The notes beneath the pieces are model-generated. The model did no database searches. It had not been told where the DNA came from and saw nothing but the letters and a program-made list of their open reading frames with translations. Both the position numbers and the translations under genes were made by a program. A DNA stretch of 58,220 nucleotides, from NCBI RefSeq assembly GCF_900002405.1, contig NZ_LK995526.1, positions 1 through 58,220 on the forward strand, read 5' to 3'. This document shows positions 1 to 58,220 of the stretch, piece after piece. Source of the stretch: Actinomyces succiniciruminis (GTDB lineage: Bacteria > Actinomycetota > Actinomycetes > Actinomycetales > Actinomycetaceae). How positions within the stretch are numbered: the first letter of the stretch is position 1; each line of letters starts with the position of its first letter.

Positions 1-40
1 ATGTCCTGAGGCAGAACTGTCACCGATGTCCTGAGACATC
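1..40. repeat. Truncated intergenic repeat with 25-bp period
   Basis: ATGTCCTGAG occurs at 1 and again at 26. The second copy lies in the perfect inverted repeat GATGTC-ctga-GACATC (25-40). The feature is cut by the window edge. It could be the end of a mobile element or a protein-binding site, but no transposase is visible. Confidence 0.4.
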
Positions 41-100
41 ACACACCGCGTTCACGCCGAGAGCTCGTGTTTAGCCCGGCGACGTTCGGGCCGGTGTTTT

Positions 101-203
101 GCACGACCCTGGGTGACACTGCACGACCCTCGTGCGCATTGCACGACCCCGGGGTGGTCGTACAACACACACCAAGGTCGTGGAACGCGGCCCGAGGTCG
201 TGC
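101..203. repeat. Phased half-site array, left copy (GCACGACC family)
   Basis: Three direct copies of GCACGACC start at 101, 121 and 141. Three inverted copies follow: GGTCGTAC at 156, GGTCGTGG at 176 and GGTCGTGC at 196. Start-to-start spacing is 20, 20, 15, 20, 20 bp, so each arm has two-helical-turn phasing around a centre near 152. A second copy with identical spacing lies at 20650-20752 in inverted orientation, and the 12-bp spacers are also largely conserved. As RNA it would form three 8-bp helices separated by symmetric 12-nt internal loops. Function is unknown. Confidence 0.85.
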
Positions 204-388
204 AGTACATAGGGGCGGGGTGAGCGCCACTGCCACCCCGGGGCTATCGGCGTGGATGAGGTGCTTTAGACCGGCGCGCCTCGGTTCTCTAGCTGGATCG
301 TCCGGCCCAGCCCTTGCAGTCCCAGAGACCCTCCTCGCGATGAGGCGCGTTTCCCGCGTGGTCCACGCTCGTGGCGACCTGCGCGCCG

Positions 389-456
389 ACGGCTCATCAG
401 GCAGAACAACGATTCGTCAGGTGCGCTAACGGTTCATGCGTTCTGGGCGACGATTA
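389..456. repeat. Phased half-site array, left copy (ACGGTTC family)
   Basis: ACGGCTC (389), ACGATTC (409), ACGGTTC (429) and ACGATTA (450) are spaced 20, 20 and 21 bp. The segment aligns with the reverse complement of 20004-20134, for example the shared GACGG-TC-TCAGG and CAACGATTCG stretches. It is therefore the second repeat family shared in inverted orientation by the two flanks of the pilus island. Confidence 0.7.
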
Positions 457-461
457 GCCAC

Positions 462-560
462 GAACACGCGTTCGCGTCAGGAACACGAGTTTTAGAGCTT
501 TGCACGTGCCCCGCACCCGCAAACCTCCAAAACTCATGTCCTTGCGGGGAACTCGTGTAC
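462..560. repeat. Inverted half-site cluster (GAACACGAGTT family)
   Basis: GAACACG lies at 462 and GAACACGAGTT at 481. Inverted counterparts AACTCATGTCC at 531 and AACTCGTGTAC at 550 follow. The arms have 19-bp spacing on each side, and CTCGTGTACGAG (551-562) is a perfect palindrome. The design resembles the neighbouring arrays but is less regular. Together with the two arrays above it fills most of the gene-free stretch 1-684, in which I see no convincing gene. Confidence 0.5.
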
Positions 561-684
561 GAGCTGCGGTGCGCCGGACGGGGCCCGGGTCACGCTCGCA
601 AAAGCAAGACCTGTACCGCCGCGGCAGAACTCGGCGCAGCTCAGCCGCCCCACCGGCGCTGCGCGTCGAAAGGTCGGCGACCGC

Positions 685-1200
685 TCAGTCGTCGGGGTCG
701 GCGTTGACGGCGCCCTCGACGTCGTGTAAGAGCAGGTTGGAGATCTCCACCTGCACCATCTCCACGTCGGGCACATCGACCAGCACCAGGGGCTCATCCG
801 CGCTGGTCTGCAGGGAGAGGCTGCCGCAGCCGAACATACGGTCGGTGATGGTCCGCTCCTGCTGGACGTCGGAAATGCGTGACAGCGGCAGGTCGTGGCC
901 GGTCTTGTTGATGATGCCGGAGCGGGTGATCACGCGCTTGGAGGTGACCGTGTACGTCGTGGTCATCCAGCGCAGCCAGGGCACCACGAAGGCCGGCATG
1001 GCCGCAATGACGACCAACACCCACACGGCGATGACGGCGCCGGTGCGCCAGTTGGCATCCGGGAACAGAATGGAGGCGACCACGCCTACGGCCAGTAGCG
1101 CGATCACCACGAGGGAGCGCCACAGCAGGATCTTGGGGTGGGTGCGCATATGGCGCACGACGATCTCGTCCTTGCTGAGCAGCTTCTGGGGTAGAGCCAT
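685..1200 (-). CDS. PH domain-containing membrane protein (bPH2/YdbS type)
   Basis: This 171-aa protein is of the bacterial PH-domain (formerly DUF304) type. After a short basic N-terminus with the R(T)HPK stretch typical of these proteins, two hydrophobic helices lie at about residues 25-45 and 55-75. A beta-rich PH-like domain follows at about 80-165, containing YTVTSKRVITRSG and RISDVQQERT, the usual family signature. The start at 1200 is the only ATG upstream of the domain. It is preceded by CACACT 6 nt upstream, a possible leaderless -10, and by GGGGGT, which could act as a weak ribosome site. The gene lies 57 bp downstream of the PAP2 gene on the same strand and may be the last gene of the pilus transcript. 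Its specific role is unknown; YdbS-type proteins are membrane-bound. Confidence 0.85.
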   Translation of the reverse strand: MALPQKLLSKDEIVVRHMRTHPKILLWRSLVVIALLAVGVVASILFPDANWRTGAVIAVWVLVVIAAMPAFVVPWLRWMTTTYTVTSKRVITRSGIINKTGHDLPLSRISDVQQERTITDRMFGCGSLSLQTSADEPLVLVDVPDVEMVQVEISNLLLHDVEGAVNADPDD

Positions 1201-1257
1201 ACCCCCAGTGTGCCACCCGGCCGGAGCTCGCGCCGCATTGCCGGCATCGCCGGCTCA

Positions 1258-2280
1258 TTAGCGGGCAGCTCGCCCCGCCTGGCCGACGCCGCGCGGTGTG
1301 AGCAGGGCCAGCGCCGCCATGCCCATGCCGGCCACCGCAACCGTGCCGACGGCGCCGGCCGCATAGGCGATGAAGACGGCGGTGCGGCTGAGCTGCGCGG
1401 CGGCGACCGCACCGGCTCCACCGGCGTCGACGACGCCCCGCCAGGTGAGCACCTCCAGCATCAGGGCCGCCGCGCCCGCGAGAATCCCGAGCCCGCCCAG
1501 CACGGCGGCGGACGACAAGCGCGCCGGCGGCAGCTCGCCCGCTGCGACACCGCCCCCCGCCGCGGCGGGAGTCGACGGCGTCGCAGGCGCTGCACCGGTG
1601 GGCTCGGAGTCGGCGGGCCCTGCCTCATCCGCCCAGGCGCCGCAGGCGATCGCCACTGCGCCCCAGGAGGTGGCCAGCAGCAGGGCGGCGATAACGTCGC
1701 CGGGACGATGCCACTGGCACACCAGCGTGGAGTAGCCCATGGCGGCGGCCAGCGCCGCTCCCGCCCAGGCAGCGACCCCGCGCCACCGCGGTCCGGTGAC
1801 CAGGATGAGGGCGACGGCAGCGGATGCGGCCACCGCGGTATGCCCCGAGGGCAGGGTATTCATGCCGCCGAATTTCCGGAACAGCCCGTAGTCCGGACGC
1901 CACAGGATCAGGTACTTCAGCACCTGGGTGGAGATGTTGATGGCGACGACTGCGCCCGCAGCCCACAGGGCCCGCCGGCGGCTGCCGCGCCACCGGGCGC
2001 CGACCAGCACCACGAGTACCAGGCCGATTGCGGCCGGCAGGGACACCACGTGCAGCAGGTTGCGTGCGTGGTCGGACACGAAGTGGGCGCCGATGCGGGA
2101 GCCGTCCAGAGCCGCCTGCTCCATGGCCTGCCCGGTCAGGTGCACCACCAGCAGCCACCAGGTGAGCGCCACGCCGACCATACAGACGACGGCGAGCACG
2201 CCCGCCAGCAGGCGCGAGCGCCGCTGTGCGCGCCACCCGGGGTCAGGAGGTTGCGTCAGGGAATTGTTGCGAGACGTCAT
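1258..2280 (-). CDS. PAP2-superfamily phosphatase, membrane-bound
   Basis: This 340-aa PAP2 (type 2 phosphatidic acid phosphatase) protein has about six transmembrane helices. Motif 1 is K122-x5-RP(128-129), motif 2 is PSGHT (144-148, H147) and motif 3 has H191 and D195. The usual Arg of motif 3 is Thr (S184-T185). Family members dephosphorylate lipid phosphates or undecaprenyl pyrophosphate at the outer membrane face; which substrate applies here cannot be read from sequence. The ATG at 2280 is chosen because the protein begins just before the first helix. A longer frame reaches 2691 but runs antisense-free through the sortase gene and is a frame shadow. The start lies 38 bp inside the upstream sortase gene, which implies translational coupling and cotranscription with the pilus operon. 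The last about 130 residues contain three or four further hydrophobic segments and an Ala/Pro-rich linker. Confidence 0.88.
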   Translation of the reverse strand: MTSRNNSLTQPPDPGWRAQRRSRLLAGVLAVVCMVGVALTWWLLVVHLTGQAMEQAALDGSRIGAHFVSDHARNLLHVVSLPAAIGLVLVVLVGARWRGSRRRALWAAGAVVAINISTQVLKYLILWRPDYGLFRKFGGMNTLPSGHTAVAASAAVALILVTGPRWRGVAAWAGAALAAAMGYSTLVCQWHRPGDVIAALLLATSWGAVAIACGAWADEAGPADSEPTGAAPATPSTPAAAGGGVAAGELPPARLSSAAVLGGLGILAGAAALMLEVLTWRGVVDAGGAGAVAAAQLSRTAVFIAYAAGAVGTVAVAGMGMAALALLTPRGVGQAGRAAR

Positions 2281-3274
2281 TGGGCCCGGATGATACGACC
2301 TGCGGCTGGGTGGAGTCGGAGTCCGGCGTCGCGGCCGGCGTGGCGGTGCGGGTGTGCGTGCCGCGCTTGCGGGGCGGGTAGCCGGAGCGCCACACGTACA
2401 GACCCACCAGGATGAAGCCGGCCGCCAGGCCCACCGCCCACCAGGGGAACGATGGCACCGTGGGGGGATTGCCGGCGGCGTCCAGGTCCGCCTGCGGGGT
2501 GGGGTAGACCCGTTCCCCGGTGACCAGGATGCGGTGGGTGTTGATGCCCAGTGGTGTGCAGGTGACCAGGGTGACCAGGTCGCGCCCCTGCTCGGCGCGC
2601 AGCGCCTCGGTTTCGTCGGGCTCGACGACCTTGGTGTCGAACACCCGATAGGTGAGTACTTCCCCGAACACCTCGATGACGAAGGTGTCACCGACCTCCA
2701 CCTGGTTCAGGTCGGTGAACATGCGGGCATCCGCCAGACCGCGGTGACCGGTGATCACCGCGCGGGTGCCCTCTCCGCCCACGGGCAGGGAGGTGCCCTC
2801 GAGGTGCCCCAGCCCGGCCAGCAGGGTCTCATCGCTGGTGCCGTGATAGACGGGCAGGTCCAGGTTGATGGCGGGGATGCGCAGCCGGGCCATGAGCCCG
2901 GCACCGTTGGCGTCCAGGATCGAGTCGTAGTCGAGGGTGTCGTCCCCGCCCTCGCCGACGCCGGTGGGGACGTTGGTGTTGGCCTCCAGCACCGCGCCGA
3001 CGGAAAGGGCGTCGTTGTAAGCATGCGCCTGGGCGAGCTGGGTGGCGGCGTCCGGGTCGGCGGAGTCGACGTCGGAGGCGTAGGTGGTGATGATCTTGGA
3101 CTGGTTGTACTGGGTGACCCAGGCGGCGACGGTCGGGTAAGCGAACAGCAGCATGCCGGCGATCGCCAGGACGGCGGGCAGCAGGGTCAGGGGCTGCAGC
3201 CGCCAGCGCCGGGCGTCGGGCCCAGCATGCTCGTCGGGCGCGGCGGGCGGGCGGCGTCGTGCGCGTCGACTCAT
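2243..3274 (-). CDS. srtC: Class C sortase (pilin polymerase), second pilus operon
   Basis: This 343-aa class C sortase would join pilin subunits by transpeptidation outside the membrane. Catalytic residues are visible: H177 in TGHRG, C239 in TLVTCTP and R248 in HRILVTG. Hydrophobic segments near residues 30-50 and about 305-325 flank the catalytic domain, as in pilus-specific sortases. The ATG at 3274 is chosen because GAGGAG lies 8 nt upstream and the residues before it in a longer frame are Arg/Pro-rich. The lid region reads ILDANGAG rather than the usual Asp-Pro-aromatic. The gene lies downstream of the shaft pilin gene (3468-5057), with two hairpins in between. Its 3' end overlaps the PAP2 gene. 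By position it corresponds to srtC2 of the Actinomyces type 2 fimbria cluster, but the assignment to type 1 or 2 is inference. Confidence 0.95.
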   Translation of the reverse strand: MSRRARRRPPAAPDEHAGPDARRWRLQPLTLLPAVLAIAGMLLFAYPTVAAWVTQYNQSKIITTYASDVDSADPDAATQLAQAHAYNDALSVGAVLEANTNVPTGVGEGGDDTLDYDSILDANGAGLMARLRIPAINLDLPVYHGTSDETLLAGLGHLEGTSLPVGGEGTRAVITGHRGLADARMFTDLNQVEVGDTFVIEVFGEVLTYRVFDTKVVEPDETEALRAEQGRDLVTLVTCTPLGINTHRILVTGERVYPTPQADLDAAGNPPTVPSFPWWAVGLAAGFILVGLYVWRSGYPPRKRGTHTRTATPAATPDSDSTQPQVVSSGPNDVSQQFPDATS

Positions 3275-3369
3275 GGGGTCTCCTCGAGTGGCTCGGTGGC
3301 TGATTGGGGTAGGGGTCCTGTGTACCAGGGCTCGGGGGCGCCTTGGCGCTCCGGCCGGAGGTCGGCATG

Positions 3370-3459
3370 CGTGTGGCGGGCAGACCCGGGTGGGCCTGCC
3401 CGCCACACGTTTACAACCGTGGAGGGTTGCTAGGAGCGGAACCGGCTAGTGCTGGTTCC
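3370..3459 (-). promoter_or_regulatory. Double hairpin between shaft pilin and sortase genes
   Basis: Nine bases after the pilin stop there is a 9-bp hairpin (3438-3446 with 3451-3459, loop TAGT). A second hairpin has perfect 14-bp arms, CGTGTGGCGGGCAG (3370-3383) and its complement (3396-3409), ending about 96 nt before the sortase ATG. Neither has a U-tract on the minus strand, so they look more like processing, stability or U-less attenuation signals than classic terminators. The same pair recurs at 9313-9391. Confidence 0.7.
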
Positions 3460-3467
3460 TGTCCGCG

Positions 3468-5057
3468 TCAGCCCTGGGCGCGCTGACGGTTGCGGGCCAC
3501 GAGGACCGAACCGGCGGCGAGCAGGACGAGCGCGGCACCGATCAGCATCATCAGCAGCTGGCCGTTGGCACCGGTGAGCGGCAGGTTCGGCACGTTCTGC
3601 TTGGTGTTGTCGATGGTGATGTTGTCGGCCGTGGTGGTGCCGGCGGTGATCTTCAGGGCCGTGTTGGCGGCGTCACCGGTGGGCAGCGTGTAGCCGGCGG
3701 GGGCGGCGGTCTCAACCAGCACGTAGCAGCGGGTGCTGTGCTCCGGGGAGATCTGGTCCTCGGTCTGGCCGGCCTCGCCGACGAGGGAGTCCACGAACAG
3801 GCCGGCCAGGTTGATCTGACCGTTGGCGTCGGAGGTGAAGGTGTCCACGCCACCGATCGCGACCGGGTTGCCGGTAGCGGTGCCCTTGTCGCAGCTGGCG
3901 GCGAAGGGGTCGGAGGAGTTGTAGACCTGGAACGAGGCGCCGGCCAGGGTCTTGCCGTTGTCGGCGTCGGCCTTGGTGATCACGGCGTTGCCCCAGTTGG
4001 AGACGACCGGGTTGGTCGGGTTGTCCGGCGGGTTGTCCGGCGGGTTGTCGCTGTTCTTGGTGTCCACGAACAGGTGCGCGGTGTTGGGGATGTTGCCGGA
4101 CTCGGTCACCGAGTTGGCGGTCGCGGTGAAGGTGATCACCAGCTTGGAGTCGGCCTTGCCCTTGAGGAAGGCAAAGCCATCGGCGTTGAACTCAACCTTG
4201 AGGTCCTGCCCCTCGGTGACCGTGTAGTAGCTGGAGTCCACGGTCTCGTCGTCCAGCATCACGGAGGCCACCTTGCCGTCGGTCAGAGCGGCGTTGAGCG
4301 GGTCGGTGACGTAGAAGTAGGTGAACTCGTCGTCCTCGGCGATGCTCGGCACGGTCACGGTGACCGGGAACTCGAGCTGCGCGGCGGTCTGCAGACCGTT
4401 GGCCGTGACCTCAATCCCCTTGGTGGGGGCCAGCACGACGGTGTTCTTGGGGTACACGTCAACGGTGTACAGCCACGAGCCGTCCTGCGTGGAGGCGTTG
4501 TTGGCCTCGTTGTTCGGGAAGGGGATCGTCACCAGGAAGGGCGCGGCCTTGGTAGCGACGGTCGCAGGGGCGCTGGTCTCGCAGACCAGGTAGGCGGCCA
4601 CGGACAGGCCGGAGATGGTGGTGTTGCCGTTCTCAGTCGTCGGGGCGGAGGCGGTGCCGGTGCCGAAGGTGGCGGCGTCGCCGCTGGGCAGCGTCAGCGC
4701 CGGGGTGGCGTAGTCGCTACCACAGGCATTGCCCGGGATCACCAGGTCGCCCAGACCGTTCCAGGCCGCCTGGGTGGTCAGGTCCAGGTTGGTGATCTCG
4801 TAGGCGGTGAAGACGACGTCGGCCACGCCCTTACCGGTCTTGTCAGTGGCGTCGTTGGGCGTGCCGGGGCCGTCCTCCATCGAGCCGCTCTCGAGCTTGT
4901 GAATGTTCAGCGTTCCCGTGGCGTCGGGGTCGATGTTGCCGACGGAGATGTCGGCAGCAGCCGTGGCGGCGATGCCGCCCAGCCCGGCCAGGGTCAGGGC
5001 GAGGGCCCCGGCTCCGGCGGCGACCCGGCTCGCCAGCGTGCGCGTGCTGGTGCTCAT
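3468..5057 (-). CDS. Major pilin (shaft fimbrillin), LPLTG-anchored
   Basis: This 529-aa shaft pilin resembles Actinomyces FimA/FimP. The signal peptide spans about residues 1-35 (basic start, long Ala/Leu core, cleavage near TAAA-DIS). The pilin motif W-x3-V-x-VYPKN carries K204, the likely acceptor for sortase-catalysed linkage. CnaB-like domains follow. The E-box YVLVETAAPAGY has E449, which would support an intramolecular isopeptide bond. The sorting signal LPLTG is at 492-496, followed by a hydrophobic helix and the tail RNRQRAQG. Length and order match type 2 shaft pilins. An Asn-Pro-rich linker (PPDNPPDNPTNP) separates the middle and C-terminal domains. The ATG at 5057 has AAAGGA about 10 nt upstream. 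The gene lies 114 bp downstream of the tip gene and 193 bp upstream of the sortase. Confidence 0.93.
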   Translation of the reverse strand: MSTSTRTLASRVAAGAGALALTLAGLGGIAATAAADISVGNIDPDATGTLNIHKLESGSMEDGPGTPNDATDKTGKGVADVVFTAYEITNLDLTTQAAWNGLGDLVIPGNACGSDYATPALTLPSGDAATFGTGTASAPTTENGNTTISGLSVAAYLVCETSAPATVATKAAPFLVTIPFPNNEANNASTQDGSWLYTVDVYPKNTVVLAPTKGIEVTANGLQTAAQLEFPVTVTVPSIAEDDEFTYFYVTDPLNAALTDGKVASVMLDDETVDSSYYTVTEGQDLKVEFNADGFAFLKGKADSKLVITFTATANSVTESGNIPNTAHLFVDTKNSDNPPDNPPDNPTNPVVSNWGNAVITKADADNGKTLAGASFQVYNSSDPFAASCDKGTATGNPVAIGGVDTFTSDANGQINLAGLFVDSLVGEAGQTEDQISPEHSTRCYVLVETAAPAGYTLPTGDAANTALKITAGTTTADNITIDNTKQNVPNLPLTGANGQLLMMLIGAALVLLAAGSVLVARNRQRAQG

Positions 5058-5171
5058 GGGTTGGGATTCCTTTCATGTGCGCCGCCGACGGCGACGCGTA
5101 TGAGGGGTTGAAACAAATCTCTGGGGTTGAGGCCGGCCACCGCCCGTGCGGTTGCTGCGCCGGCACGGGGC

Positions 5172-7925
5172 TCAGCTCTGGACGTGGTGCGCGCGGCGCC
5201 TCCTCACGAGTCCAGTGGCGAAGGCCAGGGCTGCCAGGGCGCCCCCGCCGATGAGGAAGGTGTCGGCCCCAATACCACCGGTGAGCGGCAGGGTGGGAAC
5301 CTCGGTCTTCTCGTTGGTGAATGCCGCCGCGAAGCTGTATTCGAGCTGGTCGGGCAGGATCCGGAAGGTGTGGCTGGTGGTGTCGAGCACGTAGCCGGCG
5401 GGCGGCTTGGACTCGACCAGGGTGTAGTCGGCGTCCTCGTTCCAGGCCAGGCCGGTGACCTTCAGGGTGCCCGCGGCGGGGTCGGAGTCGTAGTAATCGG
5501 CGTCCCCGGCCTGCTCGGCGCAGGCCTCGGCGCTGTCGGCGACGCAGTCGGTGATCGTGACGGGCTCACCGACGCCGGGCAGGGTGAGCTGCCACTCGGA
5601 GCCGGACAGGGCCTTGCCGTTGTCGGCGTCGGTCTTCTGCCAGGTGACCGATCCGGTCAGGCGCTCGTTGACCACGTCGCCGTAGTCGGCGTCGAGGCCG
5701 CCCTCGGCGTCGGGGCCGATGGTGAACTCGTGAGCCTGTTCATCGAGCTGGTAACCGGTGGGCACCTTGGACTCGGTGAGGGTGTAGGTGCCCCAGGCCA
5801 GGTCGGTCAGCTGGAAGTGTGCCGCAGCCGCGTCCTGGTCCGTGAAGGGCCGGCTGGAGCAGCCGCCGGTGCAGTCGGTGACGGTGGTCCCGTCGGGGAC
5901 GCCCGGGCCGGTCAGGGTCCACTCGGTGCCCGCGAGGTCCTGGCCGGTGTCGTCGACCTTGTGCCAGGTGATGGAACCGGGTTGGTCGGCGTTGGTGAAG
6001 GTGCACACCGTCAGGGTGGCGTTGGCGGTGGTGACGTTCGGGTTGTTCTTGCTGACTCCGGCGACGACGGTGGTGGGGTTGGTTCCGACAGCGCCCTGCG
6101 TGCAGGCCAACGACTCCAGCTCATAGCCGGCGTTGGCGGCGTCGGTCTTGCCGGCCTCGGCGAGCGCGTAGCTGCCGGCGCCGACGTAGCGGGTCTGGCC
6201 GGTGGCGTAGGTCAGCGTGGTCTGGCCCGAGGTGGCCGTCAGGTCCCAGTCGGCGGCGGCGGCGGTGCCCCCGTAGTTGTTGTTGACCTCCTTGACCAGC
6301 CGCAGCTGGGCGGGCAGGTTCAGCAGGTAGTCCTCGACCTCGCCGCCGACGGTGACGCCGGTGGGCTTGCTCTCGGCGGTGGCCGTGGAGGCGCGCAGCC
6401 GCAGGTAGGTGACGGTCTGGTTGACGAGGTTGGTGTCGACGGGCGCCTGGGGCACGTTGAAGGTCAGGTTGACGCGGCCGGAGGCGGGGCAGGCCTGGGT
6501 ATTGGAGCCCTCGTTGTCTTGGAACCTGCCGTCACCGTTCCAGTCGATCCAGCCATGGATCTTGCCGTCGCCGCCGCAGCCGACGCCGGTGATGGTGTAG
6601 GTGCTCGTGTCCCCATTGAGGACGTCTATCGGCAGCATGGCGCCCTGCTGTATGGAGGAGTTGCCGTCCAGAGCGTCCTCATCGTCATTGACACCGTTGC
6701 TGTCATCGCCGTCCGCGCCGGCGGAGTGCTGCTGGTAGGTCTCGGAGTCGATGCGGGTCCCCAGGTGCACGGTGGAGGGCGGCTCGTTGGTGATGTCGGC
6801 CAGGGTCATGCCCCACACGCTCTGTCCCTGCCAGCCGGTGTTGCTGAGAGCGGTGCCGGTGGTCCAGCTGGGCTGGAAGAGGGCGCCGGCGGTGCCGTAG
6901 GACTCCGGCGCGTCGCCGAAGTCGGTCTCGACGACCACACCCAGGGCGACGGCGGTGTAACCGCGGCCCTGGATCTCCACGCCCGCGGAGGTGGCGCCCT
7001 TCATGAACATGACCGTCCCGGGGCCATTGCCGCTACTCGGGTTGTTGTGAGTCCCACCGTTGTTGTACGCGCACTCCTGCCCGTTGGGGCTCATGCGCAT
7101 GAAGTTGCTGGTCTGCCCGTTCCACCAGTTCGTCTGACTCTGAGCCGAAATGAGCACGTCGGTGGTGCAGCCGCTGCGGGAGCGGTCCAGGGCGTACCAG
7201 GTGACATTGGAGGCATTGGAACTGGGGGCCGCCTGAATCCACTCGGCCTGGTTGGCCTCTCCAACCCCCGATGAAGTGGATGATGCCTCGGCGTCGGCGA
7301 ATACGAGCCCCTGAAGCGGGACCTCCGCGCCGTTCAGCGTGGCGGTGCAGGAGAAGTTGAAGGACAGCCGGGCGTGGTCCATGGTGTTGCGCAGACCAAT
7401 GACCATCTGGTTGTTGTTGGCGTAATCGCGCGGGAAGGTACCTACCCGCCCGGTCGTCCAGTAGCCGGTGCCGCCCACGTTGTACAGGTCATCGAGAACG
7501 TCTCCCGCCCAGTCACCGGGCGCGTAGGCCTTGAGCCCGGAGCGCACGTAGGCATTGTTCTCGTCGTAGCCGTAATCGGCGTAGTTCCCGCCCTCACTGC
7601 GCTGCTTCTGCAGGTTGGAGATGGTGCAAGTGGTGACGAGGGTGCCGCCCTCGCCGAGGTCGCGGGTGTTGGTTACCGTCTGAGACCCGGCAACGCCGGC
7701 AGTGAGCAGGAATTGGTTCTTGGTACCCCACTGGATCCACTGGATGTCGTTCTTGAAGCGGCCCGCGCCGCCGGTGGCGAAGCCCTCCGCGACGGTTCCT
7801 GCCGCCTCAGCGGGGATGGGCGAGACGACGAGCGCGCCCGCCACGGCCAGCGCGGTACAGGCGAGGATTGCGGCAGCTCGACGCGACACCTTGCGCAAGC
7901 GGGTGGCGGCGGACTGGACAAGCAC
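5172..7925 (-). CDS. Pilus tip adhesin, GEVED and SpaA-type domains, LPLTG-anchored
   Basis: This 917-aa surface protein is the likely tip subunit of the second pilus, resembling FimB by position. The signal peptide is at about 1-40 (cleavage near AEA-AGT). A large N-terminal head follows, then DFGDAPESYGT and a GEVED-type module ending in GEVEDYLLNL. Three SpaA/prealbumin-like repeats come next, two of them starting GSITWHK and GSVTWQK and ending in VESKPPAGY-like E-boxes. LPLTG is at 879-883. The head carries several cysteines that could form disulfides. I chose the GTG at 7925 because GGAG sits 7 nt upstream and the signal peptide begins immediately; a longer ATG-initiated frame (8030) would translate the 22-bp operator-like repeats. 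Shaft and sortase genes follow on the same strand. Confidence 0.88.
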   Translation of the reverse strand: MLVQSAATRLRKVSRRAAAILACTALAVAGALVVSPIPAEAAGTVAEGFATGGAGRFKNDIQWIQWGTKNQFLLTAGVAGSQTVTNTRDLGEGGTLVTTCTISNLQKQRSEGGNYADYGYDENNAYVRSGLKAYAPGDWAGDVLDDLYNVGGTGYWTTGRVGTFPRDYANNNQMVIGLRNTMDHARLSFNFSCTATLNGAEVPLQGLVFADAEASSTSSGVGEANQAEWIQAAPSSNASNVTWYALDRSRSGCTTDVLISAQSQTNWWNGQTSNFMRMSPNGQECAYNNGGTHNNPSSGNGPGTVMFMKGATSAGVEIQGRGYTAVALGVVVETDFGDAPESYGTAGALFQPSWTTGTALSNTGWQGQSVWGMTLADITNEPPSTVHLGTRIDSETYQQHSAGADGDDSNGVNDDEDALDGNSSIQQGAMLPIDVLNGDTSTYTITGVGCGGDGKIHGWIDWNGDGRFQDNEGSNTQACPASGRVNLTFNVPQAPVDTNLVNQTVTYLRLRASTATAESKPTGVTVGGEVEDYLLNLPAQLRLVKEVNNNYGGTAAAADWDLTATSGQTTLTYATGQTRYVGAGSYALAEAGKTDAANAGYELESLACTQGAVGTNPTTVVAGVSKNNPNVTTANATLTVCTFTNADQPGSITWHKVDDTGQDLAGTEWTLTGPGVPDGTTVTDCTGGCSSRPFTDQDAAAAHFQLTDLAWGTYTLTESKVPTGYQLDEQAHEFTIGPDAEGGLDADYGDVVNERLTGSVTWQKTDADNGKALSGSEWQLTLPGVGEPVTITDCVADSAEACAEQAGDADYYDSDPAAGTLKVTGLAWNEDADYTLVESKPPAGYVLDTTSHTFRILPDQLEYSFAAAFTNEKTEVPTLPLTGGIGADTFLIGGGALAALAFATGLVRRRRAHHVQS

Positions 7926-7981
7926 TACACGACTCCATGGGTATGCGCGGCCGGGGCGCCGCTCTCGGTACTTAAAGGCTT

Positions 7982-8046
7982 CACCTAGGTCATCCGGAGG
8001 ATGGTCACTAGCCATGTGGGGGATAGCCACTAGCCATCTGGGGGAT
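7982..8046 (-). promoter_or_regulatory. Tandem 22-bp repeats upstream of second pilus operon
   Basis: CACTAGCCATGTGGGGGAT (8006-8024) recurs with one change at 8028-8046, a 22-bp period. A third, degenerate copy lies at 7982-8002. The repeats sit 57 to 120 bp upstream of the tip-gene GTG, where operator or activator sites would be expected. No matching regulator gene is in the window. Confidence 0.6.
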
Positions 8047-8157
8047 GCCCGAGACGAAGATACCGACGGATTCCCGCCCTTCTACCCGCCGAACCGAGCT
8101 GTGCTAAACCTGTGGCACACCCGTGCCAGTGTCGTAGCAAGTCGGTTACCACGGTGA

Positions 8158-8207
8158 CCTTATCGAGTCCGCTTAAGCCGCGATAAGGCCTATTTCCCCG
8201 GGGAAAT
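8158..8207 (-). terminator. Palindrome plus hairpin after first pilus operon
   Basis: Directly after the sortase stop (8215) lies the perfect 16-bp palindrome ATTTCCCCGGGGAAAT (8192-8207). Next is a hairpin with 8-bp arms CCTTATCG (8158-8165) and CGATAAGG (8181-8188). Position fits termination of the upstream operon, although there is no long T-run. The palindrome could also be an operator. Confidence 0.5.
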
Positions 8208-8214
8208 GTGCCGG

Positions 8215-9213
8215 TCAGGAGCGGCGCACCCGACGCGCCACCCGCCGTCCGGCTGCGACGGTGAGCACGCTCAGGATCACGACCACGGCGCCGATCAGCC
8301 ACAGCATCCACGGACGCATGGGCGCAGGAGTGGCCGCCGCCTGCTCCGCCTGGGCCTGCACCGGGTCCATGGCCACGCGCGTCCCGGTCACCAGCAGGCG
8401 GTGGGTGTTGACGCCGTAGGGGGTGCAGGTGATCAGGGTGACCAGGTCCTCTCCCGGCACCTTGTTCAGCGACTCCGTCTCGGTGGGCAGGACCACGCGG
8501 ATGTCGTTGACCTCGTATTTGAGGGTGCGACCGGCGGCGGTGATGTAGAAGACGTCGCCCTCCTCCAGCTCGGTCAGGTCGTCGAAGAGCGTGGCCGACC
8601 CCAGGCCGGTGTGGCCCGTCAGAACGGAGTGGGTGGAGGTCCCGCCCACGGGCAGGGCGGTGCCGAACAGGTGGCCGACGCCCCGGGAGAGAGTCTCGGC
8701 CTCGGTGCCGTGGTAGACCGGCAGGTCCACATGGATCTTGGGGATGACGATCCGAGCCATGACCTCGTCCAGATCCAGCTCGGCCAGGTAGGCCTGGTAC
8801 TGGGGGGTGTCGGGGCGCTGCTGGTCCAGCCAGGGGTCGAGGATCGGGGAGGAGGCGAGCTCCTGGTTGTACTCGTCGGCACTGGCGAGCTCGGCGGCGA
8901 GCACGTCGGGGCTGACGGCGTCCATCTGCGCCTGGTACTGGTCGGCGATCTCCTGCTGGCGGGCGTTGTTGTGCTGGGTGGCCAGCACCGGGTAGGCCAG
9001 TACGAGCGCTCCGGCCAGGGCGAGGATGAAGGGCAGCACGCCCAGCAGGCGGCTGCTCCGGCTGGGTCTTCCGCCGGACTTCTCACTCGGTGGCTTGGGG
9101 GGCTCGGCGCCGCCGTGCGCATCATCGGGCTGCGCGGGCCTGTCCGCGGAAGCGTCACCCAGGTCGCGACCGGGTTCATCCAGGACGTCGGCGATTGACG
9201 GAGTCTGGCCCAT
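8215..9213 (-). CDS. srtC: Class C sortase (pilin polymerase), first pilus operon
   Basis: This 332-aa class C sortase polymerises the pilus encoded just upstream. H201 (TGHTG), C263 (TLITCTP) and R272 (HRLLVTG) form the catalytic set. Unlike the paralogue at 2243-3274 it has a canonical lid, ILDPWLDQQ, which would cover the active site. Transmembrane helices lie near residues 60-80 and 295-315, with an Arg-rich C-terminus. The ATG at 9213 has AAGGA 6-7 nt upstream; a longer frame to 9363 starts inside the large intercistronic hairpin and is unlikely. The N-terminal about 50 residues are polar and acidic, then basic, and probably cytoplasmic. By order it matches srtC1 of the type 1 fimbria cluster. 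It shares the two-hairpin leader with the other sortase gene. Confidence 0.95.
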   Translation of the reverse strand: MGQTPSIADVLDEPGRDLGDASADRPAQPDDAHGGAEPPKPPSEKSGGRPSRSSRLLGVLPFILALAGALVLAYPVLATQHNNARQQEIADQYQAQMDAVSPDVLAAELASADEYNQELASSPILDPWLDQQRPDTPQYQAYLAELDLDEVMARIVIPKIHVDLPVYHGTEAETLSRGVGHLFGTALPVGGTSTHSVLTGHTGLGSATLFDDLTELEEGDVFYITAAGRTLKYEVNDIRVVLPTETESLNKVPGEDLVTLITCTPYGVNTHRLLVTGTRVAMDPVQAQAEQAAATPAPMRPWMLWLIGAVVVILSVLTVAAGRRVARRVRRS

Positions 9214-9312
9214 TGGCTTCCTTCTGTGTGGCTCGTGGCGGATATGAGTGTGGCTGCGCGCGGACGGTGCCGGTGGCACCACGGTAGAGCGCCTGGGGCG
9301 GTACCGGTGACG

Positions 9313-9391
9313 ACGACGGCGTGCGCGTCCGGAGTATCCGGCCGGCGCACGCCGTCGTGTCACCGGGTGGGGCGGCCATCATGCCGCCCCA
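9313..9391 (-). promoter_or_regulatory. Double hairpin between shaft pilin and sortase genes
   Basis: The proximal hairpin has 9-bp arms TGGGGCGGC (9368-9376) and its complement (9383-9391), with a 6-nt loop, 13 bp after the pilin stop. The distal hairpin has perfect 14-bp arms ACGACGGCGTGCGC (9313-9326) and its complement (9345-9358), ending 100 nt before the sortase ATG. The layout equals that at 3370-3459 although the sequences differ. Confidence 0.7.
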
Positions 9392-9403
9392 GCCCTGTGG
9401 TTG

Positions 9404-11038
9404 TCAGTCCTCGGCGCTGCGGCGCTTGTTGTGCACCGCGAGGAGGACCGCACCGCCGACCAGCAGGATGCCGGCGATGGTGAGGAACAGGATGCCGTTG
9501 GCACCGGTCAGCGGCAGGCGGAAGCCGGCATTGGAGGGCACGTCGGTGACCGTGAAGCCGATGGTGTAGGGGGAGGCCTCAACCTGGGACTTGAGCACTT
9601 GGAAGGCGATGGGGTCGCTCTGGAGCTCGTAGCCCTCGGGGGCCTTGGTCTCCACCAGGCAGTACCAGCCGGGGTTGGTGACGTCGGCGTTGTTGATGAA
9701 GTCGTTCGTCTGGAGGGCGTCGATGGTGACGGTGCCGTCGTCGCCGGTGGTGAACTTCGCGGTGTCGGCGGTGGTGGTGCCGTTCGTGACCTGGTTGGCG
9801 GTCAGGGCGTCGCCGGTGATGTTGGCGGCGTCGCGGTCAACGGTCTGCCCCTGGGAGGCACCGGTCGGGTTGCACTGGTAGACCTGGAACTCGGCGCCCG
9901 CATAGGTGGAGGCGTCCTTGCCGTCGGTACCGGTCTTGGTGATGGTCACCTTGCCGTAGTAGGACTTGACCTCCTCGGTGGGCGTTCCGGGAACGTCCGG
10001 GGTCGGGTTCTCGGGGTCCCAGGTGGTCTGGGAGTCGTTGGGGATGAGGGAGGCCTCGTTGCTGATGGCGCCCTCGCCGGTGCCGATCTCCTCGACGACG
10101 GCGTTGATGACCACCTGCACCTGGGTGGTGGAGTCGCCGGCGACGCGGGCCCGCGCGATCTTGTCACGGCCGGCCTCGGTGAAGGTGACGGTGACGTAGG
10201 TCTTGCCGTCCTCACCGGTGGCGGTCACGACGTTGTAGTCGGTGCCCTCGGTGAGGGACACGGCGCCGGTGCCGATCATGGACACGGTGGCGTTGGAGTA
10301 GGACAGGCGGGAGTCGAGCGGGTCGACGATCTGGTAGTTCTTGATCGTGGCGCCGCCTTCGACGTCAAGCTTGGGCACGTCCGCCTTGATCGTGTAGGTC
10401 AGCGTGTCGCCGACCGACGGGGCGGAGGAGTCGCTGACCTCCTTGCTGGCGTCCACGATCGCGTTCTTCGGGTAGACGTGAACGTCGTAGTTCCAGGAGG
10501 CCTGGGTGTCCGCGTTGGTCATCGGCAGGGTGACGATGAAGTCCTCGGCCGGGGTGACGTTGGCGGGGGTCTTCGTCTCGGAGACGATGTAGGCGCCCAG
10601 CTCCACGTCGTTGAATACGGCCAGGCCATTCTCGCCGGTCACCGCGGTGTAGGTGGTGCCGGTGGTGTGGCTGCGGGCCGCGGAAACGTCACCGTCCAGG
10701 TCCGCCAGCGCCTGCCAGCCGGCCTGGGTGGTCAGGTCGAAGTCCAGCTTGGTGATGGTGAAGGTGACGTCGGAGACCGGGTCGCCGGTGGCGCTCGGGT
10801 CTACCAGACCGTCGCCGGCGGTGGTGCCGTTGGAGTCGGTCTGGGCGAGCTTGTGGATGGTCAGGTCCGGCGTGGCGGCGGCGTCGATCAGAGCGACGTC
10901 CGCGTCGGTGGCCTCCGCGGCCGCAAGGATCGCGGGGACTGGGGCAGCCGTGGCGACGGGCGCCGCGACCGCACCACCGATTGCAAGGGCCACCGCCGCG
11001 GCGAGGCCGGCGCAACGGCGCCTGGTGAGGGATGACAT
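9404..11038 (-). CDS. Major pilin (shaft fimbrillin), LPLTG-anchored
   Basis: This 544-aa shaft pilin of the first operon resembles FimP by position. The signal peptide is at about 1-32 (VATAAP). Pilin motif W-x3-V-x-VYPKN has K191 as the probable polymerisation lysine, and the E-box YCLVETKAPEGY has E463. LPLTG is at 508-512, then a hydrophobic helix and the basic tail HNKRRSAED. The central domain reads like a CnaB-type isopeptide domain. There are few cysteines compared with the tip protein. The ATG at 11038 has GAGGAG 5-6 nt upstream. The tip gene ends 69 bp upstream, so the two are probably cotranscribed. It shares only the general pilin plan with the paralogue at 3468-5057, so the two pili are antigenically distinct by inference. 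Confidence 0.94.
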   Translation of the reverse strand: MSSLTRRRCAGLAAAVALAIGGAVAAPVATAAPVPAILAAAEATDADVALIDAAATPDLTIHKLAQTDSNGTTAGDGLVDPSATGDPVSDVTFTITKLDFDLTTQAGWQALADLDGDVSAARSHTTGTTYTAVTGENGLAVFNDVELGAYIVSETKTPANVTPAEDFIVTLPMTNADTQASWNYDVHVYPKNAIVDASKEVSDSSAPSVGDTLTYTIKADVPKLDVEGGATIKNYQIVDPLDSRLSYSNATVSMIGTGAVSLTEGTDYNVVTATGEDGKTYVTVTFTEAGRDKIARARVAGDSTTQVQVVINAVVEEIGTGEGAISNEASLIPNDSQTTWDPENPTPDVPGTPTEEVKSYYGKVTITKTGTDGKDASTYAGAEFQVYQCNPTGASQGQTVDRDAANITGDALTANQVTNGTTTADTAKFTTGDDGTVTIDALQTNDFINNADVTNPGWYCLVETKAPEGYELQSDPIAFQVLKSQVEASPYTIGFTVTDVPSNAGFRLPLTGANGILFLTIAGILLVGGAVLLAVHNKRRSAED

Positions 11039-11107
11039 CTGTTCTCCTCGTTGATGGGGTTGTGGGTTACCCGGCTGCCCGGTTGGCCCCTGGCTGTTCC
11101 CGGTCGC

Positions 11108-14100
11108 TCAGGCCCTACGGCCCCGGCGGCGGGAAGTCTGGGTGATGGTCAGGACCAGTGCCGCGGTGAGCAGCAGCCCGGCCCAGGCCACGTACACGCC
11201 GATGCCGCGTCCGCCCGAGAGGGGCAGCGTGCCGGTTTCGACGTCGTGGATGTTGATGCCGATGGCGGTGACGACGTTGCCGTCGGCGTCGGTGACGGCG
11301 GGGATCACCGCGATGGTGTCCGCCGTCAGGTTGGTTTCGGCGAGCGTGATGGTGGTGTTGCCGTCGGCGTCCACACCCAGGTGGAACTGGATGGGCCGCG
11401 GCAGCAGGCTGTGCCCGGCGGGCGCCTTGGTCTCAACCACCCAGTAGTCGTGGTTGATGGGCAGGCCCGCGGAGGTGAACAGGGAGCCGTCCACCGGATC
11501 CACGCTCACGCCGTTCTCAATCGGGGCGGCGCCGTCCGTGGCCGGGTCGACGTCGTAGATGTCGAACTCGGCGCCGGGCAGGTTGGTGGTGCCGTCCGCC
11601 TGCACCTGGGTGCCGGTCTTGCGCAGCGTGATGATGCGCTTGCCGGCGTCCGGGGTGACCGGCTCGCAGGCGGTGTTGTCGCTGCGGCCGGAGGCGTCGC
11701 GCCCGTCGGTCGGGTAGACCTCGTTGAACAGGCCGTGGCCGGGGGTGCGGGTGCCGTCCGCCTCGACGGAGCACTCCAGCAGCTCCTCCGAGTAGTCGGT
11801 GTTGCCCGGGTCGACGGTCACCGTGAAGGTGATCGTGTACTGGGCGCTCTGTCCGGGGGCGATCACGTCGCCGGCGGTGAGGGTGTAGTAGCCCTCGGCG
11901 TCGGCCGCGGCGGCCACCGGGTCCCCGCCGGGGGCGGTGACGGTCACCTGGTCGATGTCCAGGCCGGGAGCGAAGTCGGGCTTGTCGCGCAGCAGCCCGG
12001 TGGACTGGGCCAGCTCGCCCTCGTTGGTCACCGTGATGGTGTAGGCGACGTCGAAGCTGGAGCTGGTTCCCACGCCGGTGGTGGCGACGGACTTGGACAC
12101 GGTAAGCCGGGGCGTGAGGTCCAGGCAGGCGGTGTTGTTCTCATCGCCGTCGGTATCGCCCACCATGGCGGTGGTGTTGACCAGACCGGAGGGGGCGCCG
12201 TCGGCGCGCTCGTGCCCGCACTGGTAGTCGGTGTCCTCGAAGTCCGCGGCGGAGTCGACGGTGAAGCTCACCTGGACGGTGATCACGCGCGTGCCGCCGC
12301 CGGTGACGGTGCCGTCCTCCCCGGCGGTGCCGCCGGCCAGCACGGGACCGGAGTCGGCCCGGGCCAGGGTGATGGGCCCGTCCAGCACGCCGTCGGTGAT
12401 GCCGGGAATCTCGGCATCCGTAGCCGCCTCACCGTTCTCGAGGACGGCGACGCCGGTGATCTTGGCGGTCTCCGGCAGGGCGGGGGTGTCGGTGACGTCG
12501 GCGATGATCTGGCTGGCGGCGCGGGAGGTGTTCTCCACGGTCACCGTGTAGGTCGCGGTGTAGGTGTCCCCGTTGCGGACCACGTCGACGCCGTCCTTGC
12601 GCACCGAGAACTTCGGGTTGGTCGGGACGTCGCCGCAGTCCTCGGCGGTGTCCGTGACCTCGCCGGAGGTGACGGCGGCGGTGTTGTGGATGGCGGTGCC
12701 GTCGGTGGCGGCCTGCGCGCTGCACTCGCCGTCGCCGACGCCGGGGATTCCGGTGTCGGGCGCGGTCACGTTCAGCACCACGGTGTAGGTGTGGGTGGCG
12801 CCGGCCGGCAGGGTTGCGCCGTCGACCACGGTCACGGGCCCGGAGGCCTGCGTGAGCGCGTCTGCCAGGGCGCCGCCGGTGACGGTGATGGAGTTCAGCG
12901 TGGTGCCCTCGGGCACGGTCGGGGTGTCCACCAGGTCGTAGGTGAGGTCCTGCACCTGCGAGGGGTTGGTGACGGTCACCTCGTAGGTGACGTCCCAGGT
13001 CTCGCCGGTCCAGTTGCCGTCGGCGTCCAGGTGCTTGCTGGTGCCCGTGAAGGTCTTGTTCACGCCGGCGTGCGGGGCGACGTCGTTGGTGACCGTGGCG
13101 GTCACGGCGGCGTCGGCCTGTGCGGGCAGGGTGAAGGTGACCGCTCCGGGGGTGGAGGTGTCGGCGTCGGCGCCCTCGACCTCGTAGGTCATGGGGTCGG
13201 TCCATGTGAAGGAACCGTCCGCGGGCGCGGCGAGGGCGTCGTCCCCGGGCGCCGCCTCGGTCAGGGTGCAGGTGGCGCCCACGGGCACGTCCGCCACGGC
13301 GACGGCGGTGCCGTCGGCGGGCAGGGTGAGCGTGCCGGTGAAGGTGTCCTGCCCGGCGGTGCAGGTGTAGTCCACCGTGTAGCTCTCGCCGGTGGCGCCG
13401 TCGGTGGCCCCGGAGATGGCCTTGTTGACGGTGAAGCCGGTGGCCAGGGTGCGCTCGTCGGCGGCGTTGGTGACTTCGGCGGTGGAGGTGGCGTCCCGGG
13501 CGATGGTCTGCGCCTGGGTGACGGTGCCGTAGTCGCCGTCGAGCTCCGGGTCCGTCCACTGGTAGGACGGGTCGCCACTGACCGGGGCGGTCGGACGGCC
13601 GGTCTCGGTGACCGTGCAGTCGGAGCCGACCAGGATCTGCGTGTAGTCGCCGGTCAGGGTGGCGGCGCCGGCGCCGGTGACTCGCCAGGTGCCCTCGTTG
13701 CCGGTGCCGTCAGGGGCGGTGCAGGCCCAGGTGCCGGCGTAGGTGTTGGATTCGGCGGCGGTGACGCCGTCGAGCCCGTTCACGAGCTTGTTGATGGCCA
13801 GGGCGCCGTAGATGCGCTGGGTGGAGTTGGTGACCCGCAGCACCGGGTCGGAGTCCTGGGCGATACCCGTCAGCGTGTTGCCGTCGGTGAAGGTCTGCCC
13901 GTCGGCGGCGACGTCGTAGGCGGGGTTGTTCCACGTGTAGGAGACGTCCGTCAGCCCGGAGGTGTCGATGGGCGTGTCCTCGGTGAGGGTGCAGTCGGCG
14001 CCGGCGTAGATGGTGGCGCCGGCGGCGCCCTCACTGACGGTGGTGGAGCCGCCGGAGGCGGGCAGCTCCCAGCGTCCGCCGACCTCGCTGCCGTCCGCCT

Positions 14101-17100
14101 GGGTGCAGGACCAGCCGCCGCGCACGGTGGCGCCGTCGTTCAGGGCGCCGTCGATGCCGGTGTAGGCCTTGGTGATGGTGAGCGGCTGGGCGGCGCGCTC
14201 GGCGTCGTTGGTGACGGTGAGCGTGTTGGCGGCGGCGTCCGCGCCGATGGTGACCGGGTCGGAGACGGTCGGCTCGGCCCAGCGGTAGGAGATGTCCTTC
14301 AACTGGTCCTGAGTGGGGGCGTCCTCGGCGGCGGTGCAGACGGTGCCCAGCGGCAGGCCGCCGGTGGGCAGGCCGTCGATGGTGGCCGCGCCGGCGCCGT
14401 CGGCCGTCCAGGTCAGGCTCCAGTCCTGGGTGATGCCCTGGCCGTCGTCGTAGTGGCAGGCGATGTCGCCGGAGAAGGACTCGTCGACGACGACGCCCTC
14501 GGACAGCCCGTCCCCGTAGGCCTTGGTCAGGCTCAGGTCGGAGGTGACACGGCGGATCGTGTTGGTGGCGGACACCGCCACGGTCTCATCCTTGGTGATG
14601 GTGACCTCGTCGGGGAAGACGGTGGCCATCTCCCAGGCGTAGGAGGAGTCCTTGAGCTGGTCCTGGGTGGGGCTGGTCTCGCTGATGGCGCAGGTCCAGC
14701 CGGCCGGGATCTCCCGGTCGAAGGCGACGCCGCTCTCGCCGTCCGCGACGGTGGCGGTGGCGGTGAGCTCGCCGTCCACACCGGGGGCGGTGCAGGTGGC
14801 GTTCAAGGTGAAGGTCTGGCCGTCCTTGAGGCCGTCCGTCTCCCCGATGACCGTCTTCGCGGCGGTCAGGGAGCCCATGTCCCGGTTCACGGTGTTGGTG
14901 ACGGTCATCGCGGCGGTGCCGTCCGCCGTCACGGTGGCGGCGTCGTAGCTGGGCTCGCCCCAGGAGAAGGAGGGGTCGGTGTCCGGGGCGCCGGAGGCGT
15001 CCAGGTCCTCGGTGGGCGTGCAGGTGGAGTCGACGTAGGGGGCCTCGCCGTCGTCGTAGGTGATGGCGGCGTTGCCGGCGCCGTCCACGCTCCAGGTGCC
15101 GGTCACGTCGGCGTCGCCGTCGTGGGTGCAGGTGAAGGCGCCGGAGTAGGTGTTGTCGGCGCCGAACTGGGTGGCCAGTTCGCCGGAGAGCACCTTGTTC
15201 AGGTTCACGTCGGCGCGCACGCGCTCAATGGTGTTGGTGACGGTGACGGTGCCGGAGGAGGCGTCCTCGCTGGTGATCCGAACCGGGTCGGTGATGGTGG
15301 GCTCGCCCCAGGCGTAGGAGCCGTCGGCCAGGCCGCCGCTGATGGTGCCCTCGGTGACCGTGCAGGTCTGGCCGAGCGGGATGTCGCCGACCGTGACGGT
15401 CTCGCCGTCGGCGAGGGTCCCGGAGTAGGCCTGGGCGCCGTCGCAGGTGACGGTGATGGGGAAGAGCTTCTCCCCGGCGCCGGTGAAGCCGTTCGCCTTG
15501 TTGTTGTCAGCCACGGTCTTGGTGACCTGAATGGAGCCGTAACGCTCACTCATGGTGTTGGTGGCGGCCACGGCCACACCCGGCTCGTCCCCGCCGGGCA
15601 TGGTGAAGGAGATGCTCCCGCCGTCCGCGGACACGCTCGCCCCGGTCGACGGGGTGGCTGTCATGGAGGTGCCGTCGGCGTCCCAGCGGTAGGGGTCGAT
15701 GGCGGCGGGCAGGGCGTCCGTGCTCTCGGTGACCGTGCAGGATGAGCCCTCCGGGATGCCGGTGATGGGCTCCGTGACCTGGCCGGCGCGCACGGTGGCG
15801 GTGCCGGTGATGGCCTCGCCGCTGAGCGGGGTGCAGGTGTAGGTGAAGGTGAAGTCGGTGTCGGCGAAGCCGGTGCCGGCCTCGGCGCCCTCCACGCTCT
15901 TGGTGATGGTCAGCCCGCCGGTGGTGCGGGCGACGACGTTGGTGACGTCCACGTTGCCGGTGCGGGTGTCCGGGTCGATGGTGACCGGGCCGGAGGTGGT
16001 GCCGGCGGTGGAGAACACGTAGGAGGAGTCGGCGGCGTTGGGCGCGCCGGGGTCTTCCTCGGTGACCGTGCAGGTGGAGCCGAGCAGCACGGCGGCGCTG
16101 GTGCCGCCCGCGGTGGCGGGACCGGAGGTGACGCTCAGCGTGGCGGCGCCGGAGCCGGTCACCGACCAGGTGCCGGTGGCGTCGTCGTCGCCGGGGTGGC
16201 TGCAGGTCCAGGTACCGGTGTAGGTGTTGTCGGCGCCCTGCCCGTCCAGGTCGGTCAGCTGCTTGGTGATGGTGAAGTCGCCGTAGTCGCGCTGCCAGGT
16301 GTTGGTGACGGTGACCTGCTCGGTGTGGTCGCCCTGGACGGTGACGCTCTGGTCTTCGGGGCCGGCGGTCCACTTGTAGGAGGCGTCGGTCAGGCCTGTG
16401 GAGCCGGTGGGCGCGGTCTCGCTGACGGTGCAGTTGGCGCCGGCGGCGATGTACGGGGTGGTGGCGGTGGCTTCCGAGCCGGTGGCCGCCAGGTCGAAGG
16501 CGCCGGTGTAGTTCTCCGTCTCGCCCTGGGCGGGCGCGTCACAGGTGACGGTGACGGGGAAGGTGGTGCCGGCGGTCACGGGGCCGGCGTCGGGGCTGAC
16601 GTTCTTGGTGACAGCCACCTTGCCCCAGGCGGCCTCGGTGGGGTTGACGACGGTGACGGTCTTGCCGCCGTCGGCCGCGCTGACCATGGTGCCCTCGGCG
16701 GCGTCGAGGCCCTCGTAGCTGGGGGTGCCCCAGTCGTAGGCGTCGGCGAGCAGGTCCTCGTTCAGGGAGGAGGCGGGCTCGGAGACGGTGCACAGGGCGC
16801 CGCGGGGTACCTGCACGGTCGTGGAGGCGCCATTGGCGACGTTGACGGTGCCGGCGTAGTCAGCTCCGCAGTCGTAGTCGATGGCGAAGGTGGCGTCGCC
16901 GCCGTTGTAGCCCTCGCCGTCGACCTGCTTGGCGACGTTCAGGTCCACCAGCACGCGCTTGTAGGTGTTGGTGACGGTGATGGTCTCGGAGGTGTCCTTG
17001 CCGACGGTGACGCTGGGCTTATCGAAGCTGCCCGCGCCGGTCCACTCGTAGGAGGAGTCCTTGAAGTCGCCGTCCGCGGTCTCGGGGGCGGTCTCGGTGA

Positions 17101-19474
17101 AGGAGCAGGTGGTGCCCGCGGGGACGGTGAGCGTCGCGGGGGTTCCGGTGGAGACGTCCAGCGTGCCGGAGCCGCCGTCGCCGTCGCAGGTGTAGGAGAC
17201 CTCGAAGGTGCGGTCCGCTCCGCCGGTCCAGCCGCCCGCGGCGGTCTCGTCGGCCGGCTCGACGACCTTGTTGACGTCGATGGTGCCGGTGTTGCGGACG
17301 ATGGTGTTGGTGACGTTCACCTGGCCGGCGGCCGGGGCGGTGGGCACCTGGACCGTCGGGTTGTCGATGCTGGGGGTGGTCCACTCGTAGGAGTCGTCCT
17401 TGAGGTCGCCGCTGGGGGCGTCCTCGGTGACGGTGCACTCGGCGCCCACGGGCAGGCCGGAGATGACGGCGGGCGTGGCGGTGGTGGCGGACCAGGTGCC
17501 GGCGAAGTCGCGGCCGTTGGCGCTGCCGCAGTCGTAGGTACCCGTGTAGGTCTTGTTCTGATCGGTCAGGCCGCCGTCGGGATCCGAGACGGTCTTGTTG
17601 ATCTGGATGGAGCCGGTCTTGAAGGTGTTGGTGACGGTGCAGGTGACCTGCTCGTCGACACCAAGGGTGACCTGGGAGTCGGTGACGGCGACGGCATCGC
17701 CGTCCTGGTTCACGCAGCTCCAGTCGCCCTGCTGGGAGAAGCCCTCAACGTTGCCGGTGGTGGCCTCCGACAGGGTGTAGGTGCCCGAGCGGGTCCACTG
17801 GCCGGTGACGGACTCCTCGCCGGACAGGCCGGAGATGGTCCGGTAGGGGAAGGCGGCGCCCTCGGCGGAGGTCTGGGTGGGGGTGGCCGTCAGGGTCCAG
17901 TTCTTCTCGCTGACGGCGGGGAAGGTCATCCCGTCGATTTCCTTGACGAGGGTGAGCTGGGAGCGGCCGACGTACTCGTTGTGCCAGGTGCAGGTGATAG
18001 CAGTGTTCTCGGCCGTGTCCGCCAGGTCCGAGCTGGACAGGTCGAGCGTGCCCTCGGAGAGGTTGACAGCGGAGTCGGTGAGCACCTCACCCCTGCGGTT
18101 CAGGAGCTCCTCGCCGTTGCCGTCGGTGACACAGGTGACCCCGGTCAGGCGCCAGCCGGAGGTGGTGTCGGTCGCCGTGTTGGCGTTGCTCTCCTTGACG
18201 ACGGCCTCGTCGTCCGGGGCCAGCAGTTCGTAGCGCCTGGAGTCGTGCGCGGTGCCGGCCTCGCCCCAGTCGGTGGGGGTCAGGGAGCTGATGCTGCCCC
18301 AGTCGGCAAGCGCCGTGGACCCTTCGGCGGAGACGTTCTCGTAGTCGAAGGTGGGGATGGTGGTCGAGTCTTCGAGCGAGGGGTCGGTGGTGACGTCCTT
18401 GGCGAAGGTGACGGCGCGGACCTGCTCCAGGGAGCCGTACAGGCAACCGTAGGTCTCGGCGTTCTCCTTGGTGATGAAGGTGTCCTCCAGGTTGTCCTGG
18501 TCGGACAGGTCCGCCGAGCAGGTGCCGCTGGTGCCGTTGTTGACGAAGCCCCACAGCTTCAGCTTGTACTGGATGCCGGTGGTGGTGTCGGTCCAGGCGG
18601 TCGATTCGGTCGCGGAGGCCACCTCGAGGATGTCGTCCTCGCAGGAACGGCCGAAGTTGTCGTAGATGGCGCCGCCTTGGTCACCGGCCACGGCGACGTC
18701 GCCGTTGGGGAGGGAGACAAGTCTACCGTTGCGGTCGTAGGCGTAGTGGTAGTTGCCGTTCCAGTTCCCAACGTACTGCCATCCGTTCCAGTACCACGTC
18801 CCCGTGGAACGGAGCCCTATGTTGCCATTCGCGTCATAGGCGTACTGGCCGCTGCCGTCGGAGACGTAGTGTCCCTCGGCGTCGAAGGTGGAGCGGCAGG
18901 TGTTGGCGGTCTCGGTCAGCGTCCAGGGGAAGGAGGAGCTGATGGCCTTGCCGAGCGTGAGGTCCATGGTGCCATTGACGACCGTCGGGGTGAGTTGACC
19001 GAGTTGCACCACCGGGCGGTTACTGTGGCGCATGGTGGCCACCAGGAAGGGACTGCCAGCAGTGACGCTGTCCGTCGCCGCAGGCTTCAGTCCGACGGTA
19101 CTCTGAACCTCGTCGTTGTAGACAGTTGGACAGTTGACCATTCCCTGCGCGCGGCTGTAGCCGAAGGACGCAAAGATGTTCTGTGAGGAACTGACCTCCG
19201 AAGTGCTGTAACCGGCCCCCCGAGGGGAGTAACGCACACACGCGGAGTCATACGCCGACGCAGGGGTGGTATAGGAGTTCGTCGTCACGTCGTGTTGAAT
19301 TGCCGTCGCCTCACCCAGGTCAACTACCACTTCAGCCGCCTGAGCGGTCGGCTGAATCGGCAGTACCGCGCCGCCGATGAAGGCGCTGGCGAACAGCGCA
19401 AGCACGGTGACGACCGCCGTCAGTCTGGACCGAGAAGGCAAGCGCTTCCGGCGCGATGAATCGGCGTGATGCAT
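11108..19474 (-). CDS. Giant pilus tip adhesin with 13 Cys-paired repeats (DUF5979-type), LPLSG-anchored
   Basis: This 2788-aa surface protein heads the first pilus operon. It has a signal peptide (about 1-45), a head domain (about 50-500) and one prealbumin-like domain (about 505-620). Thirteen tandem repeats of about 116 residues (about 621-2130) follow. Each has an initial (N/T)K, one Cys in a YTC/YDC-type strand, a second Cys in C(T/S)(V/F)(T/S)E, and a closing VTNT-like strand. This pattern suits DUF5979 and implies a disulfide and possibly an isopeptide bond per repeat. Three DUF11-like repeats (about 2131-2600), a SpaA-type domain with E-box WVVETKAPAGH, and the sorting signal LPLSG (about 2749) complete it; Ser replaces the usual Thr. 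The head contains YAYDANGN and YAYDRNGR, resembling YD repeats. The ATG at 19474 is chosen because the signal peptide starts there. Long plus-strand frames opposite it are shadows. Confidence 0.88.
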   Translation of the reverse strand: MHHADSSRRKRLPSRSRLTAVVTVLALFASAFIGGAVLPIQPTAQAAEVVVDLGEATAIQHDVTTNSYTTPASAYDSACVRYSPRGAGYSTSEVSSSQNIFASFGYSRAQGMVNCPTVYNDEVQSTVGLKPAATDSVTAGSPFLVATMRHSNRPVVQLGQLTPTVVNGTMDLTLGKAISSSFPWTLTETANTCRSTFDAEGHYVSDGSGQYAYDANGNIGLRSTGTWYWNGWQYVGNWNGNYHYAYDRNGRLVSLPNGDVAVAGDQGGAIYDNFGRSCEDDILEVASATESTAWTDTTTGIQYKLKLWGFVNNGTSGTCSADLSDQDNLEDTFITKENAETYGCLYGSLEQVRAVTFAKDVTTDPSLEDSTTIPTFDYENVSAEGSTALADWGSISSLTPTDWGEAGTAHDSRRYELLAPDDEAVVKESNANTATDTTSGWRLTGVTCVTDGNGEELLNRRGEVLTDSAVNLSEGTLDLSSSDLADTAENTAITCTWHNEYVGRSQLTLVKEIDGMTFPAVSEKNWTLTATPTQTSAEGAAFPYRTISGLSGEESVTGQWTRSGTYTLSEATTGNVEGFSQQGDWSCVNQDGDAVAVTDSQVTLGVDEQVTCTVTNTFKTGSIQINKTVSDPDGGLTDQNKTYTGTYDCGSANGRDFAGTWSATTATPAVISGLPVGAECTVTEDAPSGDLKDDSYEWTTPSIDNPTVQVPTAPAAGQVNVTNTIVRNTGTIDVNKVVEPADETAAGGWTGGADRTFEVSYTCDGDGGSGTLDVSTGTPATLTVPAGTTCSFTETAPETADGDFKDSSYEWTGAGSFDKPSVTVGKDTSETITVTNTYKRVLVDLNVAKQVDGEGYNGGDATFAIDYDCGADYAGTVNVANGASTTVQVPRGALCTVSEPASSLNEDLLADAYDWGTPSYEGLDAAEGTMVSAADGGKTVTVVNPTEAAWGKVAVTKNVSPDAGPVTAGTTFPVTVTCDAPAQGETENYTGAFDLAATGSEATATTPYIAAGANCTVSETAPTGSTGLTDASYKWTAGPEDQSVTVQGDHTEQVTVTNTWQRDYGDFTITKQLTDLDGQGADNTYTGTWTCSHPGDDDATGTWSVTGSGAATLSVTSGPATAGGTSAAVLLGSTCTVTEEDPGAPNAADSSYVFSTAGTTSGPVTIDPDTRTGNVDVTNVVARTTGGLTITKSVEGAEAGTGFADTDFTFTYTCTPLSGEAITGTATVRAGQVTEPITGIPEGSSCTVTESTDALPAAIDPYRWDADGTSMTATPSTGASVSADGGSISFTMPGGDEPGVAVAATNTMSERYGSIQVTKTVADNNKANGFTGAGEKLFPITVTCDGAQAYSGTLADGETVTVGDIPLGQTCTVTEGTISGGLADGSYAWGEPTITDPVRITSEDASSGTVTVTNTIERVRADVNLNKVLSGELATQFGADNTYSGAFTCTHDGDADVTGTWSVDGAGNAAITYDDGEAPYVDSTCTPTEDLDASGAPDTDPSFSWGEPSYDAATVTADGTAAMTVTNTVNRDMGSLTAAKTVIGETDGLKDGQTFTLNATCTAPGVDGELTATATVADGESGVAFDREIPAGWTCAISETSPTQDQLKDSSYAWEMATVFPDEVTITKDETVAVSATNTIRRVTSDLSLTKAYGDGLSEGVVVDESFSGDIACHYDDGQGITQDWSLTWTADGAGAATIDGLPTGGLPLGTVCTAAEDAPTQDQLKDISYRWAEPTVSDPVTIGADAAANTLTVTNDAERAAQPLTITKAYTGIDGALNDGATVRGGWSCTQADGSEVGGRWELPASGGSTTVSEGAAGATIYAGADCTLTEDTPIDTSGLTDVSYTWNNPAYDVAADGQTFTDGNTLTGIAQDSDPVLRVTNSTQRIYGALAINKLVNGLDGVTAAESNTYAGTWACTAPDGTGNEGTWRVTGAGAATLTGDYTQILVGSDCTVTETGRPTAPVSGDPSYQWTDPELDGDYGTVTQAQTIARDATSTAEVTNAADERTLATGFTVNKAISGATDGATGESYTVDYTCTAGQDTFTGTLTLPADGTAVAVADVPVGATCTLTEAAPGDDALAAPADGSFTWTDPMTYEVEGADADTSTPGAVTFTLPAQADAAVTATVTNDVAPHAGVNKTFTGTSKHLDADGNWTGETWDVTYEVTVTNPSQVQDLTYDLVDTPTVPEGTTLNSITVTGGALADALTQASGPVTVVDGATLPAGATHTYTVVLNVTAPDTGIPGVGDGECSAQAATDGTAIHNTAAVTSGEVTDTAEDCGDVPTNPKFSVRKDGVDVVRNGDTYTATYTVTVENTSRAASQIIADVTDTPALPETAKITGVAVLENGEAATDAEIPGITDGVLDGPITLARADSGPVLAGGTAGEDGTVTGGGTRVITVQVSFTVDSAADFEDTDYQCGHERADGAPSGLVNTTAMVGDTDGDENNTACLDLTPRLTVSKSVATTGVGTSSSFDVAYTITVTNEGELAQSTGLLRDKPDFAPGLDIDQVTVTAPGGDPVAAAADAEGYYTLTAGDVIAPGQSAQYTITFTVTVDPGNTDYSEELLECSVEADGTRTPGHGLFNEVYPTDGRDASGRSDNTACEPVTPDAGKRIITLRKTGTQVQADGTTNLPGAEFDIYDVDPATDGAAPIENGVSVDPVDGSLFTSAGLPINHDYWVVETKAPAGHSLLPRPIQFHLGVDADGNTTITLAETNLTADTIAVIPAVTDADGNVVTAIGINIHDVETGTLPLSGGRGIGVYVAWAGLLLTAALVLTITQTSRRRGRRA

Positions 19475-20003
19475 TGACGACTTCCCCACACGTATCGGAA
19501 CCAGGAAACCGCTCCCAGAGAAAGCGGCCTCGCGAGCAGCATTGACCACTCACGGGTCTTTAACAGTACCGCGTTACCTTGAGGTCTGACGCACGTTTGA
19601 CCGTCTTTGCTGCAACATTTCAAGCACGATCTACATAACCGCCATACATACACAACGATATGACTACGATTGCCACCCAAACAGGCATAAACGAAGCCTC
19701 GTTCGGAAATCTTCGCACCAATTGCCCTCTGGCCGCTTGAGTCACTTCACCCGGTGCGGCCCCCAGCCGACCACGGGCCCCGTCCGCCTGTGGCAGGACC
19801 ACCTGCCGAAGCACGCGCTCGTCGGCCTGCTCGGCCGCCGACGGCGCCTTCCTCCGGGACCGCCTCCTCACGCATGCACTCGTCGGCGATCCTGAAGGCG
19901 ATTCAACCGGCTCTTCCGGTTTGAAGATGTGGTAAGCCTGGTGGAGGTCACCCGACTGCGGGGGGTGCGTCCTGGTGCGGGGGTGTGCGCGGTGGGGTGT
20001 GTG

Positions 20004-20134
20004 ACGGTTCGTGCGTTGGCCCGACGGTTCGTGCGTTACGGTCAACGATTCATCCCTTCCCGCAACGGTTCGCGGGGTAGGTGCACAAACCGTCGCGGTT
20101 CATGGCGAATCGTTGCTGCTACCTGACGAACCGT
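20004..20134. repeat. Phased half-site array, right copy (ACGGTTC family)
   Basis: Four direct sites ACGGTTC (20004), ACGGTTC (20024), ACGATTC (20045) and ACGGTTC (20065) are followed by inverted AAACCGT (20087), GAATCGT (20107) and GAACCGT (20128). Spacing is 20-21 bp within each arm. The first two units share the 14-mer ACGGTTCGTGCGTT, which recurs as ACGGTTCATGCGTT at 429. The whole segment aligns in inverted orientation with 389-456. Confidence 0.8.
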
Positions 20135-20649
20135 CACACGCGAGAAGCATGCGATCCCTCCGCCCCCTTCAGGGCGGCCCGCGCAGTCGGAGCCCTGGCA
20201 GTGATTGTCATGATCCGGGACAAACGCGCCTCAACACCCCCAGAGGCGATCCTGCATCCGCGTGATTCCAACGTTTCGCTCGCGGCCGCCAACACTGCCG
20301 GGCCCGTTTGTCCCGGCTGGCTATACTCCGGGCCGCCGACCACAACAGCATGCGCACCGATGGCAAGCCGGAGTTATCGGCGTGAACGTGCGTGTAGGAT
20401 CAGGGCTTTTCGTTGACGTGGTGGGCGGGAAAGTCGGGTTCAATTGGCGGTGGGGCGTGATTCAGCATGCTTCGCACTAACAGGCCGCGTTGTGCGGTAT
20501 GCGGCTCCGGGATGATACGTACCGGCCCACCGCCTCCCTGGAGGCTGGACTCTCTTGGTGGCCCGCAGCCCCACGTGACCGGCTCGCGCTGTGGGCCGCA
20601 CCCGAGAGCGCGGTGGCCAGCCCCCGAATCACTCACCCGCTCGTGCCTT

Positions 20650-20752
20650 GCACGACCTCGGGCCGCGTTCCACGACTTTGGTGCCTGTTGCACGACCACC
20701 CCGGGGTCGTGGAAAGCGCACCAGGGTCGTGCAGTAACGCCCAGGGTCGTAC
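20650..20752. repeat. Phased half-site array, right copy (GCACGACC family)
   Basis: GCACGACC (20650), CCACGACT (20670) and GCACGACC (20690) are followed by inverted GGTCGTGG (20705), GGTCGTGC (20725) and GGTCGTAC (20745). Spacing is 20, 20, 15, 20, 20 bp, identical to the copy at 101-203. The reverse complement aligns with that copy over about 105 bp with roughly 85% identity by eye. Confidence 0.85.
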
Positions 20753-20933
20753 AAAGCCACCCCGACCCCCGACGCCGGACACCACCACCCACACAAATGC
20801 CGGGCCGAACGAACCAGCCGGCAGACCACAACACGCCCCAACCACACACATCCGCGCCGATAGCCCAAAGGCCCAGATCTGGCGGACCGTAGTCCAAACA
20901 ACTCCGCCATTTATCTGGGCCCTGACAGCTCTC

Positions 20934-20955
20934 CTCAGTGTCTTAAGGCACTGAG
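20934..20955. terminator. 22-bp palindrome, possible bidirectional terminator
   Basis: CTCAGTG (20934-20940) and CACTGAG (20949-20955) flank TCTTAAGG, itself nearly palindromic. It sits just beyond the 3' end of the methyltransferase gene (stop at 21062). The role as a terminator is inferred from position only. Confidence 0.35.
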
Positions 20956-21061
20956 AGACACCCGGTTTCCCGGGGAGTCGGGCGGTCCCACCCGCTCAAC
21001 TCCCCACGATTATGAGGACGCAGGCGCGCGGTCGGCAAGCCCGATCTGCGGAGCACCCGCC

Positions 21062-22666
21062 CTACTCCCACAGCAGCAGCCCGTCGGCCAGCAGGTCGCG
21101 CGCGTCGGCGACCATGCGCGCGGTAAGCGCCTCGGCGTCGGCGCCGGTCAGTGCCGCCACGGCGGTGGCGATCTGTCCGACGCTCAGCTCACCGTCGGCC
21201 ACCTCCACCAGCGCCGCCAGCGCCGTGTCCGCCCGCACGGTGCGGGCGAAGCCGCCGCCCTGGCGCAGCAGGATCACGCTGGGTTCGCTGTCGCCCGGAC
21301 GCAGGTGGCGTTCCTCGGTGACGTCGGGCGCGACGACGGGGTGCAGCGCCGCCACCTCTGCGTCGCTCATGGCGGCCAGGCGGCTGCGCGATGCCACCGA
21401 CGCCGCCACATGCGGTCCGAGCGGTCCCGTCGGCCGGGTGCCGACCTCCTCCAGCACCTGCCAGAGCGCACGGCCCCCGGCATCTGCATCATCCGGCCGG
21501 TGCAGCACCACGTAGCCGAAGCCGACGGCCTCCACCTTCCGGGCGGCGAAGTCGTCGATCCACGCCCCCAGGGCGGCCTCGAAGCCGGCGCGGTCGCGCT
21601 CGGGAATGGTGCCGCCGTCGCGCAGCCACATGGTGGCGTACTCGACCGGGTCCTGCACCTCCCGTTGAATGACCCAGGCATCGACGCCGTCCGGCAGCCA
21701 GCCGCTCACGCGCTCCCGCCAGTCCTGGCCGGCGTGGTGCTCCCAGTTGCCGAGCATGACGGCGAAGCCGCCGCCCGTCAGGTGCGCTCCGAGGGCGGGC
21801 AGGAGCATCGGCAGGACGGGGCCGCCGGCGTCGCGGTACTCCATGAGCGGCAGGCCGGCCGCGCGGACCGCCGGCGGCGTGATGACGAAGGGCGGGTTGG
21901 TGGCGACCAGGTCGAAGCGGCGCCCGGCCACCGGTTCCAGGAAGGAGCCGCACAGCAGTTCCAACCGCGCGGGGTCGGTGCCGGCCAGGGCCGCGTTGAA
22001 GGCGGTGAAGGCCAGTGCCCGCGCGGAGATGTCGGTGGCGACGACGTGTTCTGCGTGTCGCAGCAGGTACAGGGTCTGGATGCCGCAGCCGCAGCCGAGG
22101 TCCAGGGCGGTGTCCACCGGGGTGCGCGGGGTCAGGCCGGCCAGGGTCAGGCCGGCTCCGCCAATGCCCAGGACGTGGTCGGGGGCCAACTGCCCCTGCG
22201 ATACCAGCTCCCCCAGGTCGGAGGCCACCCACCAGCGCACCTCGCCGGCGTCGTCGCGCGCCTCGTGGGGGCGCAGGTCGACGGCGGCCCGCACCCGGTC
22301 CGCGACCGCGACGACCAGCCCCATGGCCCGGGCGCCCGCGGCACCGGTGCGCGGCAGGGCCGCGTCCAGTTCCGCTGCGGACACCGGCTCCCCGAGCATG
22401 AACAGGGCGGTCAGCACGGCCACGGGGTCGGCCGCACCGCCCGGCTCGGCATCGGTGCGGGCGGCGCGCCCTGCGCTCAGCACCTCCCGCACCCGCCGCA
22501 GGGCGGGGTAGCGCTGCTCGCGACGCAGGGCGGCGTCGGCGGCGGGACCGAGCAGTTCGGCGACGGCGTCCACGCCCCAGCCGGACGCCTCCAGGTCGGC
22601 GCGCAGGGCGGCGGCCTGGGCCGGAGTGGCCACGGGCGGAGGCGGAGGGCTGGGGGCGTCGGTCAT
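21062..22666 (-). CDS. SAM-dependent methyltransferase (HemK/RlmG-like NPPF type)
   Basis: This 534-aa protein has a central class I methyltransferase domain (about residues 150-330). It carries the glycine motif LDLGCGCGIQT (SAM binding), the acidic strand end VATDIS, and NPPF, the catalytic motif shared by N-methyltransferases acting on protein glutamine or on RNA/DNA bases. The N-terminal about 140 residues form a helical domain with a winged-helix feel, and the C-terminal about 180 residues are specific to actinobacterial homologues. The substrate is unknown. The ATG at 22666 is preceded by TACGGT 7 nt upstream, consistent with a leaderless transcript, and no ribosome site is seen. It lies downstream of the Tad genes on the same strand but appears to have its own promoter. 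Confidence 0.82.
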   Translation of the reverse strand: MTDAPSPPPPPVATPAQAAALRADLEASGWGVDAVAELLGPAADAALRREQRYPALRRVREVLSAGRAARTDAEPGGAADPVAVLTALFMLGEPVSAAELDAALPRTGAAGARAMGLVVAVADRVRAAVDLRPHEARDDAGEVRWWVASDLGELVSQGQLAPDHVLGIGGAGLTLAGLTPRTPVDTALDLGCGCGIQTLYLLRHAEHVVATDISARALAFTAFNAALAGTDPARLELLCGSFLEPVAGRRFDLVATNPPFVITPPAVRAAGLPLMEYRDAGGPVLPMLLPALGAHLTGGGFAVMLGNWEHHAGQDWRERVSGWLPDGVDAWVIQREVQDPVEYATMWLRDGGTIPERDRAGFEAALGAWIDDFAARKVEAVGFGYVVLHRPDDADAGGRALWQVLEEVGTRPTGPLGPHVAASVASRSRLAAMSDAEVAALHPVVAPDVTEERHLRPGDSEPSVILLRQGGGFARTVRADTALAALVEVADGELSVGQIATAVAALTGADAEALTARMVADARDLLADGLLLWE

Positions 22667-22673
22667 AGGGGCG

Positions 22674-22679
22674 ACCGTA
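22674..22679 (-). promoter_or_regulatory. Leaderless -10 of methyltransferase gene
   Basis: TACGGT followed by 7 nt and the ATG at 22666; one of a set of identically spaced sites in this window. Confidence 0.45.
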
Positions 22680-22763
22680 CCGCTTTGCCGCGCGCCGGCC
22701 ACCGCGGGCCGCACGCGTATCCGGTCGTGCCCACCGCAGCTTGCCGCCCGCCGTCTCCCGGGT

Positions 22764-24044
22764 TCATCCGGCCAGCATGTCCACGCCTACGCTGAGCACC
22801 ACCGGGACGATGCCCAGGATGATGAAAGCCGGCAGGAAGCAGGTGCCCAACGGCAGCACCAGTCGGACCGCCAGGCGCTCGGCGGCCTCCGCGTCTGCGG
22901 CCTGCCGGCCGGCCCGCAGGGAGGCGGCGGTGCCGGCGAGCAGCGGCGCGGGCGAGGCCCCGTCCTCCCAGCCCGTTCGTAGGCACGCCTCGAGCCGGCC
23001 GTAGCGACGCGGCCCCCGCGACTCCGCCCAGCCCCACCACCGGCGTCGGTGCGGCCCGTTCGCGGCGCCGCCCTCCTCGGCGTCATCCTGCGAACCGGCC
23101 GCGGCAGCGCCCACTCCCCCGTGTCCGGCCCGCCACGCCTCGTCCCAGTCGGCCCCCAGCAGCAGGGCCCGACCGACCACGCCCAGCATCTCGTCGTCCA
23201 AGGCCCGCCCCAACGCCTGCAGCGTCCCCGGCACCGACGCGCCGGCCGCGAGCGCTGCCCCGGCCAGGTCCAGGACGAGAGCCTCGTCAACCTCCTCCGG
23301 GGCGGCAGCCGCGGCCGCGACCAGCCTTCCGGTCAGCCAGTGGCCGACGCCCATGAGGACCACGCCGGCCACCCCCAGGGCACTGCCCCAGCCGCCGTCG
23401 AGGAGCATCTGCCCGGGGTGGGCGCCGATCGCGGAGCCGAGCAGCAGCCCGACCGGCGGCAACAGGGCCAGCAGGCGTGCGGTGGAGCGCGGCCCGGACA
23501 GGGCGGTGCGGCGGGAGGCGTCGGCGTGCCCGGAGTCGGCCACTCCCCCGGCGACGGCCTCCAGCACACCCGCGAGCGGGGCGCCGAGCGCCGTTGTCAG
23601 CCGACAGGCGGCCACGGCCCCGGGCACTGCCGCGGCGGTCAGACGCCGACGGGCGTTGCGGGCGCGGTGCCCCGGCAGCGGCGGTTCCCACTGCCAGCGT
23701 CCCGCCCGGCGGCGGGGCAGCCAGCCCGTGGGCGGCTCCCGGGCGAGGGCGCGCAGGGCGGGTGGGACGCCGTCGTCGTCGGGGCGGGTGCCCTCACTGA
23801 TGCCGGCGCGCTGGAAGGTGCGCTCCCAGGCGCGCTGCGGGGTCGCGCCGGCGCGCAGCAGGGTGGCGACCTCGGTCAGCACCAGTCCGAGGTCGAGGTC
23901 CTCTGCGCCGGGCCGGGGTGGTCGGGCCAGGCGTCCGGCGTGGTGGGTGCCGAGCGCGGCCGGGGGCTCACGCCGGGCGGGCAGCAGGATCACCGCGGCG
24001 GCCAGGGCCACCAGCAGCCCGGCCAGTACCTGCGCGCCGCTCAT
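22764..24044 (-). CDS. Tad/type II secretion F-domain protein, apparent TadB-TadC fusion
   Basis: This 426-aa inner-membrane platform protein of a Tad-type (Flp pilus) system would connect the ATPase to the pilus. Two GspF-like cytoplasmic segments are visible. The first (about 50-190) contains VLTEVATLLRAGATPQRAW; the second (about 270-390) contains LDLAGAALAAGASVPGTLQAL. Membrane helices lie near 5-20, 195-245 and 400-425. Separate TadB and TadC proteins normally each carry one such segment, so this looks like a fusion. The segment boundaries are eroded by Arg/Gly-rich linkers. The ATG at 24044 overlaps the TadA stop by 4 bp (ATGA). No Flp pilin, TadE or TadF gene follows; the next gene is the methyltransferase. 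Confidence 0.82.
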   Translation of the reverse strand: MSGAQVLAGLLVALAAAVILLPARREPPAALGTHHAGRLARPPRPGAEDLDLGLVLTEVATLLRAGATPQRAWERTFQRAGISEGTRPDDDGVPPALRALAREPPTGWLPRRRAGRWQWEPPLPGHRARNARRRLTAAAVPGAVAACRLTTALGAPLAGVLEAVAGGVADSGHADASRRTALSGPRSTARLLALLPPVGLLLGSAIGAHPGQMLLDGGWGSALGVAGVVLMGVGHWLTGRLVAAAAAAPEEVDEALVLDLAGAALAAGASVPGTLQALGRALDDEMLGVVGRALLLGADWDEAWRAGHGGVGAAAAGSQDDAEEGGAANGPHRRRWWGWAESRGPRRYGRLEACLRTGWEDGASPAPLLAGTAASLRAGRQAADAEAAERLAVRLVLPLGTCFLPAFIILGIVPVVLSVGVDMLAG

Positions 24045-25375
24045 GTTCGGCTCCTGTGTCTACCCGCGCGGGTGCGCCTCGGGAGCTCGGCGTTGGTCGC
24101 CGGCGCCATTGCGGCCTGGCCGGGGCTCCGGGCGGCGTCGACACCCAGGGCGGCGGCGACGGGTGCATCCCCGATCCGTGCGGCCAGGCGGTCCACGCCG
24201 GGCCCGGCCGTCACCGCGCCGTCGGCGCCGACCACCAGGGCGTCCCGACAGCGCATCCGCTCCCCGTCCCGCTCCAGCACCCCGACGGCGACTACCCGGC
24301 GCAGCGTGGTGGTGCCGGGTCTGGCCTGGCGGCGCAGGTGGACGACGGCGTCGAGGGCGCTGACGGCCTGGGCGGACACGGCGGTCTCACCCATGCCAGC
24401 CAGGGCGCCCAGCGCGGTCAGGCGGGCGGGGACGTCGGCGGGCGAGTTGGCGTGGAGGGTGGCCCAGCCGCCCTCGTGGCCGGTGTTGAGCGCGGTCAGT
24501 ACGTCGCGGACCTCGGGGCCGCGGCACTCGCCGAGCACGATCCGGTCCGGCCGCATGCGCAGGGCGGTGCGCACCAGGGTGGTCATGGGGACGGCGCCGA
24601 CACCCTGAACGTTCTCCCCGCGCTCCTGCAGGTGGATGACGTGCGGGTGGTCGGGGCGCAGCTCGCTGGCCTCCTCAATGCACACGATCCGCTCATCGCC
24701 GGGCACTCGCCCCAGCAGGGCCGCCAGCAGGGTGGTCTTGCCGGTGCCGGTGGCGCCGGTGACCAGGCAGTTGGCGCGGCATTCCACGAGCGCGGTCAGG
24801 ACGGCGTCCATGCCGGGGACGATGGTGCCGGCGGCGACCAGCTCGGGCAGGGTGAAGGCGCGGCGCCGTTTGGTGCGCAGGCAGATGAGGGTGCCGTCGG
24901 CGCTCAGCGGTGGCAGGACGGCGTTCAGGCGGGTGCCGTCGGGCAGGGTGACGTCGACGATGGGGCTGGCGTCGTCCAGGCGGCGCCCGCAGGCGGCCGC
25001 CATGCGCACGGCCAGCGCCCGCGCCTGCGTCTCCGGCAGGCCGGCGTCGGGGACCGGTTCGAGCCCGCGGCCGCGGTCGATCCAGGTGCGGCCGGCGCCT
25101 ACGAGCACGTCGGTGACGCCGTCCAGCTCCAGCAGCGGTTGCAGGACGGGGCCGGCGCCCGCGACGTCGGCGCGCACGTGCCGGGTGAGGCGGGCCAGGC
25201 CGCCCGCGCCGGTGGTGGGCGCGGCCCCGGAGCCGAGGGCGGCGTCGAGGCTGGCGCCGTGAGCCAGGGCGCTGCGCACCCGGGTCAGCTCGTCGCGGCC
25301 GGCGTCCCCGGCACCCGTTCCCGGAGCTCCTGCCGGGGTGACGCCCGGGCCGACCGGTGAGGATGCGGCTACCAT
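24041..25375 (-). CDS. tadA: TadA/CpaF-family secretion ATPase
   Basis: This 444-aa hexameric ATPase of the type II/IV secretion superfamily would power assembly of a Tad pilus at the cytoplasmic face. Walker A is GATGTGKTT (K213). An Asp/Glu-rich Walker B-like region, LGECRGPEVRDVL, follows, then GHEGGWATLHANS, the His box of the CpaF family. The N-terminal about 100 residues form the usual NTD preceding the all-purpose FTLPELVAAG region. The protein is of normal length. The ATG at 25375 overlaps the upstream CpaE-like gene by 7 bp and the downstream TadB-TadC gene by 4 bp, so the three form one operon with coupled translation. Confidence 0.93.
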   Translation of the reverse strand: MVAASSPVGPGVTPAGAPGTGAGDAGRDELTRVRSALAHGASLDAALGSGAAPTTGAGGLARLTRHVRADVAGAGPVLQPLLELDGVTDVLVGAGRTWIDRGRGLEPVPDAGLPETQARALAVRMAAACGRRLDDASPIVDVTLPDGTRLNAVLPPLSADGTLICLRTKRRRAFTLPELVAAGTIVPGMDAVLTALVECRANCLVTGATGTGKTTLLAALLGRVPGDERIVCIEEASELRPDHPHVIHLQERGENVQGVGAVPMTTLVRTALRMRPDRIVLGECRGPEVRDVLTALNTGHEGGWATLHANSPADVPARLTALGALAGMGETAVSAQAVSALDAVVHLRRQARPGTTTLRRVVAVGVLERDGERMRCRDALVVGADGAVTAGPGVDRLAARIGDAPVAAALGVDAARSPGQAAMAPATNAELPRRTRAGRHRSRT

Positions 25376-26457
25376 GACGCGCCCTCGGGTGCTTCGACGT
25401 CGCCCAGCAGTCGTTCGGCGACGGCGCGCGCCTGGGCGCGCAGGGTGCCGCGGCCGCGGGTGGGGTCGTCACCGCGGGCAATGCGCTGGGCGACGGTGCG
25501 CTCGTGCGGGAGGACGGCGAGGATCTCGGTGCGGGTCATCAGCGCCAACTCGTCGGGGCTGACGTCTTCGCCGAGCTTGCGCACCACCGTGTACAGCCCG
25601 GGCCGCGCCCCCGTGCCCGCCGGGGCGGCCTCCCGGCTCATCGCCGCCTGGAACCGCGCGGCCAGGGCCTCCGCGGCGACGGCCGAGCGCAGGTCGAGCC
25701 CGGACACCAGCAGGACCGTGGCGCCCTGCGGCACCGGCCACCCGCGGGGCAGGTCGAGCAGCACCAGGTCATGCTCGGCGCGCAGGGCGTCCAGGACGGG
25801 GCGCAGCTGCTGCGGCTCATAGGGGCCGCCGCGCCCGTCCCCGGTCAGCACGGGCATGCCCAGCCAGGTGGGCAGGGCGGTGGTGAGTTTCTCCGGGCGG
25901 AAGGCGGGCTCGTCGTCGGGCAGGTCCGCCCAGCGCAGCCCGGGCAGTACGCCGTCCCCCATGAGCAGGCCCAGGCCACCGGCGGGGTCGGCGTCGACCA
26001 TGGCGACGCCGCTGCCGCGCGCGTGGCAGGCGCGCGCCAGGTGCAGCAGGAAGGTACTGGCGCCGAGTCCGCCCCGCGCGCCGACAACAACCAGGAGCCG
26101 GGCCCGCGGTGGGTGCTGCGCGGACAGCAGCAGGACGATGAGGTGATCGGCGCCGTCGGGGGCACAGCAGCGCTCGAGGCCGCCCACCACGATCCCCGGT
26201 TGGGTGGGCACCTCGGGGCTCCCCTGCCGCGTCAGCAGCAGGACGGCGGAGGTATCCGGTTCGGCGAGCAGGGCCCGGGCGGAGCCGAGCGGATCCTCTC
26301 CGGGCGCGGTGACGACGGGTTCGGCGCCGGTGCAGGCGCGCACGATGTCCGCCGGGAAGCCCTCCGGGACTGCGGGCGGTTGGGCGGCAGGGTGCGCGCC
26401 ATCGGTGGCGCCGGCGACGAGTACCCGCACGTTGGGGACGAGTGGGGCGGTTTCCAT
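25369..26457 (-). CDS. CpaE/Ssd-like ParA-MinD family protein
   Basis: This 362-aa protein of the CpaE/TadZ group is often annotated in Actinobacteria as septum site-determining protein Ssd. It would localise the Tad machine. The N-terminal about 110 residues are a receiver-like domain without obvious catalytic Asp. A deviant Walker A GARGGLGAS follows at about residue 125, then DADPAGGLG and a LLDLPRG Walker B-like strand. The start is ATG at 26457, with GGAGG 6 nt upstream. A much longer frame to 27201 is a shadow inside the adjacent gene. It is the first gene of the Tad operon, 146 bp downstream of the Fic-like gene. Confidence 0.87.
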   Translation of the reverse strand: METAPLVPNVRVLVAGATDGAHPAAQPPAVPEGFPADIVRACTGAEPVVTAPGEDPLGSARALLAEPDTSAVLLLTRQGSPEVPTQPGIVVGGLERCCAPDGADHLIVLLLSAQHPPRARLLVVVGARGGLGASTFLLHLARACHARGSGVAMVDADPAGGLGLLMGDGVLPGLRWADLPDDEPAFRPEKLTTALPTWLGMPVLTGDGRGGPYEPQQLRPVLDALRAEHDLVLLDLPRGWPVPQGATVLLVSGLDLRSAVAAEALAARFQAAMSREAAPAGTGARPGLYTVVRKLGEDVSPDELALMTRTEILAVLPHERTVAQRIARGDDPTRGRGTLRAQARAVAERLLGDVEAPEGASW

Positions 26458-26603
26458 GGGGCCTCCTGCGCAACGATGCCGGGCGGTCGTGGCTTGTGCC
26501 GACCGCCAACAGAGTGCGCCGGGAGCCGCCAATGGTGCCGACGGCCTGTGGATAGCGTCCGCGCAGGTTGTCTTGAACCGCGCCTGTGGGCTCCGGTAGC
26601 GGC

Positions 26604-27608
26604 TCAGCGAACGGCGGTGGTTCCGGCCTGGACGGAGCGACAGATGGCCTGCGCCTCCTGGATGCCGACGAGGATCGCCTCCGCCTGCCACACGATCCAG
26701 TCGATCACGCCGTCGGGCTGCCCGGAGGCGTAGGCGGCGGCCGCATCGGCGTAGGCGCCGGGCGCGCGGCCGGCGTACTGGTCGGTGACGGCCACGCCAG
26801 TGGGTTCCAGCCCGTCGCGGGTGATCAGGTAGCGCACCAGCAGCCGGCCGACGGCGGCGTTGGCGGCGATGAAGGGGCGGGCGGTAATCATCTCGCCGTG
26901 TACCACGGCGGCGCGCACGAGCGCGGGGACGCCGGGGAGGTCGAGGAGGCTGAGCAGGGCGGCGATGCGGTCCCGCAGTGCGGCGGCGTCGGGAGCCGCT
27001 CCGGGGCCGCCCTCGCGCGGGGACACCCCCGGGGCGCGCGGGATGGCGACCGCGTCCAAGGGGATTTGTCCGGTAGCGGCTAGGGGGCCGGCGACGTCGC
27101 GGTGCAAGGCGGTCAGCAAGGTGCGGGGGCTCGGTTGGGCGGGTCGGGCGGGGCCGCCCAGGTCGGGCATCCACTCGCCCAGGCGCACGCCGGCGCGCCA
27201 CAGGCCGGCGGCGGCATCGAGGGAGGGATCGCCGGTGGCGGCCTCGGCCAGGCCGCGGGCGGCGACGGCGTCGCGCAGCACCGCGGCGGGCAGGACGACG
27301 CCCTCAACGGCGGCGGAGGCGATGGCGCCACGTATTGCGGTCTCGGCGCGGGCCTCGCGCCAGCGGCGACGTAGGGCCTGGTGCCAGCGCAACTGCGTGG
27401 AGGCGTCGCGCACGGCGTCCTCGGCGCGCTTGACCCGCGGGTGGGCGGCAAGTGCTTTCAGTGCCCGGACGGTGGGATCACTGGTGCGCTCTGGCTGCTG
27501 GTGCCGCGCGCGTGGCGCGCCTGCGGACTCGGCCGCGCGCACGGACGGCACCCCGCGCGCCGGCTGCTCGCCAGGCGGCGGTCCGATCGACACCCCCATG
27601 CTGATCAC
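26604..27608 (-). CDS. Fic-like protein with degenerate active site
   Basis: This 334-aa helical protein has a Fic-type core (about residues 190-270) in which the catalytic loop is altered. Instead of HPF-x-(D/E)-GNGR-x2-R it reads RPFIAANAAVGRLLVR, so the catalytic His is Arg244 and most of the GNGR loop is lost, while Asn250 and the last Arg are kept. The AMPylation activity of the family is therefore not expected. The N-terminal about 50 residues are disordered. The GTG at 27608 is preferred over the ATG at 27599 because TACAGT lies exactly 6 nt upstream, as in other leaderless genes here. An intact Fic gene is divergent. The gene precedes the Tad operon on the same strand, a position known in other Actinobacteria. 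It could act as a scaffold or a regulator; that is inference. Confidence 0.75.
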   Translation of the reverse strand: MISMGVSIGPPPGEQPARGVPSVRAAESAGAPRARHQQPERTSDPTVRALKALAAHPRVKRAEDAVRDASTQLRWHQALRRRWREARAETAIRGAIASAAVEGVVLPAAVLRDAVAARGLAEAATGDPSLDAAAGLWRAGVRLGEWMPDLGGPARPAQPSPRTLLTALHRDVAGPLAATGQIPLDAVAIPRAPGVSPREGGPGAAPDAAALRDRIAALLSLLDLPGVPALVRAAVVHGEMITARPFIAANAAVGRLLVRYLITRDGLEPTGVAVTDQYAGRAPGAYADAAAAYASGQPDGVIDWIVWQAEAILVGIQEAQAICRSVQAGTTAVR

Positions 27609-27775
27609 GAGCTCACTGTATGCGTGAGGGCGGAGCCCGCCACAAGCCGGTGCGCATGCGACTGCGTCGCAAACACCCGTTATGTGCAACGCACCAAGAG
27701 CAGATGTCACACAAGTGCCCGTTGTATGCAAAGTTCCTCTGGAACATGTCACACAAGTGCCGTTAGGCTGACATG
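27609..27775. promoter_or_regulatory. Divergent promoter region with 42-bp tandem repeats
   Basis: The minus-strand -10 TACAGT lies at 27615-27620. The plus-strand -10 TAGGCT at 27764-27769 is 6 nt before GTG 27776. Between them, ATGTCACACAAGTGCC occurs at 27704-27719 and 27746-27761, and CCGTT-TGCAA variants precede each copy, giving a 42-bp repeat unit (four helical turns) with a partial third unit. Position suggests operator sites, perhaps for autoregulation by the winged-helix tail of the Fic protein. Confidence 0.6.
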
Positions 27776-28981
27776 GTGGACCTTGAGATGTTCAAACACA
27801 GCTCGATGGGAGAACTCGTCGACATCGCAGGCTCTGACGCGCTCCTTGGAGACTGGAGACACAAGGCCTTCATCCCGGCGTCCTTGGGCGCGCACGAACC
27901 TGAGTTGACCGGAGCCACATACCGCTCCATCGCCCAGGCCCGCGCCGCTCTGGCGGCTTTGGACGCCACCGCTCGTCGCCTGCCGAATCCTTACCTCCTG
28001 CGTACCCCCGTACTGCGCCGCGAGGCTCAGTCAACCTCAGCGTTGGAAGGCACCTACGCTCCGCTTGACGATGTCCTCACAGCCGATGAAGACGCTCCGT
28101 CCACGCCCCAGATGACTGAGATCCTCAACTACGTGGCCATGGCGGATCAGGGCTTCGCCTGGGTTCAGGAGGGACGACCTCTCACCGTCGGTCTCATCGA
28201 GGACCTTCAGGGACGTCTGATGCGGGGGACTCCTTTGGAGCCCGAATCGGGCCACCTGCGCACCACCCAGGTGGTAATCGGCCGTCGCGATGAGGCCGCT
28301 GAGGGCATGGTGCCGATTCACGCCAGTCGCTTCGTACCCGTGCCGCCCGGCGATCAGCTGCGTGACGGAGTCACCGCGCTGGTGGACTGGCTCCGCCAAG
28401 ATCATGCCGGTGCCATTGATCCTGTCGTCGTAGCAGGCATGGCGCACTACCAGTTCGAAACTCTGCACCCTTTCCGCGACGGCAACGGACGACTCGGACG
28501 CTACCTGATCGTCCTGACGCTGCTGTCCCTCGGCGTACTGAGTGAGCCGACGCTCACAGTCTCACCCTGGTTTGAGGCTCGCCGCAGCCACTACTACGAC
28601 GCCCTCCTCGGGGTGAGCACGAACGGCGACTGGGACACCTTCCTCAGTTTCTTCGCCTCCGGCCTTGCCGCTGCCGCAACCAGCACCCAGAAGCAGATGG
28701 AGACACTCACGCAGGTGCAAGATGAACTCAAACAAGTCATCCATTCCTCGTCTCTGCGTTCCGCACGCGCTGCCGACCTGGTGGACCTGGCGGTGTCGAC
28801 GCCGTCTTTCACGGTGCGCACGGTGGCACAGCGACTTGGACTGTCCTACGGGCGAGCCAATGGTCTGGTGGGGCAGTTGGTCGACTTGGGAGTCCTGCGG
28901 ACACTCAATCCCGACGCACAGCCGCGCCGCTTCACCGCACCCCGAGTGCTAACAGTCCTACTCGCCGGAGACCCGGTGTAG
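27776..28981 (+). CDS. Fic family protein (class II, AMPylator) with winged-helix tail
   Basis: This 401-aa Fic protein has an N-terminal Fic_N segment containing the self-inhibitory motif TSALEG (T87 to G92, E91). A complete catalytic loop HPFRDGNGRLGR (H231 to R242) follows, then a C-terminal winged-helix domain (FTVRTVAQRLGLSYGRANGLVG, about 345-385). Such proteins transfer AMP from ATP to hydroxyl side chains of a target. The inhibitory Glu within the same chain defines class II. Targets are not predictable; the DNA-binding tail suggests autoregulation. The GTG at 27776 is chosen over ATG 27773 because the -10 TAGGCT ends 6 nt before it. The codon choice is less GC-biased than its neighbours, a possible sign of transfer. 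Confidence 0.92.
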   Translation: MDLEMFKHSSMGELVDIAGSDALLGDWRHKAFIPASLGAHEPELTGATYRSIAQARAALAALDATARRLPNPYLLRTPVLRREAQSTSALEGTYAPLDDVLTADEDAPSTPQMTEILNYVAMADQGFAWVQEGRPLTVGLIEDLQGRLMRGTPLEPESGHLRTTQVVIGRRDEAAEGMVPIHASRFVPVPPGDQLRDGVTALVDWLRQDHAGAIDPVVVAGMAHYQFETLHPFRDGNGRLGRYLIVLTLLSLGVLSEPTLTVSPWFEARRSHYYDALLGVSTNGDWDTFLSFFASGLAAAATSTQKQMETLTQVQDELKQVIHSSSLRSARAADLVDLAVSTPSFTVRTVAQRLGLSYGRANGLVGQLVDLGVLRTLNPDAQPRRFTAPRVLTVLLAGDPV

Positions 28982-29113
28982 CTGCGTACGGGTGGTTACT
29001 CGCTTCGATAGAAGACGGCTTCGTAGGCGTTTACGGGCACGTCGTGTCTCCTGGCTGGCGACCTACTACGAGGACGACGCGCGACGGATCCGTCGTGCCC
29101 GCCGCAGAACTCG

Positions 29114-29204
29114 TCTGCTACGCCACTTCGCCGTTTGGTACGCCGGTTAGAGGTCCGCTGTATACCTCGGAGGCCTTCAACAGACCGCTAAGTGGCGTAG
29201 CAGA
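29114..29204. repeat. Inverted repeat with 15-bp perfect arms, MITE-like
   Basis: TCTGCTACGCCACTT (29114-29128) and its exact complement (29190-29204) bound 61 bp. There is no coding content. The size suits a short non-autonomous element or a structured RNA. I see no clear target-site duplication. Confidence 0.5.
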
Positions 29205-29336
29205 GCACAAACCGGCGCAGTAGGCGGTCAAGTGGACAGGCACCCAGCACCGCCGTCCAAGTTCGGGCCTCGGCCCCGCAAGGCCTGCGCAGCTTGTCAA
29301 GGAAGCGACCGGTGCTGTCTGATGTCATAGGTCCGG

Positions 29337-29342
29337 TACTGT
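29337..29342 (+). promoter_or_regulatory. Leaderless -10 before ATG 29350
   Basis: TACTGT followed by 7 nt and ATG 29350. That ATG is in a different frame from the main LssY-C reading frame; see that entry. Confidence 0.5.
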
Positions 29343-29474
29343 GCGGGACATGACCGGTGAACGAAATGCTCGCGCGTTACCGGCCCAGGCCGACCGCAGC
29401 GGCGCCGCCGCACCGATGGTGCGCACTCGCCCCGTCCTGATTCCCCGCCCGTCTACTCGGCGGGATCGGACAAG

Positions 29475-30779
29475 GTGCTGGCCGCCGGCGCCCGTGACTG
29501 GGGCCTCGACGACGTCCTGGACGCCGTCTTCTTCGCCGTCGCCGCGCTGGCCACGCTCTGGCTGGCATGGCTGCTGCTCGGTTCGGGCACCCACCTGAGC
29601 CCGGGGGCGATAGTCAACATCGTGCTGTTCTGGGCGGTGCTGTCCTATCTGGCGCTGCCCCGCCTGCATCAGATACTCACCTGGTTGTACGTGCCCGACT
29701 ACTTCATCGGCCGCACCCGTACCGCCGACGGTCTGCTGGGCGATCCGGTCAACCTCGCCGTGCTAGGCGACGAGGAGGACATCCATGCCGCAATGACGAA
29801 GGCCGGCTGGGTGCGCGCCGACCCCATCACGCTGCGCTCGGCATGGGGGATCGTCGTCTCCTCGCTGCTGCGCCGCTCCTACCCGGCCGCACCGGTCTCC
29901 GACCTACTGCTGTTCGGGCGCAAGCAGGACTTCGCCTACCAGAAGGAGGTGGAGGGCAACCCGGCCCAGCGGCATCACATCCGGTTCTGGCGTGTGCCCG
30001 AGGGCTGGGTCATGCCCGGCGGCCGCCGCGTGGACTGGCTGGCCGGTGCGACCTACGACCGCTCCGTGGGGCTGTCCACCCTCACCTTCCAGGTGACGCA
30101 CAAGATCGACGCCGACATCGACGTCGAGCGCGACTATGTGGTCGACGACGTCCGCTGGGCCAATGATGCCGCCTCGCTGAAGATATGGCCGGACTTCTTC
30201 ACCGCCTACCACCACCGCAACGGCGGTGGCGACCGGATCGTCACCGACGGCGATCTGTACGTGCTGAACCTGGATCGCCTGGTACCCGACTCCGGTGGCG
30301 AATTGCAACGGGCACGCAGGACTGAGGCCGAGGTGCGCCGTCGGCGGCCGCCGGAGCTGATTGTGGCCATGGTGCTGGTGGTGTCGCTTCTTTGTGCCAA
30401 TGCGCTGAGGCTGTTCGGCGGTGTGGCCATCGACGACATTGCTCGTGAACTGGATGGGAGTGGCGTCGCCGACACCCATCGACTGGTCGTGGCGACGGCG
30501 ACGGTAACCACCGCGGTGATGACGGCCCTGATCCTGGGGCTGGCGGTGGCGGTCTGGCTCGGGCATCCCCGTGCCCGCATCGCCCTGATGGTGGTGCTGG
30601 GTCTGAGCCTCGGTTCGCTCATGACCGAGATCTCCGGGGTCGGGATTCGCCAGGCGAGTTGGGGGCCGATCGTCGCGGCGGCGCTGGGAGTGCTGGCGCT
30701 GCTGGCGATGACGGCCAGACCCATTCCCCGCTGGGAGCGGGAGCACAAAGCCGAACGGCTGCGGGCACGGGCTGAATGA
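29475..30779 (+). CDS. LssY C-terminal domain membrane protein, possible 5' frameshift
   Basis: This 434-aa membrane protein has helices near residues 13-33 and 38-55. A cytoplasmic LssY-C-type domain (about 80-275) contains VADPIT-like and HHIRFWRVPEGW stretches, and a second hydrophobic block of four helices lies at about 290-425. Function is unknown; LssY-C domains occur with PAP2 proteins. The GTG at 29475 is the only start in this frame, yet the codons before it (29445-29474) already look coding. A leaderless promoter instead points to ATG 29350 in the frame one base off. One missing base, perhaps in the CCCC run near 29443, would join them and add about 42 residues. The two frames overlap openly from 29361 to 29598, so a frameshift or assembly error is plausible but not proven. 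Confidence 0.75.
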   Translation: MLAAGARDWGLDDVLDAVFFAVAALATLWLAWLLLGSGTHLSPGAIVNIVLFWAVLSYLALPRLHQILTWLYVPDYFIGRTRTADGLLGDPVNLAVLGDEEDIHAAMTKAGWVRADPITLRSAWGIVVSSLLRRSYPAAPVSDLLLFGRKQDFAYQKEVEGNPAQRHHIRFWRVPEGWVMPGGRRVDWLAGATYDRSVGLSTLTFQVTHKIDADIDVERDYVVDDVRWANDAASLKIWPDFFTAYHHRNGGGDRIVTDGDLYVLNLDRLVPDSGGELQRARRTEAEVRRRRPPELIVAMVLVVSLLCANALRLFGGVAIDDIARELDGSGVADTHRLVVATATVTTAVMTALILGLAVAVWLGHPRARIALMVVLGLSLGSLMTEISGVGIRQASWGPIVAAALGVLALLAMTARPIPRWEREHKAERLRARAE

Positions 30780-30838
30780 ACCTCGAATGGACCCTGGAGG
30801 AGCTATGTCGCTCCGGTCGCCACACTCGGTCCTGCTGG

Positions 30839-30858
30839 CCGACCGCCGCGGCGGCGGT
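30839..30858. terminator. 20-bp perfect palindrome after LssY-C gene
   Basis: CCGACCGCCGCGGCGGTCGG is a perfect palindrome between two convergent genes (stops at 30779 and 30988). No T-run follows. A terminator role is inferred from position. A strong GGAGGAG at 30796 is only 2 nt from ATG 30805, and no supported gene follows it. Confidence 0.4.
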
Positions 30859-30987
30859 CGGTGCGAGGTGTTCTGGTGCGGACTTACCCGTCACCGTGTC
30901 CCATGCTCATCCGCTGTTTACCGTCGGCCGCCCCCTATACGCGCCCCGCTTCTGGGCGACGCGGGCCGTATTGCTCCCCACCAAGAG

Positions 30988-32526
30988 TTATTTGGCGACA
31001 AACACCTCCCTGCCGTTCTCGGTGGTCTTCTCGGCCTTGATGGTTCCGGTGATCTCATCACCCGTGACCGTGAGCACGCCGTCGGCGTAGCTGTGCGGCG
31101 CGTTGATCAAGGGGATATTCAGCGATTCCTTGTCAGCGCCGGTGAAGGTCAGCACTCCCAGCACCTGAAGATTCTGCCCCTCACCATTCAGGACCAGAAT
31201 GGTGGTGGTCAGCACCACCTTGTCCTTGTAGACGAAGGAACCGCCGTAACCGATCTCATCCAACTTGGGCAGGTGCAGGTAGGCCACCGAAGTATCCGCC
31301 TCGGCGTCGTCGATCTTCTTGATGTCCGGTGCAACGTACTGGTCGGCCTCCTTGATCGCCTCGTCAACCTGACCACCGACCTCGGGGTCAACCTCCTCCG
31401 GAACGGGGGCCACGTCCTCCAGGAGCATCTCCGTGAGCGTCTTGCCACTGGTGTAGAAGCCGTTCTTCCAGTCGGGCTTGACCGTGTCCAGCAGCACCCC
31501 GGTGATGAATCCGAATGCATAGGACTCCACGTCGACCGATACGTCCAGCGGTTCCTCCTTCAGCAGCGCCGCCTGCCGGGTCTGAAGCTGCTCAGGGGAC
31601 TGATTCTCCTGGATGGACAGCGCCATGTACTCCACGTACCGGGCAGTGCCCTCAACGATGTCGTACTGATGGATGTCCTCGGCCTCGCCCGCGAACTCCG
31701 ACTTCCAGGTGTCCATCCAGTAGCGGGCGTGCCCCAAGTGCTCGGACCGCTTGTCCGCATCCGTTGCCGCCTGGCGCAAGCGGTGCAGCATCATGCGCCG
31801 CAGGGTGCGGGGCTGCGCCTGGTACGGGTAGGGGGTGTCCCTGCTGCTGGAGGCGGTCACATTGATCTCGCCCTGATAGTAGAAGTGGACCAGCTCGTGG
31901 GTCATGAGCGCGAAGGCGTAGGTGGCTGGATCCGTGCGATCTGCGGCAGGATCGGAGGCTCCGGTGGCGCTCACGGACGGTGTGGAGTTCATGCCCACGG
32001 CGGCCCCTCCATCCTCCTTCCCCCCGGCGCCCGCAGAGGCTGCCTGGCCGAGGTTGAGCGTGATGGACGGCTGGTCCTCGAAGGCGATCTTGCCGTAGGA
32101 GGTGGGCACCTCAATGCTCGCATACTCGTCGGCTTTGAGTTCCCGGTGGCCCTCCGTTGAGATCACCCACGCACGTGTCGCCTTGAGCTGCTCGTCGACC
32201 TGCATGGCCACGATCCGATGCCTGGTGTAATCGCCCCCCGGCCACACCTGCCCCATAAGCGGCCAGATACGGGTCACCCAGGCGGACACGCCCTCGACCA
32301 CGGTCTCGTACTGCTCATCGGACAACGACGGCGCACCTGCCAGACTGCCGAGCGGGTCCTGCGCTCCCGTGGGGGGCTCTGGAGTCGGCAATGTGGACGC
32401 CGGGCTCTTGCCCTGCGCGTCATTGCCGCCCGCGCAGGCCGCCAATGGCAGCAGGAGCGCGGCCCCGATAGCCGCTACGGCGGAGCGGCGCGTGAGTGAG
32501 AAGGAGGTCGGACTGGACTCAGTCAT
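30988..32526 (-). CDS. Lipoprotein with HExxH zinc-metalloprotease motif
   Basis: This 512-aa predicted lipoprotein has a signal peptide ending in the lipobox LAAC (Cys about 33), so it is exported and lipid-anchored. H210-E-L-V-H214 is a zinc-protease HExxH motif. About 60 residues later VEGTARYVE offers a downstream Glu ligand in the style of gluzincins. The C-terminal 150 residues are beta-rich, with no recognised domain. The ATG at 32526 is chosen because the signal peptide begins there; the extended frame starts with TTG at 32556. The substrate is unknown. The gene follows a second lipoprotein gene on the same strand (102 bp gap), so the two may be coexpressed. Confidence 0.75.
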   Translation of the reverse strand: MTESSPTSFSLTRRSAVAAIGAALLLPLAACAGGNDAQGKSPASTLPTPEPPTGAQDPLGSLAGAPSLSDEQYETVVEGVSAWVTRIWPLMGQVWPGGDYTRHRIVAMQVDEQLKATRAWVISTEGHRELKADEYASIEVPTSYGKIAFEDQPSITLNLGQAASAGAGGKEDGGAAVGMNSTPSVSATGASDPAADRTDPATYAFALMTHELVHFYYQGEINVTASSSRDTPYPYQAQPRTLRRMMLHRLRQAATDADKRSEHLGHARYWMDTWKSEFAGEAEDIHQYDIVEGTARYVEYMALSIQENQSPEQLQTRQAALLKEEPLDVSVDVESYAFGFITGVLLDTVKPDWKNGFYTSGKTLTEMLLEDVAPVPEEVDPEVGGQVDEAIKEADQYVAPDIKKIDDAEADTSVAYLHLPKLDEIGYGGSFVYKDKVVLTTTILVLNGEGQNLQVLGVLTFTGADKESLNIPLINAPHSYADGVLTVTGDEITGTIKAEKTTENGREVFVAK

Positions 32527-32628
32527 CAGATGCTTCACTTTCAACGGTCGGTTCAACTTCTATGGCTTTCTGAACATTGCACAGCGGTGGTTGAGCGAGT
32601 CCGTTCAACCGACCCGCCCCGCCCGGGT

Positions 32629-34329
32629 TCAGTAGTACTGCTCAATCTCCTCCTTGCAGGTCAAGTCCTTCTCCGGCAGCTCGCCGCGCAGCAGGTAGTT
32701 GTCGATGGTGTTGTCCACGCAGTCACCCTTGCGCTTATAGGCGCCGTGACCGTTGCCCTCCACGGTCAGCAGGCGGGCAGAGTCCAGCTGGGCGGCCAGA
32801 TCATTGGCCCACTGGTACGGGGTGGCGGGGTCTCCGGTGATGCCGACGACGAGGATCGGTGCCGCACCCGTGGCACGGATCTCACCCGGCTGGTTATCGG
32901 TGTGGTGTCCCCAGCCCTTGCAGAACGCGTCGGGGTAGGTCAGCCCCGTGCCGAGCGTGGGCGCCACCTCCTGGATTCTGGCCGCCTGCTCGTCCCACTC
33001 GGACTCGTCTCCACGGACCGGGTAGTCGAGGCAGTCGATGGCGCTGATGGCGTTCTCATTGGCCGCCTCGCGGGCCTCCTTCTCAGCCAGCTCCTGCGGG
33101 TCCGTCTCATCGTCCACCAGTGACGGATTGGTCAGCACGGCGAGGGCCGTACCGTCATTGTTCTTGATCGCCTGGCTGAGCGCCGCGGTCAGAAGGTCCC
33201 ATGCACTGTTGTCATACATCATGTCGATCAGGGTCTTCGTGAGCGTCGCCCCGTCTACGGAGTCGCCCAGAGTGGACGGCAGCGGCGTGGTGTTGGCCTT
33301 CTCAATGAGTTGCCTGATCTGCTCGACGCCGGAGTCGACATCCCCGGTCAGTGGGCAGTCCTCTCCCGCCTGGCAGTGTTCGACGTAGGCGCGCAGGCTC
33401 TTCTCAATGGCCTCCGCCTGCTGCACCACGTTGTCCGCATTCTCCTGTGAGGGGTCCTGCGCGCTGTCCAGCACCATCCGGCCCACGTTCGCGGGGAACA
33501 TCTCCGCGTAGCGCGCTCCCAGGTAGGTCCCGTAAGAGATTCCCAAGTAGTGCAGGCGCGCATCACCCGATAGCGCCCGCAGCACATCCATGTCACGCGC
33601 CACCGAGGCGGTGTCCATGTGGTCGATCAGATCGGGTTCAGGCGAGTACTGCTTGCACCTGGCGGCCAGTTCGGCCGCAGTTTGCTCGGTGCTCTCGGCG
33701 GTCTCCTCCTCAAAGTCCACCGGCGTTGAGCCCTGCCGCGGATCGGCGGCATCATTGTCCTGCTGCTGGTTGGTGGCTCCGGAACTCTTCTGCTGCAATG
33801 TGGCCTCGGCCACCTCACTCATCTCCTGCGGGCTGAGGCAGGTCAGGGGCGTGGACTCGCCCACCCCGCGCGGGTCGAAGCCGAGGATGTCGTAGCCCGC
33901 TCGCAGTGCGTCGGAGAAGACGCCCTCCTGCGAGACGTACTCCAGGCCGGATCCGCCAGGCCCGCCGGGATTGGTCAGCAGCGTGCCGATCGGCTCTCCC
34001 GAAGTGGATGGCAGCCTCTTCATCGCCAGGTCAATGGTCTTGCCGGAAGGGTTTGCATAGTCCAGCGGCACCTTGACCGTGGCGCACTGGAAGGAGGCAT
34101 CATCCGCGCAGTCCTTCCAGTCGACCTTCTGCTGGTAGAAACTCTCCAAGCCTGCGGGCACCGGCGGCATGCTCGGCGCATCCACCGGGATGGCGGATGT
34201 CGTACCGCCCGACGCCGTCGAGCCGCTGCGGTTGTCGCTGACTGCGGTACACGCAGACAATGCCAGGCATGCGACTGCCGCTACCGCAAGCGGAGCAGCA
34301 ACCTTATTGTGAATCATTTTCGTTCTCAT
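32629..34329 (-). CDS. Alpha/beta-hydrolase lipoprotein, tripeptidyl aminopeptidase type
   Basis: This 566-aa secreted lipoprotein (lipobox LSAC) belongs to the alpha/beta hydrolase group that includes Streptomyces tripeptidyl aminopeptidase and SlpD/E. Catalytic residues are S265 in GISYGTYLG, D500 in GDPATP and H528 in GNGHGAY. NPGGPGGSG near residue 130 is the oxyanion-hole motif typical of the group. The C-terminal TAP-like domain carries three cysteines. These enzymes remove short peptides from the N-termini of exported proteins or oligopeptides. The ATG at 34329 is preferred over 34317 because TACATT lies 7 nt upstream, consistent with a leaderless mRNA. Confidence 0.9.
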   Translation of the reverse strand: MRTKMIHNKVAAPLAVAAVACLALSACTAVSDNRSGSTASGGTTSAIPVDAPSMPPVPAGLESFYQQKVDWKDCADDASFQCATVKVPLDYANPSGKTIDLAMKRLPSTSGEPIGTLLTNPGGPGGSGLEYVSQEGVFSDALRAGYDILGFDPRGVGESTPLTCLSPQEMSEVAEATLQQKSSGATNQQQDNDAADPRQGSTPVDFEEETAESTEQTAAELAARCKQYSPEPDLIDHMDTASVARDMDVLRALSGDARLHYLGISYGTYLGARYAEMFPANVGRMVLDSAQDPSQENADNVVQQAEAIEKSLRAYVEHCQAGEDCPLTGDVDSGVEQIRQLIEKANTTPLPSTLGDSVDGATLTKTLIDMMYDNSAWDLLTAALSQAIKNNDGTALAVLTNPSLVDDETDPQELAEKEAREAANENAISAIDCLDYPVRGDESEWDEQAARIQEVAPTLGTGLTYPDAFCKGWGHHTDNQPGEIRATGAAPILVVGITGDPATPYQWANDLAAQLDSARLLTVEGNGHGAYKRKGDCVDNTIDNYLLRGELPEKDLTCKEEIEQYY

Positions 34330-34336
34330 GAACGGG

Positions 34337-34342
34337 AATGTA
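34337..34342 (-). promoter_or_regulatory. Leaderless -10 of tripeptidyl-peptidase gene
   Basis: TACATT followed by 7 nt and ATG 34329. Confidence 0.5.
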
Positions 34343-34469
34343 AACATCTCCGACACCGTCCGAATCCCTCCGCCGACCGATTGCCCCGTCGGCCACGGTC
34401 ATGCCACGGGAGGAGACCCCTACACCTCAACCAACGGACGACGCCGAGCACGGCCAACCGCCAATCGTC

Positions 34470-34475
34470 TAGAAT
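34470..34475 (+). promoter_or_regulatory. Leaderless -10 of membrane protein gene
   Basis: TAGAAT followed by exactly 6 nt and GTG 34482; no ribosome site precedes that start. Confidence 0.55.
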
Positions 34476-34481
34476 CCGGTT

Positions 34482-35474
34482 GTGGCGCAAGACAAGTCCT
34501 CCCCCGCGACGGCGTCATCGGGGCGAGCCGTCCCCACGCCGTCGACCCCTGATCCCGATCCCGACGGCGTCCGCCAGGCGCCGCGCTCGCGCCGCGGCGA
34601 CTACCTGCTGACCGCCGCCGTCGGCGTGGTGTTGCCGCCGCTGACGCTCGCCCTGGCGGGTGCGACCGCCCAGGCCTCCACCGCCGGCCAGCTGCTGCGC
34701 ATGATCGTGCTCGGGCTGCTCACGCTGCTGCTGTCCGCCCTGGCGCAGTGGCTGTTCGCGGTGCGCTCCTCTTTGGGTGGCCTGGTCGGCGGTGTGGTCG
34801 CGCTGGTGGCGCAGGCAGTCATCCTGCTCAGCCCCGAGCACGCCACCGCCGCGCCCTTCGAGTGGGCCCGCTCCCTGATCCCCACCGGCGCCGTGCTCAT
34901 CGTCGCGGGACTGCTGCTGGGGGGTTCCTGGGGGATGCGCCGGGCCCGCCGCGCGGGGCGCGCAGAGGCACGCCTATCGGTAAGGCTTAGTGCGAGCGAT
35001 CGGAAACTGGGGGTCACCCCGGCGGCCCCGCCTTCGCGACGGCGCGACCATGTGGTCTCCTTCCCGCTTACGGCAGTGGCGGTGGGAGCCGGCCTGGCCC
35101 TGCTCGCGGTCGGGTATGCACCCCTGGTGTCCCCGGGGGCGTCGCTCGGGGGCGCCCTGCTCGAGCCCGCACTGGCACTGGTGCTGCTGGCCCTGGGGGC
35201 AGCCTTGACCGGGAGATCGACCCTGGGGGCCCGCGTCACCGGGGCGCTGCTGGCACTGTTCTCTCTGCCCGCAATGCTGGCGCAGGTGTGGCCGCGGCTA
35301 CCGGGGGCCGGGCTGCTGGCCCGGTTGCTTCCCCACGACCCCACCGGTATCAGCCTGCTGCTGGCGGGCACGGTACTGGTCACGGTCGGGTGGGGCGCGC
35401 ACCTGGCCCGGCGCCGGGGGCGGGCGGGCGAACTCGCCGAACTGCACTCCCGCGAGACGCCGACGCACGCGTAA
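34482..35474 (+). CDS. Conserved actinobacterial membrane protein
   Basis: This 330-aa protein is unrecognised beyond being integral to the membrane. A polar N-terminus (about 1-40) is followed by about four helices (45-150), a basic cytoplasmic loop (about 155-195) and four more helices (about 200-310). The stretch RSSLGGLVGG, ending in RRARRAGR, recurs in the next gene as RSSLGSFVVG and NARRAGR, so the two look like diverged paralogues. The GTG at 34482 has a leaderless promoter. It is divergent from the tripeptidyl-peptidase gene. No enzymatic motif is seen. Confidence 0.7.
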   Translation: MAQDKSSPATASSGRAVPTPSTPDPDPDGVRQAPRSRRGDYLLTAAVGVVLPPLTLALAGATAQASTAGQLLRMIVLGLLTLLLSALAQWLFAVRSSLGGLVGGVVALVAQAVILLSPEHATAAPFEWARSLIPTGAVLIVAGLLLGGSWGMRRARRAGRAEARLSVRLSASDRKLGVTPAAPPSRRRDHVVSFPLTAVAVGAGLALLAVGYAPLVSPGASLGGALLEPALALVLLALGAALTGRSTLGARVTGALLALFSLPAMLAQVWPRLPGAGLLARLLPHDPTGISLLLAGTVLVTVGWGAHLARRRGRAGELAELHSRETPTHA

Positions 35475-35605
35475 GGCACCGCAGCAGGCCCGACCTCCGC
35501 CGACGCCGCCTCACCTGCCAGCTCGGTCGACTTTCGGCCCCCACCCGGCACGCCTCCCCGCGGGCGGGTACCCGACCATTACCGTGGGCGGAAAAGGAGG
35601 TCACG

Positions 35606-36535
35606 ATGAGCACCGACACCACCGCCGGGAACAACCCCGAGGATCAGGCCGCCGAGTCCGATCTCGAATCCACGGCCTGGGCCCGCGCATCCGCGCCGGG
35701 CGACGCCGCGGCCGACGGGCCTACAACCGACGCACCGAGCACCGTCGAGCCAGCGCCCAGCGCTGCCGATCTCGCGGCCACCCCCGCCGACGCGGAAGCC
35801 GCCGCGGACGCCATCCCCGCCGCCTCCAGCACACCGGAGGACAAGACCACCTCCACCCTGTTCCCACCGGACCCCGCCCCGGCCCCGGCGGCTCAGCCGC
35901 CGCTAGCCTCGCAGGACACCGCGTTCCTACCGGCCACCCCCCAGGCAGACGCCGCCCCCGCCGCCGAGCAGCCCAAGCCGCGCTCCGCCAAGCCACGCAC
36001 GGAGGATGACATCCTGCTGGACGGCTCCAGCGTCGTCGGCCGCCCGAAGTCCCGTGCAGCCGCCCACTGGGCCGGCGTGCTGGTCTGGGTCGTCGCCCTG
36101 CCTCTGGCCTGGTACCTCTTCCACGACGGGGCCGCCGCGGCGGTCGACGGCGCCACCCCGCTGAGCTTCGGCACGCCGGTGGCCGCGCTACTGGAGCTGG
36201 GCGCGGGCGCCGTCGTGCTCGCCATCGCCCTGTGGACGGCGAGCCGCTCCAGCCTGGGCTCCTTCGTCGTCGGCGTGATCTCGCTGGTGGTCGGAGTGCC
36301 GTTCCTGGTGGCGCCGGCGGCGATGAACGACTCGATCGGCCCGTTCCTGGATCGGCTCACGGCGCACTCGAACCTGGGCGCGTCCCTGTCCAGCTACTTC
36401 TGGGCGGACGCCGTCAGCGGCAAGTTCGTTGCCTTCGGCCTGTTCATGATCATGGTTGGCGTGGTCTCGCACAACGCCCGCCGGGCGGGTCGGCGCGAGC
36501 AGGAGATCATCGACCGCGGCCGCCGCAACGACTGA
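35606..36535 (+). CDS. Membrane protein with disordered Pro/Ala/Asp N-terminus
   Basis: This 309-aa protein has about 140 N-terminal residues rich in Ala, Pro, Asp and Thr and predicted disordered. A short basic segment (KPRSAKPRTEDD) leads to about four helices (150-290) and a polar tail with RREQEIIDRG. The helical part resembles the preceding gene (RSSLG, then HNARRAGR). The ATG at 35606 has the strong site AAGGAGG 5-6 nt upstream, unlike its leaderless neighbour. Function is unknown. The low-complexity tail may be an interaction region. Confidence 0.72.
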   Translation: MSTDTTAGNNPEDQAAESDLESTAWARASAPGDAAADGPTTDAPSTVEPAPSAADLAATPADAEAAADAIPAASSTPEDKTTSTLFPPDPAPAPAAQPPLASQDTAFLPATPQADAAPAAEQPKPRSAKPRTEDDILLDGSSVVGRPKSRAAAHWAGVLVWVVALPLAWYLFHDGAAAAVDGATPLSFGTPVAALLELGAGAVVLAIALWTASRSSLGSFVVGVISLVVGVPFLVAPAAMNDSIGPFLDRLTAHSNLGASLSSYFWADAVSGKFVAFGLFMIMVGVVSHNARRAGRREQEIIDRGRRND

Positions 36536-36644
36536 CACCGACTCCGATGCCGCCAGCGGCGGTGCCGCCCACAGGCAGATCGGCCCCGAACAGCGGCGCG
36601 GTCTCACCATGAAACCAACGGCGCTCCCGTCGCCGTCGGCGGCC

Positions 36645-36650
36645 TAGCCT
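36645..36650 (+). promoter_or_regulatory. Leaderless -10 of azlC
   Basis: TAGCCT followed by 6 nt and GTG 36657. Confidence 0.5.
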
Positions 36651-36656
36651 GGGCCG

Positions 36657-37436
36657 GTGCCCGATCCCCGTACCTCCCCCACCGGCCCGCACCCGGCGTC
36701 CGTATCCCGCACGGCATCGCTGCCGATGGTCACGAGGCGCGACGCCGCCCGCGACGCCGTACCGGTCGTCATCGGCTACATCACGCTTGGCCTGGCGGCC
36801 GGCCTGCTGCTGGTCGCCGAGGGCCTGAACTGGTGGTGGGCGCCGCTATGGAGCGTGCTCATCTACTCGGGCACCATGCAGATGCTGCTGGTACCGCTGG
36901 CCGGTGCCGGGGAGCCGCTGGCCGCAATCGCCGCCTCCACGCTGTTCGTATCCGGCAGGCACGTCTTCTACGGACTGGGTTTTCCCCTGGACCGGGTGCG
37001 CGGCCGCCTGCTCACCCGCCTGTATGCGATCCATGCCATCACCGACGAGGTGTACGCCCTGTTGGCCTCGCGGGAGCGGACGGCGATGAGCGGGCGCTAC
37101 ATCGTCACCGTCGAGGTCATGAGCCACTGCGCGTGGATCTTCGGCACCACGGCGGGGGCGCTTGCGGGTACGGGTCTGGCGGCCCTTGTCGGGGAGCGGG
37201 TGGAGCTGCTCGGCTTCGTGTTGACGGCGCTGTTCGTGGTCCTGGCAATTGAGAACTGGCGTTCCCACCCGGACCTGGCGGTGCTGCTGATCGGGTTCGT
37301 GGCCGGCGCAGTCGGACTGGCGGTGGGCGGATCGGCGGCCCTGCTCAGCGCCCTGGGTACTCTCGCCGTCGCACTGATCGCGCTGTACACCTGGCGGCAA
37401 CGCGCCGTCCGGACCGCCGGCGAGGAGGCGCGCTGA
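36657..37436 (+). CDS. azlC: AzlC family branched-chain amino acid exporter subunit
   Basis: This 259-aa AzlC-type membrane protein has about seven or eight helices. Family signatures are the N-terminal GYITLGLAAGLL, IYSGTMQMLLVPL and SGRHVFYGLGFP, as in the large subunit of BrnFE/AzlCD exporters of isoleucine, leucine, valine and methionine. A second, small subunit follows in a TGATG overlap. The GTG at 36657 follows a leaderless -10; about 30 polar residues precede the first helix. No Lrp-type regulator is next to it. Confidence 0.9.
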   Translation: MPDPRTSPTGPHPASVSRTASLPMVTRRDAARDAVPVVIGYITLGLAAGLLLVAEGLNWWWAPLWSVLIYSGTMQMLLVPLAGAGEPLAAIAASTLFVSGRHVFYGLGFPLDRVRGRLLTRLYAIHAITDEVYALLASRERTAMSGRYIVTVEVMSHCAWIFGTTAGALAGTGLAALVGERVELLGFVLTALFVVLAIENWRSHPDLAVLLIGFVAGAVGLAVGGSAALLSALGTLAVALIALYTWRQRAVRTAGEEAR

Positions 37437-37759
37437 TGCTGACCAACTCCCAGCTGGCGCTGACCGTAGTGGTGGTGGCGGCGATCACCTTCGCCTGCCG
37501 TATCGCGCCCTTCGTGCTCCTGCGCGGCCGCGGCCGCGTACCGCTGCTGGCCTTCCTCGGCGACGCCATGCCGCTGGGCGTCATGATCGTGCTGGTGGCC
37601 TACACACTCGACGGCGTGACCACCGCCCCGGCCACCTGGCTGCCCGCCGTCGTCGGCATCGGCACTACTGCGGGACTGCACCTGTGGCGCCATGCGATGG
37701 GGCTGTCCCTGGTCGGGGGTACCGCCGTCTACGTGGCCGCCTCGCTACTGATGGCCTGA
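37436..37759 (+). CDS. azlD: AzlD family small subunit of amino acid exporter
   Basis: This 107-aa protein has three or four helices and the AzlD pattern (TFACRIAPFVLLRGR, then a Pro-Leu-Gly-Val-Met helix). It is the partner of AzlC in branched-chain amino acid export. The ATG overlaps the azlC stop by one base (TGATG), so translation is coupled. The length is normal for the family. Confidence 0.9.
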   Translation: MLTNSQLALTVVVVAAITFACRIAPFVLLRGRGRVPLLAFLGDAMPLGVMIVLVAYTLDGVTTAPATWLPAVVGIGTTAGLHLWRHAMGLSLVGGTAVYVAASLLMA

Positions 37760-37813
37760 ACCACTTCGCTCCGCGGCCACCCGCCGAGCGCTCCGCGAGC
37801 ACAGCATGAACCT

Positions 37814-37834
37814 CGCTCGGGGACAGACCGAGCG
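37814..37834 (+). terminator. Hairpin after azlCD
   Basis: CGCTCGG (37814-37820) and CCGAGCG (37828-37834) form a 7-bp stem with a 7-nt loop, 55 bp after the azlD stop. No T-run is seen. A terminator is likely by position. Confidence 0.45.
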
Positions 37835-37853
37835 GGTGTCGGCGTCTTACCAG

Positions 37854-37859
37854 TAGGCT
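37854..37859 (+). promoter_or_regulatory. Leaderless -10 of hydrolase gene
   Basis: TAGGCT followed by 6 nt and GTG 37866. Confidence 0.5.
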
Positions 37860-37865
37860 GCCGCT

Positions 37866-38984
37866 GTGCAAGCCACCGTGACTCGTCCCGGACCGTGGGC
37901 CCACCGCCACGTCACCGCAGGCGGTACTCGTTTCCACGTCGTCCTGGCCGGCCCCGAAGCTCCGCTGGCCTCCGCCGTCCCGTCCCCGACCTCACCGGCG
38001 GCGCGCAACCCCGAGACGGCTGCACCGGCCGGGCACCCGGTCCTGCTGTTGCACGGCTTCCCCGAGTGCTGGTGGACGTGGCGACATGTAATCCCGGCAC
38101 TGGCGGACGCAGGCCACCGCGTGATCGCCGTCGACCTGCGAGGCTTCGGCGGCTCCGACCGCCCGCCGTCGGGATACGACCTGGTCACTCTCGCTCGCGA
38201 CGTCGCCGCCGTGGTGCGCGCGCTCGGGCACGACCACGCGATCATCGTCGGCGCCGGGCTCGGCGGGCAGGTCGGCTGGACGCTGGCCAGCCTGGAACCG
38301 GAGCTGACGGTGGGGCTGGTGCCGATTGGGGCGCCACACCCTCTGGCCGTGCGCTCCCTGCCCATGCGCACCGTCATGGGCTCTACGGTGCAGCACCTGT
38401 TCTTCAACGTGCCCCTGCTGCCCGAGCGCAGCCTGCGGACGACGGCGGGCGTCGAGCGGCTGCTGCGCTCCTGGGCGGCCCCGGCCACGCGCCCACTGGT
38501 CACCGAGGGCGCCGAGTATTACGCCGCACTGCTGGCGCGCCCGGGCGCGGCGCATTCCGCACTGGAAAGCACCCGCCGCTCCACCCTCACGCGCGCCGAG
38601 GTGCAGGCGCTGAACCGGCCGACGACGGTGCCGGTGCTGTCCGTGCAGGGCGAGTTCGACCCGGTGCAGCCCGCCCGGGCCCACGCCCGCGACACCCACC
38701 ATGTGGTCGGCGTCCTGCAGCAGGTGACCATCCGCGGCGTCGGGCACTTCCCGCAGGAGGAGGCACCGGAACGACTGGTGGACGTGCTACTGCCCTTCCT
38801 CACCGAGCTGGCGACCCCGGCCCGGCATGACGAGCCGCGGCCCTCCGCTCGCGGGCAGCGGAGCGGCGCGCGCCGCAGGACGTCGTTTATACGCCCACCC
38901 GGGGGCATAGCCCGGCGGCGTTCAGCGCGCACGCCTCGCAGCGGGGAGCACGGGCGCGGCACACCGTCCTCCCGTGCTCAATGA
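37866..38984 (+). CDS. Alpha/beta hydrolase, epoxide-hydrolase-like
   Basis: This 372-aa cytoplasmic alpha/beta hydrolase has HGFPECWWTWR (HGxP oxyanion motif) and DLRGFGGSDRP. The nucleophile elbow reads GAGLGGQ, where epoxide hydrolases have Asp and esterases Ser in GxSxGG; the usual nucleophile is thus replaced by Gly or displaced, so activity is doubtful. An acid is plausible in GEFDPV, and His in GVGHFPQEE. The last about 60 residues are Arg/Ser-rich, not conserved in such enzymes, and overlap the 3' end of nth by 98 bp in convergent orientation. The gene is leaderless by its -10 position. Confidence 0.82.
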   Translation: MQATVTRPGPWAHRHVTAGGTRFHVVLAGPEAPLASAVPSPTSPAARNPETAAPAGHPVLLLHGFPECWWTWRHVIPALADAGHRVIAVDLRGFGGSDRPPSGYDLVTLARDVAAVVRALGHDHAIIVGAGLGGQVGWTLASLEPELTVGLVPIGAPHPLAVRSLPMRTVMGSTVQHLFFNVPLLPERSLRTTAGVERLLRSWAAPATRPLVTEGAEYYAALLARPGAAHSALESTRRSTLTRAEVQALNRPTTVPVLSVQGEFDPVQPARAHARDTHHVVGVLQQVTIRGVGHFPQEEAPERLVDVLLPFLTELATPARHDEPRPSARGQRSGARRRTSFIRPPGGIARRRSARTPRSGEHGRGTPSSRAQ

Positions 38985-39630
38985 GCCGGTGGCACCCGCC
39001 CGTCCACCGCGCCGGTTCCCACAGGGCGGCAAGATCGCGTTCGACGGCGAGCGGGTCGCGCGCCGTCGTCCAGCCCAGGCGGCGCGATAGGCGGCCCACA
39101 TGCGTGTCCACGGTGATCGCGGGTACGCCGAAGGCGTCGCCGAGCACCACGTTGGCGGTTTTGCGCCCCACTCCGGGCAGGGCCACCAAGGCCTTCCGGT
39201 CCGCGGGCACCGCGCCGCCGTGAGCGGCTACCAGCTCGGCGCCCAGCGCGATCAGTCGGGCCGCACGGGTGTGGTGCATGCCCAAGGGCCGCAGCCGCGC
39301 CTCCAGGTCGACCCGGTCCGCGCCGGCGAGCGCGGCCGCGTCCGGGTAGCGGGCGAACAGTTCCGGGGTGATGGTGTTGACGCGGGCGTCGGTGGTCTGG
39401 GCGGACAGGACCGTCGCCACCAGCAGCTGGAAGGGGCTGTTGTGGTCCAGGGTGCAGCGGGCGTCCGGGTACAGGCCGATCAGGACGTCGTCGACGGCGG
39501 CGGCCCGCCGGGCGTCCGCATCACTCGGGGCGCCTGGCTCACCCGAGATGGGAACCGGCGAGACCGGACTGGGGGTCGACCCGCCCGGACCCGTCGACGT
39601 GGCCGATGACTCGATGATTTGACCTGGCAC
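38887..39630 (-). CDS. nth: Endonuclease III (DNA glycosylase/AP lyase)
   Basis: This 247-aa base-excision repair enzyme removes oxidised pyrimidines and cleaves abasic sites. The helix-hairpin-helix LPGVGRKTAN carries the catalytic K157, and VDTHVGR has D175. Four cysteines near the C-terminus form the 4Fe-4S loop, but with spacing C-x6-C-x2-C-x7-C instead of the usual x5 last gap. The N-terminal about 40 residues are an extra disordered stretch. The GTG at 39630 follows TAGTCT by exactly 6 nt, supporting leaderless translation. crp is divergent. In M. tuberculosis the same order is Rv3674c (nth), crp, DUF4177, whiB4, ponA2. Confidence 0.95.
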   Translation of the reverse strand: MPGQIIESSATSTGPGGSTPSPVSPVPISGEPGAPSDADARRAAAVDDVLIGLYPDARCTLDHNSPFQLLVATVLSAQTTDARVNTITPELFARYPDAAALAGADRVDLEARLRPLGMHHTRAARLIALGAELVAAHGGAVPADRKALVALPGVGRKTANVVLGDAFGVPAITVDTHVGRLSRRLGWTTARDPLAVERDLAALWEPARWTGGCHRLIEHGRTVCRARAPRCEACALNAAGLCPRVGV

Positions 39631-39636
39631 ACAGTC

Positions 39637-39642
39637 AGACTA
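39637..39642 (-). promoter_or_regulatory. Leaderless -10 of nth
   Basis: TAGTCT on the minus strand followed by 6 nt and GTG 39630. Confidence 0.5.
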
Positions 39643-39655
39643 CAATGCTCGTCGG

Positions 39656-39671
39656 CGTGCCACAGGTCACA
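39656..39671. promoter_or_regulatory. Weak CRP-like site in nth-crp intergenic region
   Basis: CGTGC-N6-TCACA has one perfect and one weak half of TGTGA-N6-TCACA. A possible crp -10, TAGGAT, follows at 39681-39686. Autoregulation is plausible but the site is degenerate. Confidence 0.3.
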
Positions 39672-39748
39672 AGCCGTGGCTAGGATATGACGTAAGAGGC
39701 CCCGCTCGTTCCCGGGCCCGCCCTACTACACACCACAGGAGGACCCTC

Positions 39749-40426
39749 GTGGAAGACAGCATCATCTCCAAGATCCCACTGTTTGAGGGGATGAATCCGG
39801 AGGAGCGGGAAGAGCTGCGCAACATGATGACGCAGACCACCCTGCGCCGCGGCGAGATCCTCTTCAACGAGGGTGACCCGGGCGACCGCCTGTACATCCT
39901 CCTATCCGGCAAGATCAAGCTCGGCCACGCCTCCGCCGACGGGCGGGAGAACCTGCTCGCGGTGCTCGGCCCCGGCGAGGTCGTCGGCGAACTGACCCTG
40001 TTCGATCCGGGCCCGCGCTCCACCACGGCCACCGCGGTCGCCCCCACCGACCTGTTGGCGCTGGAGCACACCCAGCTGATGAGCTTCATCGAGACGCATC
40101 CCACCCTGGCCAAGGACATGCTGCGCGCCCTGGCCCAGCGGCTGCGCCGTACCAACACGGCCCTGGCCGACCTGGTCTTCTCCGATGTGCCCGGCCGCGT
40201 CGCCAAGGCCCTGCTGGACCTCGCCGACCGCTTCGGGTCCACCACGGAGGACGGCGTGCACGTGCCGCACGACCTCACCCAGGAGGAGCTCGCCCAGCTG
40301 GTCGGCGCCTCCCGCGAGACGGTCAACAAGTCGCTGGCGGAGTTCGTCTCCCGCGGCTGGATCCGTCTGGAGGGGCGCGCCGTCACCCTGCTCGACGTCG
40401 ATCGCCTGCGTCGTCGCGCCCGCTGA
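39749..40426 (+). CDS. crp: Crp/Fnr family transcription regulator (cAMP receptor type)
   Basis: This 225-aa regulator has an N-terminal cyclic-nucleotide-binding domain (about 5-120) with GEILFNEGDPGDRLYIL and the binding-pocket stretch GEVVGELTLFDPGPRS. A C-helix and a winged helix-turn-helix with LTQEELAQLVGASRETVNKSL (recognition helix) follow. It matches GlxR/Rv3676-type CRPs of Actinobacteria, which control carbon and respiration genes in response to cAMP. The GTG at 39749 has GGAGGA 6 nt upstream. It ends in a strong terminator. Confidence 0.95.
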   Translation: MEDSIISKIPLFEGMNPEEREELRNMMTQTTLRRGEILFNEGDPGDRLYILLSGKIKLGHASADGRENLLAVLGPGEVVGELTLFDPGPRSTTATAVAPTDLLALEHTQLMSFIETHPTLAKDMLRALAQRLRRTNTALADLVFSDVPGRVAKALLDLADRFGSTTEDGVHVPHDLTQEELAQLVGASRETVNKSLAEFVSRGWIRLEGRAVTLLDVDRLRRRAR

Positions 40427-40462
40427 CGCCCGCATCTTCTTCGCCGCAAGCTCGGCGCGGAT

Positions 40463-40505
40463 AAACGCCGAAACCGGCACGTCATTCGTGCCGGTTTCGG
40501 CGTTT
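40463..40505. terminator. Strong bidirectional terminator
   Basis: The 19-bp perfect arms AAACGCCGAAACCGGCACG (40463-40481) and its complement (40487-40505) enclose a 5-nt loop TCATT, with A- and T-runs at the ends. It lies between convergent crp and the DUF4177 gene. Confidence 0.9.
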
Positions 40506-40585
40506 GTTGCTGCTGGCGCGGCCGCTCGGAGTGGTCGGCGGTCCGGCTGACCGCGGTTACCCGGACCGCCGACCGCATCCACGTC

Positions 40586-40780
40586 TCAGGCCAGTGGCCG
40601 CTTCAAATAGGCGACTAGGTTGTCCGAGCCGGTCGGGCCGGGGATCACCTGCACGAGCTCCCAGCCGTCGGCGCCCCACTGGTCGAGGATCTGCTTGGTG
40701 GCGTGGACGAGCAGGGGCACGGTTGCGTACTCCCACCGGGTAGCGCCCAGGGTATTGCTGTTGCTAGTTGCGTCGGTCAT
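40586..40780 (-). CDS. DUF4177 family small protein
   Basis: This 64-aa protein corresponds to Rv3678A-type DUF4177 proteins. It has the typical WEYATVPLLVHATKQILDQWG and GWELVQVIPG pattern. Function is unknown in all members. The ATG at 40780 follows TAGGCT by 7 nt, so it is probably leaderless. It sits between crp and whiB as in mycobacteria. Confidence 0.85.
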   Translation of the reverse strand: MTDATSNSNTLGATRWEYATVPLLVHATKQILDQWGADGWELVQVIPGPTGSDNLVAYLKRPLA

Positions 40781-40787
40781 GAGCTAA

Positions 40788-40793
40788 AGCCTA
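40788..40793 (-). promoter_or_regulatory. Leaderless -10 of DUF4177 gene
   Basis: TAGGCT on the minus strand followed by 7 nt and ATG 40780. Confidence 0.5.
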
Positions 40794-40910
40794 TGGGTCA
40801 AGAAGCCCAGCCGAAAGCCCGGCGGCGGCATTGCCGCGCAATCCGCCCCGCATAGCAACGACCACGGGCGGGCACGTCGGTGGGCCCTAATGTGGGCCCG
40901 CCGACGCCGG

Positions 40911-41234
40911 TTACCGCACGCGCGCGAGGATACGGGGAGCGCGTCGCGCATGAATCTCGGCGACCAGTTCGTCGTCCTCGCGGCGCAGCCACTCGCTCCA
41001 GTCGGTGACCTCCGGGAACCGCCGCAGCAGCGCTCGACGCTCGCGCTCGGTAAGCCCTCCCCAGACGCCGAAGCTCAACTCCGAGTCCAGGGCCTCCGCC
41101 AGGCACTCCATGCGTACCGGGCAGGTGAAGCACAGCGAACGGGCATCGCGCTGCTCCGCCCCCTTGCCGAACAGCCGGTCGGGCTGGACGCTTGCGCAGG
41201 CCGCACGGGCCGCCCAAGTCTGGTCGCTCGTCAT
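40911..41234 (-). CDS. whiB4: WhiB family iron-sulfur regulator (WhiB4-like by context)
   Basis: This 107-aa WhiB protein has C13, C35, C38 and C44 (C-x2-C-x5-C), which bind a 4Fe-4S cluster. The motif GVWGGLTERERR follows, then basic RRALLRR. WhiB proteins sense redox or nitric oxide and regulate transcription with the sigma factor. Neighbourhood (nth, crp, DUF4177 on one side, PonA2-like PBP divergent on the other) equals the whiB4 locus of M. tuberculosis, so WhiB4 is the likely orthologue; the number is inferred from context. The ATG at 41234 has GGAG about 8 nt upstream. Confidence 0.9.
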   Translation of the reverse strand: MTSDQTWAARAACASVQPDRLFGKGAEQRDARSLCFTCPVRMECLAEALDSELSFGVWGGLTERERRALLRRFPEVTDWSEWLRREDDELVAEIHARRAPRILARVR

Positions 41235-41473
41235 TTCTCACTCCCCTACCGCCGCGGTCGACTACAATGTCGGCCGGATCACACGTAGACGGTATGCCAA
41301 CCGATGGTCATTTGCCAAATTGGCATCTGCGCGGGGGCTCGCGCACCGGCCACGCACCCCGGCATTCCCCACCATGCAGGCGTCGGCCACACCACCACTA
41401 CGCACCGGCACCTCTAAGGCGTTTTCCAGCCGCCGTTCGCCGTGGCCCGGTGCACAAACACGCCATTTCGCCG

Positions 41474-41479
41474 TAGTGT
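41474..41479 (+). promoter_or_regulatory. Leaderless -10 of penicillin-binding protein gene
   Basis: TAGTGT followed by 7 nt and ATG 41487. Confidence 0.45.
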
Positions 41480-41486
41480 GGGCACC

Positions 41487-43682
41487 ATGTCGAAGTCTTC
41501 CTCCCACGGCAGGTCCTTGTCGTCCCCTGCCCAGGTCGTGGCGATGCTGCTGGTCTTCCTGCTGCTGTCCGGCGCAGGCGGAGTACTGGCGGCGGGCTTC
41601 GCCATGCCCGCCGTCGGCGTCGCCTCCGCAATCACCAACGCCTCCGCCCAGCTCTTCGACGAGCTGCCCGACGACTTCAACGTCCTCGAGCCCAGCCAGG
41701 TCTCGGTGATCAAGGCCTCCGACGGCAGTCAGATCGCCCAGTTCTACGCCGAGAACCGCATCGTCGTCTCCCTGGACGACATCTCCCCGAATATGCGCAA
41801 CGCCATCGTGGCGGTTGAGGACCAGCGCTTCTACCAGCACAAGGGCGTCGACCCGGCCGGCATTGTCCGCGCCGTAGTCTCGAACGCCAACGGCGGCTCA
41901 CAGGGCGCCTCCACACTCACCCAGCAGTACGTCCGCAACGTCCTGGTCGAGGCGGGGCTGCAGAACGACGACGACGCCGCCATCGCCGCCGCCAAGGCCC
42001 CGACCGCGGCCCGCAAGCTGCGAGAGATCAAGTACGCCCTCACCCTGGAGCAGAAGTACTCCAAGCAGCAGATCCTCGAGGGCTACCTCAACATCGCTTC
42101 CTTCGGTCCGTCCACCTACGGGGTCGAGGCCTCCGCGCAGCACTACTTCTCCCACTCGGCCAAGGACCTTTCGGTACCCGAGGCCGCGCTGCTGGCCGGC
42201 CTGACCAACGCCCCCGGCATGTACGACCCGGTCCAGTACCCGGACAAGGCCAAGAGCCGCATGGACTGGGTGTTGCAGAAGATGTACGAGGAGGAGTTCA
42301 TCACCGCCGACGAGTACCAGGCGGGCCTGGACACCCAGATCGCCGACATGCTCGACGTCACAGACTCCGTGGGAGGCTGTGGGGCCGCGGGCTCGGCCGC
42401 CTACTTCTGTGAGTACGTGGTGGGGGAGATCGAGAACTCGGACATTTTCGGCGACACCGAGGCAGAACGCCGCCAGCTACTGCTGCGCGGCGGCCTGGAG
42501 ATCACCACCACGCTGGACCCCGCCAAGCAGAAGAACGCCAACGACACGATCCAGGCCTACGTGCCCACCGGCGACCCGTCGAACGTCAAATCCGCCCTGG
42601 TGTCGATCGAGCCGGGCACCGGCCGGATCCTCGCCATGGCGCAGAACACCAACTACGGCGACGCCACCGGCTCCGACCCCACCGCCACCCAGATCTCCTA
42701 CTCGGCGGATTACCTGCACGGCGGCATGGAGTCGAACGGCTTCCAGCCGGGGTCGGCCTTCAAGACCTTCGCCTTGGCCCAGTGGTACCAGGAGGGCCGC
42801 TCCGGATACACGGTCACGAACACCACCCCGCGCACCTTCTACTCCTCCGACTGGACCATCTCCTGCGACCCTGATCTTCACCCGGAGGCATGGGCACCCA
42901 AGAATGCCGACGCCAGCGAGAACGGCCGACACACGGTAATTGAGGACACCGCCATGTCGATCAACGTCGGCTACGCGGAGATGCTGGCGCAGATGGACGT
43001 GTGCTCCGTGACCCAGTTGGCGGCCGACATGGGCGTGACCAAGGCCAACGGGGATCCGGTCGACCCCTACCCGTCCGTGGTACTCGGCGGCACCGAGACC
43101 ACCCCGGTGTCCATGGCCAACGCCTATGCGACCTTCGCCGCCCACGGCGTGTACTGCACCCCCGTCGCCATTGACTCGATCATCGACGCCGACGGCAATG
43201 AGATGAGCACTCCGTCGGCCAGTTGCAGCCAGGTCATGAGCGCCACCGCGGCGGACCAGGTGACGCTCACGCTCCAGTCGGTGCTGACCAGTAAGGGCAC
43301 CGGCCCTGGGGCCGCCCTGAGCGGGCGCCCGGCGGCCGGAAAGACCGGCACTACCGACTTGATGGACAACGCCTGGTTCATCGGCTATACCCCGCAGCTG
43401 GCCACCGCTATCTGGGTCGGTCACTCCGACGGCTACTACGCGATGAACCGGCAGTACATCGGCGGACGCTACTACGCCACCATGTACGGCGCCGACCTGC
43501 CCGCACCCATGTTCAAGACCTACATGGACGCCGCCCTGGCCGGCGAACCGGTGGAAGCCTTCAACCAGGTGAGCCTGGGCGCGGGGGCACCGACGACCAG
43601 CAACTCGGACGACGGCGACCAGGAGCAGCAGTCCTCGGCCGAGGCCCAGGACGACGGCGACGACTCCGACGACGAGGACTGA
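41487..43682 (+). CDS. Class A penicillin-binding protein (PonA2-like)
   Basis: This 731-aa bifunctional cell-wall synthase has an N-terminal helix (about 15-45) and a glycosyltransferase domain with EDQRFYQHKGVD (E111 catalytic) polymerising lipid II. A transpeptidase domain carries S423 in SAFK, S491 in SIN and K619 in KTG, which cross-links peptides. An acidic, Gln/Ser-rich tail follows, and no PASTA domain is present, unlike mycobacterial PonA2. Two Cys-rich loops are seen (about 300 and 480-515). The ATG at 41487 is preferred over a frame starting at 41442 because of the leaderless -10. It is followed one base later by a metallophosphoesterase gene, an order conserved in Actinobacteria. 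Confidence 0.93.
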   Translation: MSKSSSHGRSLSSPAQVVAMLLVFLLLSGAGGVLAAGFAMPAVGVASAITNASAQLFDELPDDFNVLEPSQVSVIKASDGSQIAQFYAENRIVVSLDDISPNMRNAIVAVEDQRFYQHKGVDPAGIVRAVVSNANGGSQGASTLTQQYVRNVLVEAGLQNDDDAAIAAAKAPTAARKLREIKYALTLEQKYSKQQILEGYLNIASFGPSTYGVEASAQHYFSHSAKDLSVPEAALLAGLTNAPGMYDPVQYPDKAKSRMDWVLQKMYEEEFITADEYQAGLDTQIADMLDVTDSVGGCGAAGSAAYFCEYVVGEIENSDIFGDTEAERRQLLLRGGLEITTTLDPAKQKNANDTIQAYVPTGDPSNVKSALVSIEPGTGRILAMAQNTNYGDATGSDPTATQISYSADYLHGGMESNGFQPGSAFKTFALAQWYQEGRSGYTVTNTTPRTFYSSDWTISCDPDLHPEAWAPKNADASENGRHTVIEDTAMSINVGYAEMLAQMDVCSVTQLAADMGVTKANGDPVDPYPSVVLGGTETTPVSMANAYATFAAHGVYCTPVAIDSIIDADGNEMSTPSASCSQVMSATAADQVTLTLQSVLTSKGTGPGAALSGRPAAGKTGTTDLMDNAWFIGYTPQLATAIWVGHSDGYYAMNRQYIGGRYYATMYGADLPAPMFKTYMDAALAGEPVEAFNQVSLGAGAPTTSNSDDGDQEQQSSAEAQDDGDDSDDED

Positions 43683-43683
43683 T

Positions 43684-44649
43684 ATGCCCACGGCTCGTAA
43701 CGCCGTACTCGGCGGCCTGGCCGCCGGCGCCGGCTTACTCGGTTATGCCCTGATCGAGGCTCGCCTGCCGGTGCTGCGCCGGGTGGACGTGCCCCTGCTG
43801 GCGGCCGGCCAGCGTCCGCTGACGATCCTGCACCTGTCGGACTTGCACCTGACCGATCACACCGAGGCACGTGTGGCCTGGGTGCGCGGCCTGGCGGAAG
43901 CCCGCCCCGACGTCGTCGTCAACACCGGCGACAACCTGTCCTTCGCCAGCGGCCTGGAGCCGCTCAGCCGGGCCCTGGAGCCCTTCGCGCACCTGCCGGG
44001 CGCCTTCGTCTTGGGCGACCACGACTACCGCACCACGGTGTTCAAGCTGCCCACTCGCTATCTGCGCCGCGATCCGCGCTCGGGCGATGACCCTGAGCAG
44101 GAGGCCGCCGTCGAGCCGCTCCCCTGGCGGGAGGTTCGCGACCTGCAGACAGGCGTCGGCTGGGTCGACCTGAGCAATGCCCGCGGCGCTCTCGACGTCG
44201 GCGGCCGCCGCATCGAGCTGGTCGGGGTGGATGATCCGCATGTGGATCGGGACGCCTTCCCACCACCCGCCCTGGTGGTCCCGGGCGCCGACGACGGTGA
44301 GCCGGTCCTCGACCGCAGTGGCAGACCACTGCGGTTGGGACTGACGCACGCCCCCTACCGACGGGTTCTGGACGCCATGGTGGCAGACGGCGTGGAACTG
44401 GCCTTCGCCGGACACACCCACGGCGGGCAGTTGTGCCTGCCCGGCTACGGGGCGCTGGTGACCAACTGCGACCTGGACCGCCGCCGCGCCTCGGGCCTGT
44501 CCCACTGGCCGGACGCCCGCCCCGGGGACCGGGAGGCCGACGCCATGTTTCTGCATGTGTCCGCCGGCCTGGGCACCAGCCCATACACACCGGTGCGCGT
44601 GGCCTGTCGCCCGGAGGCAACGCTGCTGACGCTGCGCCCCGCCGGCTAG
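43684..44649 (+). CDS. Metallophosphoesterase
   Basis: This 321-aa calcineurin-like phosphoesterase has an N-terminal hydrophobic stretch. The metal-binding motifs LSDLHL, NTGDNL, LGDHDY and AGHTHGGQ then follow in order, and the usual GNH(E/D) is GDHDY here. The substrate is unknown; homologues follow ponA2 in mycobacteria (Rv3683). It starts 1 bp after the PBP stop, so the two are cotranscribed and may serve the envelope. Confidence 0.9.
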
Positions 44650-44761
44650 GGCCCCGGCGCCTTCAAAGGACAGTCGCGGAACCTGTGATCCTGCCCTCCC
44701 GTAGCGCGACAGGTGACCGACCCCTCAGAGACACGATTTCCCCCACCGGCGCGACGGCGGC

Positions 44762-44767
44762 TATAGT
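44762..44767 (+). promoter_or_regulatory. -10 of tRNA-Pro
   Basis: TATAGT lies 11 nt before the tRNA 5' end. No clear -35 is visible. Confidence 0.45.
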
Positions 44768-44778
44768 CGTGCCGCACA

Positions 44779-44852
<74 letters not shown>

Positions 44853-44858
44853 CGATAA

Positions 44859-45006
44859 GAAGATCCATGAGCTTGCTCATGAGATCTTCGCAGAGGAGGG
44901 AGTAAGAGGCCGTCAGGCCGAATACCCCGACGACGAGGACGCCCGCGAGCTTGCTCGTGAGGCGTCCGAGGAGGAAGGGGTAACAAGGCCGCCAGGCCGA
45001 ATACCC
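44859..45006 (+). repeat. Two tandem 78-bp repeats with hairpins downstream of tRNA-Pro
   Basis: Two units, offset by exactly 78 bp, each carry a hairpin around GAGCTTGCTC (44869 and 44947), GAGGAGG, and a stem GGGGTA/TACCCC with inner GGCC/GGCC. The outer arms covary between units (AAGATC-CATG versus GACGCC-CGCG), indicating selection for pairing. In one frame the units would read as 26-residue acidic repeats, but no start codon outside the tRNA exists. Confidence 0.7.
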
Positions 45007-45136
45007 CTACAAACGGTCGTTGCCCAGGCGGGCGGCGGCCGTTCGTCGTTCGCAGCAGCGAGCGAGGGGTTGACACGCCTTGGATACTTGAGGGGAAGGC
45101 GCGCCGCGCGAATCCCGCACAAAGGAGGGATGTACT

Positions 45137-45355
45137 GTGAGCACTGCAGTTGCGCCGCCTCGCGGCGTGGTAAAACACTTTACACGCCCGGAGCTAGAGG
45201 CCCGCAAACGAGACATCGTCAATGAATTAGAGCGCCGTTTCGGCAGCCTGGACGCGGCGCTTGCCCAGGAGTACACCGGAGACTACCCCTCGGAAGACCT
45301 GCGGCTATTCGGTGCCTACCATGACGTGTTGTTCTTACTAGAGCATGACCGATAG
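45137..45355 (+). CDS. Small protein of unknown function (cassette partner)
   Basis: This 72-aa protein is charged and probably helical (RPELEARKRDIVNELERRF, then DYPSEDLRLFGAYHDVLFLLEHDR). I do not recognise it. The GTG at 45137 has AAAGGAGG 8 nt upstream, a strong site. It overlaps the next gene by 11 bp, so the pair is translationally coupled. Base composition is lower in GC than the surrounding chromosome. A small charged protein overlapped by a larger one is typical of toxin-antitoxin pairs, but no family is identified. Confidence 0.7.
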   Translation: MSTAVAPPRGVVKHFTRPELEARKRDIVNELERRFGSLDAALAQEYTGDYPSEDLRLFGAYHDVLFLLEHDR

Positions 45356-46079
45356 CGTCGACGAGCAGACCTTACGGTTTGCCAACGGCCTGACTCACAC
45401 GGTACGGGCGGTGACCGTGGAAGCTCCCGAGTTTCAGGTCAACGTTGCTGGCGATGATCCGTGGTTCGCCACCGTCCGCCCTGAAGACGAGGCCGCAATC
45501 AACCTGACCATAGGTGGTAGATGCCTGCTTGACCTCACGGTCTCTTTCCAATGCACGTTGTCTCAGAAGCATCCGTACATGCTCATCGAGCGGTCACAGT
45601 TCGGCTTGCGCCCACACGGTGGCGGGGAATGGCTTGTCCGCCTTGACTACGAGCATCACCCGGCAGGGAACCTTCCTTGTTCCCACCTTCACGTACACGC
45701 CCACAGGGATGCCTGGACGTTCCTGATGACTCGGGATGGGAAGGGCAGCCAACGACGCGCTGTCCGCCGCCGCGGTGCCGCTGACAAAACACCGCACGTC
45801 TCTGACGTCCACTTTCCCGCTGGCGGTCCGCGGCTGCGGCCTACGCTGGAAGACTTCCTGATAATGACGATTCAGGACCTCGGTGTGGATCACACGCCCA
45901 ATGCGATGGAAGCCCTGACGCAGGCTCGCGCTGACTGGCGACTGGAACAAACCAAGTCCATCGTTGCATCGTCGCAAGATACCGCCGCAGATGTTCTCCG
46001 TGGCCTTGGGTGGAGTGTCACCCCACCGGATGGATACGAGCCCAAGCCGGCCTTGCCTGACTGGCTTTATCGTTACTGA
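45345..46079 (+). CDS. Unknown protein with His-rich motif (cassette partner)
   Basis: This 244-aa protein is unrecognised. It has an N-terminal beta-rich region (about 1-100), then HLHVHAHRDAW (about residue 117), a basic loop (KGSQRRAVRRRGAADK) and HVSDVHFPAGGPRLRPTLEDFL. The C-terminus contains a helical stretch, LGVDHTPNAMEAL. The cluster of His residues suggests metal or nucleotide binding, or an active site. Codon usage is less GC-rich than neighbours. With the preceding 72-aa gene it forms a cassette just downstream of tRNA-Pro, a common landing site for accessory DNA. 267 bp of gene-free DNA follows. Confidence 0.72.
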   Translation: MTDSVDEQTLRFANGLTHTVRAVTVEAPEFQVNVAGDDPWFATVRPEDEAAINLTIGGRCLLDLTVSFQCTLSQKHPYMLIERSQFGLRPHGGGEWLVRLDYEHHPAGNLPCSHLHVHAHRDAWTFLMTRDGKGSQRRAVRRRGAADKTPHVSDVHFPAGGPRLRPTLEDFLIMTIQDLGVDHTPNAMEALTQARADWRLEQTKSIVASSQDTAADVLRGLGWSVTPPDGYEPKPALPDWLYRY

Positions 46080-46346
46080 TCTAACTCAGCTGAGGTACTG
46101 CGGTCCCCGATTCCTATGCTCTACGAGACCCATCCACCATCGCCGGAAGGGCGAGGGCTTCTCGACGTCCGCGGCGGGCGGACACGCGCCGGGAGCCGAG
46201 CCGCGTGTACTACCCTGGTCGCGACGTCGGGCCGCGACGGGCCCCGGGCTCCAACATAAGCCGCCACGAGCGGCCATCGCGCCGACTGGCGCTCTCCGGC
46301 CCGACGTCCCTTAGACGGCACCGATACCGTGCAGAGCAGGACGCCG

Positions 46347-47366
46347 TCAGCGGCCCTCGGAAAGCACCGGGCGCTGCTTCTCAATGGCCACGGCGCGGAT
46401 CTTGCCGCGCGGACGGCGCGCCATGTGCACCACCATGATCTCCCCGGTCTTCAGCCACGGGTCCCGGTCCGGAACCGAGCGCAGCAGCTTGCCGGGTGCA
46501 TAGTCCGAGATCGCCTCCATGACGGTCGGCAGCACCGGGCGGTGCGTGCACACGGCCACCGGCACGTCGCGCCGACGCAACACCTTGGAAACCACCTTGC
46601 GGGCGGCCTTCGGCTTGGCGGCGTGCGCCGCCTCCGTCAGCGCCGGCTCGGTCACCAGCTCCAGGCCGGCCGCCTGCGTGTACGGGGCAACGGTGTCGAA
46701 GCAGCGCCGCCACGGGCTGGTGATCACCTGGGCGACGCCGTAGGCGGCCAGCACCGGCACCAGCGCCCGGGCGCGCACCTCCCCCTGGTCCTTGGTCAGC
46801 GGACGGGTCGCCTCGTCGGTCTCCGCGTCCCGCTCCTTGGGCCGGTTCCACACCGAGCGCTTGACCGCGCGTGCGTGGCGCACCAGTACGAAGGTCCAGG
46901 TGTCGAGCTTGCCGTCCTCCCACAGGTCCACCAAGGAGCCGAGCAGATCCCGGTCAGCCGGGTGAGTGAGCAACGTGCGGGCCTTCTTCGAGCGCACCCA
47001 CTCGACGTCGTCGATCTCCGCCGCATCGGCCGGGCTCACCGGTGTGCGGGCGCGCAGGGCCGGAGAGTCGTCGGGGAGCTCGCGACCGGCCCAGTAGCGG
47101 ACCTCCTTGCGGGCGCCGTCGGGCAGCTTGTAGCGCACCGTGTCCAGCGGCTGCCCGAGGGCGATCTGGATACCGGTCTCCTCGGCCACCTCGCGCACCG
47201 CGCAGGTGCGCACCGACTCCCCCGACTCCACCTTGCCCTTGGGGAAGGACCAGTCGTCGTAGCGGGGGCGGTGCACCAGAAGAATCTCCAGGTGTCCGTT
47301 CGTCTCACGCCACACCAGGGCACCCGCCGCCCGGATCACCGCTTCTGTTTTGGACTTATCTGCCAT
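46347..47366 (-). CDS. mutT1: Nudix hydrolase-histidine phosphatase fusion (MutT1-like)
   Basis: This 339-aa protein has a Nudix domain with the box GKVESGESVRTCAVREVAEE (about 45-64), followed by a histidine phosphatase-like domain beginning LVRHARA (about residue 165). In M. tuberculosis MutT1 (Rv2985) the pair hydrolyses 8-oxo-dGTP and diadenosine polyphosphates. The gene lies 18 bp downstream of ppk on the same strand, the same neighbours as Rv2984-Rv2985. The ATG at 47366 is the only start near the domain. It links nucleotide sanitation to polyphosphate metabolism. Confidence 0.92.
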   Translation of the reverse strand: MADKSKTEAVIRAAGALVWRETNGHLEILLVHRPRYDDWSFPKGKVESGESVRTCAVREVAEETGIQIALGQPLDTVRYKLPDGARKEVRYWAGRELPDDSPALRARTPVSPADAAEIDDVEWVRSKKARTLLTHPADRDLLGSLVDLWEDGKLDTWTFVLVRHARAVKRSVWNRPKERDAETDEATRPLTKDQGEVRARALVPVLAAYGVAQVITSPWRRCFDTVAPYTQAAGLELVTEPALTEAAHAAKPKAARKVVSKVLRRRDVPVAVCTHRPVLPTVMEAISDYAPGKLLRSVPDRDPWLKTGEIMVVHMARRPRGKIRAVAIEKQRPVLSEGR

Positions 47367-47384
47367 TTCCGGTGATTCCCGCTG

Positions 47385-50009
47385 TCAGTGCCCGCTCCGC
47401 AGACGCGAGCGCGCCCGGGTCATGAGCGTGGTCTGGATATCCTCCAGCCGATTGCCCTCGGCGTCGTGGGTGTGCCGGGTCCAGCTGCCATCGGGCTCCA
47501 GCCACCAGGAGGAGACCGCGTCGGAGGCGGCGTGGGTGACCAGCCACTCGAGCTGGGCGATCATCACCGGGTCGGTGATGCGCACCAACGCCTCCACGCG
47601 GCGGTCGAGATTGCGGTGCATCAGGTCCGCCGAGCCGATGAACAGGTCGGTCTCGCCGTCGTTGCAGAAGGCGTAAATGCGGGAGTGCTCCAGGTAGCGG
47701 CCCAGGATCGAGCGGACCCGGATGTTGTCGCTGAGCCCGGGCACGCCGGCACGCAAGCCGCAGATGCCGCGCACCACGATGTCGACGTCGACGCCGGCCC
47801 GGCTGGCCCGGTACAGGGCGTCGATGCAGGCCTCGTCGATGATCGAGTTGACCTTGATGCGGATCCAGGCGGGCTTACCGGCCCGCTTGTTGGCGATCTC
47901 GCGTTCGATACGTTCGATGAGCCCGTCGCGCACGGTACGGGGCGCCACCAGCAGGCGGCGGAAGCGGGCGCGCGGAGCGTAGCCGGACAGCTGGTTGAAC
48001 AGGGTGGTCAGGTCCTGGGCGACGTCGCGGTCGCAAGTGAGCAGGCCCAGGTCCTCGTATCCGCGGGCGGTCTTCGGGTGGTAGTTCCCGGTGCCGACGT
48101 GGCAGTAGCGGCGCAGACCATCGGACTCCTGGCGCACCACCAGCAGCAGCTTGCAATGGGTCTTGAGCCCGACCATGCCGTAGACGACGTGCACGCCGGC
48201 GCGCTCCAGCTTGCGGGCCCAGGAGATGTTGTTCTCCTCATCGAACCGGGCCTTGATCTCCACGATCGCCACCACCTGCTTGCCGGCCTCGGCGGCCTCA
48301 ATCAGGGCGTCGACGATCGGGGAGTCGCCGCTGGTGCGGTACAGGGTCTGCTTGATGGCCAGCACCTTGGGGTCGGCCGCCGCCTGCGAGACGAACTCCT
48401 GCACGGAGGTGGAGAAGGAGTCATAGGGGTGGTGCAGCAGCACGTCGTGCTCGCGCATGGCCGCGAAGATGTCCCCCGGAGTGCTGGACTCCTGGGGGGC
48501 CAGGCCGGCGGCGGTCACCGGCACGAACCGCGGGTACTTCAGCTCGGGGAGGTCCAGGTCGTGCAGCTGGTTGAGGCTGGTCAGGTCCAGCGGCGCCGGC
48601 AGCTCGAAGACGTCGTCGTCGTGCAGGTTCAGGGCGCGCACCAGGTAGCGGCGCACGAAGGGGCTGATGGTGTCCTCCACCTCAAGGCGCACACTGGCGC
48701 CGAAGCGACGGCGCTCCAGCTCCTTCTCCATGGCGGTCAGGAGGTTCTCGGCGTCGTCCTCCTCCACCTCGAGGTTCTCGTTGCGGGTCACCCGGAACAG
48801 GTGGTGCTCGAGGATGTCCATCCCCGGGAACAGGTGGTCCAGGTGCCGGGCGATGACGATCTCAATCGGGATGAAGGCGGTGCCGGCCTGCTTGTTCTTG
48901 GGGTCTAGCTCCCGCCCGGGCACGGTGATCAGGCGCGGCAGCGACTGCGGCACCTTGACGCGGGCGAAGTGCTCCTTGCCGGAGCGGGGGTTGCGCAGCA
49001 ACACCGCCAGGTTCAGTGACAGGCCGGAGATATAGGGGAAGGGGTGAGAGGGGTCCACGGCCAGCGGAGTGAGCACGGGGAAGATCTGGTGACGGAAGTA
49101 GCGAGTGATCTTCTCGGCCTGCTCGGGCTCAAGCTGTTCCCAGTCGAGGATCTCAATGTTGTGCTCGGCGAGCTTGGGACGGATGTCATCCTGGAACAGG
49201 GCCGCCTGCCTGGCCATGAGCTCCTTGGTCCGCTCGGTGATGGCGGCAACGACCTGGTGGGCATCCAGGCCGGAGGCACGCACGGGTGTGATGCCGGCCT
49301 TGATGCGGCGCATCAACCCGGCCACACGCACCATGTAGAACTCGTCCAGGTTGGAGGAGAAGATCGCGGTGAACCAGGCGCGCTCCAGCAGCTGCAGGTC
49401 TTGGTCCTCAGCCTGCTCCAGGACCCGCTGGTTGAAGTCCAGCCAGGTGAGTTCACGGTCGGTGAAGCGGTCGGTGAAGGAGTCCAGCGGCGGCAGGTCG
49501 GCTTCAGGGTCGTCGACGACGGCGTCACCGGAGTCATCCGGTCCGACCGCGGCATCCACGGCGGTGTGTGCGGTGGTGGGCTCGGCCTCGGGCCGCGGCG
49601 TGGGATCCGCGGCGTCGAAGAAGCCGGTCTGCTCGTTGGCGTCGGGGGGCGAGACCGGGGTGCTCTTGGGGTCTTCGCAGTCCGCGCCCGCGTTACCGGG
49701 GGCATCCTCGTCGAAGTCCTCGTCCTCGTACTGGGGGCCGGCGTCATCGTCGACGAAGTCGCGAGGATCGGCCGCCTCAATGACGTGATCCTCAATGATG
49801 TCCAGGTCGTCCTGGGGCAATGCCTCGGCGTCGCCCGCATCCGCAGACGGCGCCGAGGCCGCGGCGAGCGTATCGGCCTCCTCGGGACTGACCGGAGAGG
49901 AACCCGGGTCGGCGGCATGCCGGGCCTGCGCACGCGCCCAGCCGCCCAGGAAGGAGGCCAGCGGCGCGGAGTTCGTGGAGGGGGTCGCTTCGGGGTCGGG
50001 CGTCGTCAT
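47385..50009 (-). CDS. ppk: Polyphosphate kinase with long acidic N-terminal extension
   Basis: This 874-aa enzyme makes polyphosphate from ATP at the membrane or cytosol. Residues about 185-870 are the four-domain kinase, with [20 protein letters not shown] (autophosphorylated His region), VGTGNYHP and [13 protein letters not shown]. The first about 180 residues are an extra, highly acidic and disordered region (for example [15 protein letters not shown]), not needed in typical kinases of about 700 aa. The start at 50009 is an ATG with no strong ribosome site; the extension reads as real coding sequence with GC-rich third positions. mutT1 follows 18 bp later. Confidence 0.93.
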
Positions 50010-50155
50010 GGGGAAATCGTCCCACGTCTAGGCCGGTAGCGGGCCGTGAACCGCGCCGATGAACCCCGTGCGGAACGCGCCGACGCCCGGTGCCGGGATC
50101 TGCGGCAGGCGGCTGCACGAGAAGCTCGGGCCGGCCCGCACAATGTCGGGCAATC

Positions 50156-50845
50156 TCAGTCCAGCAGACCGACGTCGGCACGGCGGGCCGCCTCGGCCAG
50201 TTCGTCCGCGGTGGCCAGCAGCGCGGAATCGCGGCGGGTGACGCGGTGTGCCAGCTCGTCGGCGTCGTCGTCGATCCAGACCGGGCTAGAGCCGGTGGCC
50301 AGGGCCCGCAGGAAGCCGGACGTGGTGGTCAGGATGGGTACGAGCGCGGGCACGGAACCCGCAAGGCCGCCCGCGAGGACGTCGTCCAGGGCAGCACGTA
50401 CATCCTCCGGGGCGGGGGCCGGGCGGGCATCGACCAGGGCCGCGTCGAGGCGGACGCGCGCGGCGGCGGCCGCGGCTTCGCTGGTAATGGTGGTCAGGTC
50501 CACGACGGTGGCGTAGCGCCGCTCAACCAGCTCCGGGTCGCGGCGGATCCACTCGCGCACGAGGAATAGCCGCCAGAGCGTGCCCGGGAGGGTGGTTGCC
50601 GGGGAGTCCGCCCACAGCTCGGCTACGGCGTCGACTCCGTGGCCGGCGACGGCGGCTACCACGCCGGCGCGGGTGATCAGCTCGACGGGGGCGTCGGTCT
50701 CGGGTGCGTCCTCGGGGAAGCCGCCGATCAGGGCCTGGGCGGCGCGGTGGGCGAGTTCGGAGGCGACGGCGGGGTCGTCGCTGCCCTCGATGTTCTCGGC
50801 CGCTTCGGGGTCGAGTCGGGCGGGGCGATGGAACTGGCGAGCCAT
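50156..50845 (-). CDS. Hypothetical actinobacterial protein
   Basis: This 229-aa helical protein has no recognisable domain. It contains a Trp/Arg-rich segment (LWRLFLVREWIRRDPELVERRY) and alternating Ala-rich helices, and ends DELAEAARRADVGLLD. The ATG at 50845 has AAGGAG 5 nt upstream, a good site; a longer frame to 51061 is a shadow. It sits 146 bp upstream of ppk in the direction of transcription. Confidence 0.75.
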   Translation of the reverse strand: MARQFHRPARLDPEAAENIEGSDDPAVASELAHRAAQALIGGFPEDAPETDAPVELITRAGVVAAVAGHGVDAVAELWADSPATTLPGTLWRLFLVREWIRRDPELVERRYATVVDLTTITSEAAAAAARVRLDAALVDARPAPAPEDVRAALDDVLAGGLAGSVPALVPILTTTSGFLRALATGSSPVWIDDDADELAHRVTRRDSALLATADELAEAARRADVGLLD

Positions 50846-51137
50846 AGGAACTCCTTGTGATCCGCGGGTGTTTGCCGGGTTGGCCGTTTCGGCGGCGCGT
50901 CGACGGCGAGTGACCCGGTTCGCGTTGCTGGTGGCATTGTCCCGCATGGGTGAGCGGAAGCGTGAGTGGCACTCGGCGCGCGTGGTGAACAACGCACGCA
51001 CGGGCAGCCCGCATGCCTGCCGCAGGCGCTTCCTGGAACCGATCGCGCACGCATGGCCCACCGGCAGGGGGTGGCTGCGGAATCGGCTATGCTGACGGCG
51101 CCGACCGCGTCAGGGTTCTACTCCCGGCCGGGGGCAC

Positions 51138-51211
51138 GCCCCTCTAGCTCAGTTGGTCAGAGCTGCGGACTTTTAATCCGAAGGTCGTGGGTTCGAGCCC
51201 CACGGGGGGCA
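51138..51211 (+). tRNA. tRNA-Lys(TTT), attachment site of the integrated element
   Basis: A 74-nt cloverleaf. The acceptor GCCCCTC pairs with GGGGGGC (one G-T pair), discriminator A. The anticodon loop CTTTTAA carries anticodon TTT. The 3' half also encodes, on the minus strand, the C-terminus of the adjacent XRE gene (GLEPTTFGLKVR), a hallmark of element ends that rebuild this tRNA, so the tRNA is the likely attB/attL site. Confidence 0.93.
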
Positions 51212-51497
51212 CGAACGCTGCTGGCACCGATCCGGCTGCGACGCCCTCGCTTCTGCGAGGAAGCAGCGAGTCGACGCTGATTCCAAAACGCGCGGCGACA
51301 ACGGCAACATCCTCGGCGGTCCATCCGACCTGACCGCGGATCTTCTTACCTGCCACGGTCCGGCTGACACCGAGCAACTTACCGAGCTCTTCGCGCGTAA
51401 TGCGATGCGCGAAGAGGTACTGATTCACCGTGAAGCCTAGAGCCTCGTTGAAGGTCATGGCACCTGCCGGGGCGGGTGCTGCTGGACTGGCTGCCAT
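51144..51497 (-). CDS. XRE-type helix-turn-helix regulator of the element
   Basis: This 117-aa repressor-like protein has a helix-turn-helix (TREELGKLLGVSRTVAGKKI, about residues 30-50) and an AEDVAVVAARFG segment. The last about 20 residues are encoded by the antisense of the tRNA-Lys, and the stop codon lies at position 7 of the tRNA. The ATG at 51497 is 6 nt after TACACT, hence leaderless. It is divergent from an excisionase-like gene with overlapping palindromes between, and probably controls excision. Confidence 0.85.
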   Translation of the reverse strand: MAASPAAPAPAGAMTFNEALGFTVNQYLFAHRITREELGKLLGVSRTVAGKKIRGQVGWTAEDVAVVAARFGISVDSLLPRRSEGVAAGSVPAAFVPPVGLEPTTFGLKVRSSDQLS

Positions 51498-51579
51498 GGT
51501 CACAGTGTAGCACCAACTGTTCAGAACATGCACGCATGAACACTTGACCCGCCAAACGGTCAGTGCAATATTTGCACAC
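51498..51579. promoter_or_regulatory. Divergent promoter-operator of XRE and excisionase genes
   Basis: Plus strand: TTGACC (51544) - 17 bp - AATATT (51567) - 7 nt - ATG 51580. Minus strand: TACACT (51504-51509) 6 nt before ATG 51497. Palindromes: TGTTCAGAACA (51518-51528), CATGC-AC-GCATG (51527-51538) and GTGCAA-TAT-TTGCAC (51563-51577), the last overlapping the plus -10. This is the classic layout of a repressor-controlled switch. Confidence 0.75.
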
Positions 51580-51843
51580 ATGAGCGATCAAAAGATGCCC
51601 GATCGGGCCGATCTTGCGCCTGAGTTGCTGACGAGCACAGAGGCCGCAGCACTCATACCTGACTGCCAGCCACAAACCTTGCGTCGGTGGGCTCGGCGCG
51701 GGAAGGTTCCGGCGATCATCCTGCCGAACGGACGATTCCGTTTCCGGCGTTCGGACATTGAAGCGCTGCTGCAGCCGGCGACGATCGCGCCTGATCCGCC
51801 GTCGTCGCCTGAGCTTCCGGGGCAGGACAAGTTGCCATGGTGA
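51580..51843 (+). CDS. Excisionase/MerR-type helix-turn-helix protein
   Basis: This 87-aa DNA-binding protein has the excisionase pattern (LTSTEAAALIPDCQPQTLRRWA, then ILPNGRFRFRRSDIEALL). Such proteins bind att sites and favour excision of mobile elements. The ATG at 51580 has a near-consensus -35/-10 and no leader. It is divergent from the XRE gene. Confidence 0.87.
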   Translation: MSDQKMPDRADLAPELLTSTEAAALIPDCQPQTLRRWARRGKVPAIILPNGRFRFRRSDIEALLQPATIAPDPPSSPELPGQDKLPW

Positions 51844-51866
51844 GCGCTGCGGTGTCGGACCGGGGT

Positions 51867-52124
51867 TCAGTCGTTGCTGGATTCCTCTTGGTTGCGTATG
51901 AGGTCGGCGTATGCGGCGGCTGCCATCTGGCGGCTGTTGAAGGTGATGGCTACGGGGGTGTGTCTTCCAAGGTAGAGGAAGGTTTCGTTGCCGTCGGCGT
52001 CGGGGAACCACAGGACGCCGTAGCCGCGGCGTTGGATCTCGTCGAGCCCGTCGTAGGTGTCTTTGAGGAATTCTTCGTCGACACGCCAGGCCTGGCCGTC
52101 GGCGTGGATGGTGAAAGTGGCCAT
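51867..52124 (-). CDS. Small hypothetical protein of the element
   Basis: This 85-aa protein of mixed alpha/beta type contains FTIHADGQAWRVDEEFLKDTYDG and HTPVAITFNSRQMAAAAYADLIRN. I do not recognise it. CGGAGC lies upstream of ATG 52124. It is in line with the following 116-aa gene (52170), probably cotranscribed. Confidence 0.65.
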   Translation of the reverse strand: MATFTIHADGQAWRVDEEFLKDTYDGLDEIQRRGYGVLWFPDADGNETFLYLGRHTPVAITFNSRQMAAAAYADLIRNQEESSND

Positions 52125-52169
52125 GGGTACTGCTCCGTTCGTGGGGTTAGCTCTGCCGGCGGTCTGGGT

Positions 52170-52520
52170 TCAGGCTTCGGGGTGGGGTTCGGGGTGTTGG
52201 ACGACCCACTGTGTGATGCCTTCTTCGTCGGTGTCGGCGGTGATGACGATGTGGCTGCGCCAGTTGAGTGCGGTTTCGATGATGTTGCCGAGCTTGTCGG
52301 GGCTGTCGTGGCCGGGGGTGTAGATCTGCATGAAGTTGAGTTCGACTCCGTCATGGCGGTGGGTGCTACCCCAGGCGGAGGCGATTTCGTTGGGGGCGGT
52401 TACGAAGGTGCCACCTTGGGGGGTTCGTTCGATTTTGGCGGCTTCACCGAGGTTGAGGGCGTCGGTGAGGACGTCGACGAGGTGGTTGTAGGCGCCGGGT
52501 GCGATCTCCCAGGTGTACAT
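52170..52520 (-). CDS. Hypothetical protein of the element
   Basis: This 116-aa protein, unrecognised, contains GAYNHLVDVLTDALNLGEAAK and WRSHIVITADTDEEGITQWVV, a beta-alpha-beta pattern. AGGAGA precedes ATG 52520. It is divergent from the rep-like gene with only 29 bp between their starts, so they may share regulatory sites. Confidence 0.65.
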   Translation of the reverse strand: MYTWEIAPGAYNHLVDVLTDALNLGEAAKIERTPQGGTFVTAPNEIASAWGSTHRHDGVELNFMQIYTPGHDSPDKLGNIIETALNWRSHIVITADTDEEGITQWVVQHPEPHPEA

Positions 52521-52549
52521 GGGTTTTCTCCTGTCAGGGGTGATGGGCT

Positions 52550-53986
52550 GTGAGTGAGTACTTCATCGTTCGTAAGGGCGCTACGGCGTTGCGGAACGAG
52601 ACGGTGTGGGATGACTCGATCAGTTATGCCGCACTGGGGATCCTAGCCAGGGCGCTGGCGACGCGCCCGGGGGCGCCTCTGGGTTACAGGGCGCTTGCCG
52701 GGCGGGGCATGGGCGAGCGTGCGGTGCGGCGGGCTCTTGGGGAGCTTGAGGCTGCGGGATACCGGCACAGGTTCCGTATCCGGGACTATGCGGGGCGTCT
52801 GAGGACGGTGACCGTGTTCTCGGACGTGCCGGTGTCGCGTGAGGAGGCGATGGCGGATGTCGATGCCGAGGATCGCGCACGCATGATCGATGAGCGCGAG
52901 GGGTCCGGTGGAGGCGGTTCTGAGGGTTTTCCACAGGCTGAGAGCCCGGACGGTTTTCCACAGGACGAAAGACCTATAGGTGCCCGTGCGGCAGCATCTG
53001 CCGCACGGGGGCAGAATCCGCAGAATTCCGGGGATAAGTCGGAGTCCGCCGTGCGGCGCTCTACCGTGGCACGGTCCACCGAAGCACGTCTGACCGTGGC
53101 ACGGTCCACCGTGCCACGGTCAGACGCCGCACTATCCCTACGGGATACCAATACTTCCTCACTACGTTCGGAAGTAACTTCTAACCAGACCAGACCTGAC
53201 CTGACCAGCGAGGTGATCTCACCAGCGGACGCCGACGCGGATTCGGGTCGGGTCGGGTCCGGTCGGGATGATCTTCCCCCGAGCGACCACGGCGCAGTGG
53301 GTGTGGCCGGGGCTGCGCCCTCGGCCCCGCCGGCGCCGGCGACCCGCTCGGCCGCCTCACCGCCTGAAGCTCGCTCGGCCGAGCCGGCGCCCGTTGCGGG
53401 CTCGGCGGCATCGCCGGCGGAGGCCGACCATCGCCCCGCGGATGACTCCGCGCGGTCGGATGTAAGCCGGCTGTTGGCGGCGTGCTTGCCGTCGTGGATG
53501 CGGGCGATGGACGCTGATGGCGCCGCGCTTGTGGCGGGGCTGCTGGTGGAGCGCCTGCGCGCCGGTTGGCCTGCTGGGGAGATCCGGCGGGTGATGGATG
53601 CTCCGCCGCCGTCGGAGCCGATCCGCAGGATGAGTTCGTTCGTGGCCTGGCGGCTGCGGGACGACGTTGATCCGGCGCTTGCGCCGCGGGCGGACGGTGA
53701 CGGTCGGCCGTCGGAGGTTGAGCGTCAGGAGGCGACGCGGCGGCGGTCGGAGGCGATCGCCGAGCCGGAGCGGCGCGACGTTGATCCGCGTTGGGCGGAG
53801 GCTTGGGCGCAGGTGGTGGCGGAGCTGCCGGATGCGTCGCGGCTGGATCAGGCGCAGGCGACTCGGGAGCTGCTTGAGACGGGTGTTGACGTGTCGGTGC
53901 TGCGCGATAGGGTGCACGCCAGGGCACAACAGCGTGTAGCTAGGGCCGCGAAGCGGTCACGGAGCAGGAGCGGGGGGCCGCAATGA
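52550..53986 (+). CDS. Replication initiator-like winged-helix protein
   Basis: This 478-aa protein has an N-terminal winged-helix domain (about 1-90), with SYAALGILARALATRP, MGERAVRRALGELEAAGYRHR and a beta-wing. Such domains occur in plasmid and ICE replication initiators of Actinobacteria. The middle (about 110-310) is low-complexity and Pro/Ser/Arg-rich; within it lies the iteron/palindrome cluster at 53063-53126. The C-terminus is Arg-rich and helical. The GTG at 52550 has a weak upstream site. No primase or relaxase motif is recognised. Overlap with the next gene is 4 bp. Confidence 0.72.
   Translation: MSEYFIVRKGATALRNETVWDDSISYAALGILARALATRPGAPLGYRALAGRGMGERAVRRALGELEAAGYRHRFRIRDYAGRLRTVTVFSDVPVSREEAMADVDAEDRARMIDEREGSGGGGSEGFPQAESPDGFPQDERPIGARAAASAARGQNPQNSGDKSESAVRRSTVARSTEARLTVARSTVPRSDAALSLRDTNTSSLRSEVTSNQTRPDLTSEVISPADADADSGRVGSGRDDLPPSDHGAVGVAGAAPSAPPAPATRSAASPPEARSAEPAPVAGSAASPAEADHRPADDSARSDVSRLLAACLPSWMRAMDADGAALVAGLLVERLRAGWPAGEIRRVMDAPPPSEPIRRMSSFVAWRLRDDVDPALAPRADGDGRPSEVERQEATRRRSEAIAEPERRDVDPRWAEAWAQVVAELPDASRLDQAQATRELLETGVDVSVLRDRVHARAQQRVARAAKRSRSRSGGPQ
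53063..53126. repeat. Iteron/palindrome cluster inside rep-like gene (candidate origin)
   Basis: ACCGTGGCACGGTCCACCG occurs at 53063-53081 and 53093-53111 (30-bp period). From 53087 to 53126 lies a 19-bp perfect inverted repeat with a 2-bp centre, built on CCGTGGCACGG. Iterons within or next to the initiator gene are typical of replicating elements, for example pSAM2-like ICEs; here the location is in a nonconserved coding stretch. Confidence 0.6.
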
Positions 53987-54855
53987 TCGACGTCGACGAG
54001 CTTGGCGCTGTTGGTGGGCTTGAGACCTCGGAGGGGCTGGTGGCTGCCGTATCGGCTGTCCTGGATGCGCCGGCGGGCTGGGAGTCGGTCCTTGGGTGGC
54101 GTGTGGCCTGTGGCTTGTGTGAGGCGACCGCCCAGCGCTGGCACTCTCCGCGGTGGGGCTTGGAGGAGATGACTGATGCTGTGCGGCTCGTGGTGCTGAC
54201 GCGGTCGGAGGACCTGGTCGGTTGGGCTGGCGCGCATTCGGGGGCGGATGTGTGGGCCTGGGTCTTGAGGCACGCTCTGGGCGTGTTGCAGCGAGAGTGG
54301 CTGCTGGATCGACTGGGCGGTCTGACTGGGGACTCAAATCTGTGGCGGCTGGTGGAGCATGTTGGTTTGCGCCCGGTTGTGGGTTGGGAGGATCTGGCGT
54401 GGCCGGAGTTGGATCAGTCGTCAGTGTTGGCGGAGGCGGAGCTGCCGTGGGCGTGGGCGGATCGGGAGTGGCCTGGTGAGGTGCACCCGTGGGATCTCGG
54501 GCCGGCCTTGGAGTCGGTGGTGGCTCTGCTGATTGCGCTTGGGGTGCGGCCTGAGCCGGCGTGGCTGGGCACGTGCCGCATCCTGGAACTGGCCGTGGAT
54601 GGCGAGCGAGATCGGCGGCATACGCGGGCGCGGACGGACGCCGAGGGCGGCTGGCTGCGAGAGCTCGGGATCTCGCCGGCTGCGGCGGGGGCGTGGATGA
54701 GCATCGTTACGGGCTCGCGGCGCCTGGGCGCGGCGTCGGCGGTGACACTGGCACTGCGGGACGGCGCGGAGCTGTTGGCGGCGCAAGAGGCGTGGCTGGT
54801 TGAGGTGCTGCTGGGGGCCCCGACGATCGCCGGCGCGGACGTGGCTGCCGCATAG
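53983..54855 (+). CDS. Hypothetical protein of the element
   Basis: This 290-aa protein is unrecognised. It is Trp-rich in the first half (VWAWVLRHALGVLQREWLL) and helical throughout, with LRELGISPAAAGAWMSIV near the end. It overlaps the rep-like gene by 4 bp (ATGA), implying cotranslation, and sits just before the hydrolase operon. It could assist replication or transfer. Confidence 0.65.
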   Translation: MIDVDELGAVGGLETSEGLVAAVSAVLDAPAGWESVLGWRVACGLCEATAQRWHSPRWGLEEMTDAVRLVVLTRSEDLVGWAGAHSGADVWAWVLRHALGVLQREWLLDRLGGLTGDSNLWRLVEHVGLRPVVGWEDLAWPELDQSSVLAEAELPWAWADREWPGEVHPWDLGPALESVVALLIALGVRPEPAWLGTCRILELAVDGERDRRHTRARTDAEGGWLRELGISPAAAGAWMSIVTGSRRLGAASAVTLALRDGAELLAAQEAWLVEVLLGAPTIAGADVAAA

Positions 54856-54906
54856 CGCCGACGCCAGCGGAGCGCCCGGCTGCGTGCCAGGTGCCGGCGC
54901 GGCTGC

Positions 54907-54938
54907 GCGTGTGCGGGGCGCGGTCGCATATAGGGGAC
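54907..54938 (+). promoter_or_regulatory. Promoter-like repeat, first copy
   Basis: A GCGTGTGCGGGG-type stretch runs into TCGCATATAGGGG and then GTG. It recurs at 56081-56112. CATATA (54927) lies exactly 6 nt before GTG 54939. Confidence 0.6.
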
Positions 54939-56045
54939 GTGAGTACTCCTGCGTCAGCGTCGTCCTCGGCCTCGTCTTCGTCCTCTGGGCGGCGGCTGCT
55001 GGTGGGGGTGCTCGTGCTCGGTCTAGTGCTGGGGGCACCATTGGTTCCGATCGCAGGATTCTTCGGCCTGGCGCTGCTGGGTGAGCAGCAGTCGGTGGCT
55101 GCGGGTGGCTCATCGATCGTTTGTGACACCGGCGGGGCGTCGGTGACCGCGAGGGATGCGTCAGGCACCGAGGTGACCCTGGATGCCACCCAGGTGCGTA
55201 ACGCGGCGATCGTGGTGCAGGCAGGCCAGTCGATGGGGCAGCAGGCGCAAGTGATCGCGCTGGCGACTGCGTTGACGGAGTCGGGGCTGCGGAATCTGGC
55301 CAACGACGGCAGCTTCGCCTATTCGGGTGGGGTGATGTCGCTGTCGGCGTGGGAGTCGGCCCGGTCGGTGGTGATGGAGTCGATGAGGCTGCCTCATGAT
55401 GGCGTGGGGTCGGACTGGGACTCCATTGGGCTGTTTCAGCAGCGTCCGTCTGCGGGGTGGGGGTCGGTTGAGGAGATCATGGACCCGGCCACGTCCGCGG
55501 CGACCTTCTACGACCGGTTGAGTTCTGTTGCCGGGTGGGAGTCGATGAGTGTCGCGGCGGCGGCTCAGGCGGTGCAGGTGTCGGCTCTCCCCAGCGCGTA
55601 TGCGCGGTGGGAGCCGGTGGCCAGGTCGCTGCTGTCGGTGCTGTCGACGGTGCATTGCACGGGCGGGGAGGGCATGGCTGCCCTGGGTGGCGTGCCGGCG
55701 GGCCTGGACGAGAAGCGCACTAAGGTGGTCACTTTCGCCTTGCAACAGATCGGCGATTCGTACGTGTGGGGTGCGGAGGGTAGTGACTCTTGGGATTGTT
55801 CGGGCCTGGTGCAGGGGGCGTATCGGCAGATCGGTGTCGAGCTGGAGCATTGGTCTGAGGCGCAGCGCACGGCGGGGCGTGAGGTGTCGGCGTCTGAGGC
55901 GCTGCCTGGGGACATTATGTGGTGGCCTGGGCACGTCGCCATATACCTAGGTAACGGTGAGCTGGTGGGTGCGCAGGGATATAGCCAGGGCGTCGTGCGC
56001 ATACCCGTGTACGGCGCGCCGCGCTATATCCGCGTGATCGAATAG
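54939..56045 (+). CDS. Bifunctional peptidoglycan hydrolase (lysozyme-like plus NlpC/P60)
   Basis: This 368-aa membrane-anchored cell-wall hydrolase of the element resembles CwlT/Orf14 of conjugative elements. A Ser-rich N-terminus leads to a helix (about 20-45). A lysozyme/transglycosylase-like domain follows (about 95-210), with ALTESGLRNLAND and SIGLFQQRP. The NlpC/P60 domain (about 255-365) contains WDCSGLVQ (catalytic Cys) and GDIMWWPGHVAIY (catalytic His). It would open the wall for the transfer channel. GTG 54939 is chosen because the promoter-like repeat ends 6 nt before it. Confidence 0.9.
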   Translation: MSTPASASSSASSSSSGRRLLVGVLVLGLVLGAPLVPIAGFFGLALLGEQQSVAAGGSSIVCDTGGASVTARDASGTEVTLDATQVRNAAIVVQAGQSMGQQAQVIALATALTESGLRNLANDGSFAYSGGVMSLSAWESARSVVMESMRLPHDGVGSDWDSIGLFQQRPSAGWGSVEEIMDPATSAATFYDRLSSVAGWESMSVAAAAQAVQVSALPSAYARWEPVARSLLSVLSTVHCTGGEGMAALGGVPAGLDEKRTKVVTFALQQIGDSYVWGAEGSDSWDCSGLVQGAYRQIGVELEHWSEAQRTAGREVSASEALPGDIMWWPGHVAIYLGNGELVGAQGYSQGVVRIPVYGAPRYIRVIE

Positions 56046-56080
56046 TGACCGGCTGGGTTCCCTGACGGCTGGCGCCGCCC

Positions 56081-56112
56081 GCGTGTGTGCGGGGGGCTGT
56101 CGCATATAGGGG
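56081..56112 (+). promoter_or_regulatory. Promoter-like repeat, second copy
   Basis: Same core as 54907-54938, ending TCGCATATAGGGGG, about 40 bp before the next gene's ATG, which here has its own ribosome site. Confidence 0.6.
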
Positions 56113-56153
56113 GTGAGGCCGGACCAGTTCAGCTACTTGGAGGGAGGCGCCCG

Positions 56154-56978
56154 ATGGGTGCTATCAGGAGGTTCTTTGACGGCTTTACTTGGAAGGGTAA
56201 GGCGGTGATGGGGCTGTTGGCGGTGGTGCTGGTGCTGGCCGTGGGTGTGGTGATTGGTCAGCGGGCCGAGTCGGAGCGGACTGTTGCCGGCGGGGATGAT
56301 GGGCCGGCGGCTGATGCGACGGTGGAGCCGACGCTGGGTGTGCCGACGGGTCTGCCGTCGGCGCCTCCGGGGGACAGTCAGGACGTGCGGTCCAGCACGG
56401 GTGTGGATTATGGGGCCGGCCTGCCCCGGCTGGGCGAGTCGCAGTACGCGAAGACCAAGGACCCGGTTGTGTTTGCGGCGTCGGTGTGGGCGGCCTCCGG
56501 GTATGACTATGCGGAGTATCAGCCTGAGGATATTTTGGCTGAGGCGGACCGGATTACCACGGAGATGCTGGCCGGTATGGACGGCACTGACGGCCCGCTG
56601 GGTGCTGAGGTGCACGATGCGCTGCGGGGCGCGGTCTCCAGGTCCGTGGATCCGGATGAGTTGGAGTACCGCGTGGCTGCGAGGCAGCACGACACGATCG
56701 ATGTGACCAAAGTGGAGACGCTGTCGCCTGAGGACCTGCACGCCGATATCGGCGACAACGCCTACCTGAAGGTTGTGGAGAACAGGTCGGAGGGCATCTA
56801 CCAGTACAACGTGTGGGGTGATCTGACGACCGAGATGCAGGCGGTCGGCGACACGGCCGGCTGGAAGAGGACGGTCACGACTGGCACGCACATCCTGGTG
56901 CACTGCCCGGACGGCGGCTACTGCTCGCTAATCGGCATCGTCGGCCAGACGCGGGATGACGACGGGGAGGACTCGTGA
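56154..56978 (+). CDS. Membrane-anchored transfer protein, VirB8/TcpC-like candidate
   Basis: This 274-aa protein has a short cytoplasmic start, one helix (about 15-35), a Pro/Ala-rich linker and an extracellular domain (about 85-260) of mixed alpha/beta type, ending in an acidic tail. This plan fits VirB8/TcpC-type NTF2-fold proteins, but no sequence motif proves it. It has two cysteines near the end (HCPDGGYC). GGAGGGAGG lies before ATG 56154. It overlaps the next gene by 4 bp (GTGA). Confidence 0.7.
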   Translation: MGAIRRFFDGFTWKGKAVMGLLAVVLVLAVGVVIGQRAESERTVAGGDDGPAADATVEPTLGVPTGLPSAPPGDSQDVRSSTGVDYGAGLPRLGESQYAKTKDPVVFAASVWAASGYDYAEYQPEDILAEADRITTEMLAGMDGTDGPLGAEVHDALRGAVSRSVDPDELEYRVAARQHDTIDVTKVETLSPEDLHADIGDNAYLKVVENRSEGIYQYNVWGDLTTEMQAVGDTAGWKRTVTTGTHILVHCPDGGYCSLIGIVGQTRDDDGEDS

Positions 56979-58220
56979 CGACTGTGAAGCTGGTGGCGCT
57001 GACCACGCGCGGGCGGGGCTGGTGGCGGCTGCTATTGCCGCTGCTGGTGCCGCTCGTGCTGGTGGTCGGTGTGGGCCTGGCGGCGCCGGCACACGCCGAC
57101 GATGTGGTGGTCAGTGACGTCGTCGGCAAGGCGGGCCGTGTGGTCGAGAGGGCCCGCGAGGATGAGACCTTGACCGGCGGTGACCGCGTGCCGCTTGAGG
57201 GCAAGTGGGCGGACGAAGAGCCGTCGGGCCGGTTCGAGAACAAGACCACTGACAGCGGTGAGGAGGTCGAGGAACTGGTCGGTGGGGTCGGCGGTGCGAT
57301 TAGCGACGCGGCTCGGGATGTCGGTTCCGCGATTGGTGACGCTGCCCGGGACGTTGGCACGTGGGTCGGCGATAAGGCCACTGAGGTGGCCGAGGGCGTG
57401 CAGAACCTTGCCGAGGATGTCGGCAATGTTGTGGCGACGGTCGGTGATCTGATCGGGATGAGTATCCCGGAGGCCATTGAGGCGGTGATGGGTGCTGTAG
57501 CTGACTGGCTTGCGGGCACGCTCGGATCGGCCGCTGCATGGCTGTTGGCGGCGTTGGTGCAGTTCGCTTTCAGCTTGACGTCTGCTGATTTGGATGCGGA
57601 GTTCGTTTACAAGTGGGCGGGGCGGGTTTTCGCGATTGCGATACCTCTGACACTGCTACTCGCGTTTTGGCAGCTTGCGTCGTCTGCGGTGCGTGGTCGA
57701 CCGCTGCAGGGGGTGCGGCAGGCTGGTGTGGGTGCGACGGCGGCGACGGCGGGCACGATGGTCGCGATCCCGATCATTGCTGCTATCAGCTCGGCGGTTG
57801 ACTACCTGTGCGTGGCGATGGCCGGGGACCTGGAGACCCAGGTTACCGACCTCGCGTCGGCGATCACCGACTTGTGGTCGCCGGCGACTTTGGCTGCGGT
57901 GGCGGCCACGATGGGCCTGGGCGCCGCGTCGGTGATTCTGACGCTGATCTTCATCATTTTCGCGGTCTGCGTGATTATCGCCGGCATCGGGCTGATCATC
58001 ACGCTGGTGCTGCGTGAGCTGAGCCTGTATGCGTGCACGGTGATTTTGCCGATGGCGATGAGCGGGCTGGCGGCGCGCACGTCGCGTCGGTGGCCACGGC
58101 AGGTGATCTCCTGGCTGCTGGCGCTGGTCGTGTCCAAGCTCGGCGTGCTGATCGTGTTGGGGCTGGGGCTGACGATCCTGACGGACCGCATTGGGGACTT
58201 CTCCGCTGAGGGCCTGGGTG
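56975..58220 (+). CDS. TrbL/VirB6-like conjugal membrane protein (3' end cut off)
   Basis: The reading frame stays open from GTG 56975 to the window end (about 415 codons). After a signal peptide ending near AHADD, a polar region with repeated IGDAARDVG-type heptads (about 95-150) suggests a coiled coil. At least five hydrophobic helices follow, some of them long (about 180-215, 230-280, 315-360, 370-400). This is the plan of TrbL/VirB6 inner-membrane channel proteins of type IV secretion, and the neighbours agree. The GTGA overlap couples it to the previous gene. The C-terminus is missing, so domain assignment is tentative. Confidence 0.75.
   Translation, partial: MTTVKLVALTTRGRGWWRLLLPLLVPLVLVVGVGLAAPAHADDVVVSDVVGKAGRVVERAREDETLTGGDRVPLEGKWADEEPSGRFENKTTDSGEEVEELVGGVGGAISDAARDVGSAIGDAARDVGTWVGDKATEVAEGVQNLAEDVGNVVATVGDLIGMSIPEAIEAVMGAVADWLAGTLGSAAAWLLAALVQFAFSLTSADLDAEFVYKWAGRVFAIAIPLTLLLAFWQLASSAVRGRPLQGVRQAGVGATAATAGTMVAIPIIAAISSAVDYLCVAMAGDLETQVTDLASAITDLWSPATLAAVAATMGLGAASVILTLIFIIFAVCVIIAGIGLIITLVLRELSLYACTVILPMAMSGLAARTSRRWPRQVISWLLALVVSKLGVLIVLGLGLTILTDRIGDFSAEGLG

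What the first reader, a model, noticed from the sequence alone, without database searches (positions are those of the whole stretch)
101..20752. Two half-site arrays with exact 20-bp phasing flank the pilus island as inverted copies
GCACGACC-type octamers are placed 20-20-15-20-20 bp apart at 101-203 and with identical spacing, inverted, at 20650-20752. ACGGTTC-type heptamers are spaced 20-21 bp at 389-456 and inverted at 20004-20134. Both families are thus mirrored around about 19 kb of pilus genes. Two-turn phasing of direct, then inverted, half-sites is expected for a multimeric protein filament or a large symmetric RNA fold, not for ordinary REP or MITE sequences. I know of no described element with this design.
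Basis: seen in the sequence. Interest (0 to 1): 0.85.

Follow-up and report, generated by a model that had tools for sequence, protein, structure and literature searches.

The report
Palindromic repeat arrays paired with nucleases
The mirrored 20-bp-spaced motifs are scattered copies of small palindromic repeat families, and each family has its own nuclease gene elsewhere in the genome that sits between two copies of the same repeat, which looks like an undescribed enzyme-plus-mobile-repeat partnership.

Summary
The arrays are real: 46 and 44 of 48 matches to the 3+3 design, shuffles at most 29. The mirror around the pilus island is coincidental. Both families are dispersed (at least 24 A cores; 27 B arrays), and the island stands without arrays in G065 and G012.

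A different association emerged. DUF559/MTES_1575 (Vsr-like) nuclease genes lie between two matched repeats: 29 of 30 loci, 33 of 40, and 21 of 26 in other genera; controls 0 of 31 and 4 of 73. In the window's genome A, B and a third family (D, window 464-559) each flank a different paralogue, 31-39% identical. Ten of ten repeats tested have copies elsewhere. Of 81 re-examined repeats 47 are plainly palindromic, control 3; direct repeats inside recur at 19-21 bp in 34 of 51, 4.4 expected.

Best reading: a REPIN/RAYT-like partnership with an unrelated nuclease. Association is shown; binding, cutting and mobilisation are inferred. No target duplication was seen; concerted change shows in one of four species; structure prediction never ran.

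The parts
98..206 (.). A-family array: 3 direct + 3 inverted CACGACC units, 20-20-15-20-20 (dispersed copy)
   Evidence: orthologous array beside the same PH-domain gene in A. glycerinitolerans (L157)
20649..20755 (.). A-family array, second copy, lying inside an IS1249-like remnant
386..460 (+). B-family half array (four ACGGTTC-type units, forward only)
20000..20140 (.). B-family palindromic array (4 direct + 3 inverted units, spacing 20-22)
464..559 (.). D-family palindrome (AACTCGTG motif); 82% identical over 96 bp to both repeats that flank the D-type nuclease gene on contig C55
   Evidence: L276, L284 and L292
20373..20866 (+). IS1249-like remnant (terminal repeats TATCGGCGYGNAYGTG at 20375 and 20847, transposase-like fragment) that holds the A array; homology to four relatives stops at 20867
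   Evidence: family name from then on another copy
3468..19141 (-). Pilin, adhesin and sortase genes (pilus island): context, not part of the system
   Evidence: synteny

Best explanation
The window's arrays are dispersed, non-coding members of several short repeat families (A, B, D). Each family is paired with one nuclease gene elsewhere in the same genome: an AbiEi-like part plus a Vsr/DUF559/MTES_1575 nuclease part. That gene sits between two copies of its own repeat. Proposed working (inferred): the nuclease recognises the phased half-sites or the hairpin they can form, nicks or cuts there, and repair by copying spreads and resizes the repeats, while the nuclease gene stays put and is inherited vertically. 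This is the logic of REPINs and RAYTs with an unrelated enzyme. Shown: flanking pairs, one repeat per paralogue, dispersed copies, presence/absence and unit-number variation between species, and a species-specific repeat form shared by nuclease-flanking and dispersed copies in A. ruminicola. Inferred: binding, cleavage, mobilisation.
For: Matched repeat on both sides of the nuclease: 29 of 30 loci (28 with at least 40 bp), 33 of 40 (30 with at least 40 bp; 2-kb flanks), and 21 of 26 in other genera. Controls, at least 40 bp: 0 of 31 and 4 of 73; Fisher p 1e-18 for 28/30 against 4/73. Repeats plainly palindromic in 47 of 81, random pieces 3 of 81. Paralogue-specific motifs: A in six genomes, B in five and D in three. 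Copies elsewhere in 10 of 10 genomes of 5 genera. A. ruminicola nuclease-flanking arrays match its own dispersed arrays at 93.7%, other species' at 80-82%. Direct-repeat pitch 19-21 in 34 of 51, 4.4 expected (related loci not fully collapsed). E241, D272, E283, D285, K289 invariant in 25 of 25. Only solved-structure hit: 3r3p, 'Mobile intron protein' (E 0.007). Of 37 genus genomes, an A-type nuclease (79% identity or more) occurs in 4 of the 5 array-rich ones and in none of the 32 others (p 8e-5; confounded by relatedness).
Against: G005 keeps 23 A matches without an A-type nuclease; G018 keeps one array. In the other three species tested, nuclease-flanking A arrays are not closer to their own dispersed arrays than to those of A. 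glycerinitolerans or A. ruminis. No target-site duplication at the absent/present loci read. The nuclease units look vertically inherited, not mobile. 7 of 40 and 5 of 26 loci lack matched repeats; three matches were only 32-38 bp and five lay more than 1 kb from the gene on one side. Only 8 of 30 loci show an exact 2+2 phased array on both sides, and 34 of 81 repeats are not plainly palindromic. Arm covariation in A is weak. No binding or cleavage data.
Confidence: 0.55

Rival explanations
1. Regulatory reading: the AbiEi-like part is an autoregulator, the flanking arrays are its operators, and dispersed arrays form a regulon or are decayed operators. The nuclease serves defence or addiction, and nothing is mobilised.
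For: PADLOC AbiEi models match 17 of 25 nucleases; phased half-sites suit a dimeric or multimeric DNA binder; one repeat commonly lies about 110-425 bp upstream of the gene.
Against: A second copy lies downstream of the gene. Dispersed A copies sit outside called genes (0 of 78 inside) and are more often between convergent genes than background gaps (21/65 against 25/143, p 0.02). They come and go between close species.
Confidence: 0.22
2. The arrays are internal parts or MITE derivatives of IS1249-like insertion sequences, mobilised by that transposase.
For: Terminal repeats TATCGGCGYGNAYGTG (26 matches with up to 1 mismatch, reversed-pattern control 0) lie within 500 bp of 10 of 24 A arrays of the window's genome, 10 of 21 of A. 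glycerinitolerans and 5 of 20 of A. ruminis.
Against: They lie near 0 of 13 A arrays of A. ruminicola. The longest IS copy read (C80) shows no array in its readable part; about 100 bases there read as N. A different array family (E) lies inside a similar remnant in A. glycerinitolerans.
Confidence: 0.07
3. The palindromes are bidirectional terminators or mRNA-stabilising RNA hairpins without a dedicated enzyme; nuclease genes are insulated by them.
For: Enrichment between convergent genes; 47 of 81 flanking repeats are plainly palindromic, with 44 double changes at paired positions against 14 expected, 22 of them compensatory.
Against: Each nuclease lineage has its own repeat; control genes are rarely flanked by repeat pairs (0 of 31, 4 of 73). 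A-family spacers covary weakly.
Confidence: 0.08
4. One reading: inverted arrays frame the pilus island and allow its inversion or its packing in a filament.
For: Two A copies are inverted around the island.
Against: Both families are dispersed; the island occurs at the same place without arrays in G065 and G012.
Confidence: 0.02

Closest known systems
REPINs / REP sequences with RAYT transposases
   Same: Short palindromic extragenic repeats, several families per genome, each beside its own single-copy enzyme gene, with many dispersed copies (described for RAYTs in passages of PMC3116915, and PMC3733652).
   Different: The enzyme is a Vsr/DUF559-type nuclease with an AbiEi-like part, not a tyrosine (Y1/HUH) transposase. 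Repeats often hold ~20-bp-phased units, 3+3 or 4+4 in families A and B.
EDxHD / Vsr-like homing endonucleases (I-Bth0305I; that 3r3p is this enzyme and the EDxHD label are recalled)
   Same: Related catalytic region (3r3p, E 0.007).
   Different: Genes and repeats here are intergenic, and the repeats occur in many copies; I did not look for intron or intein hosts.
AbiE type IV toxin-antitoxin (AbiEi antitoxin)
   Same: Profile similarity to AbiEi models in 17 of 25.
   Different: Joined to a nuclease domain. A partner AbiEii gene was not looked for.
MTES_1575 REase / DUF559 proteins
   Same: Nuclease domain: MTES_1575 in 21 and DUF559 in 11 of 25 at E up to 0.01, best E 3e-6 and 6e-6; the first member (L132) is below Pfam's own cut-off. 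PMC3710099 (passages) names the Vsr-type MTES_1575 REase within a HEPN fusion protein.
   Different: I found no mention of repeats around these genes in the listings searched.
CGTC-tagged REPs
   Same: Palindromic repeats said to lack a dedicated transposase (PMC3733652, passages).
   Different: Not compared in sequence here. Whether a nuclease lies beside them was not tested.

Membership tests
REPIN/RAYT | Enzyme is a Y1 (HUH) tyrosine transposase | tested here: not met
   25 flanked proteins match MTES_1575, DUF559, RAP or AbiEi models at E up to 0.01, no transposase model
REPIN/RAYT | Enzyme gene flanked by copies of its own repeat | tested here: met
   29/30, 33/40 and 21/26 loci; controls 0/31 and 4/73
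REPIN/RAYT | The repeat is palindromic | tested here: met
   47 of 81 by a strict test, control 3 of 81; 34 of 81 not plainly so
REPIN/RAYT | Many dispersed non-coding copies of the same repeat | tested here: met
   A and B; 10 of 10 further genomes have 1-14 listed copies besides the flanking two
REPIN/RAYT | GTAG tag at the foot of the repeat | not tested
   No systematic scan was made
REPIN/RAYT | Transposition shown | not testable with these tools
   Only presence/absence between species seen
IS1249-derived MITE | Repeat carries the IS terminal repeats at its ends | tested here: not met
   None within 500 bp of 13 A. ruminicola arrays and of 14 of 24 arrays in the window's genome, up to 2 mismatches
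IS-type transposon | Target-site duplication at filled against empty sites | tested here: inconclusive
   None visible at the loci read, but joins are imprecise
Vsr-like homing endonuclease (EDxHD) | Catalytic-domain relationship | tested here: inconclusive
   3r3p only, E 0.007; conserved acidic residues; no structure could be predicted
Vsr-like homing endonuclease (EDxHD) | Gene inserted at its own target in an intron or intein | not tested
   Not searched for
AbiE toxin-antitoxin | AbiEii toxin gene beside AbiEi | not tested
   Neighbour genes were not scanned
Strict RNA/ssDNA hairpin family | Compensatory changes keep the arms paired | tested here: inconclusive
   A family weak; 81 loci show 44 double changes against 14 expected, 22 compensatory and 22 not

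The most novel reading that the evidence does not exclude
A previously unrecognised class of enzyme-linked mobile repeats in Actinobacteria: a single-copy AbiEi-Vsr fusion nuclease reads half-sites spaced two helical turns apart on both arms of a palindrome and propagates that palindrome through the genome by cut-and-copy, with each nuclease lineage evolving its own private motif.
Probability: 0.42. Interest if true: 0.93.

Novelty: categorically new. Interest (0 to 1): 0.82.

Why it matters
If right, RAYTs are not the only enzymes that keep short palindromic repeats alive; an unrelated nuclease family has reached the same arrangement. It would give DUF559/MTES_1575 proteins a likely substrate, and give orphan actinobacterial palindromes a candidate enzyme. 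The one-repeat-per-paralogue rule makes protein-DNA specificity directly testable with dozens of natural pairs. A stricter reader could call it a new variant of the REPIN/RAYT kind, since the organisation is the same and only the enzyme is unrelated.

Tried and rejected
Pilus-island framing: rejected by synteny. Rfam at gathering threshold: only tRNAs in the window and in 20 loci. Strict RNA hairpin for A: covariation weak. IS1249-like MITE: terminal repeats led to remnants around some arrays but not to the arrays themselves. Carriage on viral contigs: no exact A core and no nuclease relative confirmed. Solved-structure search: one weak hit. Structure prediction: never ran, queue full in six tries. 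One search listed minus-strand loci in the wrong orientation; corrected and not used. One search did nothing useful (module name clash).

Rows dropped or chosen: I dropped L332 and L353 (flank windows overlap) and L328 and L334 (same genus) before counting 21 of 26; the call itself printed 25 of 30. One search left out L277, L332, L334 and L353 and used a stricter E-value (1e-4), leaving 81 loci. In one search I dropped two chance clusters on C24 from the B count. Of the 40 loci, three (L274, L279, L312) were already known to lie near arrays; without them it is 30 of 37. The ten repeats were picked by me from strongly folding ones. One search collapsed only the A and B loci, so related loci still count more than once in the pitch test. 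The 31 control loci belong to only two genes; the 73 are more independent.

Palindrome-nuclease co-divergence (Mantel r 0.52, 0 of 2000 permutations) is mostly driven by close orthologues: below 60% protein identity no pair of repeats looks alike, so I use it only as a sign of motif turnover. Listed in-frame stops in some nuclease hits may be ordinary stop codons at gene ends; I make no claim of pseudogenes.

Full report
OBSERVATION. Scored against the 3+3, 20-20-15-20-20 design the window gives 46 and 44 of 48; the best of 30 shuffled windows gives 29. The octamer by itself is not enriched. The first ACGGTTC stretch is half an array; the second is a near-complete palindrome.

DISPERSED FAMILIES. 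The window is a whole contig (C71) of a 3.33-Mb genome in 90 contigs. Among the loci fetched, family A has 24 cores there (at most 3 mismatches of 24), family B 27 arrays counting partial ones; both are lower bounds. In 59 genomes (own, 36 others of the genus, 22 of the order), A matches 6 (own, G005, G012, G014, G030; G018 once) and B matches 5 (the first five). G064 and G065, not in that set, were later found to carry A arrays too. In the named GTDB collection the exact A core occurs in 49 stretches, 53 arrays, all from A. ruminis, A. ruminicola or A. glycerinitolerans, always with a 9-base centre although 6-14 was allowed. No viral contig holds the exact core. Of 78 A cores, none lies inside a called gene; 21 lie between convergent genes, 33 tandem, 11 divergent, 13 unclassified (my own simple gene caller, which missed the nuclease gene below). 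Convergent placement is modestly enriched over gaps above 100 bp (p 0.02).

THE ISLAND IS NOT THE POINT. The methyltransferase gene at 21062-22633 exists in 49 of 49 genus genomes. I read about 18 kb beyond its 3' end in 20 of them. In 9 of the 20 the gene at 1258-2181 follows within about 530 bp. In G065 and G012 the pilus genes lie between these two genes, both edges covered, with no A or B array (at most 3 of 24 and 4 of 28 mismatches). Homology between the window and G012, G064, G065 and G014 stops at 20867, the edge of an IS1249-like remnant that holds the second A array. The family name comes from the longest copy read, on contig C80 (NCBIfam IS1249, E 7e-20, below its cut-off as a fragment). 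The mirror symmetry is therefore a coincidence of dispersed repeats.

PRESENCE, ABSENCE AND SIZE. Beside a glycosyl-hydrolase-like gene (weak endo-1,6-beta-glucanase match; 'GH30' is my recalled label) the A array has 3+2 units in G000, G005 and G065, 2+2 in G064 and G012, 2+1 in G018, and is absent in G014 and G030. In G060 a palindrome of another motif with 19-bp pitch sits at the same spot. At a second locus G000, G030 and G005 are filled while G014 and G064 are not; at a third, an array is present in G000, G014, G030 and (degenerate) G065 and missing in G012, G005 and G064. No clean target duplication was visible.

A CLASS, NOT ONE FAMILY. A motif-free search (the same 6-mer twice at one pitch, then twice inverted) over 381,773 bases of other species' loci found 15 arrays, six at pitch 19 and three at 20, the rest at 15-34; two of them are A arrays of G064 and G065. 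Five shuffled sets together gave 3. Motifs differ between species.

THE NUCLEASE. One pair of A arrays encloses a 371-residue gene (L132:5585-6700). Homologues occur in 47 of 49 genus genomes. In the best-match locus of 30 genomes, exact phased 2+2 arrays stand on both sides in 8: A in six, a GGTCGTAC family in G028, a CTCGTTC family in G021. A blast of upstream against downstream flank finds a matched repeat in 29 of 30; the exception is a partial gene. Among 40 further loci, 33 have one; three of the 40 were already known to lie near arrays (30 of 37 without them), three matches are only 32-38 bp, and five lie over 1 kb from the gene on one side. In other genera, 21 of 26 (after dropping four rows), spanning 11 family codes. 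Controls at 40 bp or more: 0 of 31 loci of two other genes and 4 of 73 genes of similar size; at that length the nuclease counts are 28 of 30, 30 of 40 and 21 of 26. By a strict self-inversion test 47 of 81 of these repeats are plainly palindromic, against 3 of 81 random pieces of the same loci; the others are weaker, tandem or unclear.

ONE REPEAT PER PARALOGUE. In the window's genome the A arrays flank the C26 nuclease, the B arrays the C30 nuclease and the D repeat the C55 nuclease; these are 31-39% identical to one another. The window's own D copy (464-559) is 82% identical over 96 bp to both C55 flanking repeats. B flanks its orthologues in G005, G014, G030 and G064; D in G014 and G064. 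No nuclease of this family was found in the window itself. Repeats of ten nucleases from ten genomes (5 genera), picked by me from strongly folding ones, all have copies elsewhere: listed places, the two flanking ones included, are 16, 15, 13, 12, 11, 8, 7, 6, 5 and 3, counted by me from a truncated list. Direct 6-mers inside flanking repeats recur at 19-21 bp in 34 of the 51 that have any (of 72 loci), 4.4 expected.

CONCERTED CHANGE, IN ONE SPECIES. Every arm unit of the 11 dispersed A. ruminicola arrays (22 of 22) has the GGGG spacer, and so do the arrays around its nuclease. Flanking against own dispersed arrays: 93.7% identity; against other species' arrays: 80-82%; other species' flanking arrays against A. 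ruminicola's dispersed ones: 77-78%. In the other three species there is no such excess (for example, window genome 82.2% to its own against 83.7% to A. glycerinitolerans). The named-species copies were retrieved by an exact core pattern, which inflates identity of the core motif in all of them alike. G005 keeps 23 A matches without an A-type nuclease, a result against strict dependence, or a decaying family.

THE PROTEIN. In 25 aligned members E241, D272, W275, P276, E283, D285, G286, K289 and Y290 are invariant, as expected for a PD-(D/E)XK, Vsr-type site (family knowledge, recalled). Pfam at E up to 0.01: MTES_1575 in 21 and DUF559 in 11 of 25, best E 3e-6 and 6e-6. PADLOC: AbiEi models in 17 of 25. 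PDB: only 3r3p, 'Mobile intron protein', E 0.007, recalled to be the homing endonuclease I-Bth0305I, which PMC11879112 (passages) sets beside Vsr. No structure could be predicted.

MECHANISM. Shown: pairing, privacy of the motif, dispersion, gain or loss, unit-number change, and shared species-specific form in A. ruminicola. Inferred: the nuclease binds the half-sites (the AbiEi-like part is the candidate reader), cuts the array, and repair copies it. The nuclease gene itself seems vertically inherited (B and A units keep their neighbours across species). The parallel is REPIN/RAYT (passages of PMC3116915, and PMC3733652), but the defining Y1 transposase is absent, so it is not a member of that family.

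NOVELTY. Searches for DUF559 alone (14 papers listed) and with palindromic, transposon or mobile terms, for MTES_1575, REPIN/Vsr, the I-Bth0305I family, AbiEi with repeats and Actinomyces repeats showed nothing describing this in the listings. The library is open-access only, so absence is not proof.

Noticed in passing
L174:853-965 (A. glycerinitolerans, G014): A further array family (E: GTTGGACC x3 then GGTCCAAC x3, 19-bp pitch) lies inside an IS1249-like remnant beside the same methyltransferase gene where the window has its second A array.
   Followed up: partly
G000 contigs C16:15481-16023, C84:40723-41336, C85:163282-163897: B arrays are followed by long one-directional arrays of about 20-bp units (GAACACGACCTC-type, family C), giving up to about 600 bp of repeated sequence.
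   Followed up: partly
G000 contigs C22, C23, C24, C48, C53, C58, C68: Contigs begin or end in, or within about 350 bp of, B arrays, so these repeats may break the assembly.
   Followed up: no
L259, downstream of the nuclease (G032): Five copies of the same repeat follow the nuclease at intervals of 181-262 bp.
   Followed up: no
L230:2773-2839 (G060): At the orthologous 3' end of the glycosyl-hydrolase-like gene, where relatives carry an A array, this genome carries a palindrome of another motif (CGAGATxGAC): perhaps a shared insertion spot for different families.
   Followed up: partly
window 3468-19141 and L184-L187, L195, L196: The pilus island lies next to the same methyltransferase gene in six of the 20 regions read and is missing in others, with a 2,677-residue DUF5979 repeat protein as its largest gene.
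   Followed up: partly
window 241-330: A solo end resembling the IS1249-like element follows the first A array (compare; one-mismatch terminal repeat at 245).
   Followed up: partly
window 1-60: Two copies of ATGTCCTGAG near the contig end look like the end of another insertion sequence (IS481-like by recollection only).
   Followed up: no
G005 (23 A matches, no A-type nuclease): A arrays persist without a close nuclease homologue: a natural test of whether orphaned arrays decay.
   Followed up: no
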